A DNA stretch of 64,000 bases. It comes from Cliona cf. orientalis (Eukaryota > Porifera > Demospongiae > Clionaida > Clionaidae). Position 1 is the first letter of the stretch, and each line of letters starts with the position of its first letter. The translations under genes and the position numbers were made by a program. The DNA lies in the NCBI GenBank assembly GCA_963930775.1, contig OZ005689.1:620001-684000 (forward strand). Reading direction: 5' to 3'. The notes under the pieces were generated by a model. That model worked only from the letters and a program-made list of their open reading frames with translations. It had not been told where the DNA came from and ran no database searches. This document shows positions 1 to 64,000 of this stretch, in pieces.

Positions 1-646
1 CAATTGATATTGTCAAATCCCCTAGTAGCTATGCCCCTATTTGGAGCGGGAGGGGGATACCGTGACAGGTGCATAATACATAATTATATATTAAGCGTTT
101 CTCTCTTCCAAAAAATGACAATGACTTTTCTTTTTTTTCGATAGCTAGCTATATTAAAGCAGGGTAGCTAGAGATACTACTGAAGATGAGAGCAGAGGCA
201 CTGCTAGTGACCAATCTTTTGATGTGTGAGGTGAGTGTGTCTATCTATGCCTAGAACAAATTTTTACCTGATCCTCAATTCTTTTCAAATAAACAGGGTA
301 GTGATGGAGCACACACACTTTTAGGGACCATTATCAGCAATCCTTTGATGTATGAGGTGAGTGCATGGGGTGTAGGGCCTTTAGGCACTCCGATCTTTTC
401 TTCAACTGCATACAAGAAAAGAGGGGGAAAAGATCAGTTCAGACAAGCACTTGAGTTCTCATGAAAGTTATTGGACTTAATAGATGGAGAATCTGCAAAA
501 ATAAAAGTTAGAAAGCTTCATAGTTTATCTGCTCTGAGATACTTGACTTTTTGTAATGTATTATAATACCGGTAATATCATAATAGCCAATTATGGGAGT
601 GTCCGGCCCATCCCTACTTATAAAGTCTACTGACTCCATGATAATA
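1..646. other. 3' flank of K1, no gene seen
   Basis: No convincing coding sequence. Two short similar stretches, around 208-240 and 328-366, share the pattern 'gaccA...TTTGATGTRTGAGGTGAGTG'. They could be a small local duplication. The rest is AT-rich spacer. Confidence 0.4.
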
Positions 647-1109
647 CAGTGGAACCCCTCTAAAGCAGACACCATTGGACCAAAAGTTTTGTCCGCTATA
701 GCAAGGTGTCCTTAGCTCAGTAGTTGACCACACCCCTCCTACAATCGTGGCCACTTATGATAAAGCACTACTGGGGACAACGAAAAACACCGTATTGACG
801 AGATCTGTCAACTGACAGCTCCTTAGTAAGAATGTGGTCATATTTAATTAGGCTTTACTGTAGTTACCGGTCACTGAAACCGACTGATTTAAATGGTGGG
901 TAGCTATAGTCTAAATGTCCATTATGCAAGGTTGTTCACTACTATGCAGGCTTGAATGGGACCAAAATAAGCGTCTGTTAGCTATATGGAATAGTGGGGT
1001 GTCCGCTGATGAGGGTGTTTGAATATAGCTAGCTATTGAAGTCTATGAAAATACAATCAGGACATCCAGAATTGTCCGTTAATTATCTCGCAGGTGTGGG
1101 GTTCCACTG
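647..1109. mobile_element. Tc1/mariner (pogo-like) MITE
   Basis: About 463 bases bounded by inverted ends that begin CAGTGGAACCCC on the left and finish GGGGTTCCACTG on the right. Both ends are flanked by the dinucleotide TA, the target duplication expected of Tc1/mariner elements. The interior carries repeated 'GTCCGYTA' words typical of pogo-derived MITEs. No transposase coding is present, so it is non-autonomous. Confidence 0.75.
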
Positions 1110-1201
1110 TAGTAGCTATAGCCAGTGAAATTGCACAGAATAGAGCAAAACAATTATAATTCACTGTATGCTCCATGAAGTATCAATATTCTGACATTAT
1201 T

Positions 1202-3608
1202 TTATGCAACAGAAGCAAATTCTACTAAATCAGAAGCCGATATACAGTCTGTAGTGTATCCTCCCACCACCATCAGTTGGTTGTTAGGGAGGAGAGCTGC
1301 AATACAGTCCCATCGTGGTGTCCCCATGTGGGTAATGACCTCCCAGGAGTCAGTGATTGGGTTGTATATGTAAATGGCAGATGTAGGTTTCTTATCTGAA
1401 CTCATCCCACCAATTGCTAGTAGTCGACCGTGAATGGATACATAAGTGGTCTGTGTGACTGGTGGTGCGGCAACTTCCTCCCATACTCTAGCACCTCGAG
1501 CTAGATCTAGATCTAGATCTGTTCCTGAAACTGGCTAGTAACGGCTTGCGGGACTGGGTGAGGGGTTGTAAGGAACATGTGTACATATTACTTAATGTAG
1601 ACTCCCCCAGGATGTAAATTTGATCACCACAGACTGACGCTGGAGCTAACCACAGTGGTTGAGGTAGATTAGCAGCAGTGGACCATTGGAGAGTCTCAGT
1701 ATTCATCACTTCAACTGTTTGTAGTTTAGATTCATTCCGAGGCTTTCCCCTTCCTGCTATAATTATTAGAGTAGCTTCAGTGCAAAGTGCAGTCGTCCCA
1801 TACCGCTTTGTTGGCATGGGTGGGAATTCCTCAGTCCACTTCTTATCACTGCCCTCCCCAGTGAGACTGAACAGTTGGTTGGTAAGGACATCTCTATGAT
1901 CATGGCCACCAATAAGAGTGAGGAGATTGTTGATGATGACTGAGGGGCAACTGGAGGTGAGGCTGTCTGGAAGTCGAGACCAACTGGAGGTACTGACAGT
2001 ATAATAAAATGCTTGACATCCTACTACAACATACAGAGTACTGCCATTCACAGCTGCACGGTATGATCCATGCATGTTACGTGGTGCTCTCTCACCCTCC
2101 CTCCATGTCAGCCTGATACTGGATGATGCATCTGTGGCTGGTCTCTGTCGCTCTAGTTCAGTAATTCGTCTCTGAAACTGAGCAATAACTCGTTCACTCT
2201 CTTCCAGCTGCTGGTTGACTCGTCCCAGCTGTCTCTCTAGTCGATCAATCTTCTCAACTTTCTCTGTCAGCTCTCTCTCCTTTTCTCCTAATTGCTGCTG
2301 TGCTTTTTGTCTCAGCTCAGCTATGGTTTCATCCTTTTGTGTAATTGTTTGCTCTTTTCTTGTGTCACTCTCTCTCAGCTGCTGGTTGACATATCCCAGC
2401 TGTCTCTCTAATCGATCAATCTCCTCAACTTTCTCTGTCAGCTCTCTCTCCTTTTCTTCTAGTAATAGCTGTGCCTGTTGTCTTAGCCAAACTATAGTTT
2501 CCTCTTTGCTTGAGATAATTTGATCCTTCTCTACTAAGTGATTTGTGTGTGACTGAATGATCCGTTGAAGGCCTTGAACTTGCTGACTATGCTGTTGTCT
2601 CAGTGATCTTAACTCCCTGTCTCTCTCACCACTTCTATCCTGCCCTGCTGCGCTCCTTGCTTCAACCACCCTCACACTCTCACTGTACTGTGGACCTTCT
2701 TTCAGAGCTGCTACTCTTTCACAGAGCTGCTCAGCTGAAGGGCGTTCAATATCCCTGTCCTTTAGACAGTCAAGGGCAACTTGTCTGAGGGGATAATTTG
2801 GATCAATTTTACTGATGTGGTTTTGCCGTTGTTCTATTTCTGGTACACATAGTTTCACAGCACCTTCAGGATAGCGTGGATCATTGAGTGTTACCAGCCG
2901 ATCTCCAGGTTTGGGAAATTGCCGTGTTACAATCTGGATAGCAATGACACCAAATGAGAAGCAGTCAATCTTCTCTGTGTACACTGGTTTATCTTTGACA
3001 GCTTCTGGAGGCATATAGACATCAGTGCCTGGACACATGGTGAAGGTAAGCTGAGTTGCTCGTGGGTTTTGATCGCCCAGCTTTGCCATTCCAAAATCGG
3101 TCACTTTGGCTCTCACATTACCAATCAGCAACACATTGTTGCTAGAGAGATCTCTGTGGACAATGCCATTGGAATGAAGAAATGAGAGAGTGAGGGTGAT
3201 GTCATGGCAAATGTTTACCTGGATGTGGTGGGGGATTGGCTTTGGAGAGCTTTCCAGAAAGTGGGTCAGGCTATCATCCATCAGCTCCATTAGAAGTGCT
3301 GGGAGGCCAGTGTCAGGATCTCGATAAATGCCCAGATATTGGACAATATTTGGGTGTCTTATGGTGCTCAGGAACTCACACTCTTGCTCAAATCTCTTCA
3401 TTGGTAGTCTGTGCTCTTCCTGAGGTGCTATTCGCTGCTGTGCGGTTGGATCAAAGAGAGTTTCATATATGAGTTTAGCAGCACAGAGGAGGTTGTCACA
3501 TTTTGCTCTACACACTTTTCCATAAGATCCAATACCGAGAGTTTCCTCTTTGAAAAAAATGATGCTTTTGAAGCCAGCCTTCTCCTCCTGTTGCTGTTGT
3601 CTAGCCAT
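1202..3608 (-). CDS. K1: kinase-coiled coil-kelch protein, late frameshift
   Basis: Single-exon gene. Residues 1-300 are a TKL-like kinase: P-loop GIGSYG at 25-30, catalytic-pair Lys in AAK at 45, HRDLSSNN from 151, DFG at 171-173, and MPPEA in place of APE. All key residues are present, so the kinase should be active. Residues about 324-495 are a coiled coil containing an internal duplication of the 'ERELTEKVEEIDRLERQLG' block. Kelch blades follow. The main frame closes at 1488, and the last two blades (1202-1405) lie in another frame. The break coincides with an expanded TCTAGA hexamer plus four extra bases near 1495-1520. K9 has one hexamer unit there and stays open. The N-terminus MARQQQQEEKAGF is unlike the other copies. 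This is either a recent pseudogene, a truncated but functional protein, or an assembly error. Confidence 0.85.
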
Positions 3609-4496
3609 TTCAATTATAGCTATTGCAAATTTAGTGTTGTAATAATGTGCTGTTGACTGAGAAGATATAATGTGTTATCTTGCACGATTACACTCCACTG
3701 AACTCACCCTTCGCTAGTTATTATATACACAATCACAAGATACGTCCATATGTGGCCACCCAATTCTTAATGAGCGTAACTAAAAACAATGTCGACCACA
3801 CCTTTGTTTGTATTGTTATACCCCTTATAGTTATTTACCATGGTAATCTTATAATACCGGTAGTATTATTATATCCACAGCTAGTCCCATTCTCAGATAT
3901 TTGTGATGCTGTGCTATACTGGTACCATTATAAACTAGAGCACTAATTTAAAGTGCTAAACTACCAGTCTAAATGCTTTACGCAAATGCAATATGTTATA
4001 AGTATTCAATATTGATGGTTGATATCACTGAGGTTGTGAGCCAGGATTGTCAGTACTTTTGTGATAAAGAGGAGCTCTATATAGAAAAACAAACAATTAT
4101 AATTAGATATGTACCTCATCAGGAATGGAAAGAACTAGCTATGATCACCATTCTTGCATTGGCTGATAGCTCTGGTCACATGCTAATCACACACAAAATC
4201 CGAAGTCTCTGCAATGAACCATGTAATATTATTATTATTATGAGCTAGAAATAAAAATGGCAACCAGAAACGATGTCACTTCAAACTGCAGGGGCTGATC
4301 TGTCTAGTGATCTCGCATGGAGTATTAATGCCATACTATAGTATATATTTTATCATATTGAACCAGCTTTAAGTTTCCAAATTAATTTTATCTATATCTA
4401 TACTAACTACAGTGTATTCAGCGGTATCATAGCTAATAATAATATGAATGGAATTCATGGAGCATCAGATGAATTTGCCCAAAACAGATATTATTT
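3609..4496. other. 5' flank of K1, no gene seen
   Basis: AT-rich spacer upstream of K1. The part up to about 3790 is similar to 57270-57520, so a second copy of this gene head once existed there. The conserved upstream block of the other K copies is not recognisable here. Small open frames in this stretch show no family resemblance. Confidence 0.4.
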
Positions 4497-4783
4497 CATT
4501 CAACATGTACTGTACAGAAGCAAATTCTACTGAATCAGTACTAAAAATGTTTTTATTGAATCCTCCCACCACCATCAATTGGTTGTCAGGGAGGACAGCT
4601 GTAATACAATTGTATCGTGATGTTCTCATGTGGCTGGCTAATGACCTCACAGGAGTCAGTGGTTGAATTGTACATGTGAATGGTTGTGGTGGATTTATAA
4701 TATGAATTATCCCCACCAATTGCTTGCAGTCGAACATGAATGGACACACAAGTGGTCAGTGTGACTGGTGGTGCTGCAACTTC
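4497..4783 (-). pseudogene. Kelch C-terminal relic
   Basis: Minus-strand remnant of the last two kelch blades of a K gene. It has recognisable pieces 'RYNCITAVLPDNQLMVVGG' and 'TDSVEFASVQ' and a degraded blade before them. The similarity ends abruptly at about 4783, just where the FRNRG.RVWKEVAAPP strand would begin, so the 5' nine-tenths of the gene is missing. It shows that a further array copy once lay between K1 and K2. Confidence 0.75.
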
Positions 4784-5329
4784 CTTGGTGTAGCTAATCT
4801 ATTACGAAGCTTTAGATCATAGTTATAATAAATACTGCGATCTGATTGGTCATTAGCAGGTATCTATATTATGGGATAGAATTCCTACAAGTCTGATAAA
4901 ACCCCTATAGACAACTTCATATCCTTGGGCTATTACAGTGTTGTACTATATGAATTAACTTGTTATAAACACTGTTTAGTCGGTTTCCATATGATTCAGA
5001 AGACCTCAGGGCTCCATAGAACCCTCACTTCGCTTTATTAGGATTCTACATAGAGCCCTTCGATCTTCTAAATCATGTAAAAACCTCCTAAATAGTGTCT
5101 AACTAATATGCAGTTCATATAGCTAGCTACGGTTTATCAACTTGAAATGGGAATGATGCCAAATAATTATTGATACAAGACTAGTGCAAGTTGGCCTCGA
5201 GGTTGATGCAGCCTTAATGACATGGGGTGTGAGCTTATATTATGTCATCACAATAAGGTTATCAATATTATAGCCAACTTGTGTATGTGTGTACGTGTGT
5301 GGGGAATCTCATGGCATACACATCACAAT
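4784..5329. other. Spacer with dispersed repeat
   Basis: No gene seen. The stretch 4960-5115 (CTCAGGGCTC...ATAGAACCCTC...CTTCG...TCTTCTAAATCA) recurs at about 36910-37045, so it belongs to a dispersed repeat family. Confidence 0.4.
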
Positions 5330-6000
5330 TTTCACCTGCTCTTAGATTTAGTTTGACAAACTGCATATTTTCAAAAGTGCAAGATTGAAAAAATTCAACT
5401 TTGCAAACGTGAAAATTGAAAAAAATCCAATTACAAGATGGACAGCCCTTCTGGCTTCTGGGCCACTGTAGGTTTGTACAATGCATATGCATCTCCTATA
5501 CATTTTTTTTACTGAATCTTAGCTGATCGGGTTTGGGTTGTCAAAAATAAAGGTTTATAAAGTGCATTGTTGGCAAACTGCATGTTTGCAAAAATACAAG
5601 ATTGAAAAAATACAAGTTTGCAAAAGTACAAGATTAAAAAGTAGCAAAATTCAACTTCAAAATAATTATTATGGTATGGAATGGTCCTTCTGGGTCTGGG
5701 CCACCATAATCAAGGCTGCAATGTTGGGTATGGTTTATGTCCTACAAATTAATTATTAATAGATGGTGCTGCTATGACATTGTGGTGTGCACCTGGTTAT
5801 ATGATGTGCATCTGTTGTGCATACACATCATAATTTTCACTAGATCTTTCTGTACGTCCCTTACTGTTGGGGTATAGCTACTGAATGCAAATTGATAAAC
5901 AGCAAGTTTGCAAAAGTGCAAAACTGAAAAACTGCAAGTTACAAAATGTAACTTTGAAAAATTGCAAAGATGGATGGCCCTTCTGGGCCACCGTAGCTAG
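5330..6000. repeat. Three degenerate repeats of a 'TTGCAAAAGTGCAAGATTGAAAAA' unit
   Basis: Three diverged copies at about 5340-5480, 5555-5720 and 5880-6000. Each has runs of short A-rich words (TTTGCAAAAGTGCAA, GATTGAAAAA) followed by 'GATGGAC/TGGCCCTTCTGGGCCAC'. Each copy also has an internal phased repetition of about 17-20 bases. No coding potential is supported. Confidence 0.6.
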
Positions 6001-6078
6001 CTATGTGTACAAAAATCACTCAATTCATTAAAGGCCAACTAATTGCTTCCAACATGTATAGCTAATTCAAGGTCAAAT

Positions 6079-8302
6079 TCATTCTATTGAAGCGAATTCT
6101 ACTGAATCAGTTGAAACACTTCCAATGTATCCTCCAACCACCATAAGTTGCTTGTTAGAGAAGATAGCTGCAATACAATTGTATCGTGGAGTTCCCATGT
6201 GGCTAATGACCTCCCAGGAATCAGTGGTTGGGTCATACATGTGAATGGCTGGGGTGGGTTTCTGATCTAAATCTCCTCCACCAATTGCCAGCAGTTGACC
6301 ATGAATGGACACACAAGTAGTCAGTGTGACTGGTGGTGCAGCAACTTTCTTCCATACTCTAGTACCTCTGTTCCTGAAATTGGCTGGAAATGACTTGCAG
6401 GATTGGATGAGGGCTTGTAAGGAACATGTGTACATGTTAGACTCCCCCAGAATGTAAATCTGATCATCACAGGATGCCGCTGGTGCTCGGTGTATTGGTT
6501 TAGGTAGATCAGCAGCAGTGGACCACTGGAGAGTCTTAGTGTTCATCACTTCAACTGTTCGTAGTCCAGATACTCCCGAATCGTTATTCCCCCCGCCTGC
6601 TACAATTAGAGCTGCTTCAATGCACAGTACAATCACTCCAGACCGCTTTATTGACATGGGTGGAAGTTTCTCAGTCCACCTCCTACCACTGCCCTCCCCA
6701 GTGAGGCTGAACAGCTGATTGGTAACAGTATGTGAGTCACAATTACGGCCACCAACAAGAGTGAGGAGGTTGTTGATGATAACTGAGGGACAGCAGAAGG
6801 AAGGGCTGTCTGGAAGTCGAGACCAGCGGGAGGTGGTGACAGCGTAACAAAATACTTGACATCCTACTAAAACATATAGAGAACTGCTATCCACAGCTGC
6901 ATAGTATGATCGACTCAATTTACATGGTGCTTTCTCCCCCTCCCTCCATGTCAGCTTGATGCTGGTTCTCTGCTGTTTGCTACTGGACGATGTATCTGTG
7001 GCTGGTCTCAGTTGCTCTAGTTCAGTAATTCTTCTCTGAAATTGAACTATCGCTCGTTCACTCTCTTCCAGCTGCTGGTTGACACGTCCCAGGTGTCTCT
7101 CCAGGCGATCAATTTTATCCATTTTCTCCATCACTTCTCTCTCTGATTGCTGTGTTTGTTGTCTTAGTTGAGCTATGGTTTCATCTCTTTGTGTAATGGT
7201 TTGCTCTTTGCTAGTGATAGTTTGATCCTTCTCTGCTAAGTGACTTGTTTGTGATTGAATAATCTGTTGAAGGCCTTGAACTTGCCAATTATGTTGCTGT
7301 CTCAATGATCTTAGTTCCCTCTCTATCTCATCACTTTTATCCTGCTCTGCTGTGCTCCTTGCTTCAACCACCCTCACACTCTCGCTGTACTGTGGATCTT
7401 CTTTCAGAGCAACTACTCTTTCACAGAGCTGCTGAGCTGAGGGGCGTTCAACATCCCTGTCCTTTAGGCAGTCAAGGGCAACTCGTTTGAGGGGATGGTT
7501 CGGATCAATTGTACTGATGTGGTTTTGCCGTCGTTCTATTTCTGGTAGCTACACACAGTTTCACAGTACCTTGAGGATAGCGTGGATCATCGAGCATTAC
7601 CTGCCGATCTCCAGGTTTGGGAAACTGTCGTGTTACAATCTGGAGAGTGATGACTCCAAATGAGAAGCAGTCAATCTTCTCTGTGTACACTGGCTTATCT
7701 TGAACAGCTTCTGGAGGCATGTAGGCATCTGTGCCTGGACACATGGTGAAGGTAAGCTGAGTTTCTCGTGGGTTTTGATCGCCCAGCCTTGCCATTCCAA
7801 AGTCGGTCACTTTGGCTCTCACATTACTGATCAGCAAAACATTGTTGCTGGAGAGATCTCTGTGGACGATGCCATTGGAGTGGAGAAATGAGAGAGCAAG
7901 GGTGATGTCATGGCAGATGTTGACTTGGATGTGGTAATGGATTGGCTGTGGGGAGCTTTCCAGAAAGTGGGTCAGGCTATCATCCATCAGCTCCATTAGA
8001 AGTGCTGGGAGGCCAGTGTCAGGATCTTGATAAATGCCCAGATATTGGACAATATTTGGGTGTCTTATGGTGCTCAAGAACTCACACTCTTGCTCAAATC
8101 TCCTCATTGGTAGCCTATGCTCTCTCTGAGGTGCTATTAGCTGCTGTGCGGTTGGATCAAAGAGAGTTTCGTGTATGAGTTTAGCAGCACAGAGGAGGTC
8201 ATCACATTTTGCTCTACACACCTTTCCATATGATCCAATACCGAGGGTATTGTCCTTTAAAAGTCGGATACTATTGAATGCAATCTGCTTCTGCTGAGCC
8301 AT
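6079..8302 (-). pseudogene. K2: kinase-coiled coil-kelch gene with one frameshift
   Basis: Full-length family member. The kinase half (7505-8302) begins MAQQKQIAFNSIRLLK and has GIGSYG, AAK, HRDLSSNN, DFGMARLG and MPPEA intact. It stops shortly after the type-A linker 'DDPRYPQGTVKLC' because four extra bases (GTAGCTACACAC where relatives have GTACACAC) lie near 7547. The downstream frame (6079 to about 7540) is open through the coiled coil and all kelch blades and ends EFASIE. The coiled coil holds three heptad modules (KDQTITS, KEQTITQ, RDETIAQ), a low number for the family. As it stands it could yield a kinase-only protein of 265 residues. Sequencing error cannot be excluded, but the extra bases match the TAGCTA words common in this genome. 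Confidence 0.85.
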
Positions 8303-8439
8303 TTTGCCCTAATTATTAATAAAAGATGTTATGTGCTGGATGTCGATTTTAGTGTGGATATGGTTTGCTCATGCATAGAGAGGGGGTACTTTAATTACTA
8401 ATCATGTATATGCACAGAACATCATAATAGACTACTATA

Positions 8440-8610
8440 GCTAGCTATGATCGTTTTCACCAGTAGCTTATCTATTTGTAGCTAGCTAGCTACACTTGAA
8501 AACCATAATAATATTATTATGACCAAGTTTGGCTGTTAGCTAACTTAGAATAGAAATGTTTTTCTTTCACTTTAGCTATCAGTTTTCACAACATTATTGT
8601 ATTATCATTT
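8440..8610 (-). promoter_or_regulatory. Conserved upstream block of K genes (K2 copy)
   Basis: Lies 140-310 bases upstream of the K2 start. The words 'GATCGTTTTC.CCAG', 'TGTTTTTCTTTCACTTTA' and 'ACAACATTATT' recur in the same order upstream of K4, K5, K6b, K7, K8 and K10, and in weaker form at K9. It may be a promoter, or simply shared ancestry of the duplicated flank. Confidence 0.4.
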
Positions 8611-8679
8611 AGCAATATCATTGCAATATCATTTATTATTCAAACAAGTCAGTAGCTAATTGACTTGTGTACGTGTTTC

Positions 8680-9600
8680 ACTCTGTCCCAAAGAGGACCC
8701 ACACGAGGTGGCAGCTGCTGACTCAGCAAAGAATGTGTTGCTAGGAAACAGAGCATCTTCTAACCACGCCCCTCACTCGTATTGATCTGTCATACACCAT
8801 GATAACATTGCTTGCGAAATTGGGCCTCAATATCACATACAGTCGGTACAGAGTATAGCACCACTGATACATTTGGCACACACAGTGCCTACCTCTAACC
8901 TCTGGGGGGTGGGGGGGGGGGGGGGCTTGATTCCCGGGGACCACAGCCGGTCTAAGACCTCCTGATGGGGCACACTAATATTCCCATGCATGTTCCCCTT
9001 GGATCTCTCTCTTTTGATAGACGCTATTCCAACTTGGACAGTGTGCTCCCCTCTCTATCTCCCCCGCAGGCAAGTCGCTCCCAATGGCCTCCCCTACATT
9101 ACACACCATGGTTCAATGTTCCCACGATCTTCCCCCACCACCCACCCGTCTCTATATAGCAACAGACACCTCTGCTGTGAATCTTGTACCCAGCAACCAG
9201 GTATACTTGGGAACAATAGCCACGATTAAATCTACCCTAATGCCGCTCAAAATAGATCACTACACCTCAACCATTCTTCGGCACTAGTCGACTATTTCAA
9301 GACACTGGAACCATAGAACCATTCCAGTTTAGGTTTGACACATCTGGAGCTGGTGGCAGTGCATGGAGTGGTTCACAGGGGCACTCAATATTAACCCCTT
9401 TTATTTTCAATCATCAACCTCAGTGAAGCATCACCAAGAACTCGAGAATGTAACGCTAGATTTCCTAGTTCTGTAGGACTATCAGCCCATCACCAAGCTT
9501 CGGCTGTGGCAGCAGCCAATCAGAACAGTCATAGGGAGTCAAATGACGACTCACCAATGATGGGTGTAGTTATTCAGTGATTAGCAGTAGTAGTATTGTG
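8680..9600 (+). pseudogene. Plus-strand Ser/Pro/Gln-rich coding-like relic, copy 1
   Basis: First of four copies of a spacer segment that reads like decayed exons. Coding-like phrases include 'DRRYSNLDSVLPSLSPPQ' (about 9015-9075) and 'QNSHRESNDDSPMMGVVIQ' followed by a stop at 9580. The latter belongs to a run of some 43 open codons starting at 9452. The composition (Ser, Pro, Gln, Ala, His) resembles the non-DNA-binding part of a transcription factor, but I do not recognise the family. The phrases lie in different frames separated by stops and a poly(G) run. It points away from K2, so the ancestor was divergent from the K gene. Confidence 0.4.
8904..8926. repeat. Poly(G) tract
   Basis: A run of G interrupted once by T, within the spacer relic. 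The corresponding place in the 23.3 kb copy has an uninterrupted run, while the 48.1 kb copy has only a short run. Confidence 0.8.
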
Positions 9601-9615
9601 TAGATTTTTGTGTGC

Positions 9616-9618
<3 letters not shown>

Positions 9619-9649
<31 letters not shown>
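9619..9649. repeat. (GT)n microsatellite
   Basis: About 15 GT units just after the stop of the plus-strand relic. The same tract follows the relic at 24043-24091 and 48886-48915 with different unit numbers. Confidence 0.9.
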
Positions 9650-9653
<4 letters not shown>

Positions 9654-10108
9654 TTTGACAATGTATCACTGAAACTATCATTATTACAATATCATAATAC
9701 AAAAATTAATCCATAAAACAAAATATCCTGCCTCCATCAACTAAAAAATTATTAATAGGCAAAATTAATACCACTGATGTCTGGAAGCTATTAAGTAATT
9801 ATGAGCCATATTATTATTATGTGAATGCAGTGGTTTTTGTATACATAGCTACGCGAACTGCAGTTTCATAATAGACTTGCTACATGGACTAACATATCTT
9901 TACAAAATATTATGCTACTTATCTATTCGGCAAGGGAGTATTATTAATAATTAGGCTCAAATCAGGCTTGCAAATCAATATAATTATATATATAGAATTG
10001 TGTAACAATGATAATGACTGACAATGAACCTATAGCTATAGCATACATGTATGTTGGTGAGACGATAATTAGCTACAAAATTTAGGATCATTATCATAGA
10101 TCATACTA
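9650..10108. other. 3' flank of K3, no gene seen
   Basis: AT-rich spacer that is recognisably the same as 24100-25060 and 49400-49960: shared words around 'CATAATAGACTTGCTACA' and 'AGGCTCAAATC.GGC'. It is part of the duplicated unit of the array. No coding seen. Confidence 0.5.
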
Positions 10109-10184
10109 TTATTCTATGGAAGCGAATTCTACTGAATTAGTTGAAACACTGCCAATATATCCTCCCACCACCATCAGTTGGTTG

Positions 10185-12012
10185 TTTTTTTTTGTTTTTT
10201 GTTTTTTCTCTATAATATTTTTTGCTTTTGAAAAGAGCAAAGGATACACAGTTAGCACAATATATGGCTAATGATGATGTGGATCCAGAAATAATTATAT
10301 CCTATAGTATAGTAAAGTAAACATAAAGAATAATAGTATTCTTAGGTTAAGTTAACATGTAACTTAAAACTATTTAAGGATGGTAATGATAATATTTCAG
10401 AAGGAAGACTATTCCAAAGGGATACTGTGTGGGGTACAAAAGAATAAAAATAAGAATTAGTCCTTGCAAAAGGTTGGGATAAGTAATGGTCATGAGATGA
10501 ACGAAAGTGATAGTGTGGTGACTCTCTCTGTGCAATTGCATCACTCGGAAAATAAATCATATTGTGGACAATTTTAAATAGATGACAGAGTTTCAGCTCG
10601 AGCCTTCTTTTTTCAAGTGCTGGCAGGTTGGCTTTAGCGAGCAAATCTTCATATGTGGCACCATTCCATCTGCGGCTAATCATTTTGCAGGCAAATTTTT
10701 GCACATTTTCAAGTGAGTTAATGTCTTTGGAGGTGTGTGGTGCCCAAACGTGACAAGCATACTCCAAATGAGGTCTGACAAGCGAGATGTACACTGTAAA
10801 AAGAGAACTGTCAGTTTGACATACAGTATGTCATTTTGGTTGCAGGTGAGTGAATAAAACGTATCACTTGCAGAGGGGAACCTCATAACAAACTTTTCCT
10901 CTTTCATATTGGTTCCCCTACGCATTCTCATACCACTGCAGTAATTATCTGAATCCATGTGTGTGATTTATTCACTCACCTGCATCCAGAATGACAAACT
11001 ACATGTCAAACTGACATTTCCCTTTTTGCAGTGTACAGCTGTCGGATAGTTTCCGAGCTCATGAACTGGTAGTACCTCCTGAATAGCAGACCAAGTACCC
11101 TGCGAGCTTTGGAGCATATTTCATCTACGTGAGGAGACCATGATAGGTCTTTGCTCAAAAGAATTCCTAGGTATTTGTAGATATCGACTTGACCGAGGGT
11201 ATGCCCATTTAAGACTAGTGCTACCTCGGGTTGCAAAGGCTTCGACTTTCTAGAAATGATCAGGTATTTGCATTTCAATGGGTTAAGGGTGAGGTGGTTA
11301 GCAGTTGACCACTTCTCAACTTCGGCAATATCCTCTTGCACAGCTAGGAAATCACTCTGGTCTGCAATCGACTTGTATAGTAGCAAATCATCGGCAAACA
11401 TCGCTCTTAGGGACCCTGTTGTTAGTTGAATGGAACCAATTCCATCAACATAAATCAGAAACAGGAGAGGACCGAGCACAGAACCTTGTGGTACTCCAGA
11501 AAGGACATTTTCCATACTGGAAGTTTCACCTTCAACAACCACTTGCTGTGTTCTTGATGTTAAGTAGTCTGCAATCCATTGGATCAGGAAGCGATTCAAA
11601 TTAAGCGAGGTCAATCTTTGGAGAAGAGGACGATGTGGCACTGTATCGAATGCTTTACGATAATCAAAGAATATGGCACAGATATCTTTTCCCGCCTCCA
11701 ATAGCTCAAACCAGTTGGAGGTGGTGGATAGCAGTGCAGAGACCGTAGAACGACCAGCCCTAAATCCCCATTGCGAGTCAGAAAGAGGACAGTTCTCATC
11801 AAGCTCCTTGGTGACAAGTTGGAAGACGTGTCTTTCCAGGACTTTACTAAGAATGCTCAGCAAGGAGATGGGCCGATAGTAGTCAGGGGACTTTGCTGCT
11901 GGGATTTTGGGTATAGGAACAACAGAGGATCTTTTCCAACAAAGGGGTACCCTAACAAGCTTTAAAGATAAATTAAAGAGAGCTGTGACAGCAGGTGCAA
12001 TGCTGAATGCAG
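10185..12012 (-). mobile_element. 5'-truncated non-LTR retrotransposon (jockey/CR1-like reverse transcriptase)
   Basis: The poly(T) at 10185-10207 is the poly(A) tail of a minus-strand LINE. The reverse transcriptase shows 'YRPISLLSILSKVLERHV', 'FDYRKAFDTVPH', 'GVPQGSVLGPLLFLIYVDG' and the catalytic FADD box (usual form YADD), then 'YKYLGILLSKDLSWSPHV' and the C-terminal 'LVRPHLEYACHVWAPH' region at 10342-10794. The endonuclease domain is absent, as expected for a 5'-truncated insertion. It interrupts the last kelch blade of K3, with a short TGTT direct repeat at the junctions. A MITE (10792-11033) is nested inside. The RT frame is continuous with the kelch frame upstream, giving a 578-codon hybrid open frame (11006-12742). 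Confidence 0.9.
10792..11033. mobile_element. Tc1/mariner-type MITE nested in the LINE
   Basis: A 242-base element with inverted ends of about 75 bases starting CACTG(T/C)AAAAAG and sharing 'TGTCAGTTTGACAT' and 'GCAGGTGAGTGAATAAA'. It is flanked by TA on both sides (10790-10791 and 11034-11035). Removing it with one TA makes the LINE read straight through (RQLY-ISLVRP), so the borders are exact. No coding. Confidence 0.85.
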
Positions 12013-14188
12013 TGTTAGGGAGGGCAGCTGCAATACAGCTGTATCGTGGTGTCCCCATGTGGCTAATGAACTCCCAGGAGTCAGTGGTTGGGTTGTACAT
12101 GTGAACGGCTGAGGTGGGTTTCCCGTCTGAATCAATTCCACCAATGGCCAGCAATCGACCATGAACGGACACACAAGTGGTTAGTGTGACTGGTGGTGCA
12201 GCAACGTCTTTCCATGACGTTGCTCTGGTTCCACCAGGTCCTAATACGACCCTATAATATACTTGGAGTAGAACCGACTTCTTGGATTCAACAAGGGTTT
12301 GTAAGGAACATGTGTACATACTAGACTCCCCCGGGATGATGTAAAGTTTATCACCACAGACTGATGCGGGAATCCGGCAAACTGGTTGAGAAAAATCAGC
12401 AACAGTGGACCATTGGAGAGTCTCAGTATTCAGCACTTCAACTATTCGTAGTAATGACCTGTTGTTTATTTCCCCTCCAACTACAATCAGAGTTATTCCA
12501 GTGCATAGTGCAGTTGATCCCTGTTGCTTTGTTGGCATGGGTGGAAATTCTTCAGTCCAACTCCTAACATCAATATCCTTCCCAGTGAGACTGAACAGTT
12601 GATTGGTAATGGTATCACTACGATCCAAACCACCAACAAATGTGAATAGGTTGTTGATGATGACCAAGGGGCAGCTTTTTGTTGGGCAGTCAGGAATTAA
12701 GTCGAAACCATCTTGAGGTGCTGATAGAGTAACAAAATACACAATGAGTCACTGTTTGCCGAACATACAGTGCAGTATCATCCGCAACAGCACAGTATGA
12801 CTTGCTCATCTGACGCGGTGCTTCCTTCCCCTCCCTCCATATCAGCTTGATGCTGACTCTCTGCTCTTTGCTACTGGACGATTTATCGATGCCTGGCCAT
12901 ACGTCAAATTCAGCAATTTGTCTCTGGAATCGAGCATTATCTCGTTCACTCTCTTCCAGCTGCTGGTTGACACGTCCCAGCTGTCTCTCTAGTCGATCAA
13001 TCTCCTCAATTTTTTCTGTCAGCAATTTTTCCTTTTCTTCTAATCGCTGTGCTTGTTCTCTAAGCTCAGCTATAATTTCGTCTTTTTGTCTCAGTATTTG
13101 ACTGTTTTGTGCGATGGTTTGATCTTTCTCTGCTAACCGACTTGTTTGTGATTGAATAATCTGTTGAAGACCTTGAATTTGCTGCCTATGTTGTGATCTT
13201 AGTCCCCTGTCTCCCTCATCACTTCTATCCTGCTCTGCTGTGCTTCTTGCTTCAACCACCCTCACACTCTCACTGTACTGTATATCTTCTTTCAGAGCTG
13301 CTACTCTTTCACAGAGCTGCTGAGCTGAGGGGCGTTCAACATCCCTGTCTTTTAGGCAGTCAAGGGCAACCTGAAGGAGGGTGTGGTTTGGATCAATTTC
13401 ACCAATGTGGTTTTGTTGTCGCTCGAGCTCTGGTACAGGCACTTCGACTATTGGTGGTAATCCCGATTGACTACATTCAATTTCCTTTCGACAATCTCCA
13501 GGTTTGGGAAACTGTCATGTTACAATCTGGACAATAATGACACCAAACGAGAAGCAGTCAATCTTCTCTGTGTACACCGATTTATCTTTAACAGCTTCTG
13601 GAGGCATGTAGACATCTGTGCCTGGACACATGGTGAAGGTGAGCTGAGAGGCTTGTGGATTTTGATCGCCCAGCCTTGCCATTCCAAAGTCAGTCACTTT
13701 GGCTCTCACATTACCAATCAGCAACACATTGTTGCTGGACAGATCTCTGTGGATGATGCCATTGGAGTGGAGAAATGAGAGAGCGAGGGTGATGTCATGG
13801 CAGAGGTTGACTTGGATGTGGTAGGGGATCGGCTGTGGGGAGCTTTCCAGAAAATGGGTCAGGCTATCATCCATCAACTCCATTAAAAGTGCTGGGAGAC
13901 CAGTGTCAGGATCTCGACAAATACCCAGATATTGGACAATATCTGGGTGTCTTACGGTGCTCAAGAACTCACACTCTTGCTCAAACCTCCTCATTGGTAG
14001 CCTGTGCTCTCTCTGAGGTTCTATTCGCTGCTGTGCGGTTGGATCAAAGAGAGTTTCGTGTATGAGTTTATAGCAGCACAGAGGAGGTCGTCACATTTTG
14101 CTTTACAGACTTTTCCATAAGATCCAATGCCAAGGATTTCATCCTTTAAAAGTTGGACGGCTTTGAATCTATTCTGCCTTTGAGTCAT

Positions 14189-15179
14189 TTCTAAAGAACG
14201 CTCACCCTAGATTAATTTTGTTCGATGTAGCTATTGATTGTTTATGCGCATGCGCACAAGCATTACGTGTTGAAGTGACGTCATTATTTCTCAGCGCTTG
14301 CGCCGCAGGGTTACGATAGTCATGTTAACTCTCCAAAATTTAATAATAGTTAGACAACGAGGCCAAGGGATTTACAGTATTTAGCATCCTGATGGCTTCG
14401 AGCTGTGACACCCGAGCATAGCGAGAGTGTTACTAAGGGGACAGAGGGATGCTAAATACTGTCACAGTGGATCCCATTGGCCGAGGTGAGCTAAGCTATT
14501 TAGAGTTTTACAATTGTTGCTATAGTAGTACAGCTATTTGCCTTGGAGCTTTCATAATACCATGGATCCTATTGATCAATATTTACAAGTAACTTAGTAA
14601 AATTTATAAGTATTAACTAAGACTTTAATAGTAAACGCTACAAGTAACTAGGCTACTTAGTTACCTCCTATAGACCAATCAGATTACAGGGAAGTGGCTG
14701 TAAAATTCTAACTGCTACATATATACCTCATCTCAAGCACGGTTTTAAATATAAATAATTAATATTATTCTGCAATTAAATGACATAATAATACTGTTCA
14801 GTGTTCATGTATCTTTTCTCTTCTTTATAGAATACCAAGATACCTCGATAGTATCTATGAGATATTGTAATAGTATTGTATGTAAGCATTGGTGCACTGC
14901 CCCTTCCCTATTTCTTTCTCTAATATGAAATTTCTCTTACAGTTTGCACTGATAATACTTACACCATGTTTTTTGTATTTAATGTTGAGGCTTTCCACAT
15001 AATATTAGCTATGATAATACCATGCAGTATTCTCATTTTCTTGTACTTGTTAACTGTAATGGGAAAGTGATTGGATTGCATGCAATGTAGGCAAAGGTTG
15101 TTAGATCATGCTGCAAGGGGAGGATCCTATCTCAACGAGGTCTACATGAGGTGGTAGCTGACTCATCAAAAAATAGTTT
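14189..15179. other. Spacer with hairpin MITE; left edge of segmental duplication
   Basis: A hairpin element at about 14352-14490 has arms sharing 'CAGTATTTAGCATCC' and 'GAGGCCAA.GGGAT'. The segmental duplication shared with 57858-64000 begins at about 14763. No gene seen. Confidence 0.55.
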
Positions 15180-15640
15180 CCTCTTTCCTTGTGATAGTTT
15201 GACCATTGTCTGCTAAGCAACGTGTTTGTGATTGAATAATCCATTGAAGGCCTGACAATGTTGCAGTCTCAAAGATCTTAGTTCCCTGTCTCTCTCATCA
15301 CTGTTATCCTGCTCTGCTGTGCTCCTTGCTTCAATCACCCTCACACTCTCACTGTACTGTGGACCTTCTTTCAGAGCTGCATGCTACTCTTTCACAGAAC
15401 TGCTGAGCTGAGGGGCATACAGCATCCCTGTCCTTTAAGCAGTCAAGGGCAACTTACTTGAGGGGGTACCGTCATTCTATTTCTGGTATACGTAGCTACA
15501 TGCAATTTCACAGCATCTTGAGGAAAGCATGGATCATCGAGTGTTATCTGCCGATCTCCAGAATTGGGAAACTAGTGAATCCTCCCACCACCATTAGTCA
15601 ATTATTAGGAAGAACAGCTGCAATACAACGACCGTAACTA
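15180..15640 (-). pseudogene. K-gene relic (coiled coil, linker and kelch end)
   Basis: A minus-strand internal-deletion relic. It holds coiled-coil start, 'RDRELRSLR', the region after the kinase (CLKDRD..PSAQQ) and a type-A linker. It then jumps directly to the last kelch blade ('...NQLMVVGG', about 15575-15635). Several frame breaks are present. The paralogous copy is 58262-58740, so the relic predates the segmental duplication. Confidence 0.75.
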
Positions 15641-15698
15641 TTAAATTTTTGAACATGCATACAATCTACGTTTAACCTTTTAACACACTGTTATGATA

Positions 15699-18010
15699 TT
15701 AATTAGAAGCAAATTCTACAGATTTAGTTTCAAACAAGTCACTAGCTGTAGTGTATCCTCCCACCACCATCAGTTGGTTGTTAGGGAGGGCAGCTGCAAT
15801 ACAATTGTATCGTGGTGTCCCCATGTGGCTAATGACCTCCCAGGAGTCAGTAGTTGGGTTGTACATGTGAATGGCTGAGGTGGATTTCCCATCTGAAGCC
15901 TTCCCACCAATTGCTAGCAGTTGATCACAAATAGACACGCAAGAGGTGTTTGTGACTGGTGGTACAGCAACTTCTTTCCATACTCTAGGTATTCTATTCC
16001 TAAATCTGGGTAGAAATGACCTCAATGTGCAGCATTCGATGAGAGCTTGCAAGGAACATGTGAACATGTTTGACTCCCCCAGGATGAAAATTCGGTTGCC
16101 ACTGATTGATGCTGGAGCATGTGATAGTGGTTGAGGTAGAGCAGCAGCAGTGGACCACTGGAGAGTCTCAGTGTTCATTACTTCGACTGTTTGTACTTCA
16201 GATACTGTATTCCCCCCTCCTACAATTAGAGCTGTTTCAGAACACAGAGCAATCGTCCCATATCGCTTTGTTGGCATGCCGGGTGGAAATTCCTCAGTCC
16301 ACTTCCTACCTGGTCCACTGCCTTCCCCAGTGAGGCTGAAAAGTCGATTGGTGATGATACCGCCATAGTCATAGCCACCAACAACAGTGAGGAGGTTGTT
16401 GATGATGACTGAGCGATAGCTGTAAGTAGGGCAGTCTGGAAGTCGAGACCAGCTGGAGCTGCTAATAGTGTAGCATAACATATGATCAGTCATTATTTGC
16501 CGAATATACAGAGTACTAACATCCACAGCTGCACAGTATGATCCATTCATCTCACACGGTGCTTTCTCTCCCTCCCTCCATTTCAGCTTGATGCTGGCTC
16601 TCTGCTCTTTGCTGCTGCATGATGCATCTGTGGCTGGTCTCAGTTGCTTTAGTTCAGCAATTTGTCCCTGAAATCGAGCATTATCTCGTTCACTCTCTCT
16701 CAGCTGCTGGTTGACACATCCCAGCTGTCTCTCTAGTCGATCAATCTCCTCAACTTTCTCTGTTACTCTCACCTTTTCTCTCAATCGCTGTGATTCTTGT
16801 CTTACCTCAGCGATGACTTCATTGTTTTTTGCAATGATATCTTCTTTTTGTGCAATCATTTCTTCTTTTTCTCTCATCATTTGACTATTTTGGGCAATGG
16901 TTTGCTCTTTCCTTGCAATAGTTTGATCCTTTTCTGCTAATAAGTGACTTATGTGTGGTTGAATAATTTGTTGGAGGCCTTGAATTTGCTGAATATATTG
17001 CTGTCTCAATGATCTTAGTTCCCTGTCTCTCTCATCACTATTATTCTGCTTTGCTGTGCTTCTTGATTTAATCACCTTCACACTCTCACTGTACCGTCGA
17101 TCTTCTTTCAGAGCTGCTACTCTTTCACAGAGCTGCTGAGCTGAGGGCATTCAACATCCCTACATGTATCCTTTAGGCAGTCGAGGGCAATTTGTTTGAG
17201 GGGATGATCTGGGTCAATTTCATCGATGTGATTTTGTCGTCGCTCGAGTTCTGGTATAGGCACTTCTACTATTGGTGGCAATCCTGGTTGATTGCATTGA
17301 ATTTCCTTTCGGCGATCTTCAGGTTTGGGAAACTGTTGTGTTACAATCTGGACAGCAATGACACCAAACGAGAAGCAGTCAATCTTCTCTGTGTACACTG
17401 GCTTATCTTTGATAGCTTCTGGAGGCATGTAGACATCTGAGCCTGGACACATGATGAAGGTGAGCTGCGTTGCTCGTGGATTTTGATCACCCAGCCTTGC
17501 CATTCCAAAGTCGGTCACTTTGGCTCTCACATTACCTATCAGCAATATGTTGTTGCTGGAGAGATCTCTGTGGACAATGTTATTGGAGTGAAGAAATGAG
17601 AGAGCAAGAGTGATATCATGGCAGATGTTGATTTGGATGTGGTAGGGGATCGGCTGTGGAGAGCTTTCCAGAAAGTGGGTCAGGCTATCGTCCATCAGCT
17701 CCATTAGAAGTGCTGGGAGGCCAGTATCAGGATCTCGATAAATACCCAGATATTGGACAATATTTGGGTGTCTTATGGTGCTCAAGAACTCACACTCTTG
17801 TTCAAACCTCCTCATTGGTAGCCTGTGCTCTCTCTGAGATTCTATTTGCTGCTGTGCGGTTGGATCAAAGAGGGTTTCGTGTATGAGTTTAGCAGCACAG
17901 ATGAGGTCATCACATTTTGCTTTACACACTTTTCCATATGATCCAATACCGAGGGTCTTGTTCTTTAAAAGTCGGATGCTATTGAATGCAATCTGTTTCT
18001 GCTGAGCCAT
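15699..18010 (-). pseudogene. K4: kinase-coiled coil-kelch gene with one frameshift
   Basis: Duplicate partner of K10. The kinase frame (17117-18010) starts MAQQKQIAFNSIRLLK and keeps GIGSYGKV, AAK, HRDLSSNN, DFG and MPPEA. It ends early because near 17140-17165 one G is missing and six bases are added ('CCTACATGTATCCTT' for 'CCTGTCCTT'). The second frame (15699-17150) is open through six heptad modules and all kelch blades, ending KSVEFASN. The linker is type B ('GLPPIVEVPIPELE'). Two small in-frame additions relative to K10 (GSGPGRKW, FPPGMPTK) lie in blade 2. The catalytic half is thus intact here but cut off from its kelch half, the reverse of K10. Confidence 0.85.
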
Positions 18011-18673
18011 TTTTTGATACCCTAATTGTAAATAAAAGATGTTATGTACTGGGTGTCAATTTTAGTGTGGTATGGTTTGCTCATACATAGAGAGGGGATT
18101 CTTTACTATCCATATAATGTTACTACTACTAGCTATGAGGATTGTTTTCACCAGTAGCTTGCCTATTTTGTAGCTATATAGCTAGCTACACTTGAAAACC
18201 ACACCACGTTTAGCTGTTGACTCAGAATAGAATGATGCTGAAATGTTTTTCTTTCACTGTATCTCAGTTTTTTTACAACATTATTAATTATATTATTATA
18301 GCTATTTAGCAATATCAATCTATGAATATTATCAAGGGAAGAGGGAGAGGGCATGTAACTGGCACCTGGCAAAATTCAAATCCATAGGGTAATAAAAAGA
18401 GTAAAATGTACATTATCAGTCTATATAGCACTATAAAGTGCCGATGATGCAGTCCAGACAGCAGCTGTTACTATAATTAGTTACAAACCACTGTCCAATT
18501 TGAATTTTGCTAGGTACACTATCATGTATGGCAGTTACATGCCCTCTCCCCCTTTGGGGTCTATAAGCCCTTGATATTATTTAAACAAGTCAGTAGCTAA
18601 TTGACTTGTGTACATGTTTCACTCTGTCCCAACGAGGGGGCAGCTTCTGACTCTGCTAGGATACAGAGCATCT
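18011..18673. other. 5' flank of K4
   Basis: Contains the conserved upstream block at 18133-18290. An inverted pair, 'AGAGGGCATGTAACTG' near 18346-18361 against 'CAGTTACATGCCCTCTCCC' at 18532-18550, marks a short foldback element also present at about 61450-61660. No gene seen. Confidence 0.5.
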
Positions 18674-19161
18674 GTAGCGTGCCACAATGGCTCCGTGCCA
18701 CGATGGCTCCGTGCGACGTGCTGGAATGGCCATAGGGAGGCGCGCGCAACAATGTATACGTATACGCGGTATGGATGGGAGGGGCTGGGTTGCCAATGGT
18801 TAGCAGGGTTGGATGGGAGGGGCTGGGGGGTTGGGGATGGGTTGCCAATGGTTAGCAGGGTTAGTCTGTAGCGTTTGTCTATGCGCGATATGGATGGGAG
18901 GGCTGGGAGGGGGGTTGGGGGTGGGTTACCAATGGTTAGCAGTGTTAGTCTCTAGGGTTTGTCTATGATAGGGGGGAAATAATGATTGGCAGCAGCGGCA
19001 ACAGCGGTGGTGTAGTGGTTGGGGCTCTTGTGTGTGGAACGGAATGTAGCGGGTTCAAATTTCGCTTTATAGATCTACTTCGTTTTTTTTCTTTTTCACT
19101 TGTCGAAATTTTTCTAAGTTCTCGCGAGCCATTCCAGCACGGAGCCAGTATAGCATGCTGC
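18674..19161. mobile_element. Composite insertion with tRNA-like (SINE) core
   Basis: About 488 bases absent from the paralogous site at about 61775 and flanked by a 7-base direct repeat AGCATCT (18667-18673, 19162-19168). The ends carry partly inverted 'GGCTCCGTGC...TGCTGGAATGGC' words. Inside are about three imperfect tandem copies of a 'GGATGGGAGGGGCTGGG...CCAATGGTTAGCAG' unit (18773-18955). At 19005-19070 there is a tRNA-like stretch with an A box (TAGTGGTTGGGG) and a B box (GGGTTCAAATTTC). It was inserted after the segmental duplication. Confidence 0.6.
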
Positions 19162-19324
19162 AGCATCTTCTAACCACGCTCCTCACTCGTATTGATCTGT
19201 CATACACCATGATAGCATTGTTTGTGAAATTCGGCCTCAATATCACATAGCTACAGTCAGCACAGTATAGCACTACTGATGTATTTAGTACTCACGGTGC
19301 CTCCCTCCACCCTCTGGGGGGCAC

Positions 19325-20393
19325 TCGACCTGGACAGTACCATAGTGGTTGAGGTAAATCAACAGCAGTGGACCACTGGAGAGTCTAGTATTAATTAGGC
19401 CCCTCCAAATCAATTAGTAGTTTCTCATCCTCTCTGAGCTCAAAATTGATGCGGGCGGGCGGTGATGATGGTCGTCGATATGTGTAATTTATGATGGAAA
19501 TGGTCGTCAAAATCGCTTGCAAAAAAGGAGGCGGTATACTTTTGCATTGTGCTCCTAATCACAAAATGCATGCGGGCGGAAATTAAGGGGGATGAGAAAC
19601 TACTAATTGATTTGGAGGGGCCTTACTTCAATTGTTCGTAATTTAGATTCGAACTTGAGTATTCCTCCTACAATTACAGCTGCTCCAGTGCACAGTAAAA
19701 TCATCTTGTACCGCTTTATTGGTGGCTGGAATTCCTCAGTCCACCTCCTACACCACCTATGGCAGCCAATAACATTGAGGAAGTTTTTGATGATGACTGA
19801 GGGACATTCGAAGATAGGGCTGACTGGAAGATGAGACCAGCTGGAGATGCTGATAGTGTAACAAAATGCTTGAAGAAATAGGATAACATAATATTATAGA
19901 CTCTAAGATTAGCTACTACCACCCACAGCTGCATTGTATATGATGCACTCATTTTACCTGGTGCTGTCTCCCCCTCCCTCCATGTCAGCTTGATGCTGGA
20001 TGATGCATCTGTGGCTGGTCTCAGTTGCTCTAGTTCAGCAATTCATCAAGCAATAACCCGTTCACTCTCCTCCAGCTGCTGGTTGACTCGTCCCAGCTGT
20101 CTCTCTAGTCGATCAATCTCCTCAACTTTCTCAGCTCTTTCTGCTTTTCTCCTAATTGTTGCTGTGCTTGTTGTCTCAGCTCAGCTATGGTTTCATCCTT
20201 TTGTGTAATTATTTGCTCTTTTCTATTTGATACTTCTCTGCTAAGTGACTTAATTGTTTGCAATTGAATAATCTGTTTAAAGCCTTCAACTTGCTCACTA
20301 TGTTGCTGTCTCAGAGATCTTAGTTCCCTGTCTCTCTCATCACTCTATCCTGCTCTGCTGTGCTTCTTGCTTCAACCACCCTCACACTCACAT
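19325..20393 (-). pseudogene. K-gene relic (kelch and coiled coil)
   Basis: Degraded minus-strand remnant. Kelch blades 1-3 are recognisable (SQLSSSS-like, 'LQWSTAVDL'), followed upstream by coiled coil 'EEIDRLERQLGRVNQQLEE' and 'RDRELRSL'. The kinase half and the last three blades are missing. Many frame breaks. A Harbinger-type MITE (19398-19622) is inserted here but not in the paralogous relic at 61925-63112. Confidence 0.75.
19398..19622. mobile_element. PIF/Harbinger-type MITE
   Basis: A 225-base element with about 33-base perfect inverted ends starting GGCCCCTCCAAATC, flanked by TTA on each side (19395-19397, 19623-19625), the 3-base target duplication of Harbinger elements. The empty site is seen at about 61993-62000. 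No transposase. Confidence 0.85.
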
Positions 20394-20439
20394 TGTGAAT
20401 AATTATTCAATTAATGGTGCATGCAGTGTCAAAATAATA

Positions 20440-22698
20440 TTATGATTCAACAAAAGCAAATTCTACTAAATCTGATGCTGATATACTATCTGTAGTGTAT
20501 CCTCCCACCACCATCAGTTGGTTGTTAGGGAGGACAGCTGCAATACAGTCCGATCGTGGTGTCTCCATGTGGCTAATGATCTCCCAGAAGTCAGTGGTTG
20601 GGTTGTATATGTGAATGGCCGATGTAGATTTCCGATCTGAATCCATCCCACCAATTGCTAGCAGTCGACCATGAATGGACAGACAAGTGGTCTCTGTGAC
20701 TGGTGGTGCAGCAACTTTCTTCCATACTCTAGCGCCTTTGTTCCTAAAGTTGGCTAGTAATAGCTTGCGGGATTGGATGAGGGCTTGCAAGGAGCATGTG
20801 TACATAATATTGGACACACCCAGGATGTAAATTTGATCACCACAGACTGACGCTGGAGCTAACCACAGTGGTTGAGGTAGATCAGCAGCAGTGGACCACT
20901 GGAGAGTCTTAGTGTTCAGCACTTCAACTGTTTGTAGGTTAGAGTCGTTCTTTCCCCTTCCTGCTATAATTATTAGAGTAGCTTCAGTGCAAAGTGCAGT
21001 CGTCCCATACCGCTTTGTTGGCATGGGTGGGAATTTCTCAGTCCACTTCCTACCACTAGTGAGGCTAAACAGCTGATTGGTGAGGACATCTCTATGATCA
21101 CGGCCGCCAACAAGAGTGAGAAGGTTGTTGATAATGACTGAAGGGCAGTTGGAGGTGAGGCTGTCTGGAAGTCGAGACCAGTGGGAGGTGCTGACAATAT
21201 AACAAAATGCTTGACATCCTACTACAACATACAGAGTACCGTTATCCACAGCTGCACGGTATGATCCATGCATATTACGTGGTGCTTTCTCCCCCTCCCT
21301 CCATGTCAGTTTGATGTTGGTTCTCTGCTCTTTGCTACTGGATGATGTATCTGACATGGCTGGTCTCTGTTGCTCTAGTTCAATAATTTGTCTCTGAAAT
21401 TGAGCATTAACTCGTTCACTCTCTTCCAGCTGCTGGTTGACTCGTCCCAGCTGTCTCTCTAGTCGATCAATCTCCTTAACTTTCTCTGTCAGCTCTCTCT
21501 CCTTTTCTCCTAATTGCTGTACTTGTTGAGCTATGGTTTCTTTATTTTGTGCAATGGTTTCATCTTTTTCTCTCAGTATTTGACTGTTTTGTGCAATGGT
21601 TTGCTCTCTCCTTGCGATACTTTGATCCTTCTCTGCTAAGCGACTTATTTGTGATTGAATAATCTGTTGAAGGTCTTGAACTTGCTGACTATGTTGCTGT
21701 CTCAGTGATCTTAGTTCCCTGTCTCTCTCATCACTTCTATCCTGCTCTTCTATGCTTCTTGTTTCAACCACCCTCACACTCTCACTGTACTGTGGATCTT
21801 CTTTCAGAGCTGCTACTCTTTCACAGAGTTGCTGAGCTGAGGGACGTTCAACATCCCTATCCTTTAGGCAGTCGAGGGCAACTTGTCTGAGGGGATGATT
21901 TGGATCAATTTTACTGATGTGATTTTGTCGTCGTTTTATCTCTGTTACACACAGTTTCACAGCACCTTGAGGATAGCGTGGATCATTGAGTGTTATCAGC
22001 CGATCTCCAGGTTTGGGAAACTGTCGTGTGACAATCTGGACAGCAATAACACCAAATGAGAAGCAGTCAATTTTCTCTGTGTACACTGGCTTATCTTTGA
22101 TAGCTTCTGGAGGCATGTAGACATCTGTGCCTGGACACATAGTGAAGGTAAGCTGAGTTGCTCGTGGGTTTTGATCACCCAGCCTTGCCATTCCAAAGTC
22201 GGTCACTTTGGCTCTCACATTACCGATCAGCAACACATTGTTGCTGGAGAGATCTCTGTGGATGATGCCATTGGAGTGGAGAAATGAGAGAGCGAGGGTG
22301 ATGTCATGGCAGATGTTTATTTGGATATGGTAGGGGATTAGTTGTGGGGAGTTTTCCAGAAAGTGGGTCAGGCTATCATCCATCAGCTCCATTAGAAGTG
22401 CTAAGAGGCCAGTATCAGGATCTTGATAAATGCCCAGATATTGGACAATATTTGGGTGTCTTATGGTACTCAAGAACTCACACTCTTGCTCAAACCTCCT
22501 CATTGGTAGCCTGTGCTCTCTCTGAGGTGCTATTAACTGCTGTGCTGCTGGATGAAAGAGAGTCTCGTGTATGAGTTTAGCAGCACAGAGGAAGTTGTCA
22601 CATTTTGCTCTACACACTTTTCCATAAGATCCAATACCAAGGGTCTGATCTTTAAGAAGTTGGATAGTTTTGAATGTAATCTGCTGCTGATGAGCCAT
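20440..22698 (-). CDS. K5: intact kinase-coiled coil-kelch protein
   Basis: 752 codons in one exon, starting MAHQQQITFKTIQLLK. The kinase spans residues about 13-298: P-loop GIGSYG 21-26, Lys41, HRD 147-149, DFG 167-169, PPE 196-198. All catalytic residues are present, so activity is expected; the HRDLSSNN loop suggests a TKL/tyrosine-like kinase, specificity unknown. The linker is type A (NDPRYPQGAVKLC). The coiled coil, about 320-445, has five heptad modules (KDQSIAR, REQTIAQ, NSQILRE, KDETIAQ, NKETIAQ). Residues 461-752 form a kelch propeller: blade cores LLTLVGG, LIIIAG, QIYILG, LLAIGG and LMVVGG, with the WREGEKAP strand probably closing it. There is no signal peptide or membrane segment, so it is probably cytoplasmic. 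K11 is its close duplicate. Confidence 0.93.
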   Translation of the reverse strand: MAHQQQITFKTIQLLKDQTLGIGSYGKVCRAKCDNFLCAAKLIHETLFHPAAQQLIAPQREHRLPMRRFEQECEFLSTIRHPNIVQYLGIYQDPDTGLLALLMELMDDSLTHFLENSPQLIPYHIQINICHDITLALSFLHSNGIIHRDLSSNNVLLIGNVRAKVTDFGMARLGDQNPRATQLTFTMCPGTDVYMPPEAIKDKPVYTEKIDCFSFGVIAVQIVTRQFPKPGDRLITLNDPRYPQGAVKLCVTEIKRRQNHISKIDPNHPLRQVALDCLKDRDVERPSAQQLCERVAALKEDPQYSESVRVVETRSIEEQDRSDERDRELRSLRQQHSQQVQDLQQIIQSQISRLAEKDQSIARREQTIAQNSQILREKDETIAQNKETIAQQVQQLGEKERELTEKVKEIDRLERQLGRVNQQLEESERVNAQFQRQIIELEQQRPAMSDTSSSSKEQRTNIKLTWREGEKAPRNMHGSYRAAVDNGTLYVVVGCQAFCYIVSTSHWSRLPDSLTSNCPSVIINNLLTLVGGRDHRDVLTNQLFSLTSGRKWTEKFPPMPTKRYGTTALCTEATLIIIAGRGKNDSNLQTVEVLNTKTLQWSTAADLPQPLWLAPASVCGDQIYILGVSNIMYTCSLQALIQSRKLLLANFRNKGARVWKKVAAPPVTETTCLSIHGRLLAIGGMDSDRKSTSAIHIYNPTTDFWEIISHMETPRSDCIAAVLPNNQLMVVGGYTTDSISASDLVEFAFVES

Positions 22699-22849
22699 TG
22701 TTGACTTGATAGCTACCTTAATACACTTTGGATGGGTGTTGATTCTATATAGTGGGTGCTGTCTAGATCTGCTCGTGTATAGAGGATAATATTATTTTAA
22801 CTACACAAATAGCTAGCTACAGAACAAAATAGCTATCATGAGGATCGTT

Positions 22850-22990
22850 TTCTCCAGCAACTCAAAATAATTTTGTAGCTATAGCTAGCTAGCTACACTT
22901 ATCGACTCTGATTAAGGTAAAGTGTTTTTCTTACGCTTTATTAGAATTTATACAACATTGTGGTATTAATTTTAATCTATAATATGTATT
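22850..22990 (-). promoter_or_regulatory. Conserved upstream block (K5 copy)
   Basis: Contains 'GAGGATCGTTTTCTCCAG', 'GACTCTGATTAAGGT', 'AGTGTTTTTCTT' and 'ACAACATTGTGGTATTAAT', 150-290 bases upstream of the K5 start. Same order as at 44635-44815 and 47670-47840. Confidence 0.4.
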
Positions 22991-23109
22991 GATATACAGT
23001 GTATCTCTAGTTTGGGACTTGAAATTTGTTGCATAGCTACTAGTCCTAATCTTCCCAAAATACACCATTTTTCTGTGTACAGCAAATTTCTAATTTTTAC
23101 CAAGCCACT

Positions 23110-23302
23110 GTGGAGTGTATGGCAGTTACTGACTCATCAAATGGAACATCTAACCACACCATTCATTCATATCGATCCATCATCATAGTACCATGATAGC
23201 ATTGCTTGTGAAATTGGACCTCAATATCACATACAGTCGGCACAGTATAGCAGCTGTACCACAGACATATTTGGTACATATGGTGCCTCCCTCCACCCTC
23301 TG

Positions 23303-23334
<32 letters not shown>

Positions 23335-24010
23335 TCGACCCCTGGGGACCCTTCAACCGCAGCCAGTCCAAGACTTCCTGATGGGAATATCCCCATGCAT
23401 CTTCCCCCTGGATCTCTCTCTTCTCATGGATACTATTCCAACGTGGATAGTGCACTCACTCCACTCTCTCCCCTGCAGGCAACTCACGATGGCCTCCCCC
23501 TACATGAGAGGTACCCCATGGCTCATGATCTTTTCCTCACCATCCACCCATCTCTATGGTAACGGATACCTCTGCCATGAATCTTGCACCCAGCAGCTCC
23601 AGCTGCATGTGTCAAACTTAAACTGGAATGGTTCCATCTTTCCACTGAGTCTTGAAACAGTTGACTTAGTGCCGAAGAATTGTACGTACGTTGAGGTAGT
23701 GATCCATTTTGGGTGGCATAGTGTAGACTTGTGGCTATCGTTTCCGAGTACGCCTGGTTGGTGGTTCACATACCCAGTGCAGGGGCATTCCACCAAGTCC
23801 GTTTGATGCTGTTGATGATTGAAAATGAAAGGGGTTAATGTTAAGTGTCACCAAGAACTTGTAGTAAATCATAACGTAATGCTAGATTTCCTAGTTCTGT
23901 AGGACTATCAGCCCATCACCAAGCTTTGACTGTGGCAGCAGCCAATCAGAACAGTCGTAGGGAGTCACAAGACGACTCACCAATGATGGGTGTAGTTATT
24001 CAATGATAAG
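23110..24010 (+). pseudogene. Plus-strand Ser/Pro/Gln-rich coding-like relic, copy 2
   Basis: Second copy of the spacer relic. A run of about 42 open codons (23877-24005) ends 'RRESQDDSPMMGVVIQ' and a stop. Earlier phrases include 'QYHIQSAQ'-like text and 'HLPPGSLSSHGYYSNVD' near 23398-23450. The middle portion differs from copies 1 and 3: a block around 23600-23700 appears inverted (the 'FGTKSTVSRLSGKMEPFQFKFD' phrase reads on the minus strand). A 30-base poly(G) run lies at 23302-23331. No intact gene. Confidence 0.4.
23302..23331. repeat. Poly(G) tract, 30 bases
   Basis: An uninterrupted run of G at a position homologous to the shorter runs at 8904 and about 48176. Confidence 0.9.
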
Positions 24011-24040
24011 AAGTAGTAGTATTGTGTAGATTTTGTGTGC

Positions 24041-24042
<2 letters not shown>

Positions 24043-24091
<49 letters not shown>
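24043..24091. repeat. (GT)n microsatellite
   Basis: About 24 units, the longest of the three homologous GT tracts. Confidence 0.9.
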
Positions 24092-24094
<3 letters not shown>

Positions 24095-24099
24095 CTGTT

Positions 24100-25170
24100 T
24101 TGACAATGTATGTATCACTGAAACTATATCACTATTACAATGTCATGATACAAAAAGTCAATCCATAAAAGCATGCATGAGTATAAAAGATCTGGATGCC
24201 TCCATGAACTAGTTGATAAAAAAATCATTAATAGGCAAAATTAATACCACTATATTATATATCTGTTGATAATAGTGCATGGGTAGACTTGTGACAAGTA
24301 TATTTTCTGACGTTTGAGTGTAGCGAATTAGGCAGAAAATAAGCTCTTATTGCTGCACTATAGCTGCATGCATATAGTGCGCATGCGCATAAGGTGGGCG
24401 GTGGCGCCTGGCAGCTAGCTAGCGCTTGTAATTGCATTCTTGAAAGACAAGACAGAGACAAGCAAGGGCTGGCTGAATCCAGTTTAGGCTGGCAGAGCCA
24501 GCGTGTTGGCATAAAATGGGTCTGCAGGGCTGGAAATAGCCACTCTCGCAACAGTTCCATTGTTGCCATTCCCAATAATTGAGGTGTCAATATGTGGATT
24601 GCATGCACGGGGAGCTTAAATGAGAGCTCTATTGTATATGTATCCCTACGTTGCTATACAGTTGAAATTATTACTCTAGCAGCACGTACAGGTGCATGAT
24701 TATGCATGAGGTCATCACATTAATTATTTGCCTTATATACAATTCTCCATAATCATAAAATTGATGATCATTTGTATAATATAGCTAATTATCGTCTCTT
24801 CAGTATACATGCACACTATAGCTATAGATTCATTGTCTGTCACTATCATTGTTACACAATTCTGTATCAGTGTCAGTAATTTGCAAGCCAGATTTAAGCC
24901 TAATTATAATACTCCCTTGCAGAATAGATGAGCAGCCTTATTATTAATGATATGGCAATCCATGTAGCTAACAAGTCTATTATGAAGCTGCAGTTGATGT
25001 AGCTATGTATACAAAAACCACTTGATCCTTTAAGGGCTCATAATTACTATCAGCTTAATATTAAATAGCTTCTAAGGTGGCCCAGGACACTGCTGCAACG
25101 GCCAAAGCCGCTGTGAGCCGCCCGAAACCCGCTGTTGGCCATCCATCGGCTGCAGCGGCCAGCTAACCGT
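24100..25170. other. Orphan 3' flank of a missing K copy
   Basis: 24100-24290 and 24640-25060 match the sequence that lies just downstream of K3 (9650-10108) and K8 (49400-49960). The expected K gene does not follow; a LINE fragment starts at 25174 instead. About 340 bases at 24296-24635 are an insertion absent from the other copies. A GC-rich stretch at 25075-25170 contains 'GGCTGCAGCGGCC'. Confidence 0.5.
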
Positions 25171-25173
25171 ACC

Positions 25174-25908
25174 TTTTTTTTTTCTCTATAATACTTTATG
25201 TCAAAAATAGACAAAGGATACAGAGATAGCACAACATTGCTAATATTAAACTGTACCCAGATAATTAAATACAGGGGATAAGTAAAACAACTATGGCAAA
25301 TATGTAGATAAATTCTGTTTAAAGGAGTGAAAACTAGATGAAACAATATCATAAGGTAGTGTATTCCACACCCTAGCTGCATCACAAAAAAATGAATAAA
25401 ATAAGAATTGGAGTGAGAAAATGGCACTTCCAAGGTGAGACTGTGATTAAAACGGGTGGGATACAAAGAATTATTAGAAAAGTTAATAGGAAGGTTATAG
25501 CTTACAGACTGACCATGGACCAACTTATACAGGTGACGAAGCTTCAAAAAAGCTCTCCTCTTACTGAGAGAATCCAAGGTCAACAAGTGAAGATGTTCAT
25601 CATAGGAATGAGCACTCCACGATTTGGTACACAACTTTGTGGCAAACCTTTGAACAGACTCCAGAAGATCGATATCCTTTCTTAGGTGAGGGTCCCACAC
25701 AGGGACGCCATACTCTAGGAGTGGACGGATTAAAGCAACATACAGAGCCTTCAGGGTACTCGGCTGAGAGTTAGCTATTATAAAAACACCTGTACAGCAT
25801 ACCTGTCCATTTACGAGCTTTGGTTGTGATGGTCTGGATGTGAGAGGACCAGCTCAAGTCGGAAGTAATTAAGATGCCAAGGTATTTGTAAGCAGTGACA
25901 CGCTCCAA
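25174..25908 (-). mobile_element. LINE 3' fragment (same family as 10185-12012)
   Basis: The poly(T) at 25174-25183, followed by 'CTCTATAATA' as in the first LINE, marks the 3' end of a minus-strand element. Protein-level matches to the end of the reverse transcriptase are 'VTAYKYLGILITSDLSWSSH', 'LIRPLLEYGVPVWDPHLRKD' and 'LLESVQRFATKLCTKSW'. At least one frameshift lies near 25785, and 5' truncation has removed the catalytic boxes. Confidence 0.85.
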
Positions 25909-26360
25909 GCCCCTGCCAATTTTTTTGAAAAATTATTCCTTAGCTTATAACTGGTTATTATTGACTATTATACAACATGCATGCGCAAGGGGTCAGTTTA
26001 CTAGAGTCGGTCCATCTCTGTCATCGGTCTGCACGATAGATCTATGCACAGGCATCTGCATGGGCCCGTTAGTTACTAGCTATAATATTATGCCAAATGC
26101 ATAAGGGTATACTCGTCTTCGACAAGAGAAAATTATATAGCTACATGTAAGCTTACATATAGCTACTATATGAACTTACCGACATATCATCTGAAACAGA
26201 AATTTCGCAACACAGATAGCACTGGTATATTATATACTATTAGAGGAACTGCTTCAGGCCACTTGGAAAAGAAATCCATGATGTAGCTACCAATTATACC
26301 CATGCATGCATGGACGTCTTTGGTAGGGGGCCAATTAGATCAACTCCAACCTAAGGAATA
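25909..26360. other. Unassigned spacer
   Basis: No gene or clear repeat recognised. AT-rich with scattered TAGCTA words. Confidence 0.3.
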
Positions 26361-26744
26361 CGTAGAATCCCGCCATTATGCCACCTTTGTGCATGCTAGC
26401 ATTGGGCAAAAGTGGGGAGGGGGCTTATAGTAATACGCGGGAGCCATGTGATGACCATTACCAATGTACTTTCTCTGGCTATTTGATGGGCAAAACTCGA
26501 GAAAATCAACAAAGTATTATTAAAGGCATAGCTACTATGGCACAAATAGCTAGCTAGTTTTCTAGCTGTATAGCTACTGTTTTTAATTTATTGGCGTATG
26601 GACTCTAATATTTACATTTTACAGTCGGGGGGGGGGGGGGGGGGGGGGGAGCTTATACGCGAGACAAAACTACCTGTGCAGGAACTTGGGCTAAAATTGC
26701 AGGGGGCTTTTGCGTGAGGAGGGGCGTATTTGCGAGATTCTACG
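26361..26744. mobile_element. MITE with CGTAGAATCCCGC ends, copy 1
   Basis: About 384 bases. The left end is CGTAGAATCCCGC and the right end GAGATTCTACG. The interior shares 'TTTGTGCATGCTAG', 'GCAAAAGTGGGGAGGGGGCTTATA' and 'GCTTATACGCGAGACAAAACTACCT' with the element at 35632-36026. It carries a poly(G) tract (26627-26649). Family not recognised. Confidence 0.75.
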
Positions 26745-26789
26745 GTCATGAATCTTAGATCCGAACTGGCATGGTAGCTATTATCATTT

Positions 26790-27200
26790 ACCTGGTACCA
26801 TACTTTTGACTTGACTGCAATTGGGTGGAGAGGAACGGGGACATTCTGAAATTGGTCATTTGACATGTGGGGCATGTGCGAACATATTCTTCTACATCCT
26901 TCCACATTGTCTTCCAGTAAAACCTCTCAGCCATCTTGCTGAAAGTTTTATCTCTTCCAAAGTGGCCACCTAACTGATTTGATCACAAACAACACAGAAT
27001 TATAAAGATAGCTAGCTAGCTACTATCATTATTATCTGCTCAATAGCTCACCTTGGGCATTGTTGTCAGGGCAGGAATTCAATATTCTCTCTTGGAATAA
27101 TACAGAATTCCATTTCTAGCTTCAAAGTGCTCCTGTGTGCTTTCCTCCTCAAACTTCTCTTTTGGTTCTTTGTGTGGATTCCAAAAACTCGTAGACAGCG
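26790..27200 (-). mobile_element. Gypsy-type retroelement integrase fossil
   Basis: A short, broken remnant of the N-terminal zinc-binding part of an LTR-retrotransposon (Gypsy-type) integrase. Recognisable words are 'LGGHFGRDKTF', 'FYWKTMWKDVEEYV' and 'CPTCQ'. No LTRs, gag or reverse transcriptase are seen nearby. It is old and incomplete with several breaks. A domesticated integrase-like gene fragment is an alternative. Confidence 0.6.
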
Positions 27201-27320
27201 CCATAGTCCTCCATGACTTAATTCAACCGACAGAATAGTTGGTCCTACCGCTGCGCTTCATCTCTTTTATAGGCGCACATCGACGACTCAGAAGATGTCA
27301 AAGATATTGAACCTCGTATA

Positions 27321-27791
27321 CCCTTTCGGTCACAAATTGTTGTAAATTTACAACAATTTTGCATGGACCGTATTTCGGCTAAATAGAGATATGAATAATT
27401 CATTGGCGGCGGTTAGGCTACCGATAAGAAAACCTGGCCCACACAATAGTCGCGGTCCCGTCGGCACTTTGAAGTGATGACGTCAAAGTGGTTTTGCTTT
27501 GAAGAAGCTTTCATCTATGCTTTGATCACTTTAAAAAAAAAAAAAAAAAAAAAAAAAGCAAAAGAGTGGTGTTGTAGGCGATGTATGTGTTAGTATTGTC
27601 TCATGACTCGATTACTTTGCTTGCATTCCCTCTCTGGGCTGCATTTGAGCTGCATCTTGAGCAACCGTTTGCAGAGATCGATAATTGGGGCGTGGCTCGT
27701 TCGGTTTCCCGGCAACAACCGCAGCCTGGTCGACCCTGTACCTAACGAAGGCCTGCTGGGTGAGCTCATGAATTTTCTGTGACCGAAAGGG
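27321..27791. mobile_element. Inverted-repeat element with CCCTTTCGGTCACA ends
   Basis: A 471-base span whose left end CCCTTTCGGTCACAAATT is matched in inverse by the right end AATTTTCTGTGACCGAAAGGG. Flanking ATA on both sides could be the target duplication. Inside are a 'GTTGTAAATTTACAAC' palindrome, a 24-base poly(A) run (about 27533-27557) and GC-rich sequence. No coding. Confidence 0.6.
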
Positions 27792-27921
27792 ATAAGTGGA
27801 AATGCGCGGCCGGGCAAGCGGCAGATTTCATGCGCATGCGTAAGTGTAGGGGCGAGGGGCGCGTGACACTGGAGCGGACGTGCTACTCTCGGGGAGCCGT
27901 GGCTCGGTCCTGTAGAAGTTG

Positions 27922-30576
27922 GTGTAAAATAGAGTTTTATCCCTAGAGTAACTCATGGGACGATTTTACACCAGCAAAACCTAGAGTAACTCATGGGACG
28001 ATATTACACCAATACAACCTAGAGTAACTCATGGGATGATTTTACACCAGCAAAATTGGTGTAAAATCCTGAGTATTTATTATATGCCAAGCATATTATT
28101 AAGGGAGGATTTTACACCACATCAAAATTAAGGGGCTTACTCATGTAAAATTCTCCCATATAACTTACCTCTGCTATATATAAGGGACGATTTTACACCA
28201 GTTGCCACCACAGGTACTGAAGTGGTGTAAAATCATGCCATGTAATACTGATCGCTAACAGTAACTGGAGCAAAGATTTACATGTGACCTTTGACCTCAC
28301 TTAAAATTCTCCCATAATAAGAATGTACATCATACTCTGCTAAAACTTTAAGTGTGAACTTTGACCTGGTGTAAAATGCTCCCTTGTATATATATAGTCA
28401 CTGAATCCATACTCAGGTGGGTTTTTAAGTGCTCGCTTGCTGTGGGTATGGCTGCATGTAGTGCAGAATGGTAGGTGGGGCTCACTATGTACACGAGTTA
28501 CAATGCATGCAATGTAGAGTTCCTCATCAGGACATCTCTGCTTCGCGCTCTTTCTAATAGAATGGTACTCACCACGTACACAATTGTTCGTGAAGCATGT
28601 TTGGGAGTATAACGCCATTGTAAATATTATTGGTTGAAAGAAGACGAGTATGAGAAGGAAATGATTATAATTATGCATAGAGTATCATAGTGTACAAGAT
28701 TAAGATATGAGACACTTAACTATTGACTGCTTTTAGACAGTTTTTTTAGGAGTGTTTTATGTGGGTTTTTAGCTCAGACTACCTATGGCCTCTAATACAC
28801 GGATTAGAGGCCATAGGTAATCTGAGCTTAAAAAAACCCACATAAAGGCTATCACATTAAAAAAGAGATGTAGCTAAACCACTATAGTAGCTGCTATCAG
28901 GAATCACTCATGGCTAGTCTCGAACCCAGACCCCTCCTATTTCCTCAGCATTGGATATATTGCATCACCAGCACGACTCACTCATAGTATAGCTATAATA
29001 TTATGCAGATAATTATTATGAGACAGTTGGTATTATGGGACTGTCGGACATCCATACTAACGAAGATGGAAGCTTCCGGTTTGGGGGTAATTGCATTATA
29101 CCTAATTAGCTAGCTACCTGCCTACAAGTTGGATTTGCTACCTATCTACCTTTAAGTTATTTTGATATGGGTTTTTGTGGTAAAACACGGTTTTTGGTGT
29201 ATCAATTTTGCAAATTTGCTTATTTGCAATTGGCACATTAAATTAGCTACTTAGCTTTTTTTTTGTCATTAGCTAACACCCAAGGCTAGGACATCAATTT
29301 TAAATAAAACACCTCAAGTGGTACGTGTCTCATAATAGGGACAGGTGTCCCATAATACTCAGTGATCACAAAAAAATGAAAATCATCTGTGCGGGGCGAT
29401 CACGAGCCTTCGCAAAAGTTACTAGATTTCTTTGAAAGCTAGCACACAGGCACGTATGCGCACATGGGGTTGGTACCCCAATAGCTATAGGGCTATAATT
29501 ATAGCTATATTATTATTATCTATGTATTCATTAAGCAGAGTAAAACACTACCAAATAAAATTATAGGGTGCAATTGAGTGAGTTCACTCCTATGTATATG
29601 GTATCTAGCTACGGACAAACTGAAGAGGCATCTTTTGATGATGAAGACTTAGAAAGATTAGTATAAATTAGCTACAAAACATCCAAGTGAGAGAATGTAC
29701 CGGTATTTATAGTTACAGAGTCATGATTACTATAAACTCTAAAACAGTAAAATTAATACCCGGTATTAAAGCTATAATAAGTCAATGGTGATCATAATAA
29801 TATTATTATCATCATTTCTATAATAATATATCCTTATCACTCTAAACACAAGGTTGTACTACAGAAATTACCCTGACATGCTTTATAATTCTAACTCGCA
29901 CACACAGTGAGCCCCCGGCCTACCATTCTATTAGCATAAGCCCAAAATAGTGTCGCGGCTGCAGGATAGCCCCACCCACCAAGTGCATGCACTACAGCCA
30001 CACCCACAGCAAGCGAGCATTCGGAACGCACTTAAAAACCTACCTGAGTCTGGATTCAGTGGCTATATACAAGGGAGCATTTTACACCAGATCAAAGTTC
30101 ATACTTAAAGTTTTAGCAGAGTATGGATGTACATTCTTATTATTATGGGAGAATTTTAAGTGAGGTCAAAGGTCATATGTAAATCTTTGCTCCAGTTACT
30201 GTTAGCGATCAGTATTACATGGCATGATTTTACACCACTTCAGTACCTGTGGTGGCAACTGGTGTAAAATCGTCCCTTATATATAGCAGAGGTAAGTTAT
30301 ATGGGAGAATTTTACATGAGTAAGCCCCTTAATTTTGATGTGGTGTAAAATCCTCCCTTAATAATATGCTTGGCATACAATAAATACTCAGGATTTTACA
30401 CCAATTTTGCTGGTGTAAAATCGTCCCATGAGTTACTCTAGGTTGTATTGGTGTAAAATCGTCCCATGAGTTACTCTAGGTTTTGCTGGTGTAAAATCGT
30501 CCCATGAGTTACTCTAGGTTTTGCTGGTGTAAAATCGTCCCATGAGTTACTCTAGGGATAAAACTCTATTTTACAC
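27922..30576. mobile_element. 2.65 kb foldback element with long arms and 38-bp subterminal repeats
   Basis: The left arm (about 27922-28530) is matched in inverse by the right arm (about 29880-30576) over most of its length. The outer parts are tandem 38-base units built on GGTGTAAAATCGTCCCATG and AGTTACTCTAGG: three units at 27942-28055 and four at 30405-30556. The word TTTTACACC/GGTGTAAAA recurs through both arms. The weaker match 'AGCC.CGG...GGTCCT.' may extend the arms a little beyond the stated ends. The middle (28540-29870) is AT-rich and non-coding as far as I can see, with a nested hairpin. No transposase. The right end lies 147 bases before the receptor gene start. Confidence 0.85.
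28759..28843. repeat. Near-perfect hairpin
   Basis: Arms of about 38 bases starting ATGTGGGTTTTTAGCTCAG on each strand, with a loop of about six bases. It lies inside the foldback element and is probably a tiny MITE. Confidence 0.8.
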
Positions 30577-30660
30577 TAAAATATGTAGGACCCCGTGGCT
30601 CTAGTGCACAGTGTTCGGGGGGACATGCACCACTCTGACACTGCTAGTTAAAAAGTGTAT

Positions 30661-30667
30661 TATAAAA
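30661..30667 (+). promoter_or_regulatory. Candidate TATA box of the receptor gene
   Basis: TATAAAA 56 bases before the ATG at 30723, in the 147-base gap between the foldback element and the gene. The position allows a 5' leader of about 25-30 bases. It is unproven; AT-rich DNA makes such words common. Confidence 0.3.
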
Positions 30668-30722
30668 CAACGAGGTAGAGGATATAGAGCGGAGACGAGC
30701 TAGAGGACAACATCAGTTAACC

Positions 30723-33700
30723 ATGAAATGGTTAAATTTGTCACTCGGGCTGAAAGTAGTGTTACTTGTCCGTGTTATGTTAGTGATAGAGTTGGCGGCT
30801 GGGATATCGATTGCCCCAGGAGACGAAAACCGAGATCTTTGCCAGGAGTTACGATCTAGAGGAGCAATTCCAATACCAGGCTATGCGCCCAACATGAGAG
30901 TACTGATGGATTCATGGAACTACCAAAATTTACTCCCCAAGCGCACAGGAGCTGTGTGGGACCAGGTGGACAATGATACGAGAAATAACGCTTCAATAAC
31001 GACAAATGTAAGTTTAATGAAGTATTATTATTATAGTCAGTTGTGTAAAATCATAGAGCATAATAATATTATACCGTATACTTTCTAATTTAGGTGCTCC
31101 CAAAAAATAATTACAGTCGCGCAGGCGCATCCAATTAGAACCGAAAAATTCACGAGCAGGTCAAAGGACACCTTAGAGCTGCAATTAGAATGGTTCTGAA
31201 AGTTTTGCCAGGGCACAAGTGCTCTTACTAATCAGTACTGTTTAGTGGCAGTGAATATGATACAACAAATATATGGTTCTAGTCAAATTTAGTTCTTTAG
31301 TTCTCCAGAAGGACATCAAAGCAGTAGGTAGCTAAGTGCCCATTTTAAAGTAAGAGGCAGCTTAGTTTGACATCTAAACTGCTAGCTCGATAGATCAATC
31401 GACGATATAGCGGTATTGTGATATTGCACGTGGCAATATGTTCCAATTAATAAATAGGCGCCGCCAAAATATAATTGATATCCGGAAAGGCGCCTTAAAT
31501 TAGAACCGAAAAAATTGCGCAGGTCTCAAAGGGTGCCTAAATTAGGGTGGCACCTATATTAGAACATATACTGTACACTACGTAAACAGGATTGGAAACC
31601 GCTCACGTGAGCAATAGTTTGCGTGCGTGATAGCTAGCTGCGCACTCTGTGTTAAAGTTGAGGTCGATGGCTTTATCACGTTTTTCATGCATTGGTATTG
31701 AAGTTACAGCTTCAAAAGAGCTACAAACTTATAGCTCCAAGATAGGCGAATACTACCAGCAAGTTGTGTAGGCTACACATGGGTACCATACTCTCACTGT
31801 TATGGCCAAATAAGTTTGCTCTTGTTTCTTGCCGTCTTTGGCGAGAGCGAACAGTGGGAAACGCTTTGTGGGACTCTACTTCGAATTGTGTAAGGGCCAC
31901 AGCCACAAAATGGCGGCAAGGGTAAAAGTTACTATGTCGGCATGCTGGAATAAGCACTTCTTGATGGATGTGCTGTCTCCTGTGAGTGAGCAGTCCGTGA
32001 AAAATCAGCCATTTTGACTCCTTCGACTTTGTAGGACTGTAGTATTGAGCAGAGAAGCTTCGGATATTCAATTTTGCTGGTCACATTTAGAGTAGCTAGG
32101 GACTCCTTCTTTAATTGGAATAAGCCGCTTCAAGCTTGAAACTGCTTCTGTTTTGGTGTTATCAGTCACTGCGGTCATCATTTTTGGCCATTTTCCGCTC
32201 AAATTTTCATAGCAACGGGGCTGTCCAAGGATGCAAGCTATAACACGGATCGGAGTGCGCGTACATGTTCTATTTGCTCACGTGAGTGGTTTCCAATTCC
32301 ATTTACGTAGTCTATATGATCTATGGTAAAACAGGATGATGTTATTTTCCATGCAGTGGATTCAGCAATCTAACCCTGCTTGTCAACAAACTGTCCAAGT
32401 GTGTGGCTTTACTGCTGGTCCTCAGAGCAACTGGTTATTAACACAGCTCATCAACAGGACCGTTGATGAATCTCTGTTAGCTCAAGTTAATGTGCTGATA
32501 GAGTTTGAACTGCAGAATTGTGATGCCACCCTAAAATGTCAGAGAACATTCAATACTCACATATATGAGACATCGTTGGCTAGTGATGCTGCTAGGAGAA
32601 ATCTCAGTAATTATCGTCAAGCAACAAGAGTTTCCCCTGATGTTACAACTGGTGCTAGAGTGAATGCAACTGTTAAAGTGACTTTTGAAACTGATGAACC
32701 CCTTTTCTACTTTGCTATTGAAGATGAGACCACCTGCATAGTAATCACTCGAGTGATAATTTTCTATAATGTCTGTCCGAATCAGATAATTGACTTGGTT
32801 TCTGCCCCTGAAATTATTGTTCCAACAGTAGGATTTACCACAAGGGATGCAACTTGTGCCAGCAATGCAACTCCAGAGGATATCGATGGCGATGCTCCCA
32901 GGTTAATCTGTTTATCAGATGGAACATGGATTGTCTTAGGCTCAGGTTGTCGATGTACACCCGGCTTTGGTTTTGTAAGTGGAAGCTGTTCACGTGAGTT
33001 GTTATAAGACTACTGTATAGTGGGAAATATTCATAGATGTAATGTGATAATCTTTTTTATCTGATCATCCTCATACAGTGTGTCCTATTGGAACGTACTC
33101 GTCCCCTGCCAATAGAAATTGCTCAGCCTGCCCAGATAATAGTGTTAGCAACATGGCTGGGCTGCGTCAGTGTACTTGTATTGAAGGCTACTACAGAGCA
33201 GAGACCGGGGAGGAAGACTTGCCATGTTCATGTAAGTATTCACCATGTGCAATAAATGCTAAAAATGCAGAAACACATGATATATGCATGCATTTATGTG
33301 ATACATGTAGCTATACACTACTATAATAGCAAAATATTTCATACGAGATAAGCCTGGACACGTTTCTTTTCTCCAACTGATGGTGAATTGGCAAAAATGC
33401 CTGTACTGGTGAAGTTTTAGGTGATTGGCTGTGAATATATTTTTTTTCTGGAAGCTGTGGCATGCCTGGTGTTTGCAAAATTAATGCAGACCCCACCAGT
33501 CCATGGCCACTTCCTACTTAGTCCTGCCGGTGAATGTTGCTATTCCACATGCACATGACCACTTTGATTACTCTATAAAAAGAATACAGGTGACTGGAAA
33601 AAAAGAGTGTGTATCAGCAGATGACTTACGGAAATTAGCAGGCTTGGCAGATCAAAGATATCATTGAGATTTGGGTCCAATCAATACCTCAGCTCTATGT

Positions 33701-36700
33701 ACACACTTCTTTCTTTTCTACAAACAAAAATAAGTGCTTGGTTGATCCATCACTCTAGAAAAGAAAGGCAATCAAGAATACAAATTGACATCATAATCAA
33801 TACAATACACATGTACTTCCTCTTGACATACCAAAGCAGTGGACTACAAAACACAAGTAGAAATTAATTTTTAATTACCATATGGCTAGAAATTTTTGAG
33901 GGATCCAATTTTTGTGGAAGCCCCATCTTCAAAAGATTTCACGATCTAATTTTCACGGATGATCGTTCCAGAGTCGCTCCATCTCTTACTGCACGCGCAC
34001 TGTGTCTCAAATCTCGATAGAACCGGCCGAAAAATGGCTCAGTAAGCGATTGTAGCTACTTGTTCATAGGGGAGATAGACAAATGGCACGAGAGTCGCAT
34101 ATGATCAAGGCTATGGTCCGTGGTTAGAGACATTTGTGTAGAAGAAACTCAACAACAATGAACTGGTTAGTAAACCAGCTGTTAGATCGATCCAGCAGCA
34201 GCACACGATGGCCACACCTCTAGCTGAGTCATACGGTATTTATTTCATAGATACACTATACACTGCCCTAATTGCCACAACTTCCCTACGTGAGTGACAG
34301 CAAGGGCTCTGAGGTGACTCTTATGTCATAAATAGACTTTATATCGTGCTCAGCTGGCAGTATTGTCATTCGCTAGTTTAAGTGACTCGTTTAGATCACT
34401 CTCACATAGGATGCTTCAAGGATGCTTTGTATATGCTTGATCTATGAATGTTGACCCTTAGCACAATCAACCACCTGTTGTTACCCATAGAGTGTGATCA
34501 CCTGTTCACATATAGCTGAAGGTAATTTTTTTTATCCAGGTAGTTTTATCCCTGCCAAGCCCAGCCTAGGCCAAGAGTTGTGTGTATTGGTTGTTTGATT
34601 GAGGGCTATATTGGTTATTTGCTCCAGGCCAAGCTAAAAATATTATAGTGATACTGATAATGAAGCTTACGTGATGACACTGTTATCTGTGTTCACTATC
34701 TGTAATCTCTTACATGGTTTCCTGGACCAGGGATAAAATTAATTAAAGTTATCACTAGATGAAAATATGGATTTCGTGCGGGTAGGAAATGTGTAGGATA
34801 GAGCAAATTTTCTGCTTATTTCATTCAAGTTAGCAAAATTCTGCCCTATCCTCCGATAAGTATGTGTAAACACTACAAAAGGAAATCACAGTTTTGGTCT
34901 ATTGGTCATGTTGTTGTGAGCACAAAAATTACCATAATAATATCTCGAGACCTAGGCACCTAAGCCACTTATAAGCTCGATGAATCAGTCGAATTTGACA
35001 AAATTGGCTTCAGCTAGTATGCTTCAAATCGAGGGACACAATCCACGAGCATCACAAAAATTTAATTAATATCATAGGTTAGCCATCATATAGCCATGGC
35101 TATCGACAGTGCCCAGGCCTACTCAATGCATAATGCATGCATGCAGGCCATGTGCTTTCTGCTCATGCGCGCAACTATCTGGTCTAATATAGCTACACTG
35201 ATAAAGATTGTTGAAATATTATAGCTATGCTCGTGACGTGGTGACATGCATGTTCAACTTGGCTGAAATTCCCTGTATTTTCATCTTAGCTACAGATTGC
35301 GCAATACGTGCATGGGGTATGTGTTCTATATGGAGCTCTAGTTTCATGTATGTATACTCTTCAGTATGGGGGAGAGTGTTGAATCCATTAATTTATTTGG
35401 GAGCAATGGCACTACGAAGCTCGTCTATCACTGATACCATCACTGCTTGTTGATCATGTGCACTCATAGCTTGTGGTTTCATTAATATTTCACAGTTTAG
35501 CATGGATGCATGTGCGGTCATCCAGGAAGTTTTGCCCATCATTAGCTGTCCACAGCTTGTACTGAAAAGGGGTGTAAGTATCATTATGTTTAGCTTTCAA
35601 TTATGACTCATTGCAGCAGTGATTATAATACCGTAGAATCCCGCGATTACGCCCCCCCCCTTTGTGCATGCTAGGATTGTGCAAAAGTGGGGAGGGGGCT
35701 TATACGCGGGATCCTAACATTTCCGTGTGACGACCATTACCGACCGTCGAATGCCACGTGGGCGCGCGATCCCTGCACTTTCTCTGGCAGTCTGGTGGGC
35801 AAAACTCGAGAAAAACGACAAAGTAAGGCATATCATGACACAAATAGCTAGTTTGCTAGCTGTAGCTACTGTTTTTATTGACTTATGGACTCCATTTTAC
35901 AGTCAGGGAGGGTGGGGGGCTTATACGCGAGACAAAACTACCTATGCAGGAACTTGAGCTAGAAATGCAGGGGGGGGGGGGGGGGGGGCTTATGCGCGAG
36001 GGGGGGCGTAATCGCGGGATTCTACGATAATATGAATCCATAGCGGCGCCAGTCAGAGAGCGTTTGGACTGTTTACGTGTTGGTTCCTTTTCCGAATCAT
36101 CATCTTGACATCGCTTCTGTTTCTCCCCAATCCCTACACCCCGCAATGTCACCTTTCCTCCATGTTATACAGATCGAACCCTATTTCCATTACAGTATTA
36201 CATCTTTACATTGATTTGCTCATAGATCTTAGCCTTAAGTCTCCATATCCCTTGGGATATGCCATAATGTGCACGTTTATGGTAGTCACTTTATTCTGGG
36301 GGTTCACAGTGTGGATTATAAGTTTTTGTTGATGATCTGACAAATTTCAGACCCTATTCCAGTTTGATCGGACATCACTAACTGTTGATCGGACAATATA
36401 TGCATTGTACATGTACATGTCTATGCATAGTACAGCCAGATATAAGACTAGTGTCCTTGCAGCAGCAATGCACAAGCACAGCTATACCGTAGCTATTATA
36501 ATAGCTACATGTATCTGCAGAGGTGCAGTTACCACAAACCACAGCACAGAGCAGTGAAAGTTGTAAGCTAAGTGGGTGCTAAATAAACTACAACATCCCC
36601 CAGCTAATGACCACTGTCTGCCAGTAGTTACGTCCAGAGTCCCAATCAACAAATCGATTCGGCCGCTCGATGAGGTAATGATGATGAAACCTATGATGAA

Positions 36701-39700
36701 ATGATGATGAAACCTATGATGAAATTGGGTGAAGACTGCTTCAAAATGTTTAGCTCACATGATAGGGTGTTGGGGCCCAGAATTCGAACCTAGCGTAGAA
36801 GAGATAGTGGACTCTGCAATTTGATTGACTACTGACAGGCCCAGGTATCTATGTGTCATAGTTACCTACAGGTTTTGCCCTCTGGCTCTAGCAATACAAA
36901 TTAAACTATACGATCTAAACTTGTTAGAATACGTCAGGGCTCTCATAGAACCCTCGCTTCGTCAGAATTCTATAATATAGAGTTCCTTGGTCTTCTAAAT
37001 CACATAGAAACCTCCTATATATAAACAGTGTTTAACTAATATTATGTAGAACTTTCGCCAGGAGAAAACTTTCACCAATTTCGCCACCCATGCACTCTCA
37101 TTGGTGAATAATATTTTGTCATGTGACTTTTTCCCCGGCATTAAACATCACATAGAGGATATGCATCGCTCATTGCCGAAAATTTTTTCCATGAAATTTT
37201 TCTGCAATATAAAGGTAGCTGGGCTTGGCGAAAGGTTTATCCAGTGAAATGTTTCGCGTATGTGGTAACTACTTCAGTGTTGAAAAGAAGCCATAATATT
37301 ATGCATCGAGCGTGATTTGCAAATGATACCAAAAGCTTTAGCTAAGTGAAGTATTTCAGCAAAAGCCACACGATAAAACCTTGAAACACATAAAAAAAAC
37401 ATGACACCTTATTTTTGATGTACAAGCAAGATATGCAGCAGATTTTGTGGTAGCTAAATTAATAGCATAATATTATTGTGGACAGATAGACGTGCAGTCA
37501 GACAAACGACTGTATCACAAGCCTCCTGGCATACCAGGCCTTCATTTAGAAACTTTCCCAAGTGGGGACACAGCAAGCTAGTATGATATCAAGGGGGGGG
37601 GGGGGGGAAGGGGGGGCAAGACTATTTCCAGTTCCATGCACACGATCTCTAGGGGGGTCTGGGGGCATGCTCCCCCAGGAATAAGTAGGGATCATCTTCA
37701 TAGTAGTAGTGTCCTGGGTAACTAACAATTTTGGGCAACATGGGCGCTTACACAGAATATAATTTTAATAGATTTGTATAGAAGCTGTTACATTGACCTA
37801 TTGAAATGAGGTACATGGGTGCTTACCCGGGTGTGGGCGCTTGCCCCGGGACACCTCAATACTAGTCTATCAAGCTAGATCCCTTTTTCACTCAATGACC
37901 TTTGGTGAGTGAAAAAGAGTGTCTAGCTTGGTAGACTAGCTAGGCATAGTATTATGAACTAGCACAAGTAGCTAACAGGCTGGCCGCTTTGCGTCACAAG
38001 GTGATTACACTAGCATTGCAACCATTGTGTTGTGAATGCATGTGGGATATGTATACTCTAAAGCTCCATATACTTGACTGAATGTTCTGTTTTCTGTTAG
38101 ATATTGGCGTACTTATAGTAGTAAAATTTAATTCTTGCTTAAATTTATCTACCCTCAGAATCACTGAGCACATTAAATGTTCTACATTTCATGCACGTTT
38201 TAGTATACTGTACTTAATCTCGTATGGAAAAAAATAATGCACATTTTTCTGGTAAAGGTCGTCAATCGCTCCATATACAAACGTTATGAGATTTCATAAA
38301 CTTGGATGATACATTGTATTTGATTATCAACAGTATCCGACAAATCACATACACCACAGTACCTCCCCCGCCACCAATAAATATTCATCTCAATATCATA
38401 TCAGACAACTCCATATTTGTGATGTGGGATCCTCCAGCAGCAAATCCTAGTAGTCGTCCCCTCACATACAGTGTCTACGCTGCTCTTGATGGTGGGGAGA
38501 GATTCCCTGTGGTAGGAGGCATCAATGCTACAAATTACACCATCATGAGTGAGTCTTATTGTGTATACATGCATAAGCTAAAGGCAATACCTGACTTGTA
38601 ATAAATTTATATCCCACCTAGCCCCGTTCATGCGGGGTACCTAGGGTTCAAGATTTATTGATTGTGTGACTGATCCACATGGTTATGCACAACAGGCAAA
38701 CGAACAAAACCAAAAAAAGGAACAGCAGTGGCATCATAAAACACAAACGCACACCATGGCACAAGAGTCAGAGCTCCAATCAGCCGCGTATGCCCACTAG
38801 GGGTTCTCCATCATGAGGGAGAGACACAGTCTGATGTCAACTCACGACCACTGTGCATATGATGGCCTCGACCAAATCAGGGGCAAAATCCTGAATGTCA
38901 GAGTCCACTGCTCTTCAGAGCAAACAAGACGAACAACACATATAATTGGGAGCATTAGATTCCTTTTCCGAAGGTATAGACCTTCAGGTGGCTGCCTCCA
39001 CAGACGAGGAACAGACCATCAGGAGAATACACACTTCACCTATGTCATGTACGAATGCACACACACAATCAATACTGAGCATTCCTTTCATGTCCGCGCA
39101 GTCATGTGACTTTGATTTGTGCATCTGATTGGTGTGCAGTGTAGGCTGCATGGGCGACACAGGCTCTATACACATTTATCCAGACCCCTTCTCTCTGCAT
39201 GCGTGAAAGGGGGCTGGGCACGAGACTAATATAGGCCTTGTATCCTAGGTAAGAGGAGTGAGATAATTATTTCCTTCCCTCTGGCACTAGTATTCCCACG
39301 CCTCACCGTTGGGTGGTTATCTGTCATAATTCCCTGGCTAGCTATATACCATAGATCAGGATATTTTTGCCGGTAAAATATTATTTTGCTTGTAAATTTT
39401 TCGCGTATATAGCCTAAATTTAAATTTGTCACCAGATTTATCGACCAAAATAGGTATAGGTCGACGTACGTTACACAAAATATTTTGCGTGTTTAATTTT
39501 CGTCGGAAGTGGTCATTGACAAAAATTTTTAACAGCGAAAATTTTGTTATCTACGATACCGTGTGTTAATTATAATTATGAATTTTGCGCATAACTCAAA
39601 GCATTATTCAGAGTACACTAGCTCTTTCTTGTCGTTTGTGTAGGTGATCATCAGGTCACCTAATTTAAATTTTATTAATAGTGGAGTTTTATCCATACCC

Positions 39701-40250
39701 CGGTAATTAAAATCCATGCAAAAGTCCCACGTTTGATAACACTTACTTAACAGCAAGGGGAATTAATACTAATAATTTTTGTACCATAGTAGCTAATAAT
39801 TTCTATGACATTGTTATAGATCTTCTTCCAGGCAGGATGTACACTGTGTTCGTCAGTACAGTTACAAGCTTCACTGATCAACTACCTGATGATGTGTTTT
39901 CTATATTCTCTGCCTCTGACCAGACAACTACCTCTGGCTCCAGCACTGCCAAATCATTTTCATCAACTGAAGTTGCAGTAGCGGTTATTATTCCATCTCT
40001 GTTCCTTTCACTAATTTTGATCATTGTCATTATTGTATACATTTATAAGCAACAGTTTAACAAACAAATATACAACAATAGAGCTGATGAGGATAAAGCT
40101 TATTACAGCACAATAGGCCCACCTTTGCCTCGGGATTTGAAAATGGAAGGAAATGTTGCCTATGAAGAGGTCCACTGTGAACCTTCAAAGCCAAATGATT
40201 CAGGCTCTGATGTTCAAAAGAATATTGCATATGGAGCACATGTTCACTGA
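30723..40250 (+). CDS. Kinase-less Eph-like receptor, five exons
   Basis: Predicted exons are 30723-31007, 32357-32993, 33079-33231, 38360-38548 and 39820-40250. All have GT...AG borders and consistent phase, giving 564 residues. Residues 1 to about 27 are a signal peptide. An ephrin-binding domain follows (about 45-265: 'LMDSWNYQN', 'VWDQVD', 'TVQVCGFTAGPQSNWL', 'FYFAIEDETTCIVITRVIIFY'). Next come the Eph-type Cys-rich segments ('LICLSDGTWIVLGSGCRC', 'CSACPDNSVSNMAGLRQCTC', 'GYYRAETGEEDLPC'), one FN3 domain (about 360-455, one where Eph receptors have two), a transmembrane helix at about 473-497 and a 67-residue tail. The tail has Tyr516/517, 536 and 559, a PPLPR motif, and no kinase, SAM or PDZ-binding end. 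Introns 1 and 3 are full of MITEs. Further small exons in the 5.1 kb intron cannot be excluded. Confidence 0.85.
31076..31571. mobile_element. MITE in intron 1 (GTATA.TTTCTAAT ends)
   Basis: The left end GTATACTTTCTAATTTAGG matches in inverse the right end CCTATATTAGAACATATAC. Internal repeats of 'AATTAGAACCGAAAAA' occur in the two halves. About 496 bases, non-coding. Confidence 0.65.
31577..32311. mobile_element. Inverted-repeat transposon in intron 1
   Basis: About 735 bases with ends ACTACGTAAA..GGA.TTGGAAACC and, inside each end, a CTCACGTGAGC palindrome. It starts about five bases after the preceding MITE, so the two insertions are back to back and fill intron 1. No transposase recognised. 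Confidence 0.7.
35632..36026. mobile_element. MITE with CGTAGAATCCCGC ends, copy 2
   Basis: 395 bases. The ends CGTAGAATCCCGCGATTACG and CGTAATCGCGGGATTCTACG are exact inverted copies. ATAATA flanks both sides. It carries a poly(G) run (35970-35988). Better preserved than the copy at 26361-26744. Confidence 0.85.
37862..37938. repeat. Hairpin of about 33-base arms
   Basis: CTAGTCTATCAAGCTAGA... is repeated in inverse as ...TCTAGCTTGGTAGACTAG, with 'CCTTTTTCACTCA' / 'TGAGTGAAAAAG' next to the 10-base loop. It lies within intron 3. Confidence 0.8.
38549..39819 (+). other. Intron 4 of the Eph-like gene
   Basis: A 1.27 kb intron between phase-1 splice sites. The block from about 38630 ('GCGGGGTACCTAGG') to about 39230 is richer in GC than its surroundings and may be an inserted element. 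I could not find its ends. Confidence 0.5.
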
Positions 40251-41770
40251 AGGAAACAGCTGTTTATATATAAGCTAACTATAGTGATTGACAGTCATGT
40301 ACATCCTATACCATTTTAAAGCAAGCAATATTAATAATTGTGTATTCAGTTGTGAACCAGGCTTTGGTATACCGATAACATTAGTAATTATTTTTTTTAA
40401 ATATTATTAGTTATGTTTGGCAGGGGGATCGAGGCGTTTAAATATTAATATTACTAGCTACCAAGGGTGGAGAAGAGGTAGCAAAAGTGGGGGGGAGGGG
40501 GGGCTCAGACCATTGACTGTGTACTGTGACAACAGTTAGGAGGTGGGCATATGCCATAGCCCACCTAGGGGGGTCTGGGGACATGCTTCCCCAGAAAATT
40601 TTAGAAATTTCGACTCTGATAGCGTTTCTGATGCATTTTGGCAGCAGATTTTGGACCGATATAGTAGCTATTTTTACTCGAGCACTCTTTTGCAAACAAC
40701 AGAACTATGATGCTGTAATTTATAGTATGGGCATGTGATAAAATGGGGGGGGGGGGGGGGGGGGGGGGGCTGAAGCCCCCTCCCCCCATTTTTCCGCCCC
40801 TGACTACGTTTGGTATATGGGAGTCGAGATATTTAAACATTGGCAGGGGATTGAGGTGTTTCAACATTAATTATGATTGGCAGAGGGGTCGAGGCGTTTA
40901 TATAAACTTATCTTATGCCACAATTAATGTTAATTTGATGAGATATAATATGTTTGACAGTCTAAAGTTAAATTGTTATCTAACTACTGTCTAAAGTCAA
41001 AATTAATGAATGCACAGGAGTGCAGAATCCTCACCGCTACATGCATGCATATAGCATGGCTCAATCTGTGCATATTCAATATCAGGAGTATTGAACTACA
41101 TACCCTACACCTGAACAGGGTACTGGTATACTATTGACTACATACCCTGCACCTAAACAGGGTTCTGATACTAGATCTAAGAGTTGGGGGAAGGCACCTG
41201 GCTATGTCACTATATAAACTGAAAGACTCTGTGACATACTTCAACTGAATTATGCACTTGAGAGCCACTGCCTGTTTACACTGTCACTGCGTTGACAGCT
41301 GATCAGCAGAGCACAGAATGGCGATCAGTCATGTAGTTGAGGTATAGGTGCCATGTAAACACAGACTGGCAAGTTGCAACAGCTGCACACTACTACTCCA
41401 CTGGGCAGACTTAACATGACCACTCTTCCTTATGCCACGTATACCTAGGAATGCGTACTTTCTCTATAACGACCCTTACCATTTAGCAAAAGAGGTTGCG
41501 ACGGACGGACGGACGGACAGACAAAAATCGCCAAACGATTGCAGTAACCCTCCGCCTACGCTTTGCGGCGAGGGTTAATTATACAAATTAGACAATTTTA
41601 CTTCATACAGGCCAATAGACAGTTATTGCAAACAGTCAAATTAAGTATAATCTTGTATAATAGCCAATACTGCACGCTACTGACAAGTATATTATATCTA
41701 AGGCTAGAATTAATGCAATGATAATGAGTTTTGTTATTGATATAATACAATGAAAGCTGTAAATTATAGT
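40251..41770. other. 3' flank of the receptor gene, repeats only
   Basis: The word 'GGCAGRGGG.TCGAGGCGTTTA' occurs at about 40420 and 40879, bracketing a repeat that holds a poly(G) tract at 40744-40769 and 'CTAGGGGGGTCTGGGG.CATGC'. From 41500 there is a GGAC tandem run followed by the hairpin 'TAACCCTCCGCC..GGCGAGGGTTA' (about 41546-41577), which looks like the end of a transposable element. No gene seen. Confidence 0.45.
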
Positions 41771-43998
41771 TCATTCAACAGAAGCAAATTCTACTGAGTC
41801 AGTACTTAAAATTTCAGTGATGATCCTCCCAACACCATCAGTCTGTTGTTAGGGAGGGCAGCTGCAATACAGCTGTATCATGGTGTCCCCATGTGGCTAA
41901 TGACCTCCCAGAAGTAGGTGGTTGAGTTGTACATGTGAATGGCTGAAGTGGGTTCCAAAATTAAATCCCTCCCTCCAATTGTTAGCAGTTGACAATGAAT
42001 GGACACACAAGTGGTCAGTGTGACTGGTGGTGCAGCAAATTCTTTCCATACTCTAGCACCTCTGTTCCTGAAACTGGCTAGAAATGACTTGCAGGATTGA
42101 TCGATGAAGAAGAGCTTGTAAGGAACATGTATACATGCTAGAGTTCCCCAGGATGTGCACGTGCTCACCACAGACTGATGCTGGAGCAAACCACAGGCTA
42201 GGCTGAGGTAGATCAGCAGCAGTGGACCACTGGACAGTCTCAGTGCTCATTACTTCAACCGTTTGTAGTCCATATATGCCCGATAATTTATCACTCTTCC
42301 CTCCTGCTACAATAAGAGCGGTTTCAATGCACAGTGCAGACCGTTTTGTTAGCATGGGTGGGAATTCTTTATTCCACCTCCTACCACTGCCCTCCCTAGT
42401 AAGGATGAACAGCTGATTGGTGATGGCGGCAGATGCACTACGAATACAACCACCAACAAGAGTGAGGAGATTGTTGATAATGACTAGGGAGCAACTATAT
42501 GTAGGGCTCTCAGGAAGTTGAGACCAGCTGGAGGTGCTGATAGTGTAACAGAATGTTTCATGCTCTACTTTAACATTATAGAGTATTGCCATCCACAGCT
42601 GCACTACATGATCCATTCATTTCGCATGGCGCTTTCTTCCCCTCCGTCCATGTCAACTTGATGCTGATTCTCTGCTCCTTGCTGTTGGATGATACATCTG
42701 TGGCTGGTCTCAGTTGTTCTGGTTCAATAATTCGTCTCGGAAATTGAGCATTAACTCATTAATTCACTCTCTTCCAGCTGCTGGTTGACTTGTCCCAGGC
42801 CAGTTGTCTCTCTAGTCAATCAATCTCCTCAACTTTTCTGTGAGCTCTCTCTCCTTTTCTTCTAGTAATAATTGCTGTGCCTGTTGTCTTAGCCAAGCTA
42901 TGTTTTGCTCTTTGCTTGAAATAATTTCATCCTTCTCTGTTAATTATAAGTGACTTGTTAGTGATTGAATTTGTTGCCAAGGCCTTGAACTTGCTGACTA
43001 TGTTGCTGTCTCAATGATCTTAGTTCGGGCCTGTCTCTCTCATCACTTCTATCCTGCTCTGCTGTGCTTCTTGCTTCAACCACCCTCACACTCTCACTGT
43101 ACTGTGGATCCTCTTTCAGAGCTGCTACTCTTTCATAGAGCGGCTGAGCTGAGGGGCGTTCAACATCCCTGTCCTTTAGTCGAGGGCAACTTGTTTGAGG
43201 GGATGATTCGGAACAATTTACTGATGTGGTTTTATCGTCCTTCTATTTCTGTTACACATAGTTTCACAGCACCTTGGGGATAGCGTAGATCATTGAGAGT
43301 TACCAGCCTATCTCCACGTTTAGGAAATTGTCATATTACAATCTGGATAGCGATGACACCAAATGAAAAGCAGTCAGTCTTCTCTGTGTACAGTGGTTTA
43401 TCTTTGACAGCTTCTGGAGGCATGTAGACATCAGTGCCTGGACACGTGATGAAGGTGAGCTAAGTTGCTCATGGGTTTTGATCGCCCAGCCTTGCCATTC
43501 CAAAGTCGGTCACTTTGGCTCTCACATTACCGATCAGCAACACATTGTTGCTGGAGAGATCTCTATGGATGATGCCATTGGAGTGAAGAAATGAGAGAGC
43601 GAGGGTGATGTCAGGGCAGATTTTGACTTGGATGTAATAGGGGATCGACCGTGGGGAGCTTTCCGGAAAGTGGGTCAGGCTATCATCCATCAGCTCCTTA
43701 AGAAGTGCTGGGAGGCCAGTGTCAGTGTCAGGATCTCAATGAATGCCCAGATATTGGACAATAATATTTGGGTATCTTATCGTGCTCAAGAACTCAAACT
43801 CTTGCTCAAACCTCCTCATTAGTAGCCTGTGCTCTCTCTGAGGTGCTATTAGCTGCTGTGTGGTTAAAGTAACCTGTATGAGTTTAGCAGCACAGAGGAG
43901 GTCATCACATTTTGCTTTGCAGACTTTTCCATTAGATCCAATTCTAAGGGTCTCGTTTTTTAAAAGTTGGACTGTTTTCCATTTTGTTTCTGAATCAT
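41771..43998 (-). pseudogene. K6: heavily broken kinase-coiled coil-kelch gene
   Basis: All parts of the family are recognisable in order, from a start at 43998 (MIQKQNG, frame lost within 12 codons) to ...VEFASVE at 41771. Many frameshifts break it. The kinase catalytic core survives as an open piece at 43469-43690 (HRDLSSNN and DFGMARLG still present). Kelch blades are open at 42053-42616 and, in another frame, 41878-42189. The linker is type A. The most decayed long copy in the window. Confidence 0.85.
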
Positions 43999-44037
43999 TT
44001 CTATCGAGGATGAAGGAGCAGTTCTGTTAATGTGATA

Positions 44038-44501
44038 CACGTTGTTGCTGGAGAGATCTCTGTGGATGATGCCATTGGAATGAAGAAATGAAAGAGCGAG
44101 GGCGATGTCAAGGCAGATGTTGATTTGGATGTGGTATGGGATCAGCTGTGGGGAGCTTTCCAGAAAGTGGGTCAGGCTATCATCCATCAGTTCCATTAAA
44201 AGTGCTGGGAGGCCAGTGTCGGGATCTTGATAAATAGCCAGATATTGGACAATATTTGGGTATCTTATGGTGCTCAAGAACTCACACTCTTGCTCAAACC
44301 TCTTCACTGGTAGCCTGTGCTCTCTCTGAGGTACTATTAGCTGCTGTGCGGTTGGATCAAAGAGAGTTTCATGTATGAGTTTAGCAGCACAGAGGAGGTT
44401 GTCACATTTTGCTTTATACACTTTTCCATAAGATCCAATACCAAGAGTCTGATATTTGAGAAGTTGGATGGTTTGAATGTAATCTGCTGCTGATGAGCCA
44501 T
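44038..44501 (-). pseudogene. K6b: truncated kinase head abutting K6
   Basis: The first half of a K gene (MAHQQQITF.. through P-loop, AAK and HRDLSSNNV) ends inside the catalytic loop at about 44038, where it joins the 5' leader of K6. A one-base deletion near 44474 removes the normal start from frame. An open frame from 44619 to 43960 reads through the kinase fragment with an out-of-frame leader and out into K6. This is best explained by unequal crossing-over or deletion between neighbouring copies. The kinase lobe is incomplete and cannot be active. Confidence 0.75.
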
Positions 44502-45327
44502 TGTTGTTGATAGCTACTCCAATACACTTTGGATGGGATGTTGATTCTAGTGGGTGCTGTTTAGATCTGCTCATGCATACATGTAGATCTAAGGGGATAT
44601 TTTTGTAGCAACGGAACAAAATAGCTAGCTATTATGAGGATCGTTTTCTCCAGCAACTCAAAATAGTTATGTGGCTCGCTAGCTAGCTACATACGCTTGC
44701 ACTTCTTTATGCATGTATACATAGCTATGTGATCGAGTGTAGTTGTCGACTCTGATTAAGGTAGCTAAAATGTTTTTCTTTTGCTTTATTAGAATTTATG
44801 CAACATCGTGGTATTAATTTTAATCTCATGGCCAGAAATACCTATGCAAATGAGGACATCCTATAGAAATACACTATAGATGAGATAAGACTAAGGATAA
44901 TTAGTGATCTACAACCAATCTACAAGGTGGTCATGAATATTCATGACTGCAATGTACAGCCGTATAATTATGGTAGTAGCCATGGCAGGACTTCAAATCT
45001 TGATGTCTATATATATACTTAGATTCAGTATTGATATACGGTGTATCTCTAGTTTGGGACTTAAAATTTGTTGTATAGCTAGCTAGTAGCCCTAATCTTC
45101 CCAAAATATACTGTTTTTCTGTGTACAGCAAATTTCTAATTTTACCAAGCTGCTATGGAGTGTATGGCAGCTAAATAGAGCATCTAACCACACCCTATCG
45201 ATCCCTCATGATAGCATTGCTTGTTGCACAATATCAATAATAATAATTATTATAATCAGATGTAGGGTTCACGTGGCATTAATTTTTTATGATGGTAATT
45301 CATTCAACAGTAGCAAATTCAACTGAT
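44502..45327. other. Spacer between K6b and K7
   Basis: Carries the conserved upstream block at 44635-44815, and the start of the plus-strand relic unit cut short at about 45230. No gene seen. Confidence 0.5.
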
Positions 45328-47538
45328 TTAGCTAGTTCCTATTCTTAGTACAACTTTATTTTTTGTAGTGAATCCTCCCACGACCATTAGTTGGTTACAT
45401 AAGACAGCAGCAATACATTCCTTTCGTGGTGTCTCCATGTGGCTAATGACCTCCCAGGAGTCAGTGGTTGGGTTGTACATGTGAACGGCTGAGGTGGGTT
45501 CCTTGTCTGAATCCCTCCCACCAATTGTCAGCAGTTGACCATGAATGGACACACAAGTGGTCTGTATGACTGGTGGTGCAACAACTTTCCTCCATACTCT
45601 AGCACCTCTATTCCTTAAACTGGCTAGAAATGACTTCCAGGATTGGAGGAGGGCTTGTAAGGAACATGTGTACATGTGAAACTCCCTCAAGATATACACT
45701 TGACCACCACAGAGTGATGCTGGAGCATATGATAGTGGTTGAGGTAGATCAGCAGCAGTAGACCATTGAAGACACTCTATGTCCATTACTTCAACAGTTT
45801 GTAGTGTAGATTCGTCATTTTCCCCTCCTGTTACGATTAGAGCTGCTTCAGTGCACAGTACAATTATGCTATATCGCTTTGTTGGCATGGGTGGGAATTT
45901 TTCGGTCCACCTCCTACCACTGCCCTCCCCAGTGAGGCTGAAATGCTTGTTGGTGATTGTACGTGCACCACAGATACGGCCACCAATAAGAGTGAGGAGG
46001 CCATTGATGATGACTGAGGTGCAAAAGAAGGTAGGACTCCCTGGAAGCTGAGACCAGCTGGAGGTGCTGATTGTGTAACAAAATGTTTGATCAACTAGGA
46101 CAACGTACAATGAGCTGCTATCCACAGCTGCACGGTATGATCCACTCATTGTACATGGTGCTTTCTCACCCTCCCTCCACGTCAGCTCAATACTGGCTCT
46201 CTGCTCTCTGCTACTGGATGATGCATCTGTGGCTGGTCTCAATTGCTCTAGGTCAACAATTCGTCTCTGAAACTGAGCAGTAACTTGTTCAAGCTGTTGG
46301 TTAAGACTTCTCAGCTGTCTCTTTAGTTGGTCAATCCCTTCATCTTTGTCTGTCAGTTCTCTCTCCTTTTCTCCTAATTGCTGCTGTGCTTGTTGTCTCT
46401 GCAGCTCAGCTATGGTTTCATCTTTTTGTATAATAATTTTCTCTTTCCGTGCGATAGTTTGATCTTTCTCTGCTAAGCAACATGTTTGTGATTGAATAAT
46501 CTGCTGAAGGACTTGAACTTGCTGACTATGCTTCTGTCTCAGTGATCTTAGTTCCCTGTCTCTCTCATCACTTCTATCCTGCTCTGCTGTGCTTCTTGCT
46601 TCAATCACCTCCACACTCTCACTGTACTGTGGACCTTCTTTCAGAGTTGCTACTTTTTCACATAGCTGCTGAGCTGAGGGGCGATCAACATCCCTATCTT
46701 TTAGGCAGCAGAGTGCAACTCGTTTAAGGGGATGTTTCAGATCAATTTCACCAATGTGGTTTTGTCGTCGCTCAATTTCTGGTACAGGCACTTCAACTGT
46801 TGGTGGCAATCCTGGTTGATTAAATTGAATTTCCTTTCGACGGTCTCCAGGTTTGGGAAACTGTCGTGTTATAGTCTGAACTATGATGACACCAAATGAG
46901 AAGCAGTCAATCTTCTCTGTGTACACTGGCTTATCTTTGACAGCTTCTGGAGGCATGTAGGCATCTGTGCCTGGGCACATGGTAAAGGTGAGATGAGCTG
47001 CTTGTGGGTTTTGATCGCCCAGCCTTACCATTCCAAAGTCGGTCACTTTGGCTCTTACATTACCGATCAGCAACACATTGTTGCTGGAGAGATCTCTGTG
47101 AACGATGCCATTGGAGTGGAGAAATGAGAGAGCGAGGGTGATATCATGGCAGATGTTGACTTGGATGTGGTAGGGGATTGGCCATGGGGAACTTTCCAGA
47201 AAGTGGGTCAGGCTATCATCCATCAGCTCCATTAGAAGTGCAGGGAGGCCAGTGTCCGGATCTTGATAAATACCCAGATATTGGACAATATTTGGGTGTC
47301 TTATGGTGCTCAAGAATCCACACTCATGCTCAAACCTCTTCATTGGTAGCCTGTGCTCTGTCTGAGGTGCCATTAGCTGCTGTGAGATTGGATCAAAGAG
47401 AGTTTCATGTATGAGTTTAGCAGCACAGAGGAGTTCATCACATTTTGCTCTGCACACTTTTCCATAGGATCCAATACCAATGGTTTGATTTTTGAGAAGT
47501 TGGATGGTTTTGAATGTAAACTGCTGCTGATGAGCCAT
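45328..47538 (-). CDS. K7: intact kinase-coiled coil-kelch protein, altered C-terminus
   Basis: 736 codons, one exon, start MAHQQQFTFKTIQLLK. The kinase is complete: GIGSYG 21-26, Lys41, HRDLSSNN from 147, DFGMVRLG from 167, MPPEA. The linker is type B ('FNQPGLPPTVEVPVPEIE') although the N-terminus is of the type-A relatives K5 and K8. Only three heptad modules (KDQTIAR, KEKIIIQ, KDETIAE), and the 'NQQLEESER' segment is shortened to NQQLEQ. The kelch propeller is complete to LMVVGG. The usual ending SVEFAS is replaced by 'KNKVVLRIGTS' through a late frame change, which is unlikely to disturb the fold. Confidence 0.92.
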   Translation of the reverse strand: MAHQQQFTFKTIQLLKNQTIGIGSYGKVCRAKCDELLCAAKLIHETLFDPISQQLMAPQTEHRLPMKRFEHECGFLSTIRHPNIVQYLGIYQDPDTGLPALLMELMDDSLTHFLESSPWPIPYHIQVNICHDITLALSFLHSNGIVHRDLSSNNVLLIGNVRAKVTDFGMVRLGDQNPQAAHLTFTMCPGTDAYMPPEAVKDKPVYTEKIDCFSFGVIIVQTITRQFPKPGDRRKEIQFNQPGLPPTVEVPVPEIERRQNHIGEIDLKHPLKRVALCCLKDRDVDRPSAQQLCEKVATLKEGPQYSESVEVIEARSTAEQDRSDERDRELRSLRQKHSQQVQVLQQIIQSQTCCLAEKDQTIARKEKIIIQKDETIAELQRQQAQQQLGEKERELTDKDEGIDQLKRQLRSLNQQLEQVTAQFQRRIVDLEQLRPATDASSSSREQRASIELTWREGEKAPCTMSGSYRAAVDSSSLYVVLVDQTFCYTISTSSWSQLPGSPTFFCTSVIINGLLTLIGGRICGARTITNKHFSLTGEGSGRRWTEKFPPMPTKRYSIIVLCTEAALIVTGGENDESTLQTVEVMDIECLQWSTAADLPQPLSYAPASLCGGQVYILREFHMYTCSLQALLQSWKSFLASLRNRGARVWRKVVAPPVIQTTCVSIHGQLLTIGGRDSDKEPTSAVHMYNPTTDSWEVISHMETPRKECIAAVLCNQLMVVGGFTTKNKVVLRIGTS

Positions 47539-47669
47539 TGTTGTTGATAGCTACCCTAATACACTTTGGATGGGGTGTCAATTGATTCTAGTGGGTGCTG
47601 TTTAGATCTGCTCGTGTAAAGAGGATATTTCAACTACACAATCATGTAGCTACAGAATAAAATAGCTAT

Positions 47670-47840
47670 CATGAGGATCGTTTTCTCTAGCAACTCAAAA
47701 TAGTTTTGTAGCTAGCTAGTTATAGCTACACTTGGCACTTGTTTGTGCATGCACATATGTGATCAGTTGTGGTTGTCGACTCTGACTAAGGTGAAGTGTT
47801 TTTCTTTTGCTTTATGCAACATTGTGGTATTAATTTTAAT
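47670..47840 (-). promoter_or_regulatory. Conserved upstream block (K7 copy)
   Basis: 'GAGGATCGTTTTCTCTAGCA', 'GACTCTGACTAAGGTGAAG', 'TGTTTTTCTTTTGCTTTA' and 'CAACATTGTGGTATTAAT', in the family order. Confidence 0.4.
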
Positions 47841-47989
47841 CTAGCTATATACTATTGATATACAGTGTACGTGTAGCTATTTCTAGTTTGGGACTTAAAT
47901 AGCTAGCTACTAGCTAGTCCTAATCTTCCCAAAATATACTGTTTTTCTGTGTACAGCAAATTTTTAATTTTTTACCAAGCCACTACGGA

Positions 47990-48850
47990 GTGTAGCTATG
48001 GCAGCTGCTGACTCATCAAATGAAGCATCTAACCACACCCTTAATTCATATCGATCCGCCATCATAGTACCATGATAGCATTGCTTGTGAAATTAGGCCT
48101 CAATATCACATACACTCGGTACAGTATGCACCACAGACATATTTGGTACATGTGGTGCCTCCCTCCACCCTCCTCTGGGGGACACTCGACCCCCGGGGAC
48201 CCTTCAACCGCAGCCTGCATGTCCAAGAAGGTGCACTAATATTCCCATGCATCTTCCCCCCTGGATCTCTCTCTTCTCACGGACACTATTCCAACATGGA
48301 TAGTGCGCTCACTCCACTCTCTCCCCCGCAGGCAACTCACATTGGCTTCCACCTACACGAGAGGTACCCCATGGGTCAAGATCTTTCCCCCACCATCCAC
48401 CCATCTCTATGGCAACGGATACCTCTGCCATGAATCTTGCACCCAGCAACCAGGCGTACTCGGAAACGATAGCCACAAGTCTACGCTATGCCACTCAAAA
48501 TGGATCACTACCTCAACAGTTCTTTGGCACTAGTCGACTGTTTCAAGACTCTGGAATGATGGAGCCATTCCAGTTTAAGTTTGACACAGCTTGAGCTGAT
48601 GGTTCACATACCCAGTGCAGGGGCACTCAACATTAACCCCTTTCATTTTTAATCATCAACAGCGTCAAACGGACTTGGTGAAGTGTCACCAAGAACTTGT
48701 AGTAAATCAGAATGCAATACTAGATTTGCTAGTCTCTAGGACTATATAGGCCCATCACCAAGCTTTGGCTGTGGCGGCAGCCAATCAGAATAGTCGTAGG
48801 GGTCAAATGACGACTCACCAATGATGGGTGTAGTTATTCAACAATAAGAA
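47990..48850 (+). pseudogene. Plus-strand Ser/Pro/Gln-rich coding-like relic, copy 3
   Basis: Best-preserved middle section. 'LPPGSLSSHGHYSNMDSALT' (about 48250-48310) is open. In another frame, 48409-48594 reads 'MATDTSAMNLAPSNQAY', 'TQNGSLPQQFFGTSRLFQDS' and 'MEPFQFKFDTA'. The terminal 43-codon segment of copies 1 and 2 is broken here (48715-48840). Protein family not recognised. Confidence 0.4.
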
Positions 48851-48882
48851 GTAGTAGTATTATTGTGTAGAGATTTTGTGTG

Positions 48883-48885
<3 letters not shown>

Positions 48886-48915
<30 letters not shown>
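48886..48915. repeat. (GT)n microsatellite
   Basis: About 15 units, homologous to the tracts at 9619 and 24043. Confidence 0.9.
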
Positions 48916-48918
<3 letters not shown>

Positions 48919-48958
48919 TGTTTTGACAATGTATCACTGAAACTATCACTATTACAAT

Positions 48959-49386
48959 GGGCTATTCCATTTAATATCCATACACCCCCTATGGATGACT
49001 AGTGAAGAAAATTTAACCCCTGGACATAATTAACTAGCAACCATCCCCCCTAGACAGTCGCTAATTAGGTCACTGTTCCCCCAAGACATAATTAAGAACA
49101 TTACTACTCCCCCTGGATTATTAATCAAATCAAGTTTTGTTCCCCCTGGACACAAATTAATGCGTTAATTTATGGAAGGGAAATCACCTAAAGGAGCAAA
49201 GTGCCCCCCTGGACACCACAATTAGTGATCGTTTCACTCCTAGACATAATTAAATTTGACCAAAATACCCCCCTTCCCTTCATTAAAATCAGTGTTTTAC
49301 CCCCCTGGACAAGCCTCAAAATACCCCCCTGGACATTCATTAGCAGTCATCCATAGGGGGTGTACGCTCATTAAATGGAAGAGCCC
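48959..49386. mobile_element. MITE with GGGCTATTCCATTTAA ends and CCCCCTGGACA repeats
   Basis: 428 bases. The left end GGGCTATTCCATTTAATATC matches in inverse GAGCGTACACCC../..TTAAATGGAAGAGCCC, with a further inverted 'ATGGATGACT'. Flanked by AAT on both sides. The homologous flanks at about 9687 (ATTACAATATCAT) and 24147 are empty sites. The interior repeats CCCCCTGGACA about eight times in varied spacing. Harbinger-like by its 3-base target duplication; inference only. Confidence 0.8.
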
Positions 49387-49960
49387 AATATCATGATACA
49401 AAAAGTCAATCCATAAAAGCATGAGTATAAAAATTTAATATCTGGATGCCTCCATCAACTAACAAATCATTAATAGGCAAAAATTATACCACTATATCTA
49501 TTGATGTATAGTACATGGGTAGACTTTTATTGTATCTATTGTATCCTTACGTATACAGTTGAGACTATTATAGCAGCACGTACAAGTGATCATGCATGAG
49601 ATAATTATATATACACACTGTTCTATGAAGTTAATCTTAAACTATACTAGGTCCTACTGGAAGCTATTAAGTAATTATGAGCCTTTAATGAATCAAGTGG
49701 TTTTTGTATACATAGCTACATGAACTGCAGCTCCATAATAGACTTGCTACACGGATTAACATATCTTTACATCATTATAATAATATTATGTTACTCGTCT
49801 ATTCTGCAAGGTAGTATTTTTTATAATTAGGCTCAAATCTGGCCTGCAAGTAAATAGAAAATTGTGTAAAAACGATAGTGACAGACAATGAACCTATAGC
49901 TATATAGCGTACATGTATACTGGAGAGATGATAATTAGCTAGCTACAAAATTATCATAGA
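49387..49960. other. 3' flank of K8
   Basis: Homologous to the 3' flank of K3 (9690-10108) and to the orphan flank at 24150-25060. No gene seen. Confidence 0.5.
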
Positions 49961-52291
49961 TCATACTATGGAAGCAAATTCTACTGAATTAGTTGAAACA
50001 TTGCCAATATATCCTCCCACCAACATCAGTTGGTTGTTAGGGAGGACAGCTGCAATACAGTAGTATCGATATCGTGGTGTCCCCATATGGCCAATGACCT
50101 CCCAGGAGTCAGTGGTTGGGTTATACATGTGAACGGCTGAGGTGGGTTTCCTGTCTGAATCGACTCCACCAACGGCCAGCAGTCGGCCATGAATGGACAC
50201 ACAAGTGGTCAGTGTGACTGGTGGTGCAGCAACTTTCTTCCATGACGTTGCTATAGTTCCACCTAATACGGACCTACATGTTTGGAGTAGAACCGACTTC
50301 TTGGATGCAACAAGGGGTTGTAAGGAACATGTGTACATATTAGACTCCCCCACGATGATGTAAAGTTTATCACCACAGACTGATGCTGGAGCCCGGCATA
50401 CTGGTTGAGGAAAATCAGTAACTGTGGACCACTGGAGAGTCTCAGTGTTCAGCACTTCGACTATTCGTAACGGTACTAACGACCTGTTGTTAGTCTCCCC
50501 TCCAACTACAATCAGAGTTATTCCAGTGCATAGTGCAGTTGATCCCTGTCGCTTTGTTGGCATGGGTGGGAATTCCTCAGTCCACCTCCTATCATCAATG
50601 TCCTTCCCAGTGAGGCTGAATAGTTGATTGGTGATGGTATGACTACGATCCAAGCCACCAATAAATGTGAATAGGTTGTTGATGATGACCGAGGGGCAGC
50701 TTTCTGTTGGGCAGTCAGGAAGTTGAGACCATCTGGAGGTGCTGATAGAGTAACAAAACATATGATGAGTCACAGTTTGCCGAACATATAGTGCAGTATC
50801 ATCCACAGCAGCACAGTATGACTTGCTCATCTCACGCGGTGCTTCCTCTCCCTCCCTCCATGTCAGCTTGATGCTGGCTCTCTGCTCTTTGCTACTGGAT
50901 GATTTATCGATGCCATGCCATACCTCAAATTCAGCAATTTGTCTCAGAAATTGAGCATTAGCTCGTTCACTCTCTTCCAGCTGCTGGTTGACATGTCCCA
51001 GCTGCCTCTCTAATCGATCAATATCCTCAATTTTTTCTGTCAGCTCTCTTTCCTTTTCTTCTAATCGCTGTGCTTGTTCTCTAAGCTCAGCTATGGTTTC
51101 TGCATTTTGTGTAATAGTTTCATCCTTCTCTCTCAGTGTTACCTCTTTCCGTGCGATAGTCTGATCCTTCTCTGCTAAGCGACGTGTTTGTGATTGAATA
51201 ATCCGTTGAAGGCCTTGAACTTGCCGACAATGTTGCTGTCTCAGCGATCTTAGTTCCCTGTCTCTCTCATCACTTCTATCCTGCTCTGCTACGCTTCTTG
51301 CTTCAACCACCCTCGCACTCTCACTGTACTGTGGACCTTGTTTCAGAGCTGCTACTCTTTCACAGAGCTGCTGAGCTGAAGGACGTTCAACATCCTTGTC
51401 CTTTAGGCAGTCAAGGGAAACTTGTTTGAGGAGATGATTCGGATCAATTGTACTGATGTGGTTTTGCCGTCGTTCAATTTCTGGTACACACAGTTTCACA
51501 GCACCTTGAGGATAGCGTGGATCATTGAGAGTTACCTGCCGATCTCCAGGTTTGGGAAACTGTCGTGTGACAATCTGGACAGCAATGACACCAAATGAGA
51601 AGCAGTCAATCTTCTCTGTGTATACTGGCTTATCTTTAACAGCTTCTGGAGGCATGTAGACATCTGTGCCTGGACACATGGTGAAGGTAAGCTGAGTTAC
51701 TTGTGGGTTTTGATCGCCCAGCCTCGCCATTCCAAAATCGGTGACTTTGGCTCTCATATTACCAATCAGCAACACATTGTTGCTGGAGAGATCTCTGTGG
51801 ACGATGCCATTGGAGTGAAGAAATGAGAGAGCGAGGGTGATGTCATGGCAAATGTTGACCTGGATGTGGTAGGGGATCGGATGTGGGGAGCTTTCCAGAA
51901 AGTGGGTCAGACTATTGTCCATCAGCTCCATTAGAAGTGCTGGGAGGCCAGTATCAGGATCTTGATAAATACCCAGATATTGGACAATATTTGGGTGTCT
52001 TATGAACTCACACTCTTGCTCAAACCTCCTCATTGGTAGCCTATGTTCTCTCTGAGGTGCTATTAGCTGCTGTGCGGTTGGATCAAAGAGAGTTTCGTGT
52101 ATGAGTTTAGCAGCACAGAGGAGGTCATCATATTTTGCTTTTTTCCATATGCTCCAATACCAAGGGTCTGGTCTTTGAGAAGTTGGATGGTTTTGGATGT
52201 AATCTGCCCCTGATGAGCCATTGTTGATAGCAACCCTAATACACTTTGGATGCGGGGTGTTGATTCTAGTGGGTGTTATCTGCTCATGCAT
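49961..52291 (-). CDS. K8: kinase-coiled coil-kelch gene lacking the ATP-binding loop
   Basis: A 776-codon open frame, but only from KAKYDDLLCAAK onward is it the family frame. The family start (MAHQGQITSKTIQLLK, 52221) leads to GIGAYGK and then shifts frame, because seven bases are missing near 52140 (TTTTGCTTTTTTCCATA where relatives have TTTTGCTCTACACACTTTTCCATA). The open frame therefore begins in what is normally leader, out of frame, and lacks GxGxxG. Three residues (LST) are also deleted before RHPNIV. HRDLSSNN, DFG and MPPEA remain. Linker type A, four heptad modules (KDQTIAR, KEVTLRE, KDETITQ, NAETIAE), full kelch propeller ending NSVEFASIV. Either a recent pseudogene or a pseudokinase expressed from another start. 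Confidence 0.85.
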   Translation of the reverse strand: MHEQITPTRINTPHPKCIRVAINNGSSGADYIQNHPTSQRPDPWYWSIWKKAKYDDLLCAAKLIHETLFDPTAQQLIAPQREHRLPMRRFEQECEFIRHPNIVQYLGIYQDPDTGLPALLMELMDNSLTHFLESSPHPIPYHIQVNICHDITLALSFLHSNGIVHRDLSSNNVLLIGNMRAKVTDFGMARLGDQNPQVTQLTFTMCPGTDVYMPPEAVKDKPVYTEKIDCFSFGVIAVQIVTRQFPKPGDRQVTLNDPRYPQGAVKLCVPEIERRQNHISTIDPNHLLKQVSLDCLKDKDVERPSAQQLCERVAALKQGPQYSESARVVEARSVAEQDRSDERDRELRSLRQQHCRQVQGLQRIIQSQTRRLAEKDQTIARKEVTLREKDETITQNAETIAELREQAQRLEEKERELTEKIEDIDRLERQLGHVNQQLEESERANAQFLRQIAEFEVWHGIDKSSSSKEQRASIKLTWREGEEAPREMSKSYCAAVDDTALYVRQTVTHHMFCYSISTSRWSQLPDCPTESCPSVIINNLFTFIGGLDRSHTITNQLFSLTGKDIDDRRWTEEFPPMPTKRQGSTALCTGITLIVVGGETNNRSLVPLRIVEVLNTETLQWSTVTDFPQPVCRAPASVCGDKLYIIVGESNMYTCSLQPLVASKKSVLLQTCRSVLGGTIATSWKKVAAPPVTLTTCVSIHGRLLAVGGVDSDRKPTSAVHMYNPTTDSWEVIGHMGTPRYRYYCIAAVLPNNQLMLVGGYIGNVSTNSVEFASIV

Positions 52292-52339
52292 AGAGGATAT
52301 TAAATTTTAACTATACACATGTAGCTATAGAACGACACG

Positions 52340-52490
52340 CTAACAGATTATTTTCTTCAGCAATTTATGAGTTTTCTAGCTCTTCTTTTGAAAACTGTAC
52401 ATGTGATTAGTAGTTGTCAACTCTGATTAGGGTGAAGTGTTTTTCTTTCACTTTATCAGAATTTTTACAACATTATTAATTTCAGATGGT
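52340..52490 (-). promoter_or_regulatory. Conserved upstream block (K8 copy)
   Basis: 'ATTATTTTCTTCAGCAA', 'GACTCTGATTAGGGTGAAG', 'TGTTTTTCTTTCACTTTATC' and 'ACAACATTATTAATT', in the family order. Confidence 0.4.
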
Positions 52491-52639
52491 ATAGTATTCA
52501 GTAACTATTGATTAGTGTATCTCTAGTTTGGGACTTCCATGATTTGGATAACTGTTGCTAGCCCCAGATCAAGATGTCAATCTAAAGTTATCCTATGTAC
52601 ACTGGTTTTCTGTGTACAGGAAATTTTACCAGCCACTAC

Positions 52640-53110
52640 GGAGTGTATGGCAGCTGACGACTCATCAAAGAATGAAACGTAGTAACTAATCATGCCCCTC
52701 ATTCATATCGATCTGTCATACACCATGATAGCTAGCATTGCTTGTGAAACTGGGCCACAATATCAGCACAGTATTGGTACCTCCCTCCACCCACTGGGGT
52801 CCCAGAGACCCTTCAGCTGCAGCCTGATGGGCGCACTAATATTCCCAAAGATCTTCCCCCTGGATCTCTCTTCTCATGGACACTATTTTAACTTGAACAG
52901 TGCGCTCACTCCCCTCTCCACACCGCCCCCACCCCCTGCAGGCAACTCCCAACATCCTCCCCCTACGTTAGCCCTTGGAGGTGCCATGGCTCGATGTTCC
53001 CACAATCTTCCCTCACAATCTATACACCTCTATGGCAATGGATACCTCAGCTGTGAACCTTGCACCCAGCAATCAGACATACTCAGAAACAATAGCCACC
53101 AGTCTACCCT
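52640..53110 (+). pseudogene. Plus-strand coding-like relic, copy 4 (partial)
   Basis: Matches the first two thirds of the spacer relic ('GALIFP', 'LTPLSTPPPPPAGNSQH', 'GNGYLSCEPCTQQSD'). It stops at about 53110, before the terminal segment and GT tract. Several frame changes relative to the other copies. Confidence 0.4.
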
Positions 53111-53559
53111 TAGGGCCTGTGCTGCTCAATACATAGAGCTGAACAAAACAAGCTTAGCTACAAGCTAATGACATATAACTAAACTTGAACTGATATGATT
53201 GTGAATTAAGTTGTAGATAGCTAATAATAGCAAGACTACAGACTAAACTGTATAATACGTATGCACTAGAAACTTTATTACTGTCAGTGAATAAAAAAAA
53301 TCATGGCTTTTTACAAACTTGGCTAACACTCATGGATGGATTATTGTATAGTTTTAAAAATGTAACTTCATGATCATGTCCCCCGTTGACCTTTAGTTGA
53401 TAGCTAAAGCTAGTCCTTGAGCACAGCACTGGCCACATGTCCTCCTGTAGCCTTATCGCATTACTGAATGCATGCAGCACATCTGCTATGATTGCTTCAT
53501 GTATTCAATATTCGGCTACAATTGCTGAAATTAATGTATACAATATTAAAAACACTCTT
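53111..53559. other. Unassigned spacer
   Basis: AT-rich, no gene or recognisable repeat. Confidence 0.3.
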
Positions 53560-53960
53560 TGTGGCATCCCCATGTGGCTCAGGAGTCAGTGGTTGGATTG
53601 TACATGGGAATGGCTAAAGTAGGTTTCTTATCTGAATCCTTCCCACCAATCGATCATGAATGGACACATAAGTGGTGTGAGTGATTGCCTCTGGTGCATG
53701 GTAGCTACAGCAACTTCCTTCCATACTCTATTCCTGAAATTAGCTGGAAATGATTTGTGGGATTGGATGAAGGCTTGTAAGGAACATATGTACATGTTAG
53801 ACTTCCCCTGGCCATGCTTGTCACGCCAGGCAGTGTGTGTGTGCACTGTCCATGCACAGCTATGATTCCACAATCAGTTTTGTTTTTAACACACTGAAGA
53901 AACTCTCTAGTCAGTATCAGCAGGATAATCACTCCAAATGTGAGTCGATCAATCTGCAAG
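53560..53960 (-). pseudogene. K-gene relic (kelch end plus kinase scrap)
   Basis: A kelch fragment at 53560-53812 ('SNMYICSLQAFIQS', 'NFRNRVWKEVA') is followed at 53890-53960 by a scrap of the kinase C-lobe ('IDRLTFGVIILLILTREF', compare IDCFSFGVIIVQIVTRQF). Most of the gene between them is deleted, and the frame is broken. Confidence 0.7.
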
Positions 53961-54335
53961 AGATCGATCACTAGACGAAAATATGGTATAATAGTGCATG
54001 TGTAGGATAGGGCAATTTTTTTTACACATTTATAAAATCTGCCCTATCCTCTGACAAACATGTGTAGGAAGGGTCATGTTTTGGTAAGCATGACATAAGG
54101 AAATCTTAGTTTTGGTACAGTGATCACATGAAAGATCGAGGCCATCGCATTTCACCTGCACACTACTCCATTATTATTACAATCCAGTACTTAGCGAGGA
54201 TTTGAAGAGAGAATTAGAGTTATGGTCATATGGAATGCAAATTTGGTGTAGCATGCAAACCAGCTTAATTTCATTATAAATTAAATGCGACCTAGAGAAA
54301 TAATCTTCATGCAGCATCTGTTCTGGAATTTTATT
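53961..54335. other. Spacer with hairpin repeat
   Basis: The 'TGTGTAGGATAGGGCAA....TCTGCCCTATCCTCTGACA' hairpin at about 53995-54062 belongs to a dispersed family with copies at about 34790-34865 and 57240-57285. No gene seen. Confidence 0.5.
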
Positions 54336-56585
54336 TTATTCAATAGAAGCAAATTCTACTGAATTAATTCCAACATCACCACTAGTGTATCCTTCCACCA
54401 CCATCAGATGGTTGTCAGGGAGGACAACTGCAATACAGTTGTATCGTGGGGTCCCCATGTGGCTAATGACCTCCCAGGAGTCAGTGGTTGGGTTGTACAC
54501 GTGGACGGCTGTGGTGGGATCCCCATCTGAATCCTCCCCACCAATTGCTAGTAGTCGACCATGAATGGACACACAAGTGGTCTGTGTGACTGGTGGTGCT
54601 GCAACTTCCTTCCATAATCTAGCACCTCTAGATCTGTTCCTGAAACTGGCTAGAAATGATTTGCCGGATTGGAGGAGGGTTTGTAAGGAACATGTGTACA
54701 TGGTAGACTCCCCAAGGATGTAAATTTGATCACCACAGACTGATGCTGGAGCTAACATAAGTGGTTGAGGTAGAGCAGCAGCAGTGAACCACTGGAGAGT
54801 CTCAGTGTTCAGCACTTCAACTTCTTTGAGTCCAGATACATAGTGTAGTACAGATTCATTATTTTCCCCACCTGCTACAATTAGAGCTGCATTAGTGCAG
54901 AGTACAATTGTCCCAGACCGCTTTGTTGGCATGGGTGGAAATTCCTCAGTCCACCTCCTACCACAGCCCTCCCCAGTGAGGCTGAACAGCTGATTGGTGA
55001 TGGAAGCCTGTATATCATACCTACGGCCACCAACAAGAGTGAGTAGGTTCATGATGACGACTAAGGTGCAGCTGTATGTAGGGCTGCCTGGAAGTTGAGA
55101 CCAGCTGGAGGTGCTAATAGTGTAACAAAATACTCGAGGTGTTACTGTAACATACAGAGTACTGCCATCTGTAGAAGCATTGTATGATCCACACATCTTA
55201 CACGGTGCTTTCTCTCCTTTCCTCCATGTCAGCTTGATGCTGGTTCTCTCCTCCTTGGTACCAGATGATGGTCTCAGTTGCTCTAGTTCAGCGATTTGTC
55301 TCTGAAATTGAGCATTAGCTCGTTCACTCTCTTCCAGCTGCTGGTTGACACGTCCCAGCTCTCTCTTTAGTTGATTAACTTTTTCTGTCAGCTCCCTTCC
55401 CTTTTCACCAAATTGCTGTACTTGTTCACTCAGCTCAGCTATGATCAGTGAATTTTGTGCAATTGCATCATCTTTTTGTACAATGGCTTCCTCTTTCCTT
55501 GTGATAGTTTGATCCTTGTCTGCTAAGTGACTTTTTTGTGATTGAATAATCTGTTGAAGGCTTTGAACTTCTTGACTATGTTGCTGTCTCAGTGATCTTA
55601 GTTCCCTGTCTCTCTCATCACTTCTATCCTGCTCTGCTGTGCTTCTTGCTTCAACCACCATCGCACTCTCACTGTACTGTGGATCTTCTTTCAGAGCTGC
55701 TACTCTTTCACAAAGCTGCTGAGCTGAGAGGCGTTCAACATCCCTGTCCTTTAGGCAGTCGAGGGCAACTTGTTTGAGGGGATGGTTCGGCTCAATTGTA
55801 CTGATGTGGTTTTGCCGTCGTTCTATTTCTGGTACACATAGTTTCACAGCACCTTGAGGATAGCGTGGATCACTGAGTGTTATCAGCCTATCTCCAGGTT
55901 TGGGAAACTGTCGTGTTACAATCTGGACTATGATAACACCAAATGAAAAGCAATCAATCTTCTCTGTGTACACTGGTTTGTCTTGAACAGCTTCTGGAGG
56001 CATATAAACATCTGTGCCTGGACACATGGTGAAGGTAAGCTGAGTTGCTCGTGGGTTTTGATCTCCCAGACTTGCCATTCCAAAGTCGGTCACTTTGGCT
56101 CTCACATTACCAATCAGCAACACATTGTTGCTAGAGAGATCTCTGTGGACGATGCCATTGGAGTGGAGAAATGAGAGAGCGAGGGTGATGTCATGGCAGA
56201 TGTTGACCTGGATGTGGTGGGGGATTGGCTGTGGAGAGCTTTCCAGAAAGTGTGTCAGGCTATCATCCATCAGCTCCATTAGAAGTGTTGGGAGTCCAGT
56301 GTCAGGATCTCGATAAATGCCCAGATATTGGACAATATTTGGGTGTCTTATGGTGCTCAAGAACTCGCACTCTTGCTCAAACCTCCTCATTGGTAGCCTG
56401 TGCTCTCGCTGAGGTGCTATTAGCTGCTGTGCAATTGGATCAAGGAGTGTTTCGTGTATGAGTTTAGCAGCACATGGGAGGTCATCACATTTTGCTCTAC
56501 ACACTTTTCCATAAGATCCAATGCCGAGGGTATCGTCCTTTAAAAGTTGGATACTTTTGAATGCCATCTGTTTCTGTTGAGCCAT
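54336..56585 (-). CDS. K9: intact kinase-coiled coil-kelch protein
   Basis: 749 codons in one exon, start MAQQKQMAFKSIQLLK. The kinase is complete: GIGSYG 21-26, Lys41, HRDLSSNN from 147, DFGMASLG from 167, MPPEA. Type-A linker (SDPRYPQGAVKLC). Four heptad modules (KDQTITR, KEEAIVQ, KDDAIAQ, NSLIIAE), and the 'DRLERQLG' block is altered to KVNQLKRELG. The kelch propeller is complete; blade 3 carries an insertion (HYVSGLKEVEV) and blade 4 has the single TCTAGA unit (FRNRSRGAR) whose expansion broke K1. Ends NSVEFASIE. Together with K5 it is one of the two copies with every catalytic motif and every blade in place. Confidence 0.93.
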   Translation of the reverse strand: MAQQKQMAFKSIQLLKDDTLGIGSYGKVCRAKCDDLPCAAKLIHETLLDPIAQQLIAPQREHRLPMRRFEQECEFLSTIRHPNIVQYLGIYRDPDTGLPTLLMELMDDSLTHFLESSPQPIPHHIQVNICHDITLALSFLHSNGIVHRDLSSNNVLLIGNVRAKVTDFGMASLGDQNPRATQLTFTMCPGTDVYMPPEAVQDKPVYTEKIDCFSFGVIIVQIVTRQFPKPGDRLITLSDPRYPQGAVKLCVPEIERRQNHISTIEPNHPLKQVALDCLKDRDVERLSAQQLCERVAALKEDPQYSESAMVVEARSTAEQDRSDERDRELRSLRQQHSQEVQSLQQIIQSQKSHLADKDQTITRKEEAIVQKDDAIAQNSLIIAELSEQVQQFGEKGRELTEKVNQLKRELGRVNQQLEESERANAQFQRQIAELEQLRPSSGTKEERTSIKLTWRKGEKAPCKMCGSYNASTDGSTLYVTVTPRVFCYTISTSSWSQLPGSPTYSCTLVVIMNLLTLVGGRRYDIQASITNQLFSLTGEGCGRRWTEEFPPMPTKRSGTIVLCTNAALIVAGGENNESVLHYVSGLKEVEVLNTETLQWFTAAALPQPLMLAPASVCGDQIYILGESTMYTCSLQTLLQSGKSFLASFRNRSRGARLWKEVAAPPVTQTTCVSIHGRLLAIGGEDSDGDPTTAVHVYNPTTDSWEVISHMGTPRYNCIAVVLPDNHLMVVEGYTSGDVGINSVEFASIE

Positions 56586-57269
56586 CGTTGATTCCCTGAT
56601 GCTATGTTGGATAGGGTGTTGATTCTAGCTATGCTGGTGGATGCAGTCTACTCACGTGTAGAGGATATTTTTATAACACATGTACGAAACAAAATACGCT
56701 ATTATTTTCTTTAGCTACTTTTTAGCTACATACACTTGCGTTCTTTTGAAACTTAGTTACGTGATCAATCGTAGTTGTTGACTCTGATTAGGATGATTCA
56801 GAAGTGTTTTGATTTTTCATACGACATCATGGCATTACTTTTTAGGCGATATATTATTCATTCAAGTCAGTTTCGATTTGTTTATCTCTGGATTGGGATT
56901 TTGTTTTGATGATAATCAATAAACTGTTGTAGCTAGCTATATAGCTATATGAAAATGTTTGTTGATCTAGAAAACTTCTCAATCAACAATTTTACCTGTG
57001 TACACAAAATGTCTGATTTCTTACTTAGCTACCGAGTGTAGAGAGCGATCTAGAATAAACACACAGTTACACAGTACACCATGCGCAAGAGGTAAAGCAA
57101 TCGGTCACATCGTCATCGTTAGTACAAAAATCATGGCCATAATACTATCTTGAGATATTATAGGCATTTGACTCGTAAGTTCATTGACAATCGAATTGGG
57201 TGAAAAATTCACTGGATGAAAATATGGATTTCAAGATATTTGCAAAAATTTTGCCCTATCCTCTGCCGA
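56586..57269. other. 5' flank of K9
   Basis: A weaker form of the conserved upstream block at 56700-56840 ('GACTCTGATTAGGATGA', 'AGTGTTTTGATTTTTC'). 57110-57290 belongs to the dispersed repeat also seen in receptor intron 3 (34755-35010). Confidence 0.45.
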
Positions 57270-57520
57270 ACATAGCCTTCTCCTCCCATATTGCTGTTGT
57301 CCAGCTATATAGCTATTGCAACTAATGCTATTGAATGATATATTAGCTAGCTATACATGATTACTTTCTACCGAATTCACCCTTAGCTAGTTATTACATA
57401 ATAGCTCCCAGTCACAAGATACGTTCATAATGTGGCCGCCCAATTCTTAATGAACGTAACTAGGAACAGTGATTACACTGTCATTAATTAATTTCTTTTA
57501 TTATAGCTAGTCCTTATAGT
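57270..57520 (-). pseudogene. Relic of a K1-type gene head and upstream region
   Basis: Similar to 3580-3790: 'CCTTCTCCTCC.....TTGCTGTTGTC.AGC' (first codons of K1), then 'TTCACCCTTAGCTAGTTATTA' and 'CACAAGATACGT'. The gene body is gone. It shows that a K1-type copy existed here. Confidence 0.55.
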
Positions 57521-57547
57521 TATGGTATTTACCATAGTTATATCCAC

Positions 57548-57852
57548 AGCATGCCTGCGTAGCCAGACTTTTTAAAAGGGGGTGCACATGTGTATGGATT
57601 TAGTGTCTACTATAATAATTATTATGCATGTATTGGTCACAACTGCTTATTGATTGAGGTGTGATGTTTATTAGCTGCACTAAGTGTGGTTTTGTCAAGC
57701 TGATAGAGAGGACAGCATGCAGCCTCAGTCTATTGTTCATGCAATTAAGAACTTCTGTGAAATGACATGCAATTATTAGGCTGAAAAAAGCGGGGTGCAC
57801 GTGCACCCCCTGCACCCCCCCCCCCCCCCCCCCCCCCCGCCTACGGGCCTGA
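57548..57852. mobile_element. Probable MITE with poly(C) run
   Basis: The ends 'GCCTGCGTAGCCAG..GGGGGTGCAC' and 'GTGCACCCCCTGCACC(C)n.GCCTACGGGCCTG' are imperfect inverted copies. A C-run lies at 57816-57838. The right end adjoins the start of the segmental duplication. Confidence 0.45.
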
Positions 57853-58261
57853 ATATATTATTATTCTGCAATTAAATGACATAATAATACTGTTCAGTGT
57901 TCATGTATCTTTTCTCTTCTTTGTAGAATATCAAGATACCTCAATAGTACTGATGAGGTAATGTGATAGTATTGTATGTAAGCATTGGTGCACTGCCCTT
58001 TCCCTATTTCTTTCTCTAATATGAAATTTCTCTTACAGTTTGCACTGATAATACTTACACCATGTTTTTGTATTTAATGTTGAGGCTTTCCACATAACAT
58101 TAGCTATGATAATACCAGTATTCTCATTTTCTTGTACTACGTGTTCACTGTAATGGGGAAAGTGATTGGATTGCATGCAATGTAGGCAAAGGTTGTTAGA
58201 TCATGCTGCAAGGGGAGGATCCTATCTCAACGAGATCTACATGAGGTGGTAGCTGACTCAT

Positions 58262-58740
58262 CAAAAAATAGTTTCCTCTTTCCTTGTGATAGTTTGACCC
58301 TTGTCTGCTAAGCAACTTGTTTGTGATTGAATAATCCATTGAAGGCCTGACAATGTTGCAGTCTCAATGATCTTAGTTCCCTGTCTCTCTCATCACTGTT
58401 ATCCTGCTCTGCTGTGCTCCTTGCTTCAATCACCTTCACACTCTCACTGTACTGTCGATCTTCTTTCAGAGCTGCATGCTACTCTTTCACAGAGCTGCTG
58501 AGCTGAGGGGCGTACAGCATCCCTGTCCTTTAAGCAGTCAAGGGCAACTTACTTGAGGGGGTAGTTTGGATCAATGTGGTGTTACCGTCATTCTATTTCT
58601 GGTAGCTACATGCAGTTTCACAGCATCTTGAGGAAAGCATGGATCATCGAGTGTTATCTGCCGATCTCCAGGTTTGGGAAACTAGTGAATCCTCCCACTA
58701 CCATTAGTCAATTATCAGGAAGAACAGCTGCAATACAACG
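58262..58740 (-). pseudogene. K-gene relic, duplicate of 15180-15640
   Basis: Same structure as its paralogue (coiled-coil start, post-kinase region, type-A linker, jump to the last kelch blade). It retains about 18 bases ('GTTTGGATCAATGTGGT') lost in the other copy. Confidence 0.75.
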
Positions 58741-58808
58741 ACTGTAACTATTAAATTTTTGAACATGCATACAATCTATGTTTAACCTTTTAACACACTG
58801 TTATGATA

Positions 58809-61112
58809 TTAATTAGAAGCAAATTCTACAGATTTAGTTCCAAACAAGTCACTAGCTGTAGTGTATCCTCCCACCACCATCAGTTGGTTGTTAGGGAGGG
58901 CAGCTGCAATACAATTGTATCGTGGTGTCCCCATGTGGCTAATGACCTCCCAGGAGTCAGTAGTTGGGTTGTACACGTGAATGGCTGAGGTGGATTTCCC
59001 ATCTGAATCCTTCCCACCAATTGCTAGCAGTTGATCACAAATAGACACGCAAGAAGTGTTTGTGACTGGTGGTACAGCAACTTCTTTCCATACTCTAGGT
59101 ATTCTATTCCTAAATCTGGGTAGAAATGACCTCAATGTGCAGGATTCGATGAGAGCTTGCAAGGAACACGTGAACATGTTTGACTCCCCCAGGATGAAAA
59201 TTCGGTTGCCACTGATTGATGCTGGAGCATGTGATAGTGGTTGAGGTAGAGCAGCAGCAGTGGACCACTGGAGAGTCTCAGTGTTCATTACTTCGACTGT
59301 TTGTAGTTCAGATACTGTATTCCCCCCTCCTACAATTAGAGCTATTTCAGAACACAGAGTAATCGTCCCATATCGCTTCGTTGGCATGGGTGGAAATTCC
59401 TCAGTCCACTTCCTACCACTGCCTTCCCCAGTGAGGCTGAAAAGTCGATTGGTGATGACACCATCATAGTCATAGCCACCAACAACAGTGAGGAGGTTAT
59501 TGATGATGACTGAGCGATAGCTGTAAGTAGGGCATTCTGGAAGTCGAGACCAGCTGGAGCTGCTAATAGTGTAGCATAACATATTATGATCAGTCATTAT
59601 TTGCCGAATATACAGAGTACTAACATCCACAGCTGCACAGTATGATCCATTCATCTCACACGGTGCTTTCTCTCCCTCCCTCCATTTCAGCTTGATGCTG
59701 GCTCTCTGCTCTTTGCTGCTGCATGATGCATCTGTGGCTGGTCTCAGTTGCTTTAGTTCAGCAATTTGTCCCTGAAATCGAGCATTATCTCGTTCACTCT
59801 CTCTCAGCTGCTGGTTGACACATCCCAGCTGTCTCTCTAGTCGATCAATCTCCTCAACTTTCTTTGTTAGCTCTCTCACCTTTTCTCTCAATCGCTGTGA
59901 TTCTTGTCTTACCTCAGCAATGACTTTATCGTTTTTTGCAATGATATCTTCTTTTTGTGCAATCATTTCTTCTTTTTCTCTCATCATTTGACTATTTTGG
60001 GCAATGGTTTGCTCTTTTCTTGCAATAGTTTGATCCTTTTCTGCTAATAAGTGACTTATGTGTGGTTGAATAATTTGTTGGAGGCCTTGAATTTGCTGAA
60101 TATATTGCTGTCTCAATGATCTTAGTTCCCTGTCTCTCTCATCACTATTATTCCGCTTTGCTGTGCTTCTTGATTCAATCACCTTCACACTCTCGCTGTA
60201 CCGTCGATCTTCTTTCAGAACTGCTACTCTTTCACAGAGCTGCTGAGCTGAGGGGCGTTCAATATCCCTGTCCTTTAGGCAGTCGAGGGCAATTTGTTTG
60301 AGGGGATGGTCTGGGTCAATTTCATCAATGTGATTTTGTCGTCGCTCGAGTTCTGGTATAGGCACTTCTACTATTGGTGGTAATCCTGGTTGATTGCATT
60401 GAATTTCCTTTCGGCGATCTTCAGGTTTGGGAAACTGTCGTGTTACAATCTGGACAGCAATGACACCAAACGAGAAGCAGTCAATCTTCTCTGTGTACAC
60501 TGGCTTATCTTTGATAACTTCTGGAGGCATGTAGACATCTGAGCCTGGACACATGATGAAGGTGAGCTGCGTTGCTCGTGGATTTTGATCGCCCAGCCTT
60601 GCCATTCCAAAGTCGGTCACTTTGGCTCTCATATTACCTATCAGCAATACGTTGTTGCTGGAGAGACCTCTGTGGACAATGCTATTGGAGTGAAGAAATG
60701 AGAGAGCAAGAGTGATATCATGGCAGATGTTGATTTGGATGTGGTAGGGGATCGGCTGTGGAGAGCTTTCCAGAAAGTGGGTCAGGCTATCGTCCATCAG
60801 CTCCATTAGAAGTGCTGGGAGGCCAGTATCAGGATCTCGATAAATACCCAGATATTGGACAATATTTGGGTGTCTTATGGTGCTCAAGAACTCACACTCT
60901 TGTTCAAACCTCCTCATTGGTAGCCTGTGCTCTCTCTGAGATTCTATTTGCTGCTGTGTGGTTGGATCAAAGAGGGTTTCGTGTACGAGTTTAGCAGCAC
61001 AGATGAGGTCATCACATTTTGCTTTACACACTTTTTCATATGATCCAATACCGAGGGTCTTGTTCTTTAAAAGTCGGATGCTATTGAATGCAATCTGTTT
61101 CTGCTGAGCCAT
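58809..61112 (-). CDS. K10: kelch-coiled coil protein with degenerate kinase
   Basis: 767 open codons, start MAQQKQIAFNSIRLLK, the longest copy. Two catalytic elements have changed: the P-loop reads GIGSYE at 21-26 (third Gly to Glu; GGA to GAA) and the catalytic loop reads HRGLSSNN at 147-154 (Asp149 to Gly; GAT to GGT). MPPEA is MPPEV. Lys41 and DFG 167-169 remain. By kinase convention, loss of the HRD aspartate predicts no phosphotransfer, so it is probably a pseudokinase. Linker type B ('GLPPIVEVPIPELE'). Six heptad modules, the most in the array (KDQTIAR, KEQTIAQ, NSQMMRE, KEEMIAQ, KEDIIAK, NDKVIAE). Full kelch propeller ending KSVEFASN. Its duplicate K4 has intact catalytic residues but a frameshift. 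Confidence 0.93.
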   Translation of the reverse strand: MAQQKQIAFNSIRLLKNKTLGIGSYEKVCKAKCDDLICAAKLVHETLFDPTTQQQIESQREHRLPMRRFEQECEFLSTIRHPNIVQYLGIYRDPDTGLPALLMELMDDSLTHFLESSPQPIPYHIQINICHDITLALSFLHSNSIVHRGLSSNNVLLIGNMRAKVTDFGMARLGDQNPRATQLTFIMCPGSDVYMPPEVIKDKPVYTEKIDCFSFGVIAVQIVTRQFPKPEDRRKEIQCNQPGLPPIVEVPIPELERRQNHIDEIDPDHPLKQIALDCLKDRDIERPSAQQLCERVAVLKEDRRYSESVKVIESRSTAKRNNSDERDRELRSLRQQYIQQIQGLQQIIQPHISHLLAEKDQTIARKEQTIAQNSQMMREKEEMIAQKEDIIAKNDKVIAEVRQESQRLREKVRELTKKVEEIDRLERQLGCVNQQLRESERDNARFQGQIAELKQLRPATDASCSSKEQRASIKLKWREGEKAPCEMNGSYCAAVDVSTLYIRQIMTDHNMLCYTISSSSWSRLPECPTYSYRSVIINNLLTVVGGYDYDGVITNRLFSLTGEGSGRKWTEEFPPMPTKRYGTITLCSEIALIVGGGNTVSELQTVEVMNTETLQWSTAAALPQPLSHAPASISGNRIFILGESNMFTCSLQALIESCTLRSFLPRFRNRIPRVWKEVAVPPVTNTSCVSICDQLLAIGGKDSDGKSTSAIHVYNPTTDSWEVISHMGTPRYNCIAAALPNNQLMVVGGYTTASDLFGTKSVEFASN

Positions 61113-61924
61113 TTTTTGATACCCTTATTATAATAAAGATGTTATGTACTGGGTGTCAATTTTAGTGTGGTATGGTTTGCTCATACACAGAGAGGGGATT
61201 CTTTACTATCCATATAATGTTACTACTACTACTGAGCTATGCGGATTGTTTTCACCAGTAGCTTGCCTGTTTTGTAGCTATATAGCTAGCTACACTTGAA
61301 AACCACACCACGTTTAGCTGTTGACTCAGAATAGAATGATGCTGAAATGTTTTTCTTTCACTGTATCAGAGTTTTTCACAACATTATTAATTGTATTATT
61401 ATAGCTATTTAGCAATATCAATCTATGAATATTATCAAGGGAAGAGGGAGAGGGCATATAACTGGCACCTGGCAAAATTCAAATCCATAGGGTAATAAAA
61501 AGAGTAAAATGTACATTATCAGTCTATAATATAGCACTTATATATAGTGCCGATGATGCAGTCCAGACAGCAGCTGTTACTATAATTAGTTATAAACCAC
61601 TGTCCAATTTGAATTTTGCTAGGTACACTATCATGTATGGCAGTTACATGCCCTCTCCCCCTTTGGGGTCTATAAGCCCTTGATATTATTTAAACAAGTC
61701 AGTAGCTAATTTACTTGTGACTCTGTCCCAACGAGGGGGAAGCTTCTGACTCTGCTGAGAAACAGAGCATCTTCTAACCACACTCCTCACTCGTATCGAT
61801 CTGTCATACACCATGATAGCATTGCTTCAGTGTGAAATTGGGCCTCAATATCACATACAGTCAGCACAGTATAGCACCACTGATGTATTTAGTACTCACG
61901 GTGCCTCCCTCCACCCTCTGGGGG
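61113..61924. other. 5' flank of K10
   Basis: Duplicate of 18011-19324. It holds the conserved upstream block (61240-61390) and the foldback pair 'AGAGGGCATATAACTG' / 'CAGTTACATGCCCTCTCCC' (61450-61660). It lacks the 488-base composite insertion of the other copy. Confidence 0.5.
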
Positions 61925-63112
61925 GCACTTGACCTGGACAGTACCATAGTGGTTGAGGTAAATCAACAGCAGTGGACCACTGGAGAGTCTAGTATTAATT
62001 ACTTCAATTGTTCGTAATTTAGATTCGTTCTTGAGTCTAGATCTCCCTCCTACAATTACAGCTGCTCCAGTGCATAGTAAAATTGTCTTGTACCCTGACT
62101 GACTTTATTGGTGGCTGGAATTCCTCAGTCCACCTCCTACACCACCTATGGCCACCAATATTAAAGATTGAGGAAGTTTTTGATGATGACTGAGGGACAT
62201 TTGAAGATAGGGGCTCAGGGGCGGATCCAGGACATCAAGTTGGGGGGATCATAGACTAAATAATCGCGCGCAAAGCGCGGGCAAAATTTTTGGCCCCGCC
62301 CACTTTTGTAAAGACCACGCCCTCATTGTTGCCGCGAACGAGACAAACAGCCCGAGATGTCAATGGAACCCGACTTTTTCATCGTACAAACAGGTTTTTA
62401 GCTATATTTTGTATCAGATCATGGTTCATTAGTTGAAGAGAGGGTGATAAAGCTGGCTGTTTAGCCAAGCACAGCAAGCTGGCTGGTACAAGATGTTCAG
62501 CCCTGGAAGCGGGGGTCATCTGCCCCCCATGACCCCCCCTGGATCCGCCCCTGGGGCTGACTGGAAGATGAGACCAGCTGGAGATGCTGATAGTGTAACA
62601 AAATGCTTGAAGATTTAGGATAACATAATAATATTATAGAGTAGCTACTGCCACCTACAGCTGCATTGTATATGATTACATGTTGCTCTCTCCCCCTCCC
62701 TCCATGTCAGCTTGATGCTGGATGATGTATCTGTGGCTGGTCTCAATTGCTCTAGTTCAGCAATTCATCTCTGAAATTGAGCAATAACTCATTCACTCTC
62801 TTCCAGCTGCTGGTTGACTCGTCCCAGCTGTCTCTCTAGTCGATCAATCTCCTCAACTTTCTCAGCTCTTTCTCCTTTTCTCCTAGCTAATTGTTGCTGT
62901 GCTTGTTGTCTCAGCTCAGCTATGGTTTCATCCTTTTGTGTAATTATCTATTTGATACTTCTCTGCTAAGTGACTTGTTTGCAATTGAATAATCTGTTTA
63001 AAACCTTCAACTTGCTCACTATGTTGCTGTCTCAGTGATCTTAATTCCCTGTCTCTCTCATCACTCTATCCTGCTCTGCTGTGCTTCTTGCTTCAACCAC
63101 CCTCACACTCAC
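61925..63112 (-). pseudogene. K-gene relic, duplicate of 19325-20393
   Basis: Kelch blades 1-3 and coiled coil only, with several frame breaks. Interrupted by a MITE (62216-62553) that the duplicate lacks, and lacking the Harbinger-type MITE that the duplicate has. Confidence 0.75.
62216..62553. mobile_element. MITE with CAGGGGCGGATCCAGG ends
   Basis: 338 bases with 16-base perfect inverted ends. Flanked by GGGCT on both sides (62211-62215, 62554-62558). The empty site is at about 19817. The interior has a CG-rich 'ATCGCGCGCAAAGCGCGGG' motif. The ends resemble those of widespread hAT-like MITEs, but the target repeat looks shorter than the usual 8 bases, so the superfamily is unsure. Confidence 0.8.
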
Positions 63113-63172
63113 ATTGTGAATAATTATTCAATTCATGGTCACATTGGTGCATGCAGTGTCAAAATAATATTA

Positions 63173-64000
63173 TTATTCAACAAAAGCAAATTCTACTAAA
63201 TCTGATGCTGATATACTATCTGTAGTGTATCCACTCACCGCCATCAGTTGGTTGTTAGGGAGGACAGCTGCAATACAGTCCGATCGTGGTGTTCCCATGT
63301 GGCTAATGACCTCCCAGGAGTCAGTGGTTGGGTTGTATATGTGAATGGCCGATGTAGATTTCCGATCTGAATCCATCCCACCAATTGCTAGCAGTCGACC
63401 ATGAATGGGCACATAAGTGGTCTCTGTGACTGGTGGTGCAGCAACTTTCTTCCATACTCTAGTGCCTTTGTTCCTAAAGTTGGCTAGTAATAGCTTGCGG
63501 GATTGGATGAGGGCTTGCAAGGAGCATGTGTACATAATATTGGACACACCCAGGATGTAAATTTGATCACCACAGACTGACGCTGGAGCTAACCACAGTG
63601 GTTGAGGTAGATCAGCAGCAGTGGACCGCTGGAGAGTCTTAGTGTTCAGCACTTCAACTGTTTGTAGTTTAGAGTCGTTCTTTCCCCTTCCTGCTATAAT
63701 TATTAGAGTAGCTTCAGTGCAAAGTGCAGTCGTCCCGTACCGCTTTGTTGGCATGGGTGGGAATTCCTCAGTCCACTTCCTACCACTAGTGAAGCTGAAC
63801 AGCTGATTGGTGAGGACATCTCTATGATCACGGCCGCCAACAAGAGTGAGGAGGTTGTTGATAATGACTGAGAGGCAGCTGGAGGTGAGGCTGTCTGGAA
63901 GTCGAGACCAGTGGGAGGTGCTGACAATGTAACAAAACACTTGACATCCTACTATAACATACAGAGTACCGTCATCCACAGCTGCACGGTATAATCCATG
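63173..64000 (-). CDS. K11: kelch part of a K gene, cut by the window edge
   Basis: Near-identical duplicate of the 3' part of K5. The frame is open from the right edge of the window (HGLYRAAVDDGTLYV) through all kelch blades to VEFAFVE. A few changes relative to K5: 'LMVVGG' is 'LMAVSG' in the last blade, weakening the double-glycine signature, and 'WSTAADL' is preceded by LQR rather than LQ. The kinase and coiled coil lie beyond the window, so their state is unknown. Confidence 0.9.
   Translation of the reverse strand, partial: HGLYRAAVDDGTLYVIVGCQVFCYIVSTSHWSRLPDSLTSSCLSVIINNLLTLVGGRDHRDVLTNQLFSFTSGRKWTEEFPPMPTKRYGTTALCTEATLIIIAGRGKNDSKLQTVEVLNTKTLQRSTAADLPQPLWLAPASVCGDQIYILGVSNIMYTCSLQALIQSRKLLLANFRNKGTRVWKKVAAPPVTETTYVPIHGRLLAIGGMDSDRKSTSAIHIYNPTTDSWEVISHMGTPRSDCIAAVLPNNQLMAVSGYTTDSISASDLVEFAFVE

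Follow-up and report, generated by a model that had tools for sequence, protein, structure and literature searches.

A lineage-expanded family of kinase, coiled-coil and kelch genes in the sponge Cliona cf. orientalis, with diversifying selection in the loops of a probable ligand face

A 64 kb stretch of chromosome 1 (C1) of Cliona cf. orientalis, here called the window, carries gene after gene for a protein kinase joined to a coiled coil and a kelch propeller, and raises the question of what such an array might do and why its members differ. All family matches found by tblastn, with six window copies as queries and again with K5, lie on the minus strand, and they comprise eleven long copies (K1 to K11) and eight relics or fragments, the latter number being a hand grouping of matches that excludes one of 63 bases at 10115–10177. 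The initial annotation had reported eleven long copies and at least six relics on one strand, and its positions agree with these.

Four of the eleven long copies keep a whole-length open frame: K5 (20440–22698, 752 aa), K7 (45328–47538, 736 aa, which supplies the residue numbers of the selection tests and whose last ~11 residues do not align with K5), K9 (54336–56585, 749 aa, with a near-identical copy, L004, at C1:615.7 kb) and K10 (58809–61112, 767 aa). The remainder have frame changes between tblastn matches, one each in K1 (1208–3608, near the kelch end, with a 706 aa open frame at 1488–3608), K2 (6082–8303, near the kinase end), K4 (15699–18010), K8 (49961–52291, a 776 aa open frame, in which the change near kinase residue 28 removes the glycine loop) and K11 (in the coiled coil; the window takes in its kelch part, 63173–64000, beyond which the locus, L046, continues to ~C1:685.4 kb), two in K3 (11969–14201) and four in K6 (41777–43981). 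The relics retain the last kelch blades (4510–4786), the kinase end and coiled coil (15169–15492, and 58264–58681 within the block repeated at the former), the coiled coil and part of the kelch (19322–20397), kelch (53582–53807 and 61926–62232) or the coiled coil and a little kelch (62553–63109), and one fragment holds the N-terminal half of a kinase (44026–44578). K4 and K10 are twins, in that a 3.9 kb block at 14760–18673 matches 57856–61772 at 95.8%. This repeated block and the intermixing of intact and broken copies bear out the birth-and-death evolution proposed for the array.

The window itself makes up one arm of a larger cluster, 200 kb in extent, in which HRDLSSNN, the catalytic-loop signature of the family kinases, occurs at 28 places between C1:511.7 and 713.4 kb, ten on the plus strand followed by 18 on the minus strand. 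The family is genome-wide: by a hand tally in the one primary Cliona assembly, whole-length open frames number 89 and are spread over 13 chromosomes. Intronless copies on many chromosomes, and the joining of K3 to reverse-transcriptase sequence (its 3' end enters such a frame, ORF 11006–12742), would be in keeping with a family spread mainly by repeated retroposition, but this is very unlikely, since the duplicates in the window include flanks and adjoining relics, as the 3.9 kb block does, and relatives are grouped mainly by chromosome cluster (the exceptions being C17, C18, C1:5.26 Mb and C15:3.1 Mb), both contrary to retroposition and in favour of DNA duplication.

The copies had been described as intronless, and each of 50 family sequences, a set selected for long open frames, is indeed a single open frame of 676–818 aa. 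In L029, a sister-clade relative, coiled coil and kelch are separated by a likely GTGAGT...GCAG intron, which makes an intron-bearing ancestor plausible; the intronless copies could be due either to a retroposed founder or to simple intron loss. The suspected mosaicism is likewise present: in each of 12 AU test comparisons, made in three groups, the tree of one domain, kinase or kelch, was rejected for the other (largest P 0.0025). A bacterial or viral origin was considered and rejected; a search with K5, limited to close relatives, gave 61 pattern matches in genome contigs and two in viral contigs, none of them confirmed.

The order of domains is that first described. Pfam places kinase before kelch in each of the five long frames that were scanned in full (K1, K5, K7, K8 and K9), and 21-base tandem repeats, that is, heptads, lie between the two in K4, K5, K9 and K10. 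In K7 the kinase spans residues 1–300 (46639–47538) and the kelch propeller residues 450–736 (45331–46191). The latter is identified by Pfam kelch models and by sequence matches to KLHL proteins and Keap1, with six blades counted by eye. A Pfam scan of ten proteins, with matches accepted to E = 1, gave none to BTB, BACK, NACHT or NB-ARC, and death, Ras-binding and ectodomains were likewise not found. By a crude test the family proteins have no evident transmembrane segment (best 19-residue hydropathy 1.01–2.06 in 50 proteins), and a receptor-kinase reading of the window-type proteins was rejected on these grounds; the sister-clade protein L031 does have such a segment, with a value of 2.43 between kinase and kelch.

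A PDB sequence search, which found IRAK4 and then B-Raf and BRI1 as the closest kinases and one EGFR chain among the leading matches, assigns the kinase domain to the TKL group by sequence. Unlike IRAK, RAF and the plant receptor-like kinases, to which their kinase domains are closest, the Cliona proteins show no death, Ras-binding or ectodomain in the Pfam scan, carry the HRDLSSNN loop and end in kelch. Of 50 sequences, 47 have the catalytic lysine, the HRD aspartate and the DFG aspartate together; of the exceptions, one lacks its N-terminal part in the reading used, L040 has G for the DFG aspartate, and K10 has HRG for HRD and is probably a catalytically dead pseudokinase. The kinase is under purifying selection, with w of 0.12–0.25 among close paralogues in six groups (tree-free pair counts). 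M1a/M2a likelihood ratio tests (LRT) of the kinase gave 21.7 in group C14, 11.6 in C1 and 4.6 in C15, the first two being nominally significant, with numerical warnings and with K8, whose first residues are shifted, in the C1 set; a FUBAR-like run called one kinase site.

In the kelch domain diversifying selection is concentrated in the DA and BC loops. M1a/M2a LRT values for kelch are 186.8 (C14), 114.2 (C1), 79.4 (C15), 128.6 (C5) and 66.2 (C4), with w2 of 3.8–6.1 on 8–11% of sites. In the whole-domain fits to these five groups all 60 sites above 0.95 are in the DA and BC loops, these being naive empirical Bayes posteriors, which are overconfident, from data in which recombination is present. 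C14, C1 and C15 contribute 40 of these 60 sites, as against none of 205 opposite-loop and none of 366 strand positions, for loop limits set by eye from sequence motifs after the first site list was known. C4 and C5, fitted after the limits were fixed, contribute the other 20 (Fisher P 4.8e-6 for the face versus the opposite loops), and five of their 16 sequences were already in the tree-free pair counts. The same positions recur within the face between groups (P 0.0015, 0.00125 and 0.028). Of the 26 kelch sites called by the FUBAR-like run, 22 fall in the face (the others being 469, 498 and, twice, 634), as do 38 of the 39 from separate-tree runs (the other being 634). A sixth group, C16, with five sequences, gave an LRT of 11.3 and no site above 0.95; at a threshold of 0.8, six of its nine sites are in the face. 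Simulated nulls for C14 and C15 (32 runs, half with mixed trees) reached a highest LRT of 18.2 and do not reproduce the kelch signal.

Tree-free counts give w of 0.80–1.51 for the DA and BC loops, above the 0.28–0.64 of the opposite loops in all six groups, with whole-face w ~1 and not clearly above 1, bootstrap intervals that overlap the opposite loops in several groups, and only 3, 1 and 5 pairs behind the values for C4, C5 and C16. An average near 1, and the seven of eleven long window copies without a whole-length intact frame, would fit relaxed constraint, under which a large redundant family is decaying and its kelch loops drift unneeded. We regard this as highly improbable, since drift would neither raise w2 to 4–6 at roughly one site in ten nor pick out the same positions in one group after another; in the same genes the strands keep to w 0.39–0.52 and the kinases to 0.12–0.25, and the opposite loops change more slowly than the face.

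The first PDB matches to the propeller are SAKe proteins, which we take to be designed, and the nearest sequences after them are KLHL12, KLHL2, NS1A-binding protein, KLHL3, KLHL17 and Keap1. The Cliona proteins share kelch repeats with these, but they are without BTB or BACK in the ten scanned by Pfam, carry a kinase and are not built as ubiquitin-ligase adaptors, and form a large family that is diversifying in one genome. KLHL3 contacts WNK4 through residues 339, 355 and 360 and through 433 and 449 (PMC4019986), and the selected Cliona sites repeat the +16 and +21 spacing of these contacts. Judged by motif and spacing, the probable ligand face is formed by the DA and BC loops and corresponds to the KLHL3 face that binds WNK4, if the propeller folds in the same way. 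The sensor role that the initial annotation had offered by inference is strengthened by the placing of diversification on this face. Kelch domains are also known to dock substrates, as KLHL3 does WNK peptides (PMC4019986), and the propellers might instead be specificity modules for endogenous substrates of the kinase, each with its own host protein as partner and no antagonist in play; this seems quite unlikely, since the docking of conserved host proteins should lead to purifying or episodic selection, whereas in five groups the same loops have diversified repeatedly.

We consider it probable that the family consists of intracellular recognition kinases, lineage-expanded across the genome, in which a constant kinase output is coupled to a diversifying kelch sensor face. 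Variable sensing would be the part of the C-terminal propeller, whose DA and BC loops differ between copies under diversifying selection while strands and opposite loops are kept constant; the coiled coil would probably bring subunits together; and the N-terminal TKL kinase, if expressed in this form, would give the constant output, most likely by trans-phosphorylation once a ligand gathers the subunits, by analogy with IRAK and RAF. Tandem duplication, recombination that re-pairs kinases with propellers and point changes in the loops would give rise to new specificities, and failed copies would decay. The driver, in what may be an immune role, would be non-self, in the form of microbes, intracellular symbionts or other sponges. 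Allorecognition between sponges, a discrimination of self from non-self and not the defence against or management of microbes, would suit clustered, mosaic and diversifying loci in animals that react to allografts (PMC6993872). It is nevertheless rather unlikely, because the copies are on at least 13 chromosomes by the hand tally, as opposed to one segregating locus, and because a cell-surface protein would require the transmembrane segment that window-type proteins do not evidently have.

One of the closest parallels to such intracellular recognition kinases is with the fungal HNWD and HET-E NLRs of Podospora. These too are a multigene family whose members undergo exchange, and positive selection acts on their beta-propeller sensor at four positions in each repeat, which map to the interaction surface (PMC4986451); birth-and-death evolution is ascribed to fungal NLRs in general (PMC4986451). 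The HNWD and HET-E proteins differ in having an NLR output and a WD propeller of near-identical repeats, and in being fungal, whereas in Cliona, an animal, a TKL kinase is joined to a kelch propeller whose blades are unlike one another. Choanoflagellate Eph-like kinases also have kinase and kelch motifs in one protein, but there the kinase is a tyrosine kinase and kelch is among the N-terminal domains, and the available part of PMC6993872 describes no expanded TKL-coiled coil-kelch family. Sponge NLRs likewise make up large families of putative intracellular sensors, specific to individual species of demosponge (PMC12909245), but are of NACHT-LRR and not kinase-kelch type, and the word kelch is absent from the main text of PMC12909245. 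In a MAMP study of two other sponges, kelch-motif genes were among those down-regulated (PMC6208332).

In the open-licence literature no description of a kelch-kinase family in sponges appears among the matches listed, and variants of the phrase "kelch kinase" occur there, among the matches listed, in one plant paper; within this scope the earlier remark that no well-described animal family has such a layout agrees with that literature. The sponge receptor literature found concerns NLRs and SRCR proteins. Non-vertebrate animals are thought to rely on expanded innate receptors, and our results suggest that the kinase-kelch family is a previously undescribed set of recognition sensors. A broader and more tentative proposal, to which we would give somewhat less than even weight, is that a second class of cytosolic non-self receptors, also very large, evolved in demosponges separately from the NLRs. 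This class would be the kinase-linked kelch propellers, with a ligand face that diversifies in the manner of plant resistance proteins and of the fungal HNWD propellers, and those of Cliona, which houses dinoflagellates inside its own cells (PMC12639293), may read intracellular symbionts and intruders and report them directly by phosphorylation. If the recognition reading is true, a family of ~89 whole-length genes that combines enzymatic output with selection concentrated on a single probable binding face would be a new type of animal recognition receptor, for which the selected kelch sites are a short list of residues to test. How the sponge tolerates intracellular algae would then also be open to direct test, with sensor face, candidate ligand compartment and kinase readout all defined.

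The minus strand of the window, C1:620001–684000, carries every match to the family, in eleven long copies (K1–K11) and eight relics, the latter by our own grouping. In all five of the long frames scanned whole (K1, K5, K7, K8 and K9), Pfam places kelch repeats after a protein kinase (E 6e-34 to 2e-40), and 21-base (heptad) tandem repeats lie between the two in K4, K5, K9 and K10, so that the order proposed in the initial annotation, kinase, heptad coiled-coil region, kelch, is borne out. A whole-length open frame is kept in K5, K7, K9 and K10. Two pairs of repeats, 14760–18673 with 57856–61772 (95.8% identity) and 19817–21270 with 62554–64000 (93.2%), are duplications of blocks that already contained relics. 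The uniform orientation also described there holds inside the window and does not extend beyond it; the HRDLSSNN codon pattern occurs at 28 places in C1:511.7–713.4 kb, of which the first 10 are on the plus strand and the following 18 on the minus, indicating that the window's same-strand array forms one of the opposed arms of a larger cluster. We note that K10 (58809–61112, minus strand) has HRG for HRD at the catalytic aspartate and a changed glycine loop, keeps its kelch domain, and could be a pseudokinase; its twin K4 is frame-broken.

Other features lie beside these genes. At 11006–12742 (minus strand) the kelch domain of K3 continues in one open frame into a reverse-transcriptase domain (E 7.9e-32), indicating a retroelement at the K3 3' end, in the same frame. 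The neighbouring gene at 30723–40250 (plus strand) has introns and encodes an ephrin-binding domain (E 2.5e-14, over the cut-off), then cysteine-rich, fibronectin III and TMEM154-like membrane-spanning end regions, each under its cut-off, and so looks like an Eph receptor ectodomain. Just ahead of it are two arrays of a 38-base tandem repeat, at 27942–28055 and 30405–30556, in opposite orientations.

Whole-protein searches of the 216.79 Mb genome with five queries gave 65–70 matches each (about 60 scored candidates per search); every query from another cluster adds new matches, so the family counts are lower bounds. A hand tally, made without a script, gives at least 89 places matched over the whole length, either unbroken or in two pieces, and free of stops, including K8, whose frame is usable only after residue 28; they are on chromosomes 1, 2, 3, 4, 5, 7, 10, 14, 15, 16, 17, 18 and 19. 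A kelch-only query gave 127 matches (126 scored candidates), and HRDLSSNN codon patterns number 397 in the genome, a count that takes in a sister clade, versus one for the reversed control.

Ten loci at divergent HRDLSSNN places were interpreted by eye, with Pfam run on L031 and L036 only. Kinase, linker or coiled coil, and kelch are present in L033, L036 and L038 (in the last in two frames); one frame of L030 has coiled coil and kelch, with the kinase motif upstream, and in L029 the kinase–coiled coil and the kelch are in different frames with a likely GTGAGT...GCAG intron in between. L031 (C2:5710700–5714400) has a single open frame of kinase, hydrophobic segment (19-residue mean 2.43) and kelch, and is possibly a variant of this design built as a type II membrane receptor; used as a query it gave 68 matches, mostly of kinase-only coverage and many at C4:10.3–10.8 Mb, which shows its clade to be large as well. 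By eye, the 944-amino-acid frame of L035 (C3:2866000–2869700) joins the same kinase type and a coiled coil to another C-terminus, a long proline- and serine-rich tail with a cysteine cluster at its end, and no kelch was seen in it; nor was kelch found in the stretches around the HRDLSSNN places of L032, L034 and L037. The domain make-up of these relatives and the size of the L031 clade indicate that the window family is part of a broader sponge TKL kinase set, at least one member of which is apparently membrane-spanning.

Selection was analysed in 50 distinct sequences from one genome (retrieved loci and the window; frames of 676–818 amino acids), which trees sort mostly by chromosome cluster. 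The groups C14, C1 and C15 are clades; C14 takes in members from C18 and C1:5.26 Mb, and C15 one from C17. Over 32 pairs at kinase dS 0.05–0.15, median dN/median dS is 0.25 for kinase, 0.47 for coiled coil and 0.77 for kelch; one closer pair gives 0.59, 0.26 and 0.53, respectively. Site models M1a and M2a were coded by us (a codon model on a nucleotide tree with free scale; posteriors are naive empirical Bayes). Their comparison gives kelch statistics of 186.8 in C14 (n=11), 114.2 in C1 (n=15) and 79.4 in C15 (n=11), and kinase statistics of 21.7, 11.6 and 4.6 in the same genes; when each of three kelch segments is given its own tree, 9/9 tests stay significant (P ≤ 0.0016).

The selected sites lie mainly on one probable face of the kelch propeller. 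Blade limits were set by eye, using the double glycine, tryptophan and x-P-R of the kelch motif, after an earlier site list was known. In whole-domain fits of C14, C1 and C15 all 40 sites with posterior >0.95 are in the DA or BC loops, the probable ligand face (252 such positions), and none is among 205 AB/CD (opposite) loop positions or 366 strand positions. The earlier list had 22 of 26 kelch sites on the face (outside, in K7 numbering, were 469, 498 and, twice, 634), and the separate-tree runs 38 of 39 (outside, 634). To lessen circularity, further C4 and C5 kelch parts were added later with loop limits unchanged: C5 (n=8; LRT 128.6) has 12/12 sites on the face and C4 (n=8; LRT 66.2) 8/8, with a Fisher P of 4.8e-6 for face versus opposite loops, a replicate that is new mainly in 11 of the 16 sequences, the other five being already in the tree-free counts described below. 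Group C16 (n=5; LRT 11.3) has no site >0.95; lowering the threshold to 0.8 gives nine sites, six of them on the face. All six blades hold selected sites in at least one group, and, within the face, the same positions are selected in different groups more often than expected by chance (P 0.0015, 0.00125 and 0.028).

Recombination in the family is real. AU tests mutually reject the trees of kinase, first-half kelch and second-half kelch in 18/18 comparisons (kinase versus kelch, P ≤ 0.0025); the largest P, 0.032, is for the C15 kelch halves, where the SH test does not reject. None of the 32 data sets simulated under the null for C14 and C15, half of which used three different trees, exceeded an LRT of 18.2 or had more than one site >0.95; these runs used a quicker optimiser, under which observed C14 is 230.3, versus 186.8. 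Tree-free pair counts in six groups (49, 16, 23, 5, 3 and 1 pairs) give w (dN/dS) of 0.80–1.51 for DA+BC, 0.28–0.64 for AB+CD, 0.39–0.52 for strands and 0.12–0.25 for kinase. Averaged over the face, w is about 1, with intervals that in several groups overlap those for the opposite loops; the claim of w >1 therefore comes from the site models, and that the DA/BC face is special comes from both the site models and the tree-free counts.

Contacts listed for KLHL3 in the KLHL3–WNK4 structure (339, 355, 360, 402, 404, 432, 433, 449, 451, 498 and 528; PMC4019986) include pairs spaced 16 and 21 residues, repeating by blade, and the selected sites listed here are spaced in much the same way (504 to 521 and 526; 557 to 573 and 578; 603 to 620; 659 to 675 and 679; 707 to 723 and 727). 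A PDB search pairs K5 kelch stretch 234–295 with 144–205 of KLHL3 chain 4ch9_A; on the assumption that 587 is the last residue of that chain, and if the pairing is gapless, K7 659 and 675 would correspond to the listed contacts Ser433 and Tyr449.

A kinase that stays constant, a coiled coil of variable length and a propeller whose changes lie mostly on the probable ligand face are together the anatomy of a recognition receptor. From the accounts consulted, the fungal HNWD family comes closest as a working analogue; it is described as having four positions per WD repeat under positive selection, at the interaction surface (PMC4986451). The sponge family differs in that its output is a protein kinase. 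The boring sponge Cliona cf. orientalis is described as harbouring intracellular dinoflagellates (PMC12639293), which makes a putative role in recognition of symbionts or pathogens inside the cell an attractive idea.
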